From Solicoccozyma terricola (taxonomy: Eukaryota; Basidiomycota; Tremellomycetes; Filobasidiales; Piskurozymaceae): a stretch of DNA of 64,000 nt. Shown piece by piece: positions 1 to 64,000 of the stretch. The stretch is from contig BCLD01000013.1 in assembly GCA_001600875.1 (NCBI GenBank), positions 608,033 to 672,032 on the forward strand, given 5' to 3'. A program made the position numbers and the translations under genes. Below the pieces are notes generated by a model. The model was not told the origin of the DNA. It saw nothing but the letters and a program-made list of their open reading frames with translations, and did no database searches. Position 1 is the first letter of the stretch. Each line of letters starts with the position of its first letter.

Positions 1-1600
1 GCAGAGTCGCCGTCTGTTACGCCTCGCCAGTCGACGGGGACACAGATAGGAGATGGAGTAGCGGGTGTAGTCAGGAAATTCAGTAACACTGCGAAGAGGA
101 TGTCGAGAGGCGTCTTGACTCGAACGACGCCCACGCCTTCAAGTATGCTTCGTCCGGAGACCCCGTGTGATCTGGATACCTCGACCGCTGCGCAGCACCT
201 GATGACCATGCAGAAACTAGCTGGATCGTGGACCCGCGCGACTGATACGACAGAGCAAGAGAAGAGGACGTCGTTCGACAAAGAAGGGGCGACCAAAGCA
301 GGACCTCACTATGTACTTCGTCGAGAGAGTACAACAGGTAGTGTCGCCCATCATCTCGAGCAGGATCTATCTGGATTGGGATTGTCGCGAGTCACCTCAG
401 GGCAGTCAGACGAGCCCCGACAGATATCGCGTCCTGCTGTTATCGCGACTGAGACAGGTGGTCATCCGAGGGTAGTTGTTCAAGGTGAACGTCGCCAGAG
501 TGGGCTTAGTCTCAGGGGGAGAGTCGGTGAGACTGAGGCCTCATCGTTGACACTCGATGAGATCGAAGGGGTGAGTCCAGTGGTGCTTTTGACATTCCCA
601 GTCTCGCTGACGGGGTGTACACTTTCTCCAGGTTACCACGTATGATAGCAACGTTGACGGCAACGTTGACGGCAAGAGACTGCTGTCGTGGCGTGGAATT
701 GCCACAGGATCCCCCATCACCGGATACAGCCCTCCCTTCCAATTCCACTTCCCCTCGCCACCACCTAGCGATCGTCTCTATTCTCAAATGTCTCTGGCCA
801 CCACGTTGGAGACCGAGGTGGACTACTATCCAGGCGGGTTGTCATCCATGCCCACGTTCAATGCCATCCAGGAGCACTGGAAGGACTCTTCGGCATCTTC
901 AGACACCACGTCTCAGCCAGCAAACACGTCAACGTTCCCATCTCGTCGCAACACTCCGCAACCTTCAGCGGCTTCTCAGCGCATTAGAAGCAGCAAGACC
1001 TCGACCGATCTCTCGTTCAAACCTCGTCACGGTAGGAATACGTTTGGAATGCTCCCACATCGTCAATTACAACCATTCGAGGACGCTGAAACGCTGGTAG
1101 CGAGTCGATCTTCATCTCGACACAGTGTTCTTACTGTCCAGCCGTACGATCGGGGTCATATCTTCGCTGGACGACGTACACCTTCTTGCGATGGACCGCT
1201 CGATCTCCCGCCTGCTGTGTTCGACCCTCTCGATCTCTCACTCTCCCATATCAGTCTCATCCCGCTTCCTCCGAGTCCTCAAGAGGAGTCTACAAGGGGA
1301 TTGTCGCGACTCTCGCTTCTGCCTCCCCGCCTACCGAGGAAGAGCTCGTTTGCTGCACCATCGATGAGGACGATGGATACAACGGATACCGATCTCGGAG
1401 AAAGGTTTGGAGCTGGATGGTTGGGATCTACTTCGGAGGGCAGGTTGATTGGGAGCACGACCGAGTTTCTGGGCCAGCAGAGGGGGCAAGGTGGGCTAGA
1501 CAAAGTTGACAAAAGGCGAGATGGGAAGCATATCAGATCGAGAGAGGCGAGTGGGAGCAGTGTACTGTTGACGAGAAGGTGGACGTGTGGTGGTTGTTGA
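1..1600 (+). CDS. Serine/threonine-rich hypothetical protein, 3' part only
   Basis: The reading frame is open from the first base, so the gene begins outside the window. I read two exons: up to 570, and 632-1600, joined by a 61-nt phase-0 intron (GTGAGT at 571, CAG ending at 631). After the join the frame stays open through 788 and stops at 1600. The product is low-complexity, rich in Ser, Arg, Pro and Thr, with no transmembrane segment and no domain I recognise. It ends in an odd Cys-Gly-Gly-Cys. It could be a disordered regulatory or cytoskeletal protein, but no function can be assigned. The intron call is supported by frame and splice consensus only. Confidence 0.6.
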
Positions 1601-1896
1601 GTGGCGCGGGTTGTAATCGCCGGTATCCACCGCTGTTGTTGATGTTTCGAGTCGACCCCTGATCGTATCTACAATTTATCAGCTCGACGCAGTAGCCTTT
1701 GTATACCCCTTTTCATGCCGATCCCTCCCTTTGTTCGCGGGCCACCCTGGGTATTTTGTGAAATCTTTCTACTTGTCTTGTCTGTCTTATATCAAGATGG
1801 CGGACGACGGGTGGTTCCTACGCCTCACATTGACGGTACCCTCCGACGAACAGCGAAGCGTCTGCATTGTAACGCTACACACGTCTATCACCCCCA
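1601..1896. other. Intergenic spacer
   Basis: This is the spacer between the serine-rich gene and the small RRM gene. It has T-rich stretches and an ATG at 1797 whose frame closes at 2051. A 5' exon of the next gene could lie here, but I could not support one. Confidence 0.4.
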
Positions 1897-2497
1897 ATGC
1901 TTTCCTTCCTCTCGCGTCTCACCCATGCCATCTGTTCAGTGTCTCAATTCTTCTCTCCGTCGTCGTCAACAACCATCCAACGGACGGATATTCCCTCCAT
2001 CTACCTCGCAAGCCCATCATCGGCCGTTGGCTCAAAGGTTCACTTCCCTGATAAATCCACCAAGAAAATACCAAGTGGACAAGCGCCACCTTTGCGGATT
2101 GAAGGTCTAGGGAGAGGTGTTAGTATGAGAGATGTGGAGAAGATTTGCGAGAGGCATGGGAGGGTTGCACTGTGAGTAACTGTTGGGCAGAGCGGTGAGG
2201 GGGGGGGGGGGGACCAAGGGCAGAAGTTGGACGCTGAGATCGCACCTTGCGCCACAAGGATTGATATGACAGGTGAGATAGATGACGATAGTGAGGTAGA
2301 AAGTGACAGGACAATGTCTGTCAGGGTGTATTATGCTCAAGAACATCAAGGTTAGTGAATTCGAGATACAGGGCCGGGGTGTTGACCATTGCTGCGAGGA
2401 AACAGCGTCGGAAGCGCTGAGGACTCTGAGAGAACGGTTTTGCAAGGAGGGGAAAGGGATGACGGTGTGTTGGGATATCTGGTGGGATGCAGTGTAA
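1897..2497 (+). CDS. Small single-RRM protein (RRM paralogue A)
   Basis: Three exons are readable: 1897-2171, 2325-2350 and 2406-2497. The joins keep one frame (phase 2 at GTGAGT 2172, phase 1 at GTTAGT 2351). The product carries what looks like an RNA-recognition motif: a first strand reading LRIEGLG, a helix with DVEKICERHG, a third strand VYYAQEHQ in RNP1-like position, a second helix ASEALRTLRERF, and a last strand ending in WWDAV. The N-terminus is uncertain: ATG 1897 is the in-frame start, but an upstream exon is possible. The closest relative in the window is the gene at 5890-6529 on the other strand, which shares the fold order and the phase-1 intron. The first intron contains a 14-nt G run. 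The RNA target is unknown. Confidence 0.6.
2199..2212 (+). repeat. Poly-G run near the 5' end of an RRM-gene intron
   Basis: Fourteen consecutive G lie 27 nt downstream of the donor at 2172. A second 14-G run at 2500-2513 begins 3 nt after the stop codon of the same gene. Confidence 0.9.
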
Positions 2498-2744
2498 AAG
2501 GGGGGGGGGGGGGATGTAGATGTTAGAGGACGGAGTGTAGTTATGGTGTGTGCCCTGTCCCCTACATACCGTTTGCCACCCGATTCGCCACCCGATTCGC
2601 CACCCAGCCCCAATCCACATTTCCCCTGTTCCCACGCTGGCCCGCCCCCCTTCTCTCAACTTTTCCAATTGTCTCGACCTGTTTTTGAATCTCCTCCCTC
2701 TCGACAAAAACCCACGTTATCGATATCTGCCTCTCACCGTCCAT

Positions 2745-3177
2745 AACCAACAAAAAAAAACAAGGAAAACCACCCCCTACAACCAGTAACTCCTACTCAT
2801 CAGAGTAGTATTAGATCACATAGGAAAGAAGAAAGAGCAATTCAGCCCCGCTTGCACTACCTTCGTTCTTATCTACCCACCCTCGAAAAAAAAAAAAAAA
2901 AACCTTTTCACATCTTCACATCTCCTACACGGATACCTTGTGAAGTCGACACCTATTGATATACTTGGGAAGGTATTTCATTAGCTTAAATCGAGAAACA
3001 ATCGTCTACGCTTGAGAAGAAGCGAGATCAAAAACCGTGAGTGTGTTGGTCGCCGAAGCTCTTCGTGTCCCTTTGTTGCTGAAATGAGTAAATTTGTTCA
3101 TCGTCCTCGTCCCTTTTTTGAGGGATGAATAGAAAAAAACCCCAATACATTTCATATACCTCCCCTCATCACTCAAC
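2745..3177 (+). promoter_or_regulatory. A-rich PAB1 leader with probable 5'UTR intron
   Basis: The stretch upstream of the PAB1 start holds an A9 run near 2752, an A17-18 run near 2886-2903 and an A7 run near 3131. A GTGAGT at 3038 and an AG near 3132 would make a leader intron of about 95 nt. In animals PABP represses its own translation by binding an A-rich 5'UTR; that is family knowledge, and its use here is inference. Whether the A17 run is in the mRNA depends on an unmapped transcription start. Confidence 0.45.
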
Positions 3178-5651
<2,474 letters not shown>

Positions 5652-5889
5652 GGCGTCTCATCGGTGTGGACGTGCGTATCTCGATAGGAGACTTCCCTTT
5701 GGCTCTTGGGAGTGCGTGGATGCGTCTTGTCAGGATGGTGTCGTGACAGGTGTGGGCGACATTATATCTCTTCAAGGCGTTACTACAACATCTCCCCTCT
5801 CTTCCCCCTTTCACCATCTAATTACGAATGTACAAGGGCGGGGCTGCTCTTTCTCTTTCCTATTGATCTTTACCTCTGTTGATCGTGTC

Positions 5890-6529
5890 TCATCTTGCCC
5901 ATCTGACTGCATCCCATTTCACACGTCGATTTGCCTTGGGGTCTTGCCAGCCGGTTGCGAGGGAGCTGAATGCTTTGAATGCTGTGATGCCGTCGTTAGG
6001 TAGTCCTGTCTCTTGAGCAACGCGCCGCCACTCACCGTTTGGGTAGATGAAAAAGTAGACGTAGACTGTGGCGAGGGGGGGGGGGGGGGGGGCGATGAAA
6101 TTCCCAAGGTATTCGTGGGGGGGGGGGGGGGGGGGGGGAACGGAGATGTTGATCCTAGGGCCGGGGGGGGGGGGGGGGGGGGGGNNNNNNNNNNNNNNNN
6201 NNNNNNNNNNNNNNNNNNNNNNNNNNNNNNNNNNNNNNNNNNNNNNNNNNNNNNNNNNNNNNNNNNNNNNNNNNNNNNNNNNNNNNNNNNNNNNNNNNNN
6301 NNNNNNNNNNNNNNNNNNCCCCCCCCCCCCCCCCTCCGACTCACATGCGAATCGTGCCATACTTGTCGCAAAGCTTCTCTACATCCTCCAACGACGTCTC
6401 GCCGTTCAACCCAGTAAGAACGAGAGCCGGGGGAACGCCACCGGGTTTCTGAGGAGAGGGGGCCTTTCGCCAAGGTCGGTCCTCTGCATTCGGTTTGAAG
6501 AGAAAATGATGAAGGGCTGAGTGGGTCAT
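5890..6529 (-). CDS. Small single-RRM protein (RRM paralogue B), interrupted by a sequence gap
   Basis: Exon 1 runs 6529-6345 and ends at a GTGAGT donor. A middle exon at 6065-6036 reads VYVYFFIYP, and the last exon at 5981-5890 starts AFKAFSSLATGW and ends KWDAVRWAR before the stop. The first exon carries LVLTGLNGETSLEDVEKLCD, aligning with LRIEGLG...DVEKICE of the gene at 1897-2497. The last intron has the same phase (1) and the same place in the fold as in that gene. The first intron holds three G runs (plus-strand view), 134 N and one C run, so a further exon could be hidden there; a simple join of exon 1 to the middle exon is out of frame, which fits a missing exon. The function is unknown beyond likely RNA binding. 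Confidence 0.6.
6075..6184 (+). repeat. Three long poly-G runs beside an assembly gap
   Basis: G runs of 18, 22 and at least 22 lie at 6075-6092, 6117-6138 and 6163-6184, the last touching the N block. In the sense of the minus-strand gene they are C runs just upstream of the 3' splice site. Confidence 0.95.
6185..6318. other. Assembly gap (134 N) between poly-G and poly-C
   Basis: The N block is bounded by G22 on the left and C16 (6319-6334) on the right. It lies within the intron of the minus-strand RRM gene. The true length is unknown. Confidence 0.98.
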
Positions 6530-7557
6530 GTTGGGAGGCGGGGTGGTATGAAAAAGGGCTTCAGTTCGTCCACTTCCGTCACCACCGACGTTTGGGTTAC
6601 GATGTTGCGGCGGTCATCAATTGCTCGGTTGATCCGTCACGAACTTTATCGCTTATGATCTCTATGGGATACAGGGATGGGCACTCGTGTCTCGGCCCCA
6701 TCGATGACCCAAGCAAAACTGAGGTCTTGAATGTATGAGACATGCCATAACAACTTGCATACCCTTACCGGCATCTTTCGCGTTACAGGACCGACAGCTG
6801 ACATGGAGGGATATAAACAGGTCTTTGCGTGAAACAGGCTGCCACGAGACCGTCTTTCGCGAGCATCCGAGGTTTTGTTTGGATCGGATACAAGAGCTAC
6901 GTGGCGCAGGGACGGCGAGAAAACTAATGGATACGAGATTGAGAGCGAGCGGTCCAGCCTCGAGAGTTTGTCAAGGGACGGGGCCTACCCTCCGATGCCT
7001 GATTCCTGACCGGTCGGACTGACAGCTGCCGGCACCCAAACGGCGCTCAAAGACAGCTTCTCATCCGGGCTCTCGCGTGTCAATTTCCGCCGAAAACCAA
7101 GACGAAATGCCACAAATATCACTAAATGACCTCGCATGGAATGCACGCTAGGAATGTTCCTCCATGTCTTTGACCTCACTGCTTCGGTCGAGGTCGAGGA
7201 GTCCTGCGACGTAGTCGTCTAGCAACGGAGCAATGTTGGTCTCAGAGTCCGGTGTTGCCTTTTGTTGCATTTGCTCTTTATGCTGATTGCGTGACGATTC
7301 GCCACTCCTCGGTGTTGGTGACGTCGTGGTCGCCTATCATGCGGATGGAGTGCACTCCGTCGACAGTGAAGGGGTGCTTTGATTACGGTGTGGCATCTTT
7401 AAGAATGGTGTAAGTGCATTGGAAGGCAGAAGTCAATGTGAATGCTGGACTGCCGATCCTTCAAAACTCAAGGAATGCATTTGCCACCCTGGCAGTTGTC
7501 CACCACGACTGTGTAGCAAGCGTCTTCGAGGGTATCATGCCGCAGGCCTAGCCATGG
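6530..7557. other. Spacer upstream of RRM paralogue B, no gene recognised
   Basis: No reading frame here has a recognisable domain or a convincing exon chain. The first 200 bases are probably promoter for the minus-strand RRM gene. From about 7,150 onward the base composition becomes like that of the repeat-rich island. Confidence 0.4.
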
Positions 7558-7559
7558 TG

Positions 7560-8790
7560 CACGATTCCCTCCATGGCTTACCTACCTTGTCATGATTGGT
7601 GTTGGCAACATTGGAGCGTGTAACGATCTAACGACCATCGTCACACCCGAGTATAGACGAGTCACTTGACTCTCTATTCGATATCGGTCAGCATTCGTGG
7701 GGTCTAGGCGTATCCGGTCGGATCTGCGTAGATTCGTCTTTGTGTGTTCGTGTTGTGTGTAAGTGGAGCTGCTTCACTAAGTGCATCTATGTTTGAGTGC
7801 CTCTTGGCAATGGTCGGTCATGTAATGCAGCGGTCAGTTAGGAGTGTTGCATACAATTGATAATATTGCTCGAGGAAAGAGAGCAATACTGGAATACATA
7901 CAAAGGCTACCTTTAAGTATGTAAAACGGATGGAAACACTTGGCTACTTGCCATACTGTCTGGGCCATACTTGTCTGAAGCTCCATTGTTCCATAGAGGC
8001 CATATTGGAGATACTGGCATCGTATTGGAGATACTGGAGTCTGTGTACGACCGATCCATAGTGCCAAGCTGCGGTATCATCATATCATGACTTCTGAACC
8101 AAGACTCGATCCAGCATGAGGGTGTGTGAGCGGCGAGAGCATGTCTTGGATGAAGCCGGACGGATTCAGATGGATCCGTCTGATGGTGACCATGTCTGAG
8201 ATGGTGTGAGTCGATTCAGCCACTGTCGGGCTGTAGACCTGGCATATGCCCATTGTTCCTTGAACAATGGTTGTAGGTGTATGAGCCTAGTTTGGGTCAG
8301 GCAAATGACGATGATAATGTGCACGAGTTACGTTGAATGACATGGAGCCCATGCCCGATATCCTAGAGCGATGGCGAGGGGAGATCGCAGCGTGTTCAGA
8401 GGAATTCCCGTGACAGAGCGAAGCTCAGTCTACAGACAGTCCGAGAGAGGTTCCACAAGTTCGTTTCTGCAGTAAAGCGAAAAACAGGAAGCAACATAGA
8501 CAAGATGGTCAAGGAGCAAGTCCTCAACTAACATCTCAAATGACTTGAAGTTGTAGTTTGGGCTGAAACAAGGAATCAGACCGAAAGCCATCTTGACTCT
8601 CGATGTGATGCTTGGTGAGTGCCATGTCCAGCACCATTTTTCACTGTCTTTCCATCACTGATCCGAGCCAACATTTAACACTCGTTCGTTCCATCCTCAC
8701 ATTTTTCATTATCACCTCACTCTCATCATCAACTCCCTTTGGCGTCCTCACTTTGTTCTCATCCTCCTCCGCTCCTTCGCCACTCCGTCC
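7560..8790 (+). pseudogene. Decayed copy of the 35.4-36.6 kb gene, split by a solo LTR
   Basis: Outside the LTR at 7619-8415, this stretch aligns with the minus strand of 35.6-36.0 kb. Shared words include CAGTCTACA, CTGCAGTA.AGCG, ACAGGAAGC, GGTCAAGGA.CAAGTC and ACTTGAAGTTG, followed by the intron start GTGAGTGCC and the intron words CCAGCACCATTTTTCAC and TCACTGATCCGAG. The copy carries in-frame stops and indels and retains intron sequence, so it is a DNA-level duplicate and not a retrocopy. Homology fades after about 8790. The bases on either side of the LTR rejoin into the expected exon sequence. Confidence 0.75.
7619..8415 (+). mobile_element. Solo LTR, family A, with perfect TSD GAGCG
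   Basis: This 797-bp block begins TGTAACGATCTAACG and ends GAATTCCCGTGACA, the TG...CA form of LTR retrotransposon ends. It is flanked by a perfect 5-bp duplication: GAGCG at 7614-7618 and at 8416-8420. Inverted near-full copies lie at 15752-16540, and a longer variant at 9177-10068. No gag, protease, reverse transcriptase or integrase frame follows, so it is a solo LTR, presumably left by LTR-LTR recombination. A conserved core reads CATACAATTGATAATATTGC, and a short hairpin follows (TTGCTC...GAGCAA). Confidence 0.93.
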
Positions 8791-9176
8791 TTTAATCCTC
8801 CTCCTCCTCTCCCCCCCCTCTCCTCCTCAATCGGGTCATCTCTTTTCGATGACTGCCCACATGGCCCGTCGACTACCTCTCATCTTCCCACATGCTCTCC
8901 CAGACATCATGGAGGCTACCTTTGCCATCGACTTTCCCACTCAGCTCCTTCGCATCCGTCTCCAGATCTTGATGTACATCTGCCTCATGCTATCCTCCAG
9001 CAACCATGCCAGCAGCATCGTATGTCCTGAAGGCTACACCGAAAACCTGGATGAAGACCCACATTGCATGACGTGGGGTGTGATATTGTTCCTCTGCCTC
9101 TCCCAACCTGCAGGACCTGGGCTATGCAAAAACATTTTGACATTTGACAACTGCATGTGTCCTCTGCAAAGCATGG
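8791..9176 (+). repeat. Island-edge sequence; 9040-9176 matches 34.31-34.38 kb inverted
   Basis: The minus-strand reading of 9105-9160 (words GTCAAAATGTTTTTGCATAG, CCCAGGTCCTGCAGGTTG) resembles plus-strand 34,310-34,365 (CAAGATGTTTTCACATGG, CCCATGTCCAGGTTG). It lies collinear with the decayed gene copy just upstream, which extends the inverted segmental duplication. A frame at 8612-9181 is open, but most of it is antisense or intron-like; I do not call a gene. Confidence 0.5.
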
Positions 9177-10068
9177 TGTAACGATCTAACGTCGATCGCC
9201 ACGTTCGAGATAGACAAGTCACCTGACTCTCTATCCAATGTTCGATCAGCTATGTCCTATAGCGTGTCGCTGTCCGTCGACGTCGACGGGTAGCGACCTG
9301 GGTACGTGTACGTGGGTGCAAGCGTGGCAGCTGGCGAAGTAAGAGGTCTAGCTTGAACGCCTATGGGCAAAGGTCGCTCGTGTGATGCTTTATGTGGGCA
9401 TACAATTGATAATATTGCTCGAGGGAAGAGAGCAATATGAAGAGACGTACAGAAGGCTTCCTTATGTACCTAAAAATGGACGGGAAACCCTGGCTGCTCG
9501 CCAGTCCTGTCCGGACCGTACCGGCTAATGCCAGCATCCCTCGAACGACCATATTTGCAATACGGATCGCGACGTCCTTGGTCCCAAGCGTTCTTGGACC
9601 TCCTATGTCGTCGGGGCCAGCTGCCAAGGTACCGAAAGGTACCCCAGCAATCCCCATTCGTCCATGTCTTGATCGGGGCGTCCCGTAGGGTCTCGCCGTA
9701 ACTCCCTTTGGTCGGTGATACTCGGCTACGAGGATGGAGACTNGAAGCGAGCTGGCGTAAGGTCCAGACGGGTCCCGGCAGGTCGCTGTCCGTCGACGGC
9801 GACAGGGAGATGGAACGGAAGATCGTCCATGAATGGCGTGCGACCATTTATCCATATCGAACGNTCGTCGGCCCCCGTAGCAGAGCGGAGGTCCTTTGGT
9901 GTCGTGTCCCTCGTAAGGGACACAGCAACGGGGCGACGGTTGAAGTCAGGGGTGACTCTGATATTGGACGACGCGTATGATGACGTGTCGTAGGCTAGCG
10001 AGTATGATGACGTGTCGTAGGCGAGCGATACTGGAGTCGTTATTCGTATCAGAGGAATTCCCGTGACA
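9177..10068 (+). mobile_element. Solo LTR, family A (longer variant), imperfect TSD
   Basis: Begins TGTAACGATCTAACGTCG and ends AATTCCCGTGACA, as in the 7619-8415 copy, but is about 95 bp longer and diverged in the middle. The flanks are CATGG (9172-9176) and CATGT (10069-10073), a 4 of 5 match. Two single N bases (9743 and 9864) mark uncertain calls. A short tandem (CGTATGATGACGTGTCGTAG, twice in variant form near 9976-10021) lies near the 3' end. The element sits in the 3' end of the coiled-coil gene at 10069-11747. Confidence 0.88.
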
Positions 10069-11747
10069 CATGTGTTGATCCACTGGCATGTCGAGGGATC
10101 GAATAGCATACAGCCGAGCATGATACAGTGCAGTCAGTTGAGCAGATGGGTCAAGGACCACCAGACTGTCAGGGATTTGCCCTTCCAAAGTGAATCGATA
10201 AACTAGGTCCGGAGAGAGACCCTCCAATGGAGAGTACGATGGTTTGGTGGACAGAGTGGTGGTTGGATTTAGGATGGGATTAACCATTGGTTCAACAGCG
10301 GGTTTGACAGCTGTGGATTCAAGATTATATTTTCCTTGAACCTCGAGTTTCATCGCCAGAGTGTTACCAATCCTGATACTATCCTCCAATTGAGCTATTA
10401 ATATCTGGTAATCCGACCACCGACAAGCAACCCTATCCGGATGTTTCTCCATGTGTCCCTGAGCATGTTCAAGGTTTTTCACCCTTTCTTTCAGAGTACA
10501 CATACCCTTCGCTACCAGGTGATATTCTTTCTCTAGAGTTCAAGCTTACTATTCGAAGCTTCGAGTTGAGCCGTAAGCGTTGCAATCGTTATTCCAGTCT
10601 CTTTCTTCATTAACTCTGCCTCCTCGATGAGCTTATCGTGACTGTCGGTGGTCTCCTTTGACATTGAGGATGAGGCGAGGAAGTGCTTGATATCGTGGAT
10701 GTACAGGAGTGCATCATCCCTCGTGGATTCATCCTTTGAGGATTCATCCATGAGGTAATCATCTGGTGAGGTGGTCTCCAAAAGGGACCAGTTGTTGCAA
10801 ATCGAGGCAAGTTCTGTTCGAAGCTTGTGAATCGTATGTCGGAGCCTGGCAGCTGTGGCCATAGATGAACTAGCTTCCGCTGAGGCCTTTGCTTCTGCAT
10901 CCTGCACCCTAGTCTCCATGGCATCCACCTTGTTCTTCTCTCTTTCCAAACTTGATTCCATTGTCTGTCTCTTTTCCCTTTCTGTCACCAACTCACATTC
11001 TGCCGCCTCTGTCAGACTCCTTTGCTCCTCAATAGTCCGTTTAAATCCCTTTATTTCATCCTCCATCTCCTTGATCTTATCTTCCAGCTTTGTCTTTTCG
11101 TTCGTCATCGTTTCGATTGCTGGTGATTCGATGAGAGGTGCTGGAGGTGCTCCGTGGGAAGCATAGAAAGAGTGATACTGGAGTGTTGATTGGAATAAGG
11201 CTTGTCCACCGTTCGTTTCGAAGGTGGGAAAGTTAAGATCCGGATTTGATGGATAAGGAGTGGGTACATATAGATGAGGAGGTCTGAGAAAATCGAGTTC
11301 ATGAGCTTCGTAGTATGTTACGCCCACCAACGTTGCCGGAGAATATGATGCTGGGTCCAGAAAGATGGCTCGAACAGCCTGTTCTATTGGTGATAAAAGT
11401 AAGTTAGGTGCGCAAGAATGACCTGGGTAGGATCCGATCTGTGCGCAGTGTTGGCAGACGTCGAGCACATCAAAAGGGACAGTACCGGGAGACAGTGGTG
11501 GCCACTCTGTATGGTATGCCATGTTCTGTATGAGTCTGAAGAGGACCCCATATTGATGTGGTGTAAGGAATTGAACGAGTGTTGGTGTTGGGAAATGCAA
11601 AACGCCGATATGTAGTAGAGCACCTTGACATCGTTGTACACATTTTCTCCACCAAGACTGTTGGTTGTAGTTGTAGTTTCGTGGGAGGGAGTATAGGCCT
11701 GGTGACATCTTACACCATCCACGATGTTGTATGAAGTCATGAGGCAT
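10069..11747 (-). pseudogene. Coiled-coil protein gene, frameshifted and LTR-truncated
   Basis: Two long minus-strand frames, 11747-10533 and 10503-10069, read as one protein broken by a shift or unrecognised intron near 10,520. The N-terminal about 200 residues are globular, with many Trp, His, Pro and Cys (PGLYSLPRNYNYN, QHCAQIGSYPGHSC). The next about 200 residues form a coiled coil rich in Glu and Lys (KIKEMEDEIKGFKRTIEEQ). The 3' end runs straight into the LTR at 10068. I do not recognise the family. A second coiled-coil gene lies at 23.5-26.8 kb on the same strand. The fusion of the two frames is inference. Confidence 0.5.
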
Positions 11748-11903
11748 GTTGGGTGTGTCTTCGTTGTGACTATATTGATGTTGCTGAGTTCACGTTCATG
11801 TTTAGTCACATCTAGACAACATTCCGCGTGCCTCCAACTGTGGGGCAACATTCGAAACATTCGATTTCGTTCCTCCACTCTGCTTATCGATATCATTATC
11901 TAC

Positions 11904-12176
11904 CTAATCATTGATACAGGTCGCAGCTGTATCGTCCAACAACCTCTTCATTGCAAGAGCCACCTCTGGTTCTTCCTCGGTTGGTACATGTTGACGAGGC
12001 ATTCCAACCACCACCCGGTTAGCCTCCCGATACAATCGAATGTCTTGTTCAGTTGATAGCAACTCAATGCTATTAGCAACAGATGCGAGAGGAGGACCAA
12101 CTATACTGCCAGGTGCTTCAATCCTCCATCTGTCGAGTGAAAGAAACATCCTAATTTCTTCTGGAGTAGCATTCAA
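11904..12176 (-). CDS. Short unrecognised coding fragment
   Basis: A 90-residue minus-strand frame with even composition (motifs IRMFLSLDRWRIEAPGS, REANRVVVGMPRQ) and an acidic end. It may be an exon of a longer minus-strand gene. No domain is recognised. The spacer to 12,581 has only short frames. Confidence 0.25.
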   Translation of the reverse strand: MNATPEEIRMFLSLDRWRIEAPGSIVGPPLASVANSIELLSTEQDIRLYREANRVVVGMPRQHVPTEEEPEVALAMKRLLDDTAATCIND

Positions 12177-12581
12177 ACTTCTTCTGGTCGGTATATCTAA
12201 ACCAAATGTGGCGTGAAAGACATGTAGAAAGGTCTTGCTATCTGTTCACCCTGGCTGGATGTCCCAAAATGATATCAGGTGATGTTTGCAAATGTGGTGG
12301 ATGTGAGGCAGCTTGGTGTAGTTTAGGTTTGATGGACTGAGTGGGACAAGTAGCCAACAATCAGTGGGATGTAGAAGCAGTGAGGAAAAGGCGTACAAAT
12401 GCACATTTTCACCTGTCCAACATGATATTGATCACTGAAGTAGACCATGGGTATCCCTGGTTCTGAGCTTTCGAGGTATCGGACATTGCGAGTGCTCAGT
12501 AATGGAAGGATGTGGACGAGGTGGCCCTTGAGAGGGTGCTGGCGAATAGGAACAACCCAAGAAAAAAAGAAAAAAAAATCA

Positions 12582-13530
12582 TCATATAATCAGCCTTAGG
12601 TGAATCAAGATCATATCAACCCAAATAGACCTCACATCTAACACTTCCCTCATTTTGGCCAGCCACCCCATGTGCAGAAATGAGCCGAAGTGTTGTAGCA
12701 ATATGGTGACCAACCATTCCGTTTGTTCCATCTTTGCTTCCACATCTCTGAAATAGCTGCCAACATTGATTGTATTCAGCTCATCTTTGTCATCGTCATC
12801 TGCTTCGTCGGTGTACTGTTGGTTCTCTTCATCAACTTCCTCGAGATAATCGCTGATTTGATTGCTGATTTGATGGCTGATATGATAACACAATAGCATT
12901 GTTGTTTCCACACTTGATGATATGAGGAGAGGAATGAGGTGGATGAATGGATTAGGATACAGGAGGAGGAGTGGTAAGAGTTGTCGAATGATGGCATCAC
13001 CGAAAAAATCATGTCTTTGAAAGACCTCAATCCAGGAGATGACATGGAGCGGGTTGATGGTGGACGGATCATAAACTGGGTTCTTCATGATGTCTTCGAG
13101 AGCGCTGGCATGGTACCCACCCAAACTATCAGCATCCTCCACATGGCAATCCCAGACACCCCAATACTCACCAACATACTTTCTGAATCACTGTCGGCAA
13201 ATTGACTAAATCGTTTGCCAGGTCATGGGAATCCACCTTCAAACACCATGACATATATCCCAGCAACATTCTGAGTAACATGGACAGTATCCCTGCTACC
13301 CCACTGTAATCTTCGCTCTGTTTTGCAGCCATATACATTGACATATCCAGCAAATGAACAAAGGCATGTCTCGGGAAGATGAGGAAGGTTCAGATTCGAG
13401 GAGCATTTGGATGCCTGCTGGGTATGCAAAGAATGACTGGTATGCTTGATTGTCACGATAGGAGGATGTTTTCAGAGTCCACATGTTGGCTTGGTCTTGG
13501 AGGTCTGATAGATTGTCGGTGGTGGTCATG
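12582..13530 (-). CDS. Unrecognised island gene, probably multi-exon
   Basis: The first Met is likely at 13530 (start MTTTDNLSDLQDQANMW). Frames at 13353-13168 and 13142-12582 continue the same strand and need two joins I could not fix exactly. The last segment is helical (MEDADSLGGYHASALEDIMK), then hydrophobic, then acidic (DEADDDDKDE), and ends ILIHLRLII. The start codon lies 20 bp from the terminal-repeat element at 13551-14085, which separates it from the divergent gene starting at 14373. No function can be given. Confidence 0.4.
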
Positions 13531-13550
13531 GTGTGTGGTTGGATGGTGTG

Positions 13551-14085
13551 AGGAATGTAACTGCAAAGTAACATTCATTAACCGGACCCCTTACCACTAT
13601 GGCAAAAGGCCACAATTCCACGCTCAAAGTGGAATTGAGTTTGCAGTTGTATATAAACCCAACACGCCCAAGGATGTGGTCCCCGTAGCATCCTTGCACC
13701 ACTCCCCCCCTCAAGGAAGCGGTGTCCCGACGCTGTAGCTTACATAACGTCTCCAGGGGCAACCCCTGCCACCCTTAGGTTCGAGGGACCTCCCAATGAT
13801 TATGTAATGTGTGATAACCAAATGACACCCCCACCTGTGTCATGACCAGCAATGATGTGTTTTATTGGGGACTAGGCCGTGCAATAAACCTTGTCAGGTC
13901 TGGGATTCGAACCGGTGCTTGAGCGTGGAATTCTGTAAGGAATGTAACTGCAAAGTAACATTCATTAACCGGACCCCTTACCACTATGGCAAAAGGCCAC
14001 AATTCCACACTCAAAGTGGAATTGAGTTTGCAGTTGTATATAAACCCAACACGCCCAAGGATGTGGTCCCCGTAGCATCCTTGCA
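13551..14085. mobile_element. 535-bp element with 148-bp terminal direct repeats
   Basis: 13551-13698 and 13938-14085 are identical at 147 of 148 positions (one G/A difference) and in the same orientation. Each copy holds a TATA-like TATATAAACCC. The 239 bp between them has no coding frame, but contains GGTTCGAGGGACC and GGGATTCGAACC, words like a tRNA T-arm. The flanks are GATGGTGTG on the left (ending at 13550) and GATGGGTGTG on the right (from 14086), a possible 9-10 bp target duplication with one G inserted. It could be a tiny LTR element (TRIM) or another non-autonomous transposon. The near identity implies recent activity or gene conversion. Confidence 0.8.
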
Positions 14086-14372
14086 GATGGGTGTGAGTGG
14101 TAGCAAATCAGTGGGACAGCGAAACAAAAGAAAAAAGGGAAAGGGGGGGTGGGGGGGGGATGTACCCCTTTCGTATACTCGTATTGGTTTCATGTTATCA
14201 AATCACTCAATTCAACATCACCTCAAGCTACCCAAAACATTATCAGTGTCCATCCATTGCACATACCACCAGCTGAGAATCCAGTGAGTGGGATTGGATG
14301 CCTCTACACCACCTTCAATCTGAATGGTAGTCTCGTGTCATACCCCTTTTCGCGCAGTCTACTACTCCTACC

Positions 14373-15263
14373 ATGAATCCCCGAAACCCTCTCAACCCCC
14401 ACCTCCCTCTACCAAATCCCACCGAATTCCAACATCGAAAGGAATCATCCCAACAGTGCCATTTCAATTACAACCATTCCAAATGGTCCGACAGTTTCAC
14501 CTGGGTAGCCTACCCACCAAACGAACCAGCCTCCATTTTGAAAGATCCTTGGGAGACATATCCAATAGATCTCAAACGTCGTTCGTTAATTCGCATTGAT
14601 CGAGCGATGTATTCTGGCCTGTATGGTGAGCTGTTCTATCAGTGTCACTATGAAGGTCAGGAACGACCTATTTGGGTACCGGCGTTATTCATCCAGCATT
14701 ACCAATCCGAGGCCAAACAGCATTTCTGGGAAACAGTTGCAGACAAAGATCACCCTCGAGGACCATGGCCACTGAAACGCTCAGGAGATGTCATCAATAC
14801 CCATCCAATGGCCACCGGTCAGCCACAATGGACAGCTCCCAAGACTTGGACATCCCACAACTGGCCTCGTCGAAAGGATGGTTCACCGCTCGACCACAAT
14901 ACGTACCAAGTGCACTATGATCATCTCGTCGGTGTACAATGGTTACTTCAAAAGAACAAGAAGTCCCCTCAGATGCTAGAGCTGTTGAAGGAGAAGGGTC
15001 CTGACGAGATCCTTCGTCACCTGCTTGTCGATTTCCGGGGGTTCGGGGAGGGTTTGGCATGTCTGGATGAGATTAGAGGTGCAAGCAGCATCGATGAGGT
15101 TCCCGCCATCATAGATGCCTATGACCTTTGTCATATTCCCGGAAACATTAAAGATTCTATCATGGAAGCTGAGATTGGTGTTTATGTCAAGGAGTGCTGC
15201 TGGAAGATAAATGATCTTCTGCTGCTCGACAAACGGGATAATAACAGTCATTCCGGGATGTAG
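14373..15263 (+). pseudogene. Unknown multi-copy family, N-terminal and middle part, truncated
   Basis: A single open frame of 296 residues. It has the family N-terminal signature: W.(D/E).F.W, then a Tyr/Leu-rich block (YSGLYGELFYQCHYE), then W.P.LF; compare WTEQFRFRD, YGEYLFRNLWFYQ and WNPFILGW in the copy at 19675-22606. Further on, EAEIGVYVKE matches ANKIGVYFKL there. The frame ends at about 15,250, where the plus strand becomes the antisense of another family copy; the stop is probably an accident of that junction. It starts from a Met near the end of a promoter region shared with the minus gene at 12582-13530. Confidence 0.55.
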
Positions 15264-18124
15264 GCACATGGTTACTGGGAGCGAGGTGATTACCATATCT
15301 ACATTGAGAGCGATGCATTCTCTAACCTCTCTCTGGAAGACATTGGTGGAAACCATAAGTGATTGAAGGAATTTGGTGATATCAGGCTGAGCCTTGAATT
15401 TGGCGAGTCCATGAGCGCTCTTGTCAACCAGATTGCTTGATAACTGTGATGGAATTGGAGTTCAGTCAGGGATTTTCCCGATTATCGAGTCATGTACCCA
15501 CCATCAACATCACCAGACCCTTCACAGCTGCCACCTGAGCGCTCTTTAGACTTCCAAGGTGTTGAGATCGAACCGGTTCTTGCATGAGGGTCATTGGGAT
15601 GCCAAGCAGCTTGTCGCTAAAGTCACCAACCCATGTTTGATTGAGGTGTACAGCATATGCCTGGCAGAATTCCATGAGTCCCATCTTGCAGAATGCCGGG
15701 AGAGAGAGCGCTACCTTCTGTGACATGATCCCCAACACAATATGACCACCTTGTCACGGGAATTCCTCTGAACACGCTATGATCTCCCATCGCCGTCGCT
15801 CTAGGATATCGGATAGGGGTGCCACGTCATTCAACATGAACTCACGCACGTTATCATCGTCATTCATGTGACCCGAACTAGGCTCGTACACCTACAACCA
15901 TTGTTCAAGGAACAATGGACATATGGCAGGTCTATGGCCCGACAGCGGCTAAACTGACTCACACCATCTCAGACGTGGTCGCCATCAGATGGATCCGTCC
16001 GAATCCGTCCGCATTCGTCCAAGACATGCTCTCGCCGCTCGTACACCCACAAGTCGGCTCGAATCTATGTTCTGAAGTCGTGATATGACCTTACCATAGC
16101 TTGGCAGTATGGATCGGTCGAGCACGAACTCCAGTATCTCCAATACGGCCTCTATGGAACAATGGAGCGTCAGAACAGTATGGTCCGGATGGTATGCCAG
16201 TTAGCCAAGTGTTCCCATCCATCCTACGTACTTAAGGTAGCCTTTTGTACGTACTCTAGTTATTGCTCTCTTTCCTCGAGCAATATTATCAATTGTATGC
16301 AACACCCTTAACGACCATTGCATTACACGACCGACCATTGCCTAGAGGCACTCGAACGTAGACGCACTTAGTGAAGCAAGCTCCGCTTACACACACACGA
16401 ACACACGAAGACGACACCACGTGGATCCGACCGAATCCATCCAAATCCGTCTAGGACCCAACGAACGCTGACCGATACCGAATAGAGAGTCAAGTGACTC
16501 ATCCATCCTCGGGTGTGACGATCGTCGTTAGATCGTTACACACCTCCTCGTTCCATCTGCTTCTCAACAATCCTCTTCCCCGCCACTACCATGGTTGGCA
16601 TGTCGAATGGTATGAGAGTCTGTTCAAAGGGATTTATTTTGCAATCGGCATCCACATCGATAACACGAGAGAGACTTGAGAGGTTTGGACCAAGCATCAC
16701 TGGGGAAGGTGGAGTTGGAGAGGATACTTGACTGAAGTCCACGTAGCATTGCCATGTTGGGACCCTCGAAAGGATCTTCTGGATTTGTCCAGCATCGGAC
16801 ATGTTGTGGTGCTGAGAAGATGTAGTGTATGTTTCAGAGCCCTTCACTCATGCCCTCTGCAATGACCCTGACCTCCTCATCATGGTTGTATATGGCTGGA
16901 TCTCCACCAGGGGCCACATTTGTCATTGCAAACTTGGTTCCTCTGTATGCTCCGAAAGCAGTCACAGAATGTTGACCTCCCTTTGCTTGCATTGTTGCAA
17001 TGGCACTGCATTCCAGAACACTTCCGATACAATGATAGTGAGTGGTGATATGACCAGGCATGGGAAAGGTGGGGAGATGAATGATTTTAGAGACGATGCA
17101 GTTGCGGTTGGATGATATGAGCTGTAGAGCAGCATACAGCTCGCTGTTGGAGAAGACTTTCATGCGAGTTCTACCCTTCAAGCCGACAAGAGAGAGAAGT
17201 GTAGCCATACGTCCGCCAACAGTGGATTTCATTGTTTTGTACGACCATCGACACCTTGAGTCATGATGCCACTGTATCCTGCCACGATCTGGAAACGCTG
17301 ATTACCAAGTATGACCGAGGTTTTGAGGGAGAATGAGAGTGATTGGATGTACTCATCATAGTCACGATCATTCGGATCAAAGTTTGCAATCTTCTTTTGC
17401 AAATCCTTGACGGCATCTTCTGCAATCAAGATGAAAGCATCATACACCATTGAGGCATGACCATTTGTCCTTGCAACGTCACCATCATTGAACATCCAAC
17501 TCCAGGCCTGGTCCATTGGGAGTCCATGTAGAGCATCATCCTTGAGATCAAGCATACCCCTGAGTGCATCTTCAGGAAGTACTTGTAGTGATTGCAGGGC
17601 GGGGATGATGTCATCCAAGCTAAAGGTAAGACCCACTTCGACCACATATTCCACGAAGACCGTCGTGACTTAAAGCAGTGGTGGAGAAAGCACAAGTCTA
17701 TCATGGATGTGAGAGATGAGATCGAGTACGGCCTTGGAAAGGAGTGAGCTGCACGATGCCATGTCTGTGTCCATCTCCTCGTCTTCATCCTCGCCATTGA
17801 CCTCCTCGTTGGCGGGGCCAGAGACATCATTCTGAAAATCCATCATCCCTTCATCCATATCTGACCACCTTACTTCATTACCACTGGACTCCATTTCCTC
17901 ATCTGAGTTGGCATATTTGTTGTCATCTCATTGATCTTCCCAATATCCCTCTGCCCAAGGTTGGGAACGACCCACAGAGAACATTTCAGTTTCGTTATAT
18001 TCTTCGTAAATGTTGTATTCTTCATAGACAGTAAATGCCATTGCATCATCTGTACCTTCATCCATCACCTCATCCTCGTCGGAATTGTCATCGGAATCCT
18101 CGTCATCAGTCAGTCTTGGCCATG
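15264..18124 (-). pseudogene. Unknown multi-copy family, copy interrupted by a solo LTR
   Basis: The minus strand carries an acidic N-terminal part (18124-17670), a middle part (17654-17229: SLDDIIPALQSLQ and MVYDAFILIAEDAV), a part at 17232-16834 (VGGRMATLLSLVGLKGRTR), then VIDVDADCKINPFEQTLIPF and EKQMERGG at 16541. The LTR follows, then GHIVLGIMSQKVALS at 15,746 and a last exon (ECIALN, SLP.TM.LHPGM). The copy at 30534-31540 has the same sequence without the LTR. Introns (for example GTGGGT near 15,505) separate some parts; others look frameshifted. No known fold is recognised. Confidence 0.6.
15752..16540 (-). mobile_element. Solo LTR, family A, with perfect TSD CACCT
   Basis: This 789-bp block is the reverse-complement form of the 7619-8415 LTR: it begins TGTCACGGGAATTCC and ends CGTTAGATCGTTACA. 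CACCT precedes it (15747-15751) and follows it (16541-16545). The allelic empty site GACCACCTCCTCG is visible, reverse-complemented, near 30,703-30,715 in a sister gene copy (CGAGGAGGTGGTC), which proves the insertion point. Confidence 0.95.
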
Positions 18125-18321
18125 TGTCATGGGAATTCCTCTGATACAAACAACGACCTCCTATCGCCACCGCTCTAGGATATCGCTCACTAGCGACATG
18201 TCATCCTACGCATCACCCACTATCAGAGTTACCCCTCACTCCAATCGTCACCACGTTGCTATGTCCTATAGGAGGATCCCAGCGCTAAAGGACTTCCGCT
18301 CCGCAACACGGCCCGACAATA
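18125..18321 (-). mobile_element. LTR fragment, family A, 3' end only
   Basis: Starts TGTCATGGGAATTCCTCTGA and follows the 3' part of the 9177-10068 LTR (reverse-complemented) through CACTATCAGAGTTACCCCTCA and AAGGACTTCCGCTC, then stops abruptly near 18,321 where a coding frame begins. It is the truncated remainder of a rearranged copy. Confidence 0.8.
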
Positions 18322-18972
18322 GTGGTTCAATCTTGAAAATCACCACTCATCGCCCTTCTCGAGGAATCGGACAGCCATTAAAGAACGCCGATATCTACTC
18401 GAACCCTCAGAAACACATCTTCACCGAGGAGTGGCTTGCCATGCACCCGGTGGAGAGGATGTATTTCGTTATCCCTGTTGAAACATGGACCTCTTTCGCC
18501 CAGGTCAAGGAGATTCCATGGTACAAGAATCACTCACTGATCACCGAAGACAAGAAGATGAAAGAGATTCTTGAGGAGGCCTGGGTGGAGAGGCAACATG
18601 TTTATGGAGCTCCTCAAGTGGCCGTGGAGATTGAAGGCAAGATTTACATGGTCGATTGGGTGTTGAAGGGGGAAACCACAGGGATGGATCAAGGGTCTGG
18701 CGGAGAGTGCAGCGGAACAATGTCAGGTGAACATTTTGGTGCAGACTTTGCAGCAGACAATGAACACAACGTGCCGCCGAGGGAGGCTGAAGAAGAGGTG
18801 GCTGCGCCGGCAACGACAACAGCGAGCACCGGATTATCTTCAGCAGACATTGAACATGCCGAGGCCACCGAGGAGCAAGTTGTGGCGGCGAATGCTAGGG
18901 CACAGGTGCCAGAGAGAACATCCACGAGAACAGCAAGGAGGCAGATATACAGCGGCATGTCCATCGACCATG

Positions 18973-19003
<31 letters not shown>

Positions 19004-19235
19004 TGACAACAACGACAACGAAGTGGGGGCCGTGGTGTTTAAAAAAAAAAATGGAATACTATTTCAGAATTATACAAGTGTCTGTTCAATGTGCCATGCC
19101 CTAATTCCCCTCGTTTTCTGCTCTCTTCATCGCCTCGGTATCCTCAGGTGTCCAACAATTAGATACACCAGAAGATCTGAGGTAATGATGCACCACATTC
19201 CCATCCATTGCCGGGTTGACCAGATATCCCGATGA
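18322..19235 (+). CDS. Island gene, 5' end lost at LTR junction
   Basis: An open plus-strand frame beginning in LTR sequence. The real coding part probably starts near 18,322 (SILKITTHRPSRG). About 110 residues look folded (EEWLAMHPVERMYFVIPVE, EIEGKIYMVDWV). They are followed by an Ala/Glu/Thr-rich tail with an Asp-Asn repeat encoded by GACAAC units at about 18,972-19,025. The start is artificial, so the gene is 5'-truncated or fused to the LTR. Function unknown. Confidence 0.4.
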
Positions 19236-19281
19236 GGTGTGTGTGCTGTGGGTAGAATGGAGGAATGGAGAATGACCCTTT

Positions 19282-19304
19282 GGGGGGGGGGGGGGGGGGG
19301 GGGG
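19282..19304 (+). repeat. Poly-G run (23 nt)
   Basis: An uninterrupted G run in the spacer between the 18.3 kb and 19.7 kb genes. The stretch 19,236-19,674 otherwise has only short frames; it may be the 3' flank of either gene. Confidence 0.9.
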
Positions 19305-19674
19305 TTAGCAAGCGCACGCGATGGGGTACCATTCCCCCACTTACATTGCTTCCATATTGGCCTGCATTTTATCCAACTCTGCATACCACTCAGGACCTCT
19401 ATTTGGATACCTATGTGCTCGTTGTGGTTGGGCATGGGGAATGGCTTGAAGACTGGAGCTTGACATACCCTGAATGCTGGGAACTGTGTTGACTACCCTT
19501 GCCACCCAGAGAGAGTTGCTGGGGATACTCGGTGTGTTTTGCAATGGTGTGGGCATGGAAACACTGAGATCCGTCGGCACCCGAGGAGAGATGGCCCAAG
19601 GAGAGATGGCCCGAGGAGAGCTGGCAACGCTCAGCGTTCAAACAGAGTTATCCTGCAAGTTCGGTGTGTTGTTC

Positions 19675-22606
19675 TCACCGCCAACACTTGAAACGCTGTT
19701 CACCCTGTTCACTTTGAGGGATATTGCTCTGGGAGCTACGCTGAACGATTTGTGTGTTCAGCTGGGTACTACTAAAGCTTGAAATCCTGCTGGGAACCTC
19801 CACCGTGCCAGAGCTTGCACCCTGTGGCGTTGCTTGAATTATCTCTCCAAGGCTCCTCTCACTCGGTGTCCTGGGAATGGAGGTCCTCTCGCTGGTTGTC
19901 CCCAGGTTACTGCTCCCATCACTCCTGGCACTCGAGGGAATAAACGAGCTGTCTGATTCAGGAACAGTGGCGATTCTTCGAGGGCAAGGGATCCTCCTAG
20001 GCGGCGCCGCCACCACCACCCCACCCACATCCGGCATCTGAACGTCATCGCCACGAGGTAATGGTTGGCCAGGGAGATGGACATTGTCTTGCATGATTCT
20101 GAAGCCCTCATCTCTGTGATAATCCTCATCCTCGTCCACTCCATCAACCTCATCAATCATTGGGTCCTCCATTGCACCATTCAATCTTGCCTCTTGAATG
20201 TGTGCACGGATATCAATGTATCGCCATGGGATGATGTTCTGAGCAGCTTGCTGGTTCTGATGCAGTGCATGCACACAGTGAGCCTCGATGAGTTGAACAG
20301 CCTGGATAAATTCCGGATCGTTGTCCTTTGTCAAGGTACCCAGATGTTCCCCTTGCATATCAAAAAAGTGAGCCTCGATTCCCTCTCCTGAAACTGGAGG
20401 TAGTCCAAAACAAGGATCCACTCCGGATGTTCTGATGACCATCTTGAGCAAAGTTGCCCGGGGATCCTGATTGGGTGGAATGACCATTGAGGGGATCCTT
20501 AGCATGATGACATTGGAACGATAGATACATGCAAAGGCATCGATGTTGTCTATTGTCATTTTCTTTCCTTCTATCAGTGTCTGTTACACATAATCCACCA
20601 TCCAACCTCCACTCACTTGATTTAGCACTGCATTTCAACGGCTCACAAATCTCTTCTGAGAATGCTTGGATCCCTTCTGGGGGCACTTTTACGGGCAGTT
20701 AGTAGTGGGTATTGCCATGCTTGTAGGCTGTGTATACCTTGTGTTGTCCTTGTCCAGGTTTGAATAGGACTGGGGGCCCGGGGGGGAGGGGGGGCGGCGG
20801 TTCAGTCACAGTCCTCATCTCCCACGACGCCGATGCCGACGCCACCACACTCACTCGTAAAAAGCTCTTCATACTCGCGGAACATGCCCATCGGAATCAC
20901 ATGAGGAACCATCATTCGATTCGCCTCACTGACATTCAAATCAGCATCCCACCTCCCTCTGGCCACCTTCAACTCCTCGTGGACGACTGGAACCAATCGT
21001 TTATAACTACCACCACCAAGGATCTCATCCCACATCCACATATCCACCGGATACGATATCAATGGATCGACCACATTGGTACATGGCTGTTGCACACACT
21101 CCAGACCAACAAACCCAAACACCTCGGCATTTCGGGTGACTTGAATTGCAATCGCTTTTGAATGTGAATATGCATGTTCCCTATTCAACTGGGATGGATC
21201 ACGCATTCCCAGAGCAGCATGACCCACTGCATGCATAAAAAATCACTCTGCGATCACCATAAATGCCCGTTCAATGGAGAGAAGCCGGTAAGCGAGGGTT
21301 TTCTTGTTTTTCCAATCCCGATGAGACAACCTCAGGTATTCCGTGATTTCTTTTGCAGCATCAGAATTTCCACCAGTGAGGAGTAGCCGGATTGAAGGAA
21401 GGTCCGTGAGCATAGCGATCATGGTGTGAAGGGTCGATTTGATTGGTTCATCATAAATGCTGGGCCATGGGGGAGATTAGAACCCAACAGAGAAAAAGAA
21501 AAACACCCTGGCACTCACTAAAGGAAACTGTTTGGATCCATCACCTCTTGATGATACGATGTCGCACCCTTGTATGAGGCAACCCTCCCTTTCACCCCCT
21601 TTTTCCCTTTGGTCACGGTCTTTTTCAAGTGATCCAGACAACCAGAGATGGCAACACCGATATAGGACAAGCAGGCTCCATTTTGTCCACGTTTTCCAAT
21701 CTCATCTACAGCTACCTCATTGTACTCGTGAACCATCAACTTGAAGTAGACACCGATCTTGTTGGCCTCAGGGTGGCCTGGTGCATCCAACTTGGAAACA
21801 AATGACACCCCACACTCCTTTAGATGCTCTAGTGTGACATTGGAAGCCACCACAGCAGAGTTTCGAAGCATGATTGCCTTGAGGTAGGGTATGAATTGTG
21901 GCAGACCGGTGAAGAATTCGAGTATTTGGTCGTTTGAGAGGTCACGAAGAGCGAGTTGGACCCAAAGGGTTGTTTCCATCTGTGATACTGTGTCTCGAAT
22001 ACCGTCCAGGATCGCATTGTGGAGAACATACAGTGTGTCCATCTCATATCTTTCGTTCTCGAGACCACTAAAAGTTGTCATTTGGAATTGATCATATAGT
22101 CGGCTTGTTGCGGTTTCAATAAACCCGTTTGGTTTCATCGGTTTCGTCCCAAGCTTCAAATCCAATTGAACCTCTTCCTTGTCCCCTCTATAATGCAAAC
22201 GGTCCCTCCCATGTTTCCTTAAGAATTCCCTTGTCTTTACCCGATCATGTTCCTCCACCAACCATCCTAGGATGAAAGGGTTCCAATCGAGACCAATATC
22301 GATCTGGTAAAACCAAAGATTTCTAAACAAATACTCGCCGTAAATAATCTCCTTGATTTCCCTTTCATCCAAGAGATTCCGTTGATGACCCTCAATCACA
22401 TGCATATCACGGAATCTGAACTGTTCCGTCCAGTTTTGTGGTTCTTGATGGCGCCAACGGTGTTGTTTTGGAGGGGTTTGGGTGAATTCATTGAGAGGGA
22501 CTTGTTCTTGACCACTGTAAATCGTAATGGTTTGGTTTCTTGGCTGATTGGAGGGGAGTATAGCAGCAGGGTCAAGGTGGCGGAGATCTTCATGGAGGCG
22601 GGACAT
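19675..22606 (-). CDS. Unknown multi-copy family, best-preserved full-length member
   Basis: Start ATG at 22606 (MSRLHEDL). The first exon (22606 to about 21,520) holds the family N-terminal domain (WTEQFRFRD, YGEYLFRNLWFYQ, WNPFILGW) and a helical middle (QFIPYLKAIMLRN, ANKIGVYFKLMVHEYNE). After an intron, 21,480-20,810 continues (YDEPIKSTLHTMIAMLTDLP, GHAALGMRDPSQLNREHAYS); a G/C-rich intron ends at about 20,768. The last part (from about 20,690 to 19,675) holds ICEPLKCS, LLKMVIRTSG, then an acidic and Ser/Thr-rich tail. One in-frame stop at about 21,243 may be a short intron or a real break. A divergent small gene starts at 22794. No known domain is recognised. Confidence 0.55.
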
Positions 22607-22793
22607 TGTGTGTGGGGAGGGGGTTGGGGGGTGGTGGTGGTGGTAGATGGTGGTAGACGGTGGTTGATGATGTGTAGAACCGGGAAATGGACAGAGGGGC
22701 AACGAGGAACGCGACCGATGGGGTCGCCCCCCATGGCATTCCAAGGTACAACAACACATTCACATTCACACCCACCACCACCACCACCAAATT
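22607..22793. promoter_or_regulatory. Compact divergent promoter
   Basis: 187 bp between the start codons of the minus-strand family gene (22606) and the plus-strand basic protein gene (22794). It has GGTGGT repeats and CACC repeats but no clear TATA box. Confidence 0.45.
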
Positions 22794-23365
22794 ATGGCTG
22801 GTAGAAAACGAAAATCCAAACCACCCGCTGTGGAAGACCAACCCTCACCACAAAAAAGAACAAGAAAGGAAAAGATCCCAATAACACCAGTAGAAACATC
22901 ATCGAGTGCATCCATGACGACAACGAGGGTTACGCGATCATCTTCAATTAGAAGGTTGACACCATCTGGCACCACTAGATCTTCTGTCACAAGATCTTCA
23001 GCAATGGCATCCTCTGGTGTAGCATCCTCGTCTGGTGTAGCATCCTCATCCGGTGTAGCATCCGGGTCTCGACTGTTGGTTGCCGTGAGTTGAATGGTCG
23101 AGCACCGTGCTGGGATGTTGGTTTCTAAACTTCCCCCCACCCCCCACCTCAGTCGAATTCAATGTCCGATGACCAACCACTATCGTCAACAGGACACAGC
23201 TCTACACATGGACCAATAGGTCCCCCTGTACCCTCCTCACCACCTATCCACTCCTACTGCCGGCCTCGTGACACAACACCTGAAAGAAGATCAGAGATGG
23301 TACATGCTCAGTTGATAATTAGTTTCCAGAATTGGAGATTGGTGTGCAAGCCGAAAGGAAGATGA
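22794..23365 (+). CDS. Small basic, probably nuclear protein
   Basis: Two exons: 22794-23081 and about 23,155-23,365, joined at GTGAGT 23082 with an acceptor CTCAG. The product begins MAGRKRKSKPP and has KRTRKEK, two good nuclear-localisation-type clusters. A short repeat SSGVAS occurs three times, then a Pro/Ser-rich stretch, and the end is SFQNWRLVCKPKGR. No domain is recognised. It is transcribed away from the full-length family gene, with a shared promoter, so the two may be co-expressed (inference). Confidence 0.5.
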
Positions 23366-23507
23366 TGGATGAGAGGAAGAGGGGTTCGAGGTCAATGTCG
23401 AGGGTTGGTTTGGATGGTTCATGGTCTCCAAAAAGAGCTAAGGCAAGGAGGTGAAATAATTACATTTTTGTATTACTATCACTATCATGTCTTCCCCGCA
23501 TCCTTCA

Positions 23508-26500
23508 TCATCTTCTCGGCCATGTACCCTTCAAACCAGCATGTATTGAATGACAGCACAGTACCCAGCTGATTTGATGTAGACCTGGAAAGTGCATGAG
23601 GTGGTTGGTTGGTTGGTTATCCATGACATGGTTCCCCCACCCCCGACCCCCCCACCCCCCACCCACCGGCATCTCCTCATCAGAAAACAACACCTCATAC
23701 TCTGTCACCTTCTCTTCCTTGATCCAATGTGCTCGAGCTACCCAGCAATGCAAGTCATCCATTCGTAGCAAAAGTTGTGTTGTTAGTTTTTTTGTATCTG
23801 ACAAGCCTGGATTCTCTTCGAGTCGAATGACATGTTGGTGGAGGAAAGTCTGTGGATCACAGGGTCAGTGTGTTGATTCACCATCAGAATCCTCCACCAA
23901 CCCACCCACCTCCAACACCACCTTGTTATGTGGGTTGTCCTTGAATGACTCGTGGTATGAAGGAAGACCATCCATCGGTTCAAAGCTGTAGTGGATGATG
24001 TATGGATTTGGTGTATTTTCATTGCACACACTCATGCCATGGTCGATCTTGGGGTTGTCAACGTCATGGTAGAGGTCAGAGAGGATGGGGGTGTAGGCAG
24101 GAGCCCAGATGTAGGTCTTGTGGTGTATCATTGTTGAGTGGTGTTGGTGTGTTGGGAAACATGAATCCATTGAAAATAATTGCTGCTATGATTTATTTTA
24201 CACGTGCCACCATCAACCCACCCACCCCATCCTTGTCCATTCCAACGATCAACATGTCCACCAAATCTCTCCCCAGCTTGACTCCCTCTTTTGCCATGCT
24301 GATATCATCGCTGCGGAGGGAATGTCAGAAGGTAATCATCCCAACATGACCCACGGGCACACACCCACCTTTCCAGCAGTGTCTCCAATGCCTCCTTCAA
24401 TGCAGGCAGCTCTGGTTGACACAGTGGGAGCAAATTCCTCCCAAACTCGTCCCATTTCGCTGGAGGATACCGTGGAGACAGAGCCAGCTCCTTTCGAGAA
24501 CTGTACCTCCTCCTCCATGCCACTATTGAGTCCATGTCTGCTATGGTGGCTGCCTCGAGTAGATGTCGAAGGCTAAACCATAGCGTCAGACTGCCACTGT
24601 TCACCTGGAGTGAATGATTTGTATTAGGATTCCATTGCAAGTCATCCAGAGGGATATCATCGCCATGTGCTAGACGTGTGTATATATCCCAGTAGATGGT
24701 AGCAGCAGCATCAATCGATTCAATCTCTGGGTTGTCAGGATTCAACAGCTTCAGAGCGGCGACCTCAAGCTTGAGACCCTGGATGGTAATGTCGGCAGTG
24801 GTGGCCTCGCTTGAAGCAGCTTCAGCAGCCTCCTGCGGTTGACTCTGGTGAGCTTGCTTGAAGTCTCTTCGAGGTCCCTGCTAGCCTTTTGTGCATCGGA
24901 TTTTGCCTGGTCCAGGTCTTCATAACACTTTCTGAGCTCTGCCTTGACCGCCACAATATCCTTCTTTGCAGTAGCGGCTTTGGTGGCAGCTTCCTTGCCC
25001 TGCTGAGACAATTTGGTCCGTTCAGCCCTGATCCGGACGAGATCACTGTCAAGCTCCTTCAGCTGGTCGTTAGCCTCTTCAAGGCTCTCGACTTTTGCCG
25101 CCAATTCCTTTTTGGTTTCTTTGAGGTGGATCTGGCATAGATTGAGGATTTCCTTCAGATCCGTAATTTCCTCCTCGACGGTAGCAGCAGCAGCAGCTTT
25201 GGCATCCTCATCAGACTGGTGATGCAGGTTGTCGAACATAAACCTGGCGCTCTTGAGATTTTTCTCACTCTCGTCCAGCTGATTGGTAAGCTTTTGCACC
25301 CTCTTGAGATTCGTCACCGAGTCCATCACCCAGTCCTTTTTGGCGGCCTCGAAGTCCATCTGGCATTGCTGGAGCTGTGACCATACGACCTGGATCTCCT
25401 CCTTGGGGGTAGTGGCAGCAGTGGCAGCGAGGGTGGCATTCATCAAGGCTTTCTCGGTTGCCTTGATCAATATGTCATGATTGTCGGTGATCGTATTAAG
25501 CTGCTTTGCACGTTTTTCCCGGCTAAACTTTCGCTTGGAGCTGATCTTCCTGACAGAGAGATCAGCCATGGTCTTTTTCTGCAAGCGCCTCTTCGAAGCT
25601 TGCTCTGCAGTTTTCCGAGCTGTTCCCGAGCATCCCTCTGTGTGTTGCAACAGCGCTGTTAGTTTGGGGATTCAAACGAGGGGAAAACTCTCCAAAACTT
25701 ACCTCGGTCTCATCATGTGCCCTCCTCTCCATAGCAAGTTTCTCCCGGTGGTCAAGGAGATTGTCCTCCAGTCGTTGGATCTCTGCAGACAACGAGGCAA
25801 TGTTGACATCCTGCTCTTTGCAAAGTCGGTGGTTCTCTTGTTCCAATGGCGTTGCATTGACCATTAACCCGACAATTTGCTCCTCTTGCAGTGCATTTTC
25901 CCTCCAGAGTCCCTCGATCTCATCTTGCAATGCAACCACATCATTGCCATACCACATGTCATCCTCCACTGACCGATCTCTCAAAGCCTGATTATCAACT
26001 CGGCACCCATCGAGTTCCATGTTAACACCCCGCAGTATTGTCCAGTGGTGAGACTCAGCTGCGGCCATCTCAGCATTGTGTTTGACCAAGAGTTGGCATT
26101 CATGGTTTTCGGCAGTAATGTTCCCCTGATTGCAATGTTCAATTGCGGCTTCGAGCTCACTCTTCAACATTTCAAGCCTGATCTTGTTGTCAAAGATGAC
26201 CATGTTTGCCGACCCGAGCTGTTCCCTCAACATGTCTATTTCTAGACCCCGATGAAACGAGTGAAACATGTTGACCCATCAACCTGGTTTGCTGAGCATT
26301 GTAGCAATGACAAGCGTTGTTCAAAGTTTGGAGATGTCGGGTGATGGCAGTGTCCTTGGTAGAGAGGGTGTTGACCTGTTGGGCGATCGTAGCTGACTGA
26401 GATCGAATCGTCTCATGGATGGTCTCGACGTGCTGGGTGATCGTCGCGTCCTGCTCTTCAATCCTCCCCTTTTGCACATGGATGGTCTCAACCTGGCCAG

Positions 26501-26836
26501 CGATCATCGCTCCATACCCCTGGCAGATTGTTTCAAGATGTTCAACCGATTGGTTGTGCTCATCACACAATCTTTGTTGATCGACATGCTCATTTTCATC
26601 TCGCTCCTCAATGTATTCCTTGAGGCAACATGTGGTCCAGACCACACCTGCTCCTGCTCGACCTTGTCCAAACGTGCAAATCGCTGATTGGAATAATCAG
26701 CAAAGTGGGGGGGGGGGGGGGGATATCCACCGACAACTAACCTTCTATCGCCATATCCTTGCAGTCCTCTCAAGGCATGCAATGTTATTGACATGCTCTT
26801 GGATCCGACCAGTGGACGTAGCTTCGAAATTGTCAC
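23508..26836 (-). CDS. Long coiled-coil protein, possibly frameshifted
   Basis: Minus-strand frames at 26645-26190, 26269-25562, 25650-24751, 24745-24305, 24170-23865 and 23804-23508 appear to form one gene. The first three are heptad-rich coiled coil (ETIHVQKGRIEEQDATITQ, DLKEILNLCQIHLKETKKE). At about 24,845 the frame changes into EAAEAASSEATTADITIQG and runs into LLNPDNPEIESIDAAATIYW. The exon near 26,700 is preceded by a C run (sense strand) before an ATCAG acceptor. The intron near 23,660 begins GTGGGTGGGG. A structural or tether-like role is possible, but no homologue is recognised. The gene model is tentative. Confidence 0.4.
26707..26722 (+). repeat. Poly-G run (C run in sense of the coiled-coil gene)
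   Basis: Sixteen G on the plus strand. Read on the minus strand it is a C run 20-25 nt before the CAG acceptor of a coiled-coil exon. Confidence 0.85.
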
Positions 26837-27041
26837 GGGAATGCTGTTGAATTTACATAGAGCATTGGATGGATCGTGGCTGGCTGTGCTCTGGCTTTAA
26901 TGACAGTTTCACACCGACATCCCAGTTGGACTTGACAATCTGTCACCAAAAGAATCATCACATAGTCATACTCATCATATTAAGATACTCACAGAAAGTC
27001 TGCTACTAATTTTCGACAATCAAACAGACCTGAATCCCCTT

Positions 27042-27767
27042 TCAGACCTCCTCCAACTCCACCTCCGGTAATTGCCCTTCCTTGCGAAGCTGTTGAATCA
27101 TACCGACAATCGAATGCTGAGTGTGCCCAAACCACTCTCCGGCAAGTTGAGCAATACCATGCAAGTCACCACCTGCTGTGCTGTAATAGACCAAGCAGCA
27201 TTGCTCTCTCCTAGTCCAGTGGCCCTTATTTGCCCTTTCTCCCTCTAGGAACCGAACGAGTTGCCAAGAGAAGCATTGAATCTCCACCCATGGTTCCTCG
27301 TCAGGGAGTCAAGGTTGCAGAAGGTAGTCCCGATGGAGTTCCATGTAGAGTATCTCTTCGCTTTGCAGGTGATATAAGAAGGTTGAGATCTGCTCGTCGA
27401 TGAGCTCTGCATTGTGAAACTCCAGGTCCACGCTGAGGTGTTGCTGCAGAAACCTGATCATCTTGAACCTTATTATGGCACTGTGTTGATACCCGGCACC
27501 CTGGATGGACTGACCGAGGAATGTCCGAATGAAATGGAGGTCGAATTCTCCTTTGATTGCATCGCAGACCAACCTGGATCCAGCTCCCGGTGTGATGTAA
27601 CCAACCACTTTAAGATGGAGTGCGATTGTTTCGGTCACAATGTCTGCCATTGGATGTCCAATCGCGAGCTTGCTTGGCATGAAGTTTGTGTAGGACGATG
27701 AGCTGCATGTAGTCCTCTGATGAAATGTCAAAGAACTAAGATGCGAGACCACATGGCCAATCAACAC
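27042..27767 (-). CDS. Unrecognised island gene (two segments)
   Basis: Two minus-strand frames, 27767-27309 (about 120 useful residues from MADIVTETIALHLKVVGY) and 27287-27042 (WEIQ..., GHWTRREQCCLVYYS), are close enough to be one protein with a small intron or shift at about 27,300. It is globular-looking, with many His, Gln and Leu, and ends in an acidic ELEEV. No domain is recognised. A family-B LTR lies just upstream (27,898). Confidence 0.35.
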
Positions 27768-27897
27768 TGATACTATCTTTCAAAGTACTCTTCTCGTGCA
27801 CTCACAGACACAGCCCACTCTCCTAGTTCCATCGCAAGCTGTTGAAAAGCCGGCGTTTCGGTAGAGCTCACGTGGTAGCTTTCTGGTCCATCATCTG

Positions 27898-28388
27898 TGT
27901 AAGGATACGACCCATCTCAGGCCCGAATCCTCACCGATCCGCGGATCTCGCCCACCGATTCTCCATCCATGGTGCTCCGGGCTACGAATCCCCGGAGCCC
28001 TCATATCAGCTGGACGACGATTCCCCATCTATCCCCCTCGTCGACGTCACCCCCGATTGGTTCGACCACCTATCGCCTGGAACACCGCTCCGAGAGTCAC
28101 CGAGAAGGTCTCGATGCCGATTGGTCAGCCATCCTCGCTCGCCGGACCTCGTATCTCTTTGGACCGGTTCTTCAGCGCTCTTTTCTCTTTTTCTCTTTTT
28201 CTCTCTTTTGACATCTCGCCCAGCGAGATGCCCCCTGTATATATAGCGGGCGCCTCTACCCTTCGGTGGATGGCCTTTTCCCCTTTTCCTCACCTTGTAT
28301 TAGACCAAGTCTTCGGAGTATACAACGTCTGTGCATCTCCACACCTCATCGATCGGCCCTAGGATTAGCTACCCTCTTCGGTCCTCGA

Positions 28389-28421
<33 letters not shown>

Positions 28422-28624
28422 CTCGCTCCTCATCTCTTCATTCTCCGGACACCGACTTCTCCTCCAGCCCGAACATTCCCTGCTGTCTTCATCTCTTTGC
28501 TCGACTTAGCGCTAGATCTGAATCCAACTGCGAGAGGCCCAATCTTCCGTCACTTGCCATATCACATCTCCGGCTACCGATTCTTCGTAGATTCCTCGTA
28601 GCCCTGAAGATCTGGCACCTGACA
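27898..28624 (+). mobile_element. Solo LTR, family B, with perfect TSD ATCTG
   Basis: This 727-bp block begins TGTAAGGATACGACCC and ends TCTGGCACCTGACA. ATCTG precedes it (27893-27897) and follows it (28625-28629). Its base composition is clearly GC-richer than its flanks. A TATA-like TGTATATATAGCGGGC lies near 28,228-28,243, followed by a (CA)n run at about 28,391-28,422. It shares only the TGTAA...TGACA termini with family A, so it is a distinct LTR family. No internal retrotransposon genes are present. Confidence 0.93.
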
Positions 28625-28629
28625 ATCTG

Positions 28630-30029
28630 TTTCTTTTCTGTAAGCAAATCGAAGGATAAGCAGTGCTTGGGATGCCGATTGTAGCAAAGTTCTCACTCCA
28701 TCTGCATAAATTGTTGCTTGTCATGGTCGCCTTGGTTAAAGTGTACCTCTGAGTCTTCGATTGAAATTCCTCCATTGCCGATCGGCCTATCATAAACTGA
28801 GGACAGAAACGGTAAAGTAGCCATCGAACCACACCGGCAGAGATGGCTGTGGTCTTTTCAGAATGCAAGAGCATAATGATACCATCACGAGACCAGCCAA
28901 GTTGGTCCTAAAGAGTGTTCTTGATATAGTCATCGACCTCTTTGATTGTATGGGATGGATGGTTGAAGTTTTGTCCGGAGATGGGCCCACAAAAGTAACG
29001 GCTGATTTCCCATTGCAAAGGTACAGCCCAATGGAGGCTCGAACCAGAATGTAGTCAGTTGAACAGCTCACTAACGATGACGGGCCTATGGGCAGATGAA
29101 ATCAAACAGGCTTTAGAGAGTACAGCTAATGGAAATAGAAGAAACGTAAGGCAAAGACACTCACAGGTGACCGAGATTGTTGTTTGCCAACAATTTTCTC
29201 GAAGTCTAAATCATCAGGTGGGCAATTACCACTCAGCGAGCATGCCGACATGTCCATCTCCCATGTCTTCCTTGATACCCACATTGTTCTCCAATGAAAG
29301 ATAAAACATCAACAACATCTGATGGAAGACAAGATGATGGGTGCCAGCATGTGCCCCACCAGTGACCACCTCATGACATTTGAGATGAGGCAGGAAGTCA
29401 ACTGTATTTGTAGCAGCTTCCATCTCGTTCATAGTGATGCTTCCTAGTTGGAAAAACAACTCTCTTCTACCAGCTTTCTTCGCCTTGCCAAGTTGGTCAT
29501 TGAGAGCATCAAGGACCAGAGTGGCAGGCAAATACTTGACTGTATGCATTGTCTTCTTGTACGTATCCATGAAGATGCCGAAAATCGTTGCATTGACCCA
29601 TGTCCAACGTGCAAGGATGACCCTATGGCAATATGGAACATGTACTAAATGTCAAACTCAGGGAATTTCCGACTATGACTAACTCAGTGCCGGCAGTGGA
29701 ACTCAAATTGTGATCCTTTTGCTGCAATATCTCCAATTTGACGAGTATATGATCTGAAACCATTGATGGTTCCACTTTGATGATTCGGTTGGATGAACCA
29801 ATGCCACTGAGCACATTACTCACCTCGCGTCTGGCGCATCAAAGCCCAATCCACTTCCGAATGATCTCCCTTTTTGGGTCTGTATAAGTCCTTCCAACGA
29901 TACAAATCGTTTTTGATGTTGTTCATGGGGCAGACTGTGTCGTCCTTGAATGTTCGAATGTGGCAAGTTTACCTTCACTCTCGAGATAATCGAGTATCTC
30001 CATCTGCTTGGAGTAGATGGACATATTTG
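28630..30029 (-). pseudogene. Unknown multi-copy family, decayed copy
   Basis: Minus-strand frames include MSIYSKQMEILDYLESEG (from about 30,022), SEVDWALMRQTR before a GTGAGT donor, and 29570-29226 with LVLDALNDQLGKA and HAGTHHLVFHQMLLMFYLS, which resembles the NGHASMVYDAFILIAEDAV region of the copy at 15264-18124. A later piece near 29,050-28,960 is frameshifted. The 5' end abuts the LTR remnant at 30,030. Exon joins are not certain, and the copy is probably non-functional. Confidence 0.4.
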
Positions 30030-30533
30030 TGTCACGGGAATTCCTCTGAACACGCTATGCTCTCCCATCGCCATCGCTCTAGGAGGATAGCTAGGAGCGA
30101 CACGTCATTCAAACATGACTCTCTATCCAATGTTCGATCAGCTATGTCCTATAGCGTGTTGTGGTCCATCGATGCTGACGTGCAGAGAACAGGGTTCGTG
30201 TTCATGTGCAAGCATGGCAGCCTTGCAAAGTAAGAGGTCTAGCTTGAATGCCTATGGGCAAAGGTCGCTCATGTGATGCTTTATGTGGGCATACAATTGA
30301 TATTATTGCTCGAGGAAAGAGAGCAATACAAAGAGACGTACAAAAGGCTTCCTTATGTACCTAAAATGGACAGGGAAACCCTGGCTGCTCACCAGTCCTG
30401 TCCGGGCCATACCGGCTAACACCATCATCCCTTGAACGACCATATTTGCAATATGGATCACGACGTCCAAAGTCCTAAGCATTCTTGGACCTCCTCTGGC
30501 ATCCGGGCCATCTGCCAAGGTGCCGAAAGGTAT
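30030..30533. mobile_element. Rearranged family-A LTR (inverted 3' end joined to forward body)
   Basis: 30,030-30,113 is the reverse-complemented 3' end of the LTR (TGTCACGGGAATTCC). From about 30,114 the sequence is the forward LTR body (ACTCTCTATCCAATGTTCGA ... CATACAATTGATATTATTGC ... GCCGAAAGGTA). It then passes directly into family coding sequence at about 30,534. The structure needs at least one inversion and two losses. Confidence 0.8.
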
Positions 30534-31540
30534 CCTCTCCAACTCCGCCTTCCCCAGTCATGCTTGGTCCGAACCTCTCAAGTCTCTCCGCATCATCGAT
30601 GTGGATGCTGATTGTGAAATAGATCCCTTTGAACAGACTCTCATACCATTCGACAGGCCAACCATGGTAGCGGCGGGGAAGAGGATTATCGAGAAGCAGA
30701 TGGAACGAGGAGGTGGTCATATTGTGTTGGGGATCATGTCACAGAAGGTAGCTCTCTCTCTCCTGGCATTCCACAAGATGGGACTCGTGGAATTCCGCCA
30801 GGCATATGCTGCACACCTCAATCAAACATGGGTTGGTGACTTTAGTGACAAGCTGCTTGGCATCCCAATGACCCTGATGCAAGAGCCGGTTCAATCTCAA
30901 CACCTTGGAAGTCTAAAGAGTGCTCAGGTGGCAGCTGTGAAGGTCTGGTGATGTTGATGGTGGGTACGCGACTCGATAATCGGGAAAATCCCTGACCAAA
31001 CTCCAATTCCATCACAGTTATCAAGCAATCTGGTTGACAAGAGCGCTCACGGACTCGCCAAATTCAAGGTTCAGCCTGATATCGCCAAATTCCTTCAATC
31101 ACTTATGGTTTCCACCAACATCTTCCAGAGAGAGGTTAGAGAATGCATCGCTCTCAATGCGGATATGGTAATCACTTCGCTCCCAGCAACCATGCACCTA
31201 CGTCCCGGAATGACTACCTTCTTGACCCAATCTGGTGACCACGATCTGGTAGTTCCGCTCAATTCCCCGTGCCGGGAGGATTCGAGGGCTACATTGAAGT
31301 GGAGATTCAGCCTCATCAGTTCATCGACACCGCCATGGTCCTGAAGATTGTATCCATCGAGAATGCTTGGCCGAGTGTGATTGATGGTGGAGAGGAATGC
31401 TTTTACTCGATTTTCAGCTTGAAGATGGGATACGTGATGAACGTGGTCGGGAGTGGTTCGATATACACGATAGATGCAAGGTCATGTGGAGGTGAGATGG
31501 AGATGGAGATGAACCTGAATGGGCTTGATGAGTGCTAATA
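30534..31540 (+). pseudogene. Unknown multi-copy family, C-terminal copy with empty LTR site
   Basis: Reads IIDVDADCEIDPFEQTLIPF, GKRIIEKQMERGGGHIVLG and SQKVALSLLAFHKMGLVEFR without interruption, so it preserves the site where the 15752-16540 LTR sits in the sister copy. An intron (about 30,955-31,018) precedes LSSNLVDKSAHGLAKF. A one-base shift near 31,268 separates ATMHLRPGMTT from GGFEGYIEVEIQPH, LKIVSIENAWP. The 5' part of the gene is missing, replaced by LTR sequence. Confidence 0.6.
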
Positions 31541-31892
31541 ATCTTTTCGGTCAGATGGATTCACCATTCGTCCATTCCTTCCCTTGATTGATGCAGCGAG
31601 AATGCAGCTTTATACAGCACCACCAGTCAAATTGGGAGTTGGGGAATTATATTTACGATCATGAGCTAGCGGGGCAGATGGTGATGAAGTGGAAAGTAGA
31701 ACGGCAACATGGGCAAATGGGCAATGGAGATGACAGTGTGTGAACTATGGGGACTGAGAGAACAAAATTCAGAGTTGTAATGTGTCTGCAATGTGTCCCT
31801 TTCCATCTTACGATGTCTTACGACGGTGACGATTTAATATGATGTGGGTCTACATTGTGCACGGGGCGGCAATTTGATGTGCAGCCATCAAG
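31541..31892. other. Spacer, no gene recognised
   Basis: AT-rich sequence with no supported frame, between the family copy and the foldback repeat. Confidence 0.4.
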
Positions 31893-32131
31893 ATTGATCC
31901 GTCTGATTATCAGGGTGCCTAACCACTCGTGACATTTGTAAGAATACTTACATGAACATCCAAATAGCCCACAGTGAAGAGGCTCCAAAGGGGAAAAGCA
32001 CAAGGTGTGTGTGGTCGTGGATCATGAGAACCATGGGCTATTTGGATACTAGTGACACCATCATGACTGGTTAGTCACCCAGATAATCAGATGGATCAAC
32101 GTTGTTGCATGTGGTGTGGTTCTCATGATCC
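31893..32131. repeat. Foldback / MITE-like nested inverted repeat
   Basis: The left arm, 31893-31933 (TTGATCCGTCTGATTATCAG...), is the imperfect reverse complement of 32052-32100 (...ATAATCAGATGGATCAAC). Inside, CCAAATAGCCCA at 31960-31971 pairs with TGGGCTATTTGG at 32034-32045. A further pair, GGATCATGAGAACC at 32019-32032 and GGTTCTCATGATCC at 32118-32131, overlaps the outer arm. Single-stranded, it would form a long hairpin. No coding frame. It could be a miniature inverted-repeat transposon; I found no clear target duplication. Confidence 0.7.
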
Positions 32132-32594
32132 TCTTGGTAGAAACCTCATAGCCATCACTTCCGACCCTAGCCTGTTCAATGTTGATGCTACAACACCAAT
32201 TGATACCCCACACACAATGTAGATACCCATCACATTAAATTGTCACCGTCATAGGGTGGAGAGGGCCACATTACAACTCTTTTTGGTTTGATCTCTCATT
32301 TGCCATCATTTCCACACTGCCATTCCCATTACCCCTCTCCAGCTTTGCCAAGGTTGTCATCTAGACTACACCACCACTCCATCAAATTCTCTCAGATTCA
32401 TCATCCTCATCATCTCTGCACCATAGTTGCCATGTATCTCTATTCGATATCAGTAGAGGTCTGTGACATCCAGATCGACCTCCAGAGCAGCGAGAAGGTT
32501 CTGCTGAGCTGCTTTGATGAGGGGAAGGAGTGGATGAATGGTGTACCCTTCTGTATTTGGCATTAGAATTCAGTGACACTCGATATTATAGTTA
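32132..32594. other. Spacer, no gene recognised
   Basis: Only short frames are present. The 92-residue plus-strand frame at 32288-32566 lacks support and looks like chance. Confidence 0.35.
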
Positions 32595-34370
32595 TTAATG
32601 AGGCCACTCAGCACCTCGCTTTTCAACGTTCACAGAATGGGTTGACCCACTACCTCTTCCCTTTCTCATGTAACCAGTCTCCCTATCCATGACTCCATAG
32701 AACCGCTCCATGTCCTCCATGCTGTCACTCATTGGCCAAGCAGAATCGATAGAGAGAATCTTGAGGATGACAGTAGAAGGCATGGTCCTATGAGGCTCTA
32801 TCTGGACCTCGATATATCCCTCGAACCGTTCTGGCGCTGGGAATGGAATTGCGACTACTGGAGTGTTGGCGGCAGCTTGAACCAAGATGCTGGTAGCTCC
32901 AGAGCGTAGAAGTACAGTTGCTGGCAGTGAGGTGACCACTGTGTTGTTGATGCTATTTTGACGGATCTCTTGCTGGAACTTGTTGGTCGATGTGATGAGG
33001 GAGCGACAGAATTTGGCGACATGGGGTAGGGCTTTGAAGTCAGCAAGTCCATGACTGCTCTTGTCCGCGAGGTTCCCAGATAGCTAGATAAGGGGCACAC
33101 CCACCCAGTCAGTGATGTCCATGGCAATTAATAGGCCATCGGTGATGCTCTTCACAATGACTCACCATCAACATCGCCAGACCCTTCACAGCTGTGACTT
33201 GTGTGCTCGTTAGACATCCAAGCTATTGAGATCGAACTGGTTCTTGCATGAGGGTCATTGGAATGCCAATCAGGTTTTCATCATCAAAGTCACCGATCCA
33301 TGTTTGGTTGAGATGGGTTGTGTATGCTTGTCGGAACTGGACCAAGCCCATCGAACGGAATTCCAGGAGAGATTGAGCTACCTTCTGTTACATGATGCCG
33401 AGAACGATGTTTCCACGGTACCGGCGATTGCTGCCAGAGAGAAAGTATCCCCCAGATCCATATCCCCAAGAGCACCATCAACATCTTTCTGTCTCTGAAT
33501 CACTCTCCTTCCCATCTCCCTCATAATCTCCATATCATATGCATCAGACCACACCTCAGAGGGTTTGATGATGCCATCTTCATCCACATCCATCACCCTT
33601 AAAGACTTCTGTGGCTCGGTCCATGCCTGGTCTGGAAAGGTGGAATCGGAGAGGATTGATGATTGCATCCCATGTAGAGTTGCCATATTAGGACCTTTGA
33701 ATGAGTCATCTGGATCCATCGACCTTATAACTCATTGTGGTGCTGAAAAGATGTAGTGAACCCTCTGGAGCCCTTCCATTGCTCCCTCCCTGGTGGTTAG
33801 TCTTCGGACGTCATCACCACAGTCATATATCACAGGATCTCCACCTGGAGACATGTTTGCACAAGCAAACAACCGGAGAGCTTTTCTCTGCATCGAAGCA
33901 ATTGCAATACACTCCAGGACACTACCACTTCACAAGTAATGACTGTTGGATGTTTGATCAGGTGTCAGAATTGTTGGCAGATGGATAAGTTGGGCATGGA
34001 TGTGACCTCTTGACATCATCAATTACAATGATGCATACGGTTTGGCTCGAGAGAACCGCTTGATCTGGATGTGAGTATTGGATATTGGCTCCATTTGCTC
34101 GCTAGGGAGCAGACCCAAGGAGCCAAAGCAGCATGGCCATGAGTGAATCACTGCTCATAGATCTTGTGGACTCGTGACTATCCTCACCTTGAGTGGTGAT
34201 ACTGCTGTAGCCAGCGACAATTCTGAAGCATTGATTGTTGAGAAGGACAGAGGTGGAGATGGAGAGAGATGCAATGAAGTCAGCATCACAATGTCAAAAC
34301 ATGAAGTCAGCATCACAATGTCAAACATCAAGATGTTTTCACATGGCCCATGTCCAGGTTGAGGAGCCAC
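32595..34370 (-). pseudogene. Unknown multi-copy family, decayed copy
   Basis: Minus-strand pieces in order: SLSISTSVLLNNQCFRIVAG (near 34,230), GSVLECIAIASMQRKA and ANMSPGGDPVIYDCGDDV (near 33,900), SLRVMDVDEDGIIKPSE (near 33,580), a weakly readable middle, then VVTSLPATVLLRSGATS and EGYIEVQIEPH, LKILSIDSAWP, ending at 32,595. Several stops and shifts break it. Each piece has a counterpart in the copies at 15264-18124 and 30534-31540, in the same order. Confidence 0.55.
34273..34326 (+). repeat. Short tandem duplication
   Basis: A unit of about 27 bp containing ATGAAGTCAGCATCACAATG occurs twice in a row, within the 5' part of the decayed family copy. Confidence 0.75.
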
Positions 34371-34524
34371 AGCCTAGGGAGATGACAGATACTGAAAGCA
34401 CATTCAGTGGTCCAATTTGTATAATTTCAGGGTGCAAAAAGCACTCAGAGGTGTGGAGGGGCCAGGAGAACATGCTAGGGTGCAAAAGGAACATCCTCAC
34501 ATTGCTCAAAAAGAAACTTTTGGA

Positions 34525-34635
34525 TGATTGGAAGGGGATTCGAACCCCTGCAGATTTCTCTACCACAATGCTGCTTTGTTCAAAGCAAGTATTTAAACTT
34601 GAGTGTGGCGCCTTAGACCGCTCGGCCATCCAACC
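34525..34635 (-). tRNA. tRNA-Leu(CAA) with intron
   Basis: On the minus strand the 5' strand GGTTGGA pairs with TCCAATC at the 3' end, followed by discriminator A. The D arm has GCCGAGC...AAGGC. The anticodon stem CCACA/TGTGG encloses CTCAAG, with CAA at 34601-34599 and an intron of about 29 nt directly after the base 3' of the anticodon. A type II variable arm follows, then the T arm AGGGG-TTCGAAT-CCCCT. A TTTCTTTTT terminator lies just downstream. CAA-Leu tRNAs with an intron at this place are usual in fungi. Confidence 0.95.
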
Positions 34636-34675
34636 CATGTTATATTTGTATCCCTTGCCAAAGTACATATCACAC

Positions 34676-35449
34676 TAACCAATCTGATTCACTCTCTACG
34701 AAACATGGGACGTCTCGGCGCAGGCTGTTCATCCTCATGATTGCCTCAGTCTCAGACTCCTACTACGTAGATCCCCCTCGATATACGACACATATACTTC
34801 CCTAGCCAGTTCATCTCTCTCTTGTCGACCACTTCCCGACAAACGTACCCAGGGTCCAATTCCGACTTACAACATGTCTAACGTTCTAGCCACATGTCAG
34901 ACTACAATCCCACAGAAGAAAGATGTATGTTATAGTCATACGGACTGTAATATCTGACATTCTTTGCAGAATCTCGGTGGAATGACATATTAAATGAAAA
35001 TAAGAGCATAACACAAGTATCAAGCCCCCGACAACACGGATTTGTACAACCCGATAACGAGAGTCATTCCCTTAGCTGAGATCACGAAGGGTGGGGTAGC
35101 AGGATGACGCCGTCGCACTGCATCCAGCCAGTTGGGTTTGAACGGTGGGATGCGGCGGAGAACCGAGGCGAGGTGGATAGGTCGAGGGAATGACAAATTG
35201 GACTTGATATTTGCGGGTCATGAGTCGCAAAAGGCGAGACATCATTATGTCGTGGAGTTGTAATCGGTCGAAACAAAGTCTATTTTGGTTATAACGTGAA
35301 AGTAGAGTCATAATCGTTGTGGCCGACGTTGCCTATCTCTTCGAGGAACGACGCCCGGCTTCGGCGTTCCTTCGAGGACGTGGAGCAGGTCGGGAAGTTC
35401 TGGGAGGGGGGAGCGGTTCTCTTCGATGTCCGACACGACGGGGACCTCT
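34676..35449. other. Spacer, no gene recognised
   Basis: Between the tRNA and the stop of the 35.4 kb gene. The frames in it are short and mostly antisense to the 3' region of that gene. Confidence 0.4.
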
Positions 35450-36573
35450 TCATCGTTCAGGCCTTGCCGCAGTTTTTCCCATCACTCTGTTCCGCTTCCT
35501 CGGGGACGGGCGTGACGGCGATTTGTTCGCCAACACAAACTCGTCGTCGGAGTAGTTGGTGTCAGAGGTTTCTGACTCTTACAAGTTCTCAGCAACGGAG
35601 TGGCGAAGAAGCGGATGAGGATGATGAGAACGAGGATGATGAGAACGAGGTGAGAACGACGACGACGATGAGACGAGGATGGGAACAAACGAATGTTGAA
35701 TATTTCTCGGATCAGTGACGGAGAGACGGTGAAAAATGGTGCTGGACACGGACGGCACTCACCATGAACAACCTCCCTCGGCAACACCGCTTTCTCTCCA
35801 ATTCTTCGTTTCAGCTCAAACTTCAACTTCAAGTGGTTTGAAATGTAATAGTCGACTTGTTCCTTGACCCTCTCGTCTATTTCGCTTCCTGTCTTACGCT
35901 CTACTGCAGCGACAAAGGTGATGAATTTCTGATTGACCGTTTGTAGACTGATCTTCGCTTCAACACGGCCAATACAGATTTTGACGAAGTAGAAAAGCCA
36001 TCCGATGATGATACTCTGTGGAGGGAACTTGTCCGGGAGTTGCGCCATAAGGGAAGAAGGTAGTGAGAAGGTGTGGTCGTTCGATTACAGACAGGTTATA
36101 AATTCGATAAAGTTTTTCAGAATCTTTACGTGGGCTTTCTCGCTGGCTGATGAACTTGAGCGGCGACTTGGATCATCCATCACCTCATGGAGCTCTTTTA
36201 TCTTTCCACCCACCGCATCAAACCTCGCCGCAGCTGTCATCATTTTCCGGCTGATCGGCAACCTGGGATGACGGATGAACGACATGTTTGTCGAAATAAT
36301 AGAATAGAGAATACGGAAAGGCGCCCCTGGAGCGGGGGATGGTTCGGATGGATCGATCCGGGATGCGGATGGCCCGAGATCCGGTGGAGGTAGTGATCCT
36401 AACCTCGGTATTAATTGACTGAACAGGGGATTAAGTTTTGGTGATGCTCGTCGTGACTCGTGGTCGTTCATCGTGGTAGTGGTAGTCGTCGTTCCTGACT
36501 CATCCGTCAAAAGGTTAACGACGTGAAGCGAAACTTGAACGGAGTGACTCGTATGCTTGCCAGTTCTTTCCAA
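35450..36573 (-). CDS. Hypothetical protein with one hydrophobic segment
   Basis: Three exons: 36573-36130, 36015-35763 and 35577-35450. The first donor GTAAAG is the only in-phase choice I found and is tentative; the second (GTGAGT, phase 1) is clear. The N-terminal about 100 residues are Pro/Ser-rich. Exon 2 starts with a hydrophobic IIIGWLFYFVKICIG, possibly a membrane or amphipathic segment, then a charged helix (DERVKEQVDYYISN, LKFELKRRIGE). The end is SDTNYSDDEF then a basic tail PSPRKRNRV. A decayed, LTR-split copy lies at 7560-8790. The family is not recognised. Start codon choice between 36573 and the Met of MNDHESRR is open. Confidence 0.55.
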
Positions 36574-36833
36574 GACAATCGCGAATGAGAGAACAGAGTA
36601 TTACAAGTTGTCACTGTCTCCCATTCCATTCCATTCCACTCCATTCCATCCTACGACGGTGATGATTGAATGATATGTGATGCTCGTAGGGAGAACCCCC
36701 CCCCCCCCCGGGCCTCGGGGCCCCGCAGTCACGTGGACCATCCTCACCAGTCAACCAACTCGTTCAACATCGACATCGACATCGACATCTTCTTCCTCCT
36801 CGACCACCACCCACCACCCACGCCCCACCCACC
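36574..36833. promoter_or_regulatory. Divergent promoter of the 35.4 kb gene and TFB2
   Basis: 260 bp between start codons. Holds an imperfect (CATTC)n run at about 36,626-36,650, a C14 run at 36,696-36,709, and a (CGACAT)n run just before the TFB2 start. Confidence 0.5.
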
Positions 36834-38945
36834 ATGGCCACCTTCGACCCCAACGTCTCCACCAGTGGTCTTTCCTCTCGTGGCAGTAATCCCTCCACCA
36901 TCTCCGACCCCACCGCGCCCCTCCTTCGCTACCTGACAAGCGGCCAACCCGATTCTTTCTTCGAGCGACTGTATGCGAGCGAGGCAGCTGCGTTGGGGAT
37001 GTTTAGGTGGGGACGGGGGGTCGTGGCGGTGTTGCGTGTGCTTTTACTTAACATTTGATATCCCAACCACAGACTTCTACCTCCGCTATGTCGCCAGATA
37101 GTGATGAGCCTTCTGTGGTGCCCTGGTCCCGTCAGAGCGCGAGACCTTAAAGTTCTAGTAAACCTAGACCCGCATGCTTCTCAATCCGAGTGAGTGTTTG
37201 TATATGCCGAAGCGAGCGCTACGCTTACCCCCCACACCCCACCCCTTCCCAGCATGGACGCACTCATCGCCATCCTCCACTCCCTTCACATCCTCACTTC
37301 CCGTGCGAAAAAGAGCGTATGGTCATATTTCATAAACTCAATCTTCCGAATATCCCTGAGCAACGCGTTGACCGGTGGAGGAACTTCTGCTGCATTCGGA
37401 GTTCCATACGAGCGAATACCAAACGATGGATCCATCGAAGTCTCCCCGGAATCTCTAACGTCGTACGGCTCTGATCGATGGGAAGGGATGCTTAAATTCA
37501 TGGTATCATCATCGGCAAACGTGTTTGAAACAGCAGCAAGTCGACCGAATCGGAATATGACAAACTTGTTGGTGTCTTCAGGGTTGATGTCCTTTGCAGT
37601 GAATCCGTTGGCTTCAGGGGCGCAGGTTTTGAAAATCACAAGTCAGGGGTTTCAATTCTTGCTAGAGGAAAGAGCGGTGCAGATATGGCAGATGTTGATG
37701 TTTTATTTGAGATCGAGGGCGGTGAGTGTGTGGGGGGGGGNNNNNNNNNNNNNNNNNNNNNNNNNNNNNNNNNNNNNNNNNNNNNNNNNNNNNNNNNNNN
37801 NNNNNNNNNNNNNNNNNNNNNNNNNNNNNNNNNNNNNNNNNNNNNNNNNNNNNNNNNNNNNNNNNNNNNNNNNNNNNNNNNNNNNNNNNNNNNNNNNNNN
37901 NNNNNNNNNNNNNNNNNNNNNNNNNNNNNNNNNNNNNNNNNNNNNNNNNNNNNNNNNNNNNNNNNNNNNNNNNNNNNNNNNNNNNNNNNNNNNNNNNNNN
38001 NNNNNNNNNNNNNNNNNNNNNNNNNNNNNNNNNNNNNNNNNNNNNNNNNNNNNNNNNNNNNNNNNNNNNNNNNNNNNNNNNNNNNNNNNNNNNNNNNNNN
38101 NNNNNNNNNNNNNNNNNNNNNNNNNNNNNNNNNNNNNNNNNNNNNNNNNNNNNNNNNNNNNNNNNNNNNNNNNNNNNNNNNNNNNNNNNNNNNNNNNNNN
38201 NNNNNNNNNNNNNNNNNNNNNNNNNNNNNNNNNNNNNNNNNNNNNNNNNNNNNNNNNNNNNNNNNNNNNNNNNNNNNNNNNNNNNNNNNNNNNNNNNNNN
38301 NNNNNNNNNNNNNNNNNNNNNNNNNNNNNNNNNNNNNNNNNNNNNNNNNNNNNNNNNNNNNNNNNNNNNNNNNNNNNNNNNNNNNNNNNNNNNNNNNNNN
38401 NNNNNNNNNNNNNNNNNNNNNNNNNNNNNNNNNNNNNNNNNNNNNNNNNNNNNNNNNNNNNNNNNNNNNNNNNNNNNNNNNNNNNNNNNNNNNNNNNNNN
38501 NNNNNNNNNNNNNNNNNNNNNNNNNNNNNNNNNNNNNNNNNNNNNNNNNNNNNNNNNNNNNNNNNNNNNNCCCCCCCCCCCGGGGGCACCGTCACACGCT
38601 GACCCAACCCTACAGAACCCACTCCTCCCCATCACCGTCGTCGATCAACTCCATCTATGGGACAAGGAGCGGCATCGATTGAAGACGGAAGACGGTGAGT
38701 GATGCGACGATGGCATCGGCCGCCCCATACTAAACCTCCCCTGCCCACCAGGCAATCTCTTCCAATTCGCCAACCAGGACCTGTTTGAATCGTGCGCCGA
38801 CTGGGCAAAGGACAACGGTGTGCTGTTGTACGAGGGAACGCGGACGCATGCCTCGACTGGATTTGAAGGCCATCTCTTCATCGCCGGGATTGCAAAGGAG
38901 CAGATGGCGGCATATATCAACGAGAAGCGGCGGCATGGCTTGTAG
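36834..38945 (+). CDS. TFB2: TFIIH core subunit Tfb2 (p52), interrupted by a gap
   Basis: Subunit of the TFIIH core that anchors and stimulates the XPB/Ssl2 translocase in transcription and nucleotide-excision repair. Exons 36834-37006, 37073-37189, 37253-37721, then a gap, then 38616-38694 and 38752-38945. Family landmarks: LLPPLCRQIVMSLLWCPGP near the start, GFQFLLEERAVQIWQMLMFY before the gap, and the C-terminal QLHLWDKERHRL region that in homologues contacts Tfb5. An N block of 830 replaces the intron after 37721 and whatever exons lie in it, so the middle of the protein is missing. Introns 1 and 3 start with G-rich runs; intron 2 ends C-rich. The stop lies 124 bp from the convergent NUD1 stop. 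Confidence 0.92.
37741..38570. other. Assembly gap (830 N) inside TFB2
   Basis: Bounded by G9 (37732-37740) and C11 (38571-38581). It hides the central coding part of TFB2. Confidence 0.98.
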
Positions 38946-39069
38946 AATTTACGGGGGCGTACCACGTTGTATATCAAGAATTGATGTTTTGGCATTATAA
39001 TCACTGTCGTGCCGCCGGGATGGGGCTTGTTCGTTTACAAAAGCGTTGCAAGGCAAGATGTCGCCGCCC

Positions 39070-42000
39070 TCATCGATCCATCGTTCCACCCTCAATCAAC
39101 TGCCTCGCCTTTTCCCTCTCCGCCTCGCTCACCGCGATGCCATCAACTTGAACGATCCCATCGCAAGCCATCATGACCATCCCGCGGTAGATTAGGCGTT
39201 TCGAATACCACTCGTCTGGTAGACTGCGACGGAAGTTGTCATCCAGCTGCAACCACGACAGGGAGGACGTGGTCCCCGCCGTACCGCCGGAGAGGAGAAG
39301 CGGCAAGTAATAGTTGAGGTTGCAGGGGTTCATTCTAAAAAGCGGGGTTGGGGCGTTAGACACGAACCGGTCCAGCCTTCCACCCTCACACTCACCTCAA
39401 ATCCACCTCTTGCAACCCCTCCAGCCCTCGCAGACCACGCAGAACGAGCTTCGTGCCATTGGCCCCCAATCTCCCACCTACCATCATCAGCTTCCTCAGC
39501 GCTGTCAATCCCTGCAAGCCATCCAGATCACGCAGAAAGTTGTAGTTGAGGTTCAGGCATCGGAGGTTGGGCACCCGCCGAGCCAGATCCGCAGGCCACT
39601 CTGAGAGCTTGCAAGCGGCCGCTTCGATATACACGAGCGAGAACAGCGGGCGGCTGGGGAAGAAGTCGTGTGGCAGGGGATTACCTAGAGGACAAGTCGT
39701 ATGTTAGTGGGTATTATTGCATGGGGGTTTCCGCCCACCACCAACCTGAGATATACAGCCGTTTGACCTCTCGAAGATCTTCGTATGTCAGGGACAGCCT
39801 ATCCACCCGCTGATTCCGCAGACTGATGTTTTCCAGACGACTGCTTAAAGGACCAGTAGACCGCTCCAAGCAGCTGATCGCATTGTTATCGGCATAAAGA
39901 GTACGCAATCGCGGCATTCCAGATATGTCCAGCTGATACAGCTCATTGTGGCTCACACGCAGCGAACGCAGTTGCTGCATTGGTCTCGTCACCGAAAGCG
40001 ATTCGAGGTGATTGCATTCTGATATGCCGAGGGAACACGTTAGGGAGACATCACCGCTGTGCACAACCTCGGACTCACCTAGATTAAGCGTGTTGAGACT
40101 TTGCAGTCTGTCCACACCTTCCAAACGCTTGATACGATTGGAAGAGAGGTCGAGGGCTTCCATCTTGGCCCTACGAGTACCGCAAAACCGTCAGCCCCGT
40201 CACCCCCCCCCCCCCTTTTCCCCCAGTAACACGCACCATTTAGCCTTTGTCAGATCGATCTGCTCGATGGCGTTCCGAGAGCAACTCAGTTTTATCAAAC
40301 AGTCCATGTCCATAATGTCGGAGAGGTCAGAGATCTTGTTGTCGTCCATCCTGAGCTCGCGCAGGTGACGAAGGCAGCTGAGGGCTGAATTCTAGTGTCA
40401 GCCAAAGGTGAGTGTCTACGCTAGCACCGCAACTCACCATTCACGCTCTCGACCTGATTGCGAGAAATGTCGAGGTACTGAAGGTGTTGCAGATGGTTGA
40501 CAGCGGTTAAACTCGTAAGTCTGCAAATCGATGCATCAGCTCGTGAGGCTTACACCCGCCGCTTCATCAGACTCTTACCTGTTTCCCGCGACCTGAAGGG
40601 TCCGGATTGTGGAAGGTATGCCGCTGAGGTAGCTGATGGCGTTGTCGTTACTGCAAGTAACAAAGCGCGGGCGTTAGATCTTCCGCACGCCCGGACTCTA
40701 CATCATCACGCACAGAATGGCTTCATCTAACGCAGGCAGGAATTCCTTCAACCTCGCCACGCTATCTGCGCCTCTCCCAGACAAGTCAATTGTGGTGAGG
40801 ACCTCCCAATGCGGCTCGAATGGCTGGACCTCGGTGATGAGTTCGACCAGCTTGTCATGGGCAACGGCGAACGAGCACTCGGTGAGGAAAGTTGCATTGC
40901 CGGGATGGAGCTTGGCGTAGGTGTACCGCGATAAACCGCCACGACTCGGCTCAGATTCCCCCACTTCTTCGTTCGTCTCGGCAGATTGATCGCTCTCGGA
41001 ACGGGCCAGTGACCGGGAATTGCTGCTTGCCGTGCGCTTCGACGGACTTGGAACGGATTCATCGACTATTGAGATGCGGATCATCTGTCAATGCCGACCT
41101 TTCCGACGACCGGCCGCCAAACTCACCCGTCTCGTCCAACAAGTCTACCATTTCTCTGATTCTCGTAGTCCTCATTGACACACCTGCGCTACCAGCCTCT
41201 ATGCTCTCGCTCTCAAAGACCTCGCAACTTGATGCCGCACTGACAGGCCTCGCAAGATCATTCCAAGCTCTTCGTTTCTTGGACTGCTCGGCAAGCACAC
41301 GCACGTCGAGCATCTTACCGCTCTTCCGTCCATCCGAGAAGCTGACGCTGCGGCGATCCACGCTGTCCAAGAAAGAGTCTTTCCCGCTCGAGTTGTTGAC
41401 GGGAGTGGCTGGATCGATCGCTTGTAAGCGTTTCTTGAGGGCGGATGTCGGCGCCTTGTCCTGGACGCGAGCGGGGTTTGGCGTGGCGTTGACCTGAACC
41501 GCTTCAGTGGCCGGCGTTGCATCGTCACCTGTAGCCAGCAGGCCAGGCCGCTGAGCGTGCGGAAATTGAAACGACCTATCAAAGGAAGGTTTGATGACGC
41601 GGATGACGGCTGGAGGTTCCGTACCAATGTCACCCTCATCCTGTACCGAAAGCTGGGAAATGTCGTCGACAGTGGCAGCGTCCGTCCGAGCTGCTTCTCC
41701 AGAGTGCCCTGTCCCAGCGTCGGAGCGCTCGGACGTGAACGACTGGGGTGATTGCGAATATTCCATCGCCGATTGTCCTCTTGGTGGAGTTGGCGTCGGC
41801 TCCACATCCTCCTTCAAGCTCTCCAAGCCGGCGAACACGTCCACACTTCGATCACTTGCAGTCGATGCCCGATCGTCTTTCAATGTCACATCACCACCAC
41901 TCGACGGTGCCTTGACCCATTTCATTTGTTGTTTGTCAAAGACCATCCTACCCACCACATCCGGTAGCTGTTTCTGAACGCTCTCGAACGTGATGACGTC

Positions 42001-44487
42001 TTTGAATTTGCGACCGTGAGATGGCGGAGGAGGAGCAGTCCCGCGATGTTTGATAAACGAGGTGGATACGGCCGTGATGTTGGTGTTTGCTGTAGATGCG
42101 GACGAGACATATCGATTGAGATCCTCTGGTGTTATCGTTGCAGGACGTTGTTGGCCAAATGGAGCGGCGATACGGACTTGAGGTCCACCACCACCACCAC
42201 CTGCTGACGCTGGTTGTCGAACGGCTGCTTTGACAGTCGTCGAACTGTCTGCTATCGATTCACTCATTGCTGAACCGGGTCTCAACCTCGATGGTCCGGC
42301 TTCCGCGTTTTCCACCCGACTGACTTCATCCACCTCGCTCAACGTCTTCAACATTTTCCGCGGACTGGTGGTCCGTTCAGATACCTGTCCATTCCGACCT
42401 CCTTGCTTTGTACCTTCCTTCCGACTTTCCGAACCCGTGGTCGCACTGGAATCGCTCACATTCCTCAACTTTATCTTATCCATGATATTCCTCCCAGCGG
42501 AGATATATTGCTCTGTAATAGTCCCAGACGAACCAGAACCAGTTCCAGATAATGTAGATCGGTAAGACCCATATACGCCAAGACCAGGTTCGATTCGTGC
42601 AGGTACGACAAGTAAAGGAGTTGATCGTAATGGCGGTGTGGGTGGGATCGATTGAATGGAAGGCGATGAGGAAGGAGCAGTAGATTCTGATCCGTCGTCT
42701 CGTAATCCCCGTCAGCAAAGGATAAAATTAAACGAAGGGGTATTCCGCCACATCAACTCACCATCCCTTCTACTTCCCGCCCAACTACTCTCCGGACTAC
42801 CCCACTTTCTCTCCTTGATCCTTCTTAAAACCTCTTCACCTCTCTCACCCCAACTCCTTCTATCCCTCCCACTACCCTGTCTTCGTTCCACTGCATCCAC
42901 CTCGACCTCCTCCTCCGTCGTCGTCGTCGACGATCGAGAACGAGAGGAAAAGTCCGATCGTGGAGAAGCTGATAATCGAATTCGCTTCGAAGCTCGATAT
43001 TCATCCGAATCAGTTCCATCCGAGGGAGATTGTCGGATTGGTGATACGGTATCACGTTCTATCCATGATCTTCTTGATCGATTGGATGAAACTGTTCCTT
43101 CAGACGATGCTCTTCCAGACCTTCCTGACCCCGAACTGAAACCGGAACCAGCACCCGACGCCGACGCCGACGCCGACGCCGACCTCGAGGCCGAACCAAA
43201 ACTCGATCCTTTCCTCTTCATCTTCCCTCCTCTCTTCACCGGTGTTGTCCCTTGTGCACTTATACTATCCACAATAGCACTTAAATGTTCTCTCGTATAC
43301 GTATCATACGTCCTTTGAAAAAGTTTAAGAGCAGGTGGAGTTGAAGTGATGGGATGATGATGTTGCTGAGAAGATGGTGAGTGATTTGGGATTGGGATTC
43401 GGTTAGGTGAGAATGAAAATTCAACATTATCGAATGGAGATGAAGTGGTTTGGCCGTTTGGATCGACTTTTGATCCTGAGAAATGTCGGATTTTGTTGTT
43501 GTCGCCGCTGTTGTTGTTGTTGTTGCGACGATGGTTGGGTGTGGGTGTACCGTCTACTCCTGAATCTGAATTACAATTCGATGTTGGTAATGATGAAGAT
43601 GGATTTTGGTTCTCATTCTTGTTTTCAATTTCAATTCCCATTTCCATACTTGATGATGCTGAAGAAGTTCGAGATGGTGGTGTTACTGATTCACTCAAAC
43701 GACTAGGTTTCGAAGGGACGTAAGAATGGGATTGTTTTCGGGTAGTTGGTTGTTGTTGTCGTGGTTGTGGGTGTTGTTGTCGATCGTCCACTGCCGTTTC
43801 TTCAACTCGCTCACGACCAGACGACAACGACGATGATGGTGGAGGATCAAACATACTCTCCAATCTACTTTTTGCAAATAAACCACCCCCACCACCCCCA
43901 CCACCACCCGCCACATCTCCGGTCGATCCTATAAACGGATTCCTCAAAGCTTTTCCTAATCCAATCGCTTGTTGTTGAGATGCATCTGGTTGTTCCGTGG
44001 TTTTAACAATAAATGTACCGAGTCCAACGGACGATGGTGATGGTGGTGATTCAGTGCGTATTGATATTCCAACGTTATTTTTACTTGTTGGTTGTTGTTG
44101 TTTGGAAACGGGTGAAGGAAATAACAACGATGACGACGACGAAGAAGACCTCTTGGAATGTTCATTACTTGACGGTGGAGAATCCAACGTACCAGGACTC
44201 GTCATAGCTATCAAAGATCCTAATGAATTCTCCACATCCCCTGAAACAACTCTCATCTCCATCCCACGTCCAGTTCCCATATTATCGTACGCTGAAGAAA
44301 CCGATAACTCGCGTTGTTTCTTGGTAGTTGTTCCTATCCATTTGATGGAACCGAGTGTCGGTTGAACGGGCGGAGGAGTAGCGTGGTAGGGGTCGTGTGG
44401 GTGATATTCAGGAGACGAGATGGGAGATGGAGGATCTACCCATTCTTCTGCGAGCTCGTCTGTCTGCCACGCTGGTCGTAGGTCCAT
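39070..44487 (-). CDS. NUD1: SIN/MEN scaffold, LRR protein Nud1/Cdc11
   Basis: Spindle-pole-body scaffold that recruits the septation/mitotic-exit GTPase and kinases. Ten exons: 44487-42762, 42698-41127, 41065-40714, 40650-40579, 40520-40438, 40384-40237, 40170-40079, 40018-39746, 39684-39396 and 39334-39070, all in phase. The start (LRPAWQTDELAEEWV) and LKLFQRTYDTYTREHL match the family's N-terminal motifs; VVGRMVFDKQQMKWV is the conserved mid-protein box. From exon 3 on there are leucine-rich repeats, for example LQYLDISRNQVESV, LRELRMDDNKISDL and LRTLYADNNAISCL. The long N-terminus is disordered, with Ser, Gln, Asn and Gly runs. The symbol follows the yeast name; the fission-yeast name is cdc11. 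Confidence 0.85.
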
Positions 44488-44796
44488 TGTTGGGTGGTGG
44501 CCGTGTAGGTGTAGGTACTACTGGATGGGATGGTTGAAGGATGATCCATGTGCCCGGCCGTGTCAACAATAACAATCCCTGTCCACCCGTGAGAATGAGT
44601 GGGTGGGGGTGGAGGTGGGGGATATGACGTGGCATTCCCCACCTGCTTATCACACATATAGTTTATACACGTCATTGATAGCCCCATCATCCCCCCTTCC
44701 CCTCCCTCCTCCCCCCGTCCATGACATGTTAAATATCTCCCCGATGCTATCAACAACAACATTGTCAACAACACCACCAACACCACTTTCAACACC
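44488..44796. promoter_or_regulatory. Divergent promoter of NUD1 and the bZIP gene
   Basis: 309 bp between the two start codons. Pyrimidine-rich on the bZIP side, with a GTTTATAC word near 44,660. Confidence 0.5.
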
Positions 44797-46434
44797 ATGG
44801 ATCACTCAGGTAAATAAATATTCACACACCGTCACATCCCACATCCCACATCCCACATCCCACATCTTCTCTAACTCCCACCTCCCACCCCCCACACAGA
44901 TCTCGTACAATTCCCTACCACTCACATGGACGACAATCAACATGAGATGATGCGCGCTGCAGTAGTTTCATCACTCGATCAAGCAGCTGCTTCTCAATCG
45001 CATGATGCGAGGGGACATTCGGATGGGAGTGGACATAGGGGAGTGGGATTAGGGGGAGGAGCGGGGACAGCGGCGGGGGCGGGGACGGGAGGAAACGGAG
45101 GGGGAGAGGGAGGGGAGTTGGAGATTGGAGGGTTACCTTTGGATTTGGAGTTTGGTTCTGGTGGGACGGTTGGAGGAACGGGTGATGAAGATGAACGTAT
45201 TGGAGATATCACGGGTGATTCGGTAGATACAGGAGAACAAGTCGATGGTGGTGGTGGTGGTGATGATGTCGGCGATAATGGTGGTGTTGGTGGTAATGGC
45301 CACGAAGAGCACGATTCTACATCTCCATCATCAATCAACAAACGTAGATCTACGAATGGGATGACATCATCAACACCAAAGCGTGCCAAGGGGAATCCAG
45401 GTGTAGGAACGCCGATGACTGAGGAAGAGAAAAAAGTGAAATTGAGGGAAGCGAATAGGAAAGCGGCGGAGAGGAGTAGAGGGAAGAAGAGGGGTGAACT
45501 GTGAGTTTTAAAAAACGTGATATAGGAGGGTAGATCGATGGGATCAGTGTTTGTTTGGGAAGACAGCGGCGGCGGCGGCGGCGGCGGCGGCGGCAGCGGT
45601 GGCTTCTTTACTCTTTCACCGTTTCAATCTCAACGCTCAACGCTCTAACGCTGACCCGAACCCCACCCCTCCCCTGACCCCACCCCACCCCACCCCACCC
45701 CACCCCACAGCCACGCACTCGAAGAAACAGTCCGCAACATCCAAGAAGAAAACGCACGTCTCCGTACCCAACTTGAATCCCTACTCTCAATCGCCACTTC
45801 ATCCACAAACACGAACCCTGAATCAGGTGGACAAGCTCAATCGACAGATCCAACATTCTCATCAGGTGGTGGAAACGATGATGTCGTCGGCGGTGTCGTC
45901 GTACCTGGAGACGTAGATTCTCCATATGGTGGAATGCCAATGACTGGAATGTTGGGTGAATTAGGTCTCGATATTCCTTTACTTTCCAATTTACATCGGC
46001 AGATTATTACGTTGCGTGCATCGATCGCTGAACGAGAACGTGTTCTCGATCCAACGATTGCCGCCGCGGGCACCACCACCACCACGCCTTCACAATCAAC
46101 TACAACCACCACCACCGATAAACAACTACGATCGGAACGAACGGCGTTGATCTCACTCATCGCTCATTTGAAAGAAGAGAGAGAAAAAATCGATAGGGAG
46201 AATGCGTTGTTGGAACGAGAAATTAAACAGAAGAGAATGATGAATGGTGGAGTTGATGGAGTTGCAACGACGTCTCAGGATTATGAGAAAAAAGAGGGAG
46301 ATGATAGTGTTGCGGTTGAGAGAGCTTTGATTGAAATTAGAAGTTGGTTGGATGAGGCGTTGAAGGGTTGGCAGGATGTGAGTCTTTGTCACGAGGGAAT
46401 GAATTTACCCCTTTTTACCCGCCGTTGTTTACCT

Positions 46435-46471
<37 letters not shown>

Positions 46472-46783
46472 CCCCCCCCCCCCCCCCCCCTGCAGACGGG
46501 TCTTCTCAAACGACCACCAACTACAACTCTCCCAACTCGAGACTCTGGTGGACAAGGACATCCGATCCCAACCTCGAACCCCACTGACGAATTCCATCCT
46601 GATTTTTCATTCCAAGCGGAAGATCTCACACCTGAACAAGTCAATCAATATGCTCAAGCGTATGCGACGAGTATGGGTGGTGGGACGACGTCGACGCAGG
46701 ATACGGAGCATGGCCAGGGTCAGAGTCAGGGCCAGGGTCATATGAATCTGTTGAGCGAGGTGTCCATGACTCAGGGAAGATGA
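44797..46783 (+). CDS. bZIP transcription factor
   Basis: Four exons: 44797-44809 (only MDHS plus one base), 44900-45500, 45711-46377 and 46496-46783. The basic region reads LREANRKAAERSRGKKR, with the N..(A)A..SR pattern of bZIP DNA-contact residues, and runs across the second intron into a leucine zipper (LHALEETVRNIQEENARLRT). A second charged helix lies at about 46,140-46,240. The N-terminus is Gly-rich and acidic; the end is Gln-Gly rich (GQGQSQGQGH). The intron between exons 2 and 3 holds a (GCG)n run and ends in (CACCC)n. The last intron carries a 55-nt C tract. Its target genes cannot be told from sequence. Confidence 0.85.
46436..46490 (+). repeat. 55-nt poly-C tract before a 3' splice site
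   Basis: C runs with a single G at 46471, ending 5 nt before the AG of the last bZIP intron (acceptor ends 46495). It is the longest homopolymer in the window. Confidence 0.97.
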
Positions 46784-47003
46784 GGAGTTGGATTTCCAAT
46801 ATAGCGTTTTTTTTGTACCGGGAAATGTGTGTGTGTGTGTTTTAATTTTGTTCGCGTAAACAAGGGCCCACCCCCCGCTGGAGGTAGATCGGCAGACCAG
46901 AAATGCAGTGATCCCGACGTCGGTTCCAAACACACACACCACTAGCCATCACAGCATCCCCCCTTCACAGTATCCACTCCAACGTACGTCGGCTACAGCT
47001 ACA

Positions 47004-48758
47004 ATGCGTGGTCTCGTAAACAGGGCGATAGCGATCGCACTCCTGTTGTCCGTCTTCGCACACGCCAAGGGTTCATTCGGTGCAACTTGTTCGTGAGTTG
47101 GTTCTGCAAAGCGTGCCGTCTCAGGGTCCTTCGTGATCCAACAACCCCGGCTGATCATCTTCCCCACCTCCCCACCTCCCCACCTCCCCCACGTCCTAGA
47201 CAAAACAACAACCGGGTCGACGCTTCGACGGGCAACTTCTACTCGGACTGCGATGCCACCACCTACTGTGCCGCGAATAGTACATGTGCCTACAAAGGGT
47301 GTCGAAGCGACGAGGTGGGTTCAACTTGCTCGAGGGATAAACGTCTCAGCGCTGAGTATCGTCTGTAGTATCCATACGGGTACAACGGTGTAGCTTTCAA
47401 AGATCTGCCAGCGAGATGCGAGATTGGTCATTTGTGAGTCTTGCCCCAGCCAATTTTGCTGGTGTAGAACCCTACCCTGATTATGGTCTCCTCTATCACC
47501 ACAGCTGCCCAGACGAGGGTGACACATGTCTACCGCAAATACCTATCGGAGGAGGATGTCAATTGAATCGAGATGGTGCGTATTCCACACCAACACACTT
47601 GGAACTTTGTCTTCTAACCCCCTCCCTACATGCCAACAGACGAATGTCAACCCCCTAGCAATGGTAAAGACCTCGATGGATTCACCAACGTCAACGGCTC
47701 AATCTGTTTAAACTACACCTGCTAGTAAGTCCGTCTTTCCTGCACAGGAGAGAAAATGACCCGAGAAGCTGATTGACACGCTGGGTACGATAGCTGGGCA
47801 AACGTCACTCTTTCTCAAACCTGTATCATTGACAATCGAGCTTATGTCTCGTATGGATCTGGCTCGACCACATACGCTACGATAACCTCAAGAGACAAGT
47901 GAGTGGATCAGTTTCTCAGTAGGATTGACAACATATACTAACAATCGAACCTTTCAATCAGCTGCGCGAATGGATTGTACTGCGATGGATCGATGTTACA
48001 GTGTTTGAGGGCGAAAGAGATCGGCGTAGCTTGTGGAGCGAACAAGGAGTGAAGGGTTTTCCCCTCCTTCAAAAGGTGCACAATATACTGATCACTGTCC
48101 GTCCCAGATGCTTGTCGTACAACTGCTCTCCAAGCGGATACTGCCTCAAAGCGACGAGTCAACCTGACCAACCTGCACCTTGGGTATACGCTGTTGTAGC
48201 TGTAAGCCTGGTAATCTGTGAGTGAACTTTTCTCCGTGGAAGCCCTTCTCCCTATCCCATAGCTGATAAGAAAGGACGACGATACAGTAATCGCCGGGAC
48301 TCTCATCGGTTTGTTCTTCTTCCATCGGAGGAACAGAGAGGAAAATCAGGTCAAATTGGAGAATTATTACAACGAACAGGTGAGGAAGGAATTACAACCG
48401 GGACACCATGTCTCCTGCTGATATCAAAGGCCCCTTTCAGATCGCGTATCGGAAATCGATCATGTCGCTGCACCAAGCACGAAATTCTCTGATGGTGGTA
48501 CGTCCTGGCTGCACTACTTGACCTGCCATGACTTCTGATCAAGTACCCTTCGACCAACAGACCGCTGACCCAGGTCGCCGCTCACTATACGACGACGGGG
48601 CTGCCGGTATTCACAACCGTCAGTATTCGGGTTCCATGCAACGGAGGGAAAGCAGTCTTCGTGATGCCTGGAGCGAGTCGGGTGATAGCGATGCTTTATT
48701 GGTTTCGCCGAGAAAAGACTTGCCGTCCAATTTGGGGAGAACGGGACATGCTATCTAG
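47004..48758 (+). CDS. Cysteine-rich single-pass membrane protein
   Basis: Begins with a signal peptide (AIAIALLLSVFAHAKG). The ectodomain has about 20 cysteines in short spaced units (FYSDCDATTYC, NSTCAYKGC, CPDEGDTCLP, CANGLYCDGSMLQC, CGANKEC..YNCSPSGYC), similar in style to the Dickkopf-like Cys-rich membrane proteins of basidiomycetes. One transmembrane helix follows (YAVVAVSLVI then LIAGTLIGLFFFHRR), then a cytosolic tail ending GRTGHAI. I count about eleven exons; the first is 47004-47092 and the last begins near 48,542. N-glycosylation sequons such as NST and NVT are in the ectodomain. Probable cell-surface protein; ligand unknown. Confidence 0.8.
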
Positions 48759-49074
48759 TGGACAATGAAGTGGACTAGTTGACGAGATGACGAGATACAC
48801 AATGACTATCGGACAGTGTTTTCATGTAGATTAGGTCAGATGCATAACGATATGATCGTAATTCCACAGAGGAATGCCATCCTTGAGTATACCAGCCCGT
48901 GAAACAACCAAATAGATAGGACATGTAGTATATGTACTTCCTCGACAGAGATTTTCTGCGAGGGATTCTTCTAAATCGTTAAATCGCAAACGTGATGTAC
49001 AGGTCAGACGAACAATGCTACTAAACGTTCTACCGAAAGAAAAAAGAAGAGACGAAACGAGACCGTCAAACATC
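48759..49074. other. Convergent 3' spacer
   Basis: 316 bp between the stop of the cysteine-rich membrane protein and the stop of the histidine kinase. No gene seen. Confidence 0.6.
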
Positions 49075-52000
49075 TCATGAACACGCTCGAAGGACCTTGG
49101 CAATCGTGGTCATTAGATCGCCACGGCGAACTGCGAGGAATGACATGATTTAGCAACGCAGATCGCTCAAATGCACTGGTAGTTACTGACCTGGCTTGCT
49201 GACAAAGTCGTCCTGTGGAACACCAATCAGTCGGCTGTATAGTCTTCCGCATCTACTTGGCCACTCACCATTCCCGCAGCGATGCAACGTTCTCGGTCAC
49301 CCAACATCGCGTGTGCGGTCAGAGCGATGATAGGTACCCGTGAATAGCCTTCCTCTTCTTCGAGCGTTCGTATCATATTTGTGCTTTCTAGTCCGCCGAC
49401 GACCTAGTGAAAAGAGTCATCAGCAAGACGTACGTGTCCCGGACCACCTGCAAGACTTACAGGCATTGAGACATCCATCTGCGAGCCACCGAAACGCAAC
49501 ATAAGCATGCCAACGCGCAAACGAGGCGTAATCACAACATACCAAAATCACAGCGTACGGCTGCTTGCTCTTTCGCGCTTCCTTATATTTGTCGAACGCT
49601 ATTTGACCATTGTCTGCGACATCAATCTTGTGACCAGCGACTTCAAGTAGCTTGACCGCGAGTTTCTAAAGCCAAGCTACCATGTCAGAATAACCAACAA
49701 ACGAAGAAACTCCTGAACCCACTTGATTGACGTAGTTATCTTCCGCCAGTAATATGTTGAGCTTGTTGTTGTTACCCGCATCTCCTGGTTGCAGCTGATG
49801 TGACTCGAGCGCCGGTAGTAGTGCGTTCGACAAGTCTTCCAGACTGAGTGGTGTGGTGTAGTAAGACGTGATTCCGAGATCCAGACACGGCTTGACCGGT
49901 ATCGGCGACACCGTCTCATCTTCCTCGGATGGAAGCGCAAGGAGGCGGCGGCGGCCTTCCGGAAGATTCAAGAACGGCGGATTGTCGACCCCGATAGGAA
50001 GTTTCATCTATAGAAGCGTGGTCAGCAGATTAACCAAAAAGGCATGGCCAAGTGGCGGTGGATTTACCGGTGCAAGCAACAGAATGGGAATAAACCTGAT
50101 GTGCTCGACCGACCGAAGCTTCTCGGCCTGGGGAAAGAGGGAGGAGTCAGGGTAAACTCAACTTCCAGCAGGTATGAGTCACTCACAGCACTCAAAGAAT
50201 CGATAATGACGGTGTCAAAGGTCGGCATACCGTCCAGCTGTGTTGGCATATTCCATACCTCTTGCACAGAATGAATGACCATCGGCTTCAAACCGAGTTC
50301 GCTTAGCATCGCCTCAACGCCCGAGGTGTCGTTGAGCGTGTCGATGAACAGAACGTGACGGCCTCGCCATGGTGCAAGGCGTTCCAAGATGAGATCCTTG
50401 GTGAGGGACGTCCGTGGTGCAATGGTGGTGAAGTAAAATCGGCTCCCCTTGCCGTATACACTCTCCACCCACAGCTTGCCGTTCATAAGGTTGACTAGCC
50501 GCTTGGAAATGGATAATCCTAGACCGGTGCCTCCATACTTTCTAGTCGTCGAACCATCGGCTTGTGCAAACGTATCAAAGATCAGGTCAAGTTTGTCCTG
50601 CTTGATTCCGATACCTGTGTCTGCCACGCAGAACTCCAATTCCACAGCATCTGACAGCTGAGACACTACTCGACAGCTCAGAGCGACCTGACCCTTCGTG
50701 GTGAACTTGACAGCATTGCCTATGAGGTTGGTAATGACCTGGCGCAAACGAAGGGGGTCGCCAATAAGCTGGTCTGGAATTGAAGGATCCACGTCGTAGA
50801 TGAGATCCAAGCTGTTCTGAGCTGCTTTCACACAAAGAGTCTTGAGGACACTGAAGACGGCGGAGCGCAGGGAGAAGGGAATTTGTTCCATCGTCATTCG
50901 TCCGGCTTCGACTGCGAGCAGCAAGCAATTGCTAGTCAGCTTCCGATCTTGTGTCAAGGTTCCATGACATACTCTTGGAAATGTCCAGAATGTCGTCAAT
51001 GATCGTCAATAGAGAGCTTGCGAGACTGGAGACAATCATTAGGTTTTCTCTGTGGTGATATGAGTTCAGCACCGGCATTCGAGACTGCACGACAATCGAA
51101 CCCACCTCTGCTGTCGATTCAACTCGCTCTCGAGGGTCAACACCGTCATGCCAATGATTCCGTTCATGGGAGTTCTGATTTCATGCGACATGTTCGCAAG
51201 GAATTCGCTCTTGGATCTATTCGCCAGCTCAGCGGCCTGCCTTGCAGCAGTGTTTTTCTCGATCGATTCCCGGAGGTTGTACACCATTTGATTGATCTAG
51301 AGACAAATGTTAAGCAAGACCATGGTTACAGAACACGACGTCATCTCACCTTGGTCTTCAACGAGTCCATTTCACCGGATGCTTCGACCGTGATGAATCT
51401 AGTGAAATCTCCATCCGTTGCCGCTGCCGAGATCTGCGCGAAAGCTCGCACTTGAGAAGTGAGGTTGGTGGCTGAATGATGCAGCGATTCCGTCAGCAAG
51501 GGCGGCATGGGAGAAGTTCTGATATGCGTCCACTAACCCATTGCGTTCACGTTATGACTGTGGTGTAGAAGCGTTCAGAATAAGATGTCATCCTCCAGCA
51601 CGTCTCCAGCTTACGTGATTTCCTTCCATGCTCCTTCAACATTGTCCACCTGGGCCTGCACGCCGAGTTTCCCCTCCAGACCCACTTCCCGTGCAACTCG
51701 AGTGACTTCTCGCGAGAACGACGCCAAGGTGTCAATCATGCCTGGAAGCGTTCCCAGCGTGGTCAATCACTCGCCAAGTGTTGTTTTCGAGGCGTAAACT
51801 AACTGTTAATGGTGTTGACCAGATCCTTGATCTCTCCAGATACCTGAACGCCGATGACCTTTTGAGAGAGATCGCCTCTGGCAACAGCCTGTGTGTTTCT
51901 GAGCTTAGCAACTACAGACTGCACGTCTCAAGACCCAGGGACCACTCACGGTCGTAGCGTGAGCGATTGTTCGTACTTGCAGCTGCACAGATCCGTTGTC

Positions 52001-55000
52001 AGTCCCCACTACACATCAAGTCGACAGAAAACGACCCACAGTCAGATTTGATGCCATGACGTTGACATTATCTGTCAGGTCCTTCCATGTGCCGGCAACG
52101 CCCGGCACTTCAGCTTGACCACCGAGCTTGCCGTCCGTTCCTACTTCTCGAGCGACCCTGGTGACTTCCGACGAGAATGATCTGGAGGGGGATAGAGCTC
52201 GTCGTTCAGGGTCGCGAGATGCTAATAACATGTTAGACTCACCTCAGACTATCGACCATTTTGTTGATTTCCAATCTAAAAAGCCAAATCAGAAGCTGAT
52301 CAGACATGTTGTAATCCGAAAAGTCTCACTTGAGTTGCAAGATCTCTCCGTGTGCAGCAACCTCAATCTTCTTTGACAGATCTCCCCGGGCGACCTGAAT
52401 GATGGAAGGGATGAGCCTTCAAAGTTTCAAACGCGGAGTGGGGAAGAGAGTCTCACAGCTGTGGTAACACCAGCGATACTTCGTACTTGAGTGGTCAAGT
52501 TACTGAAAATGACAGAGAGGTCGGCTATCCATCTGAATGTAAACTGAAACACGACACTCACCTCGCCATCTGGTTCACATTTGTGAGGAGCAACTGCCAT
52601 TCGCCTTCGGCATCGGTGACCACAGCCTGGCCACCCAGTTTGCCCTCGGTGCCGACCTCCCGAGCAACTCGAGTGACCTCTGACGAGAAGCTTCGTAGAC
52701 TTTCCACCATCGAGTTGATCTCAATCTTCATCTGCAAGATTTCGCCGTGCACGTCGACATCAATCTTCTTCGAAAGATCTCCTCGGGCGACCTGTCGAAT
52801 CGGCGACCAGTTAGTGGCTAAGTTACCCGGATGTTATTTCGGTCGGAGGCTCACAGCTGTCGTGACCAAAGCGATGTTTCGCACCTGCGACGTGAGATTG
52901 CTGGCCATCAAATTCACATTGTCCAGCAGACTTTTCCATTCTCCTTGAGCGTCGGGAACAGCAGCTTGTCCTCCGAGATTCCCTTCTACGCCGACTTCGA
53001 GAGCGACTCGAGTGACTTCGGCGGTGAATACACGCAGTTGACTGACCATTCCGTTGATCGTATACTGAGGATGTGCGTGTGTTTGTCAGCACGAGACGAT
53101 GACAGTCAGATACGAATATCGCGCACCTTCATCTCTAGAATCTCTCCTTGAGCTTCTGCGGTGATTAATCGACTGAGATCTCCACGAGCGACCGATTTGG
53201 TGACCTGGTGACCAGTCATTAAGTATTGGTATTGGCATATCAAGCCGTATGGGAAACAGCTAAACTCACTTCGGCAATCTCTCGCACTTGATCCGTAAGG
53301 TTACGCGCCATGTGCTGTGTAGATTGAACGGGCTTTCATCAGCTACATTCCTCTGCAAATGAAAGTACACAGCCATTGCGACACCTACGTTGACCTGATC
53401 GGGAGTTTCAAGGAATGAACATCAGCCTGAAGGTTTCCTCCACGGCGTGCCTTTCAAACACTCACATTGGTAGTCAGCTCCCTCCATGTTCCTTCCACTC
53501 CCTCCACTTCCGCCACCCCTCCAAGAATACCCTTTGTACCGACTTCCAATGCCACTCTTGACACCTCTCTAGCAAATACAGTCAACCTGGTGATCATCGA
53601 ATTGACCGTATTCTTCAACACAGCGATTTCTCCCTCCGCTTCGATGTCAATGAAGTGGGTCAAATCACCCTTCGCTACGGCGGTGGTGACGAAACCAATA
53701 CTGCGGACTTGAGCTGTCAGATTGGTACACCTGTAGAATTAAGAGACGTCGGAGTAAGCGATTTAAAACATTTGAATGCGGGAAGAAATCTCCTCACATT
53801 CTGTTCACATTCGACGTCATCTCCGCCCAAACACCTTCGACATCCGGCACATGAGCCACCCTTCCCAGTAACCCTTGTGACCCAACTTCCAACGACACCC
53901 TTGATACCTCATCAGCAAGCGTTCGTAATCTCATCACCATACCGTTAACTTCGACTTTCAGAGCTTGAATCTCGCCTTCTGCTTGAACTTCAATCATCTT
54001 GGAAAGATCGCCACGAGCGACGGCCTGGTAGGGGAGAGAGAGGAGGGAATATGATAAGTCAAGTGTTGAGAGTTTCGCCATACCTATTTAATTCAAAACT
54101 CACCTTGGTAACCGTTGCAATCTCTCGAACTTGACTCGCTGCATTGCCAGAAAAAGATGCATCGCATCACGAATGGAACAGAGATCAGCATTCTGATCCC
54201 AATGACAAACAGAGTGACACGCACTCAAATTCGCAGCCAACCGATTGACCACGCTCGTCAACTTTTTCCAATCACCTTCTACACCTTCTACGATCGCTTG
54301 ACCACCTAATTTACCCTGTGTTCCTACTTCGAGAGAGACTCTTTCGACTTCGACGGCGAAACTGTGTGCGTGTGCGTGGGTGTTAGTGAAGTTTTGTCAG
54401 TATGAAACAAAAAGCAATTGGATTTGAGGAGGTAAGGAAGGAGACTTGCGTTTTGAGTTGATCTACCATGGAATTGATGATTTCTGTATCGTACCATATC
54501 CGAAATCCATCAGCTACATACTCCCCAAATGCTCACGTCCTCCCACTGGGCACGCACCTTTCAACTCCACCATGATATGACCTTCGACAGGTACAATAAT
54601 CTTCTGTGTCAAATCCCCAGCTGCCACCGCTTTACAAACTCTAGCGATATCCGATACTTGAGCTTTAAGCAATTCAAGTTCCTTTTCAGCTGTCATACCA
54701 CTATCAGATCGATGTAAATTATCACGAGGTGAGATCACGTTGGAATTTGCAAGAGGATGAGAACATGTTGAGCAGATGGATGGATTAGTTGTTGATGATC
54801 CAGAAATTGGAGGTGTCTCTGTGGGTGTTGGAAGTGGTGATGGAGCGTTGACGAGAGCAATATTGTTTGATGTTGCAGATAACGTAGATGCAGATGTGGA
54901 TGTAGCGTTAATCGATTCGGCCAACTTGCATCTCTTCGATAATGCTAGTATAGCACTTTCCACACGTTGTTGTAAAGCGAGACTGGTAGAGCCATTTGAA

Positions 55001-55134
55001 TCCTCGCCTGAGTTGAAAGGATTGAGTGATTCTTTCCCCGGATGAGAATCTTCTTCCAGTAGCGCAAGGATATGAGTTAGAAAGGCGTCTTTATCCGTTG
55101 ATTGCGCGAAAGGTGAGGGTGTAGGGTCAGACAT
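49075..55134 (-). CDS. NIK1: Group III hybrid histidine kinase (Nik1/Os-1 type)
   Basis: Cytosolic osmosensor and the known target pathway of fludioxonil-type fungicides, feeding the HOG MAP-kinase phosphorelay. ATG at 55134; stop 49077-49075. After a Ser-rich N-terminus come seven full HAMP repeats plus a diverged last one (54.7 to 51.4 kb), each with AVA.GDL, a Gly-Glu-Ile segment and [16 protein letters not shown] linkers, many split by introns. HisKA has [15 protein letters not shown] (near 51,170-51,200) with the phospho-His. The ATPase domain has [16 protein letters not shown] and GGTGLGLSI. The receiver has [11 protein letters not shown] and the phospho-Asp in MDVSMP (near 49,460-49,475), then ALTAHAM and DDFVSKP. 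No transmembrane segment, as in the family. It appears intact. Confidence 0.95.
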
Positions 55135-55614
55135 GTAGATCAACAGGAGAGCGGACGGCCGGTTAGGTAGATGGAGGAGGGGGTCCGCCGTGTATAAGCG
55201 AATGAGGGGAAGGAACCGGTTGGGATATTATCCACTACGAGGTACTGTTGATATGTTTGATATGTCGTTGGTATCCATGAAGACGCGGGGGGAAGGATGG
55301 ATGTCGTCGTTTTGATTCTGGATCGAGTCTAGCGATTCAAGTGAGGTTGGAGTGAACTGGATGTCCAGAGTGTCCTGAGGGGAGTTGTGATCCTGCAGTG
55401 CGATCCTTTGTGATGATATCTTGTAGCTGAGTGTTATGGTGGTTATGGTGGTTATGGTGGTGGTGGTGGTGGTGTTGGTGGTGGTGTTGGCCGGGTTGGT
55501 GCGAATTGAATGAATTTGGACTAGGGCGGATTTAAGGTTACCGCAACATTTAACCTTATTTCAAACAAACATCCCGCCGTGGCCCCACGCTCCCACCATG
55601 CCTTACAACCAAAA
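55135..55614. promoter_or_regulatory. NIK1 upstream region
   Basis: 480 bp between the NIK1 start and the stop of the next minus-strand gene. Contains a GGTGGTTAT / GGTGGT tandem array at about 55,438-55,494. No other feature seen. Confidence 0.5.
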
Positions 55615-57158
55615 TCAAGCAAAGTACATCCTGATATCCTTCTGCTTGTCATCATGAGCAGCCGAGCCAAGCCCGCCTTGCTGTCTCTTCAATCCTTCCA
55701 GATGCGTCGTCACGTTGGTGCCGAGTACCTTCAGGACCAACGTCTCGGGTGGACCTGCTGGTGGACGACCCACAGTCTTGGACCTCGAGTTCGAAGGTGA
55801 TCGAATACGAGACGATGAACCTGACAAGATTCGCATTAATCTCGGTGGTGAACCGGGTACTGAGGATTGATTTGGTGATTTCGGACCATCGTTATCTCCC
55901 TTCTTGATTGTTATCGGCTGAGGTCCAGCTCCACCAGACATGACCGATGCAGCCGAGTTACCATTCGGTAGCGTTTCACCCATATCCGTTCCTTCTTCGG
56001 GCACACTATCAAAGCTCCTCGGTAACTCATCCATCCTAATCAACCCTTCATCTTCATATGCCAACTCGATCCTAGTCCATCCAGTGTTGGTCATACCCCA
56101 ATACTTCCACTCCAAACGTGGGGCGTTTACAGGTCGACGTGATAATAACGCGCCAACGAGCTCCGAGTTGAAGATTCCGTGAGCAACGACAAAAACATGA
56201 GGTGCTGATGAAAACGGTTTACCTCGCGCCGATTGTAGGATCGGTTCGATGTATTGAGTGATTCTAGCCCCCGCACCACCCCCATCAAACCACAAAAAAA
56301 AGGGAACAAAAGAAGAAAAACAAAAACAAAAGGGTGGGGGGGTCTCGCGTCAATCCCAGTGCCCACTGTTGCCTTCGATTTCCGCCGCACTCACGCAGCA
56401 TCAGCTCTCGCTTTCACATCGTCCAAACACTCTCCTGCTTCAAATTTGAATGTCCTTCCTGACTCTCTGAAAAATCCAGGAGCACCCTTACTACCAGCAA
56501 ACGGTTGTTTCTCCGCTTTACCGAAATGTTGTTCCCGGAGCAATGGAGAATAGGTGATTGGTGGTTGTGGTGCAGGTTGGTGGCGTTGTATTTGTTGAGC
56601 CTTGTGTGTGATGAACGAGTTAGATGCAGCTCCAAGAGGGACCGAAGACAAAACCGTCAATGACGGAGACGGGAGGAACTCACGGTCCAGGTTGCACGTA
56701 GAAGTGGACTAGCAAAGATTTGATCTACTTTATAGTCTGATAATGATTCGCCCAATGCTTTCGCTTGCTACACGATGTATTAACATAAGTTGGATCAGAA
56801 GGGGATGTTTCACGGGTAGACATATAAGTCCGATCCTCACATTCATGCCTACGGAAATCATCACGTCATTAGCGATCTTGTGAATCACGAGCCCCAAAAC
56901 AGATCACCATCATCCTCACCATGTTGACTCAGAGGTGCATCAGCCCAACCTGCCCAGACTGGACGGAGATTATCTACCAAGCAGCAGCACCCCACACGTG
57001 AACTTCCGATTTCATGTCGTGCGGAGGACGGAGCGTATGAGGCTTACCAGTGGATTCACCATGACGGACCTGTATGGAGTTGGGACGGACAATTTAGTGG
57101 AGTGCGCGGTGAAGTTGACCCCAAACTCGATCACACTCGCTATTGTCAGGATAATCAT
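55615..57158 (-). CDS. Histidine phosphatase (phosphoglycerate-mutase fold) family protein
   Basis: The catalytic RHG motif reads VRHGEST near 57,050-57,070, followed by NLRPVWAGWADAPLSQHG, then QAKALGESLSDYKVDQIFAS with the usual SPL.RA. A second conserved His sits in FVVAHGIFNSELVGALLSR. This order (RHG, W.GW.D.PL, SPL.RA, E(T/C), .HG) is that of the dPGM-like phosphatases, not the glycolytic enzyme itself. The gene has about seven short exons; the first donor is ambiguous (GTGATC gives an in-frame join). The C-terminus is Ser/Pro-rich and basic (RIRSPSNSRSK). Substrate unknown. Confidence 0.85.
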
Positions 57159-57375
57159 GACGGGTCCGAGTGATAAGCGATGCTACCACTATCTGTATGT
57201 ATCACGAGTGACTGCGATGTGCGTGCGTTGATGGGTACTCCTCTTCACCATCGACTCCACCACCCGATGCCCTCCCCCTCCCATTCAACAGGACATTCCG
57301 CGGTTTATCACGTGGCATTCCCGTCGCATCGGACCGCGTTTCGCCGGCTCCACCCAAGAGCGTCATGTATATCAA

Positions 57376-59735
57376 TCACATTACAACACACCGACAACCA
57401 CCTCCGTGTCCATCCTTCCCCCCCTTCCTGTTCGTGTTTCCATCGTCTAAATCGTGTTCTAGGCCAGTCGTGGCATCGAAATCATGTGTATACAGTTCCC
57501 CTCTCGTTCTCGCCACGGCCTGCGTGGCGGACTCGGGTTGAGCTTGCCCATTCTGCATAGAACCAGTAGGCGTTCCAAGTCGTTGTAATCGTATATCATA
57601 TTGAGATGAGTGTTTTCGAATCGATTCATTGCGTTCGAAAAAGCCAAGTCTGTGCGGCGAGTCAACGGTTGACTCGAGTGGGAGATTTGGGTGAGAGCGG
57701 GAGTCGTCAGACACGTCTTCGCCCATCGTGGAAGGTGAGGCGAATGTAGCGTGAGAGATGGACAGTCGATCGACAGTACGACGAGTGTGTGATATCCCAG
57801 TAATCGGCCGAGTATCCTCATCGTGATACGCATCAAGAACATCCTCGTACCCCGAGTCATGTTGATTCTGTCTGGGCTCGGGACCCTGTCAAAGCCATGG
57901 CTTGATCAGCTTGGAAAACGATCCCCCTAGTCGTCGAATAACCCAACTCACCTCTCCCATCCCCTTCCTACCCCATACATCCACCTCCCCACCTTCCTCT
58001 GCCACCGCCATTGTCATCGCCATCTTCCTCGCTACAGCAGGTAAGACCATATCATCCCATTTCCCACCCTTGGGAGGGGTGTACTCTACAATCTTCGGTA
58101 TCAAGTACGCAGCGATGGGTAGTGGTTCTCTTTCCCGTGTTGCTGCGATCGATCGTGTGGATTGAGACGTGGTCATTCCCGTTCCGCTTGATGCGGCCAA
58201 TCGACCAAAGTCTGAAGAGGAGATAGACCGGGAAGTGGGAGAATCAAGTCGTCTTGGTGATGGCTTACGCGCTTGACGACCTGCTGAGAGTGACTTGAGC
58301 CCAACGTTCGAACTCCTAATCGGAGAAGACCCGTTTGGCTCGTGTCGGAGTAATGTGGATGTTTCCTCGACTCTCGTTGGCTTGTTATCTTTATTAATCA
58401 CCTTGTCCAAACTGACTGATGTCGTCCTCTGTCTAGCGGATTCTCCCTCAACCTGCCCGCCACCCATCTCCCAACCCCTCTCAGCAATCCTCATCGCTTC
58501 CTCTCTATCAACCTTTTGTCCACCACCGATTCCACCTCCGACAACCCACCCGGAACTCCCTCCCTCTACAGGAACCAAAACAAACGGCGGTTTCTCATCT
58601 CGAATCGGCTTCTCAAGATCAGTTGTAACGTCCGTGTGAGACAACTTGTGAGAATTTTTGATATGTGGAGAAGAAGTTCCACGAGACATTGATAATGCCA
58701 AATCGACTGATTCCATTGAATCTTTTGATCCTTCTTGAGAATCCTTTCCGTCCCCGTTGGTAGACGTCACTGGTTCTCCAGATTGTGAGCGTCCATTCAT
58801 CTGCTTGGTCAGATAATCATCCTGCTCCGTGCCTAGCCATGTCACTGTTCCTGTCCCAGCTCGTAGTCTTAAGCCTTTCAATCCGCTGTGACCATTTGCG
58901 GCAGATTGAGAAGGTGATCGCTGTCTTGGAATCGGTACTGGAGGTATCACCGTCCCTGTAGCCGCACCTCTGTTCCTTTCTTGTAAGGATGAAATATCGT
59001 CGCACACCATCGGCGTCGATTTAGTTCTTGCTCTGACTCTGGTTTCATTCCTGATTGCACTCCTCCCACTACCGTGACTCCCCGACTTACTACCGTCCCA
59101 TCCTCCCGCCAATTCCTCATTCCTACTCTCAGCGGAACTTCCGGACGGACTTCTGCTACTCCTCGGTCTAGGTAACGTATTACCTTTTACGGGAGGAGAA
59201 ACAAGTCTGTTCGTGTCGTTTGATGGACGAGGGACTGGGATACGGGAGAAGTTAGGTGGAGAGGTCGAAGATGATGATGATTTGGTATCTACGTCGGCTG
59301 AAGTAAAATATTCGGATTGAATTTGACGTTGAAAGTCGGCGGTATGGTTGGTTGTCAAAGTCGTGGCACTAGGAGTGATTTGAGTTGGGTGAACTGCGGG
59401 TAAGCGGCCGCCACCTCGATTGAAATTGGGAAAGACGGGTGAAGTGGTGGGAGAGGAGGTATCCAGATATGAGATGCGGTGGGATAGGATCAAAGATTCG
59501 GCTTGGAGTCCTGTTGAGCGTTTTGAGTATGATTACAAGGGGGATAGAATGATGGACCATTGATCAGCGCCCGCTCATTGCAACCACGTCTACTTTACAG
59601 CGCGCCATCCGTTGCTTTTGACAGCAAGACATGGGATAGGAACCATGAAAACTCACTCTTCCGCAGTGTCGGAACCACCTCTTCTTCCCAGCCCATTCGT
59701 TCGGGTTGTACTGCTGGTGAAGTCGTCGTCGACAT
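57376..59735 (-). CDS. Ser-rich protein with C-terminal CaaX motif
   Basis: Exon 1 starts at ATG 59735 (MSTTTSPAVQPERMGWEEE), exon 2 ends at 57952 and exon 3 is 57887-57376. Joins: GTGAGT (phase 1) near 59,658 to GACTCCAAGCC near 59,510, and GTGAGT (phase 0) at 57951 to GGTCCC at 57887. The body is disordered, Ser/Arg/Pro-rich, with conserved-looking islands (PFVLVPVEGGSSGW, REEAMRIAERGWEM, AAYLIPKIVEYTPPKGGKWD). The last residues are GGGCRCVVM: CVVM is a farnesylation-type CaaX box, with a further Cys that could be palmitoylated. Membrane attachment is therefore likely. I do not recognise the family. Confidence 0.75.
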
Positions 59736-60458
59736 GGTAGAGGTGACGATGGAGAGAAAAGATGCGGCGATAGACCCCCGGTGGGCGATGCGATTACTCC
59801 AAGTATAGAGACAACTTATGGTTGGGGTGTAGAAGAGGGGACGCTCGTCCCCTGGTCGTAATAACTGATCGATTTGATCGACTGATCGCCCTGACTCCCG
59901 AGGACTATTCAATGTCCATACGTAGGCTGAAGTTTCTCCGAACCGTTCTATTCGATATCGACCAAGGTGAAGTAGAAGACTTGTCTACCACGCATTAGCA
60001 TTCCACATGTCCCGACACCATGTCGTAATGGGCAAATGGTCCCTTTGACAGCTGACAGAATTGGGTTGTTTAAAGTGTCTCTTGCGTGCCAATCCGCGCA
60101 GCAAACTGCTATCAAGCTCTACGGCGTCGCGAATGGGAGATGGTGTACGACTGGCCGGGAAGTGTATGGTGAATCAGGAGGCCCAGCTCGCTGCTTTCCC
60201 ATCGTCACGTTGGATAGGAGACATCGACGACGCCCGGAACGCGATGGGCGATGTTTGTGTTTGCCCCAATCCGCGGTTCGGGAATACGGCGGATGTCGAG
60301 TCAAAAAAGTTGGTCAGACCACCTCCCATGGCATCGGGCGAGCACATAGAGCAAGCAACACAGGACCACTGTAGCAGCCGTCAGTAGACCCCTGCAGGTC
60401 CAGGTCGGCCATAAAAGCAGTCATTGGACGCATCAAAAACGCAGACATTCCCACCATC
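59736..60458. promoter_or_regulatory. Divergent region upstream of MET2
   Basis: 723 bp between the CaaX gene start and the MET2 start. Frames on the plus strand at 60.0-60.4 kb have no domain and overlap each other; I see no gene. Confidence 0.45.
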
Positions 60459-62285
60459 ATGGCATACCCAAGTGAGTGGTGCCCATCCCCTCCACATGCA
60501 AATATACACTTCTTGACCGGTGTCGTAAACCCCACGTCTTTCCCAGCTACCACTCTGCCAACACTCTCCCACCCGACCTCATCCTATGCATCTCTCATAT
60601 CCCAGACCACAGCCATCCTCCCTACATTCACTTTCGAATCCGGCGTCACTCTCTCCTCGGTTCCGGTCGCCTACAAAACATGGGGGAAACTGAATGCCAA
60701 TGGCGATAACGTCATGGTAATCTGTCATGCTTTGACGGGAAGCAGCGATGTCGAAGACTGGTGGGGACCTCTTCTAGGGCCTGGGAAAGCTTTCGATCCC
60801 ACCAGGTACTTCATATTCTGTGGAAACGTAATAGGCTCTCCTTACGGTACCGTGTCATCCGTCACGATCAATCCCGAGACTGGGAAGAAATGGGGTCCAG
60901 AAATGCCAGGAAGCTGTGTCAAGGACGATGTGAGACTGCATAAAGCGGTGTTGGATTCACTGGGAGTCAACAGCGTGGCAGTCGTGATTGGTGGTTCGAT
61001 GGGAGGGATGACAGCCCTAGAATGGCCTTTAAATACTCCACCAGGATACGTCAGGTACATCGTCCCATTGGCAACTTCAGCGAGGTATTCTGCTTGGGGT
61101 ATTTCGTGGGGTGAAGCTCAACGACAGAGCATATACAGTGATCCGGAATACCAAGACGGGTATTATTGTCACGAAAGGGAAGGAGAGGTACCGGATGATG
61201 AATTACCACTAGAGCAGAGGAAGATAAGGATGGAGGAGAGACAACCGACTAGAGGTCTGGCGGCGGCAAGGATGGCTGCATTATTGACATATCGAAGTAG
61301 AGATTCTTTCGAGTCTAGATTCGGAAGAAAGTTCGGTGGGAATGGGAAAGGTTCGAGTAGCGGATCAAACAGTCCCGTCCCCTCAACACCTAGAGAAGAT
61401 GCTTGGAAAGCTCACAATGATGGACATAGAGGAAGAAAAGGGTCCGGCTCAATCGCCTCGTCTTCGATCGCCGCTCCTTCACGAGACGCTGCTTCGGCAT
61501 CAACATCCACAGCATCATCCCCTCGCGCGTCCTCTATACATCTCCCGACGGTCATGGATGGCGCTCAAGCTGCCGGGATCCCACTCACCAACTTGGAACT
61601 CTCCATGCCGCGTGGTGCAGTTGGTGCGGGACCGAGCGAAACGTTGGTGGAAGCGTTTGAAGCTGGAAAGTTGGGTGTTGGAGCCAGTAGAACGCCTCAG
61701 ATATTCTCAGCGCAGAGTTACCTGAGGTATCAAGGTGATAAGGTGAGCCTTATGCGGGTAGTGCTTATTTTATTAAAAACTAATGCACGTTCGCCTTAGT
61801 TTACTTCACGATATGACGCCAACTGCTATATCCACATCACGCGCAAGCTTGATACCCACGACATTTCTCAGCCCACTCTGATCGCATCTGACCCACCCAC
61901 GCTCTCCTCTACACTTCCACCTCCTCCTGAAGATCCTACTGACCTGGAATGCACCTCCGCTCTGGCCCATGCACTCTCACTCCTACCCCCTGCACTGGTC
62001 ATTGGCATCGAGACGGACGGTCTGTTCACCCCTCGAGAACAAAAAGAGATAGCAAGTCATATCCCAGACGCCGAGTTGGTAATCATACCTTCTCCCGATG
62101 GACATGATGGATTCCTCCTCGAATTCGAGGCCATCAGTGGACACATAAGCAAATGGTTGAGGAAGAAGTTGCCGGAGATTTACGAAAGGGAACCCTTGAT
62201 CAAGGACGAGGAGGAGGAGGCTGGCTTCAGCGTGAAGAAGGAGAGCCTGTTTGGTGAGGCTGAGGCGGATGTAACGAGGTGGTAG
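60459..62285 (+). CDS. MET2: Homoserine O-acetyltransferase
   Basis: Transfers acetyl from acetyl-CoA to L-homoserine, the first dedicated step of methionine synthesis in fungi. An alpha/beta-hydrolase: early strand YKTWGKLN, then VICHALTGSSDVEDWW, the nucleophile in IGGSMGGMTALEW, the Asp in IGIETDGLFTP and the His in PDGHDGFLLEF. A Ser/Ala-rich insert (about 61,330-61,560) splits the core, as in other fungal Met2. Introns: 61743-61799 is certain. 60472-60546 (75 nt, GTGAGT...CCCAG) is likely, but its removal or retention both leave the frame open. Without it the protein starts MAYPTTTLPTLSHP. Confidence 0.95.
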
Positions 62286-62614
62286 ATGCCAGAATTAAGG
62301 CAGTTGTATGACTTTCAAGGCGATCGAGATGCTATCGTTGAAAATTGCCACCTGAATTTAGTAGGCAGGCATTTTTGCCTGTAGTCGGGGATAGGACCAC
62401 TCAAATGACGAAAATAGGGCAGAGTATGTGGTGTCTGCAAAAGGACAGAAGCTGTCAAAGTACTCGATCACTCTCGGGAGTTCACATCTTGACGAATTTT
62501 GTGAGGAATTGCAGGAAGCCAGGTTCTAAATTTGCCACCGACGCAAGAAGACCAGCCTCTTCATTTGTTATTTCGGCATAATCTAAGGCCTGCCTCAATC
62601 CACATCAGCATACA

Positions 62615-62977
62615 TCAACCTAAAATGTTGTTCCCCTTTCTCTTCATAATCCACCACCCAAACCCTCCTTTGCTCTTCGGAACGCCGCCACCAAAACTAC
62701 TACTAATATCCGTTGAATCGGATTTCTCTCTCTTGGATTTGCATAACCGGAAGATGATTACGAGTACGATGATTGACAAGAAGGCAGCGACTGCGCCGTC
62801 AATCACTGCGTGGTCGATGAAGTCAGATAGCGTGAAAGTAAAGCTACATAATTGTCTCTGCTAACCGTTGAATGTCTGGCATTTAAGTCCGAAAGCTAAG
62901 CATCCTTCGGTCGCCTCAGGAGTAATTGCTGGGGCAACGAACGTAGGCTCCATAATGCTGTTCACTTTGTCGCTCAT
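62615..62977 (-). CDS. Small single-pass membrane protein
   Basis: Two exons: 62977-62876 and 62805-62615 (donor GTTAGC, acceptor CGCAG, phase 1), about 97 residues. A short Cys-containing N-terminus (TEGCLAFGLKCQTFN) is followed by one hydrophobic helix (AVAAFLSIIVLVIIFRL), then a basic stop-transfer KSKREK and a Gly/Ser tail ending KGNNILG. An upstream exon with MATNTDMSMGASMT (from 63264) may belong to it, but I could not join it well. Function unknown. Confidence 0.5.
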
Positions 62978-63710
62978 GCTATGTTAAAGTCAACTATTGG
63001 TCGCTACCAGCTGAGTCTGTTCCCGGATACACTCTCCTGAATAAAACCACCCTTTCAGGAAAGGGAGAGGAGGAGGGGCATCATGAAACGCTCCATGGGT
63101 GTGATTTCAACCCTGGAGCATAGATTTGATTGGGGCTCATCTGCGCGATTGCAGGACGTGTACAACTACTCGCTACCGCCATATTCCTTCCGCTTTGGGT
63201 AGAGAACAGAGAATAAGAGACCTGTCATGCTAGCTCCCATGGACATATCTGTGTTTGTAGCCATCTGCAGTTAATTATCGTCATTCTCTCAACTGGGATC
63301 AGTGCTCACAATGCTGCTCTTGGATGGTCAGATTTGATACCGACGATATGGACGAGAAGGATGACCTTGACTGGGTCTTTCGATGGTTGCTTCGACGTGG
63401 ATCTCGAGGGATCTGAGAATCCTGCCGCTCGACAGGTATGCTGGAGGATGGCATAATCCTCCGGCAAAGCTGATGTCTAGAAGCCAAGCAAGTTGTTGCC
63501 CGAGCTCGAGACGAAGCACTCTCTCCTCTATTCCAACATGAAACAGAAACCATGGTGTTTAAGAAATCTGGCTCGTTTCAAGGCGGCAAGAGCTGCGACG
63601 TAGAGATTCATCGTAATACAATCTGAAACGTGATGAAGGACTAAGTGATACAACGATAACAAAAATGTGGTTCTCCGAGAAGATACGTGACGAAAAAACT
63701 CCCTTTCCAA
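62978..63710. other. Spacer, no supported gene
   Basis: Includes a possible upstream exon of the small membrane protein (63264-63220) and an 84-residue minus-strand frame (63553-63299) that ends in low-complexity Ser and is not convincing. Confidence 0.35.
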
Positions 63711-64000
63711 TCAAGCTTCGGTGATCCTCGTCCCGCTCATAATCTCCGCGTCGTCTGGGACGAATGACAGGACTTCCAGGACAGTTTTGCCACCACGCTT
63801 GCATAAAATGGCACATTTGTCGTCCCTGAAAGTCACTCTCCAGACCGCTTCGCAAGGTTTGGAGAGCTCGCGAATGAAGTTTCCAGTCTTGATATCCCAC
63901 AACTTGATGCGGCCGTCGTTGCCACCCGAAACGATGAATCTTTCATCGAATTGAAGGCAGGTAACCGAGTTGTCGTGGGCGCAGATACGCTGGAGACAGG
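63711..64000 (-). CDS. CDC4: F-box/WD40 protein, Cdc4 type, C-terminal end only
   Basis: The frame enters from the right edge and stops at 63711. It shows the end of a WD40 propeller: CAHDNSVTCLQFDERFIVSG, then GGNDGRIKLWDIKTG, then the conserved final blade PCEAVWRVTFRDDKC and AGKT-like GGKTVLEVLSF. This C-terminal signature is that of Cdc4/Fbw7, the substrate receptor of the SCF ubiquitin ligase. The F-box and first blades lie outside the window, so the Cdc4 assignment rests on the tail only. Confidence 0.75.
   Translation of the reverse strand, partial: CLQRICAHDNSVTCLQFDERFIVSGGNDGRIKLWDIKTGNFIRELSKPCEAVWRVTFRDDKCAILCKRGGKTVLEVLSFVPDDAEIMSGTRITEA

What the first reader, a model, noticed from the sequence alone, without database searches (positions are those of the whole stretch)
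9900..34370. A multi-copy, unrecognised gene family fills the island
At least six segments carry pieces of one large protein family in the same internal order: 14,373-15,263 (+), 15,264-18,124 (-), 19,675-22,606 (-), 28,630-30,029 (-), 30,534-31,540 (+) and 32,595-34,370 (-). Shared marks are an N-terminal W.(x)2F.W block, a YG.LF block, a GVY(V/F)K(E/L) block, (V/M)DVD.D..I.P, a KVALS segment, SLPAT..LR.G, a GYIEV.I.PH block and LKI.SI..AWP. I cannot match it to any known family. Only one copy looks near full length. Such a dispersed, repeatedly broken family could be a captured viral gene, the cargo of an unknown mobile element, or a fast-evolving host family such as a driver or recognition system.
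Basis: partly seen in the sequence, partly recalled or inferred. Interest (0 to 1): 0.85.

Follow-up and report, generated by a model that had tools for sequence, protein, structure and literature searches.

The report
Broken orphan gene clusters in fungus
A 25-kb island in a yeast-like fungus holds damaged copies of unrecognised gene clusters, some of whose other copies lie near chromosome ends; they were once working genes, but what they do is unknown.

Summary
The island is real, but it is not shown to be one family in six pieces. Segments 14,373-15,210(+) (A) and 19,675-22,606(-) (A') are distant relatives, shown through a fuller copy of A elsewhere (0 of 1,000 shuffles, 4 of 1,000 local shuffles). 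Segments 15,246-18,122(-), 30,530-31,540(+) and 32,595-34,293(-) form a second family, F3, 65-94% alike in DNA; its link to A is unproven. Segment 28,630-30,029 showed no significant relation to either. An A copy open over 743 codons, with two hand-placed introns, lies 7-9 kb from a contig end beside the same two neighbour genes as in the window. A' also keeps neighbours. Copies differ mainly at silent sites (A and A': dN/dS 0.14-0.39), so they were working genes. The family, structure, viral and prokaryote searches run found nothing; two unnamed metagenome proteins match A'. Solo LTRs with 5-base duplications cut two coding regions. Best reading: lineage-restricted, partly subtelomeric gene clusters decaying here. 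Function unresolved; both structure predictions failed.

The parts
14373..15210 (+). A: N-terminal part of a family A gene, cut off just after GVYVKE
   Evidence: 61% identical to the C6 copy over residues 8-294; dN/dS 0.14
15246..18122 (-). F3a: family F3 copy, interrupted by a solo LTR and missing its C-terminal end
   Evidence: 92-94% DNA identity to F3b, 69-78% to F3c; LTR flanks
19675..22606 (-). A': family A' gene, nearly full length, with an in-frame TGA in exon 2
   Evidence: hand-placed introns, exons and stop; copies on C28, C3 and C14
30530..31540 (+). F3b: C-terminal half of an F3 copy
   Evidence: LTR ends at 30,529
32595..34293 (-). F3c: the most diverged F3 copy
   Evidence: 65-78% DNA identity to F3a and F3b; protein match near 34.1-34.3 kb to F3a
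11904..13574 (-). B1: neighbour gene, divergent from A
   Evidence: 48-56% identity in three exons to the gene beside A on C6
10533..11789 (-). B2: neighbour gene with a CxxC...HxC block and a coiled coil
   Evidence: 45-63% identity to C6; also on C4 beside a telomere
18324..18668 (+). C: neighbour of A'
   Evidence: 64% identity to C3
23500..24131 (-). D: small neighbour gene of A'
   Evidence: kept on C3 and C28
24238..26280 (-). B': coiled-coil neighbour of A'; upstream limit uncertain
   Evidence: C-terminal part kept on C3 and C28; coiled-coil models
15752..16540 (.). solo LTR inside F3a, duplication AGGTG
   Evidence: empty site in F3b at about 30,702; other copies
27897..28625 (.). solo LTR, duplication ATCTG, splitting a separate minus-strand coding region (about 27,040-29,650)
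   Evidence: both ends repeated many times in the genome; duplication
30028..30529 (.). LTR fragment at the 5' edge of F3b

Best explanation
The island holds remnants of lineage-restricted host gene clusters: A with divergent neighbours B1 and B2; A' with C, D and B'; and a local family F3. Shown: repeated clusters with kept gene order, purifying selection in the past, one A copy that reads open near a contig end, a B2 copy beside a telomere, and stops, truncations and solo LTRs in the window. Inferred: copies spread by chromosome-end exchange and segment duplication, internal copies are free to decay, and LTR insertion plus rearrangement breaks them up. Function, inferred and weak: intracellular proteins that work together with their coiled-coil neighbours; a nuclease-like activity of A is only a lead.
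For: Same neighbours beside A on C6 and in the window, and beside A' on C3 and C28. dN/dS 0.14 for A and 0.16-0.39 in six A' comparisons; 0.30 for B2, 0.18-0.46 for three B1 exons, 0.13-0.37 for three F3 comparisons. B2 at C4:1,974-3,737 with CCCTAA repeats at the contig start. Three of nine A/A' loci start within 10 kb of a contig end, against 2.8% of the genome; P 0.0016 if independent (loci). No relative of A among 4,951 scored proteins in a library rich in fungi; only two unnamed metagenome proteins for A'. Solo LTRs with 5-base duplications.
Against: Six of nine A/A' loci are not near a contig end, including both in this window, and two of the nine are short fragments (37 and 68 residues, the latter in a low-complexity stretch). 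No transcript evidence; introns were placed by hand. Some dS values are saturated and one F3 comparison gives no ratio. Function is not shown.
Confidence: 0.6

Rival explanations
1. The clusters are decayed copies of an unknown multi-gene mobile element, with A as its enzyme.
For: Two multi-gene blocks recur at several places; A and A' share a GVY.K...Y(V/I)G block that recalls GIY-YIG nucleases, a domain that some mobile elements carry (PMC3846280 appeared in a search listing only).
Against: The 93.5% identical block shared with C28 begins and ends inside my gene models; inverted repeats found in the island are LTR or F3 pairs or short and unremarkable, and none brackets the C6 cluster convincingly. 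I did not search for ends exhaustively. No Pfam, NCBIfam or PHROGs match.
Confidence: 0.2
2. The clusters are a driver or recognition system (for example a spore killer or self/non-self system).
For: Fast divergence, linked divergent genes, broken alleles and low copy number are also seen in such systems (recalled).
Against: No direct evidence; purifying rather than diversifying change in these pairwise counts; PADLOC was not searched and is prokaryotic.
Confidence: 0.1
3. The genes were captured from a DNA virus.
For: No cellular family was matched.
Against: No relative of A' or A in IMG/VR (23 pattern hits for A were not confirmed); the PHROGs matches have E 0.3 or worse; introns. The island is slightly poorer in G+C than the left flank, which is only weak evidence of foreign origin.
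Confidence: 0.04

Closest known systems
Subtelomeric orphan genes of fungi (Neurospora crassa, PMC2684829; abstract and outline seen)
   Same: Lineage-restricted genes without annotation; there, orphans are enriched in subtelomeric regions and some are paralogous
   Different: Here the genes form multi-gene clusters copied together, and most A/A' loci are internal in this assembly
GIY-YIG nuclease superfamily (active site described in PMC1952068, passages seen)
   Same: A and A' share G(V/I)Y.K followed by Y(V/I)G, then a stretch with an Arg
   Different: Spacer of about 24-28 residues, no catalytic Glu that I could place, no match by Pfam, PF01541 genome search or PDB profile search

Membership tests
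   Through the C6 copy: 0 of 1,000 shuffles, 4 of 1,000 local shuffles; the window A piece alone is marginal (34 of 1,000)
   27 and 67 of 1,000 for C-terminal pieces against A; nothing against A'
GIY-YIG nuclease | Matches a profile of the superfamily | tested here: not met
   No Pfam match for A; PF01541 over this genome hit one other place, none of the A copies; PDB profile search 0 hits
GIY-YIG nuclease | Conserved Tyr, Tyr, Arg, His, Glu and Asn in a GIY-YIG fold | tested here: inconclusive
   Two Tyr and an Arg can be placed by eye, Glu cannot; structure predictions failed, mean pLDDT 30 and 34
Subtelomeric gene family | Copies concentrated near chromosome ends | tested here: inconclusive
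   3 of 9 A/A' loci within 10 kb of a contig end; B2 copy beside a telomere; some scaffolds hold internal telomere repeats
Mobile element | Shared ends and target-site duplications around the cluster | tested here: inconclusive
   None seen, but not searched exhaustively
Captured viral gene | Relative in a viral collection | tested here: not met
   IMG/VR scans for A' and A; F3 and neighbours not scanned

The most novel reading that the evidence does not exclude
A and A' are a new, very diverged GIY-YIG-like nuclease family that, with its linked coiled-coil proteins, forms a selfish module living at chromosome ends and copying itself into other chromosome ends and, at times, into internal sites such as this island.
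Probability: 0.08. Interest if true: 0.85.

Novelty: new member of a known kind. Interest (0 to 1): 0.42.

Why it matters
It gives a concrete set of unannotated genes with kept neighbours and a readable trail of decay, useful for studying how fungal chromosome ends create, move and lose genes. If A proved to be a nuclease, it would point to a new kind of chromosome-end element.

Tried and rejected
One family across six segments: not borne out as stated. Profile-profile comparison with hhalign had too few sequences; best E 0.03, for F3 against A. Structure prediction of the first exon of A' alone and of its last 199 residues with two metagenome relatives: mean pLDDT 30 and 34, so no fold search was run. 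GIY-YIG: motif only. Homology between neighbour genes of the two clusters: none convincing; the pair scores above chance (a coiled-coil gene with a proline-rich stretch of B2, and C with A') I set aside as composition, without a further test. The coding region at 27,040-29,650 looks like a separate gene split by a solo LTR. Telomere repeat in the window: none. Prokaryote genomes: no relative of A (10 pattern hits, none confirmed). A comparison of A with joined window reading frames was spoilt because the set held family members; not used. Five literature searches are all I ran and I saw listings only, apart from the abstract and outline of PMC2684829 and passages of PMC1952068; none named this family. 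PADLOC was not searched. F3 and the B genes were not searched in the protein library.
Full report
What the window is. The window is C13:608,033-672,032 of a 23.9-Mb assembly in 33 contigs. A homoserine O-acetyltransferase in the right flank (60,375-61,796) has its best named relatives in Naganishia at 64-65% identity, with unnamed ones at 75-90%, so this is a tremellomycete probably near the Filobasidiales (the order is recalled). The same search shows that the protein library is rich in fungi.

Two families, not one. The marks split without a bridge: YG.LF and GVY(V/F)K(E/L) occur in segments 14,373-15,263 and 19,675-22,606 only; KVALS, SLPAT, GYIEV and LKI.SI..AWP occur only in the other family. 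I call the first pair A and A'. The C6 copy of A aligned with the window A' runs over residues 60-639 against 56-664, score 102; shuffled mean 60.7, 0 of 1,000 reach it; reversed sequences give 59; 4 of 1,000 block shuffles reach it. The signal lies in the C-terminal part (1 of 1,000) and the GVY...Y(V/I)G block (5 of 1,000); exons 1 and 2 of A' as a whole are weak (63 of 1,000), the C3 copy of A' is weak (71 of 1,000), and the window's own A piece is marginal (34 and 31 of 1,000). The first 270 residues alone give nothing (438 of 1,000). BLASTP reached E 0.03, phmmer found nothing, hhalign E 0.26. So A and A' are likely but remote relatives. F3 has three copies in the window, 65-94% alike in DNA. 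F3 against A: 88 of 300 over full length, 27 and 67 of 1,000 for C-terminal pieces, 27 of 1,000 for a piece read in one frame. F3 against A': 98 of 300 over full length, 430 and 425 of 1,000 for C-terminal pieces. I count F3 as separate until shown otherwise. Segment 28,630-30,029 shows no significant relation to A, A' or F3.

Copies elsewhere. A: an open copy at C6:1,151,054-1,153,412 (743 codons with two hand-placed introns; the TGA that flags in the first exon row falls at the hand-placed exon-intron border), the truncated window copy, and fragments on C2 (37 residues) and C20 (68 residues, low complexity). A': window; C28:35.7-37.3 kb; C3:619.4-621.0 kb; C28:9.2-10.2 kb; C14:845.5-846.4 kb. 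The window copy has an in-frame TGA, the C3 copy two stops in its first exon, and the C28 and C14 copies change frame, carry stops or lack parts. With the middle piece of F3 as query, 5 of 20 matches in the genome are the three window copies; the other 15 cover only the first 51 of 171 residues, mostly the LTR part of that query. The 5' part of F3a found itself and F3b only, but that search also missed the diverged F3c, so counts are lower bounds.

Neighbours. On C6 and in the window A is divergently paired with B1 and then B2. Another B2 copy lies at C4:1,974-3,737, and C4 begins with CCCTAA repeats. Beside A', D and the end of B' are kept on C28 and C3, and C is kept on C3. The C28 block is 93.5% identical to window 20,944-24,811 and ends inside A' and B' as I model them.

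Selection. dN/dS is 0.14 for A, 0.16-0.39 in six A' comparisons, 0.30 for the N-terminal part of B2, 0.18-0.46 for three B1 exons and 0.13-0.37 for three F3 comparisons; a fourth F3 comparison is saturated at silent sites and gives no ratio. These are pairwise counts and some dS values exceed 1, so the ratios are rough; the ones computed are all below 0.5. These were working protein genes.

What broke them. A solo LTR at 15,752-16,540 sits in F3a between copies of AGGTG, and F3b shows the empty site. Another at 27,897-28,625 sits between copies of ATCTG in the coding region at 27-30 kb. LTR ends also lie at the edges of F3a (18,123) and F3b (30,028-30,529). Between about 15,210 and 15,246 the cut end of the A piece meets the cut end of F3a head-on, without an LTR. 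That these are solo LTRs is inferred from their TG...CA ends, 5-base duplications and copy number.

Where they live. Three of nine A/A' loci (C6, C14, C28 at 9 kb) start within 10 kb of a contig end; 2.8% of the genome does (P 0.0016 if the loci were independent, which those in one island are not). Six do not. C2 and C3 hold telomere repeats facing each other internally, so some scaffold positions may be joins.

What it is not, so far. No curated cut-off was reached in Pfam (the nearest was a leucine-zipper model on the coiled coil of B' from C3, 27.8 bits against 28.1) or NCBIfam; PHROGs gave E 0.3 or worse; PDB sequences gave no hit for A or for the A/A' block profile; IMG/VR none for A' or A; prokaryote genomes none for A; the protein library none for A and two unnamed metagenome proteins for A'. 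The GVY.K...Y(V/I)G block recalls GIY-YIG nucleases, whose active site is described with Tyr, Tyr, Arg, His, Glu and Asn (PMC1952068, passages). The spacer here is about 24-28 residues, longer than the usual one (recalled), no catalytic Glu could be placed, and PF01541 found none of the A copies. It stays a lead.

Verdict. A real, unannotated set of genes in lineage-restricted clusters, mostly broken in this window. Enrichment of orphan genes near chromosome ends is known in fungi (PMC2684829, abstract).

Noticed in passing
own genome G000: C2 at 636.5/639.5 kb and 1,126.8/1,132.1 kb; C3 at 343.4/347.7 kb: Telomere repeats face each other inside contigs, 3-5 kb apart, as if two chromosome ends had been joined: assembly joins or real fusions.
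   Followed up: no
window 27,040-29,650 (-): A separate coding region, split by a solo LTR with duplication ATCTG; part of it recurs at C28:28.8-29.1 kb.
   Followed up: partly
window 34,525-34,635 (-): A tRNA gene stands at the right edge of the island.
   Followed up: no
window 37,741-38,570: A run of N that seems to lie inside a TFB2-like gene; the gene name is recalled from its sequence, not from a search.
   Followed up: no
window 22,794 onward (+): A short basic reading frame starting MAGRKRKSKPP, divergent from A', is kept in the C28 and C3 loci; it may be another cluster gene.
   Followed up: no
window 13,538-13,830 and 13,925-14,085; L038 about 8,827-9,070: A second repeat family, 96-98% identical between these places, lies between B1 and A in the window and at the end of B2 on C6.
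   Followed up: no
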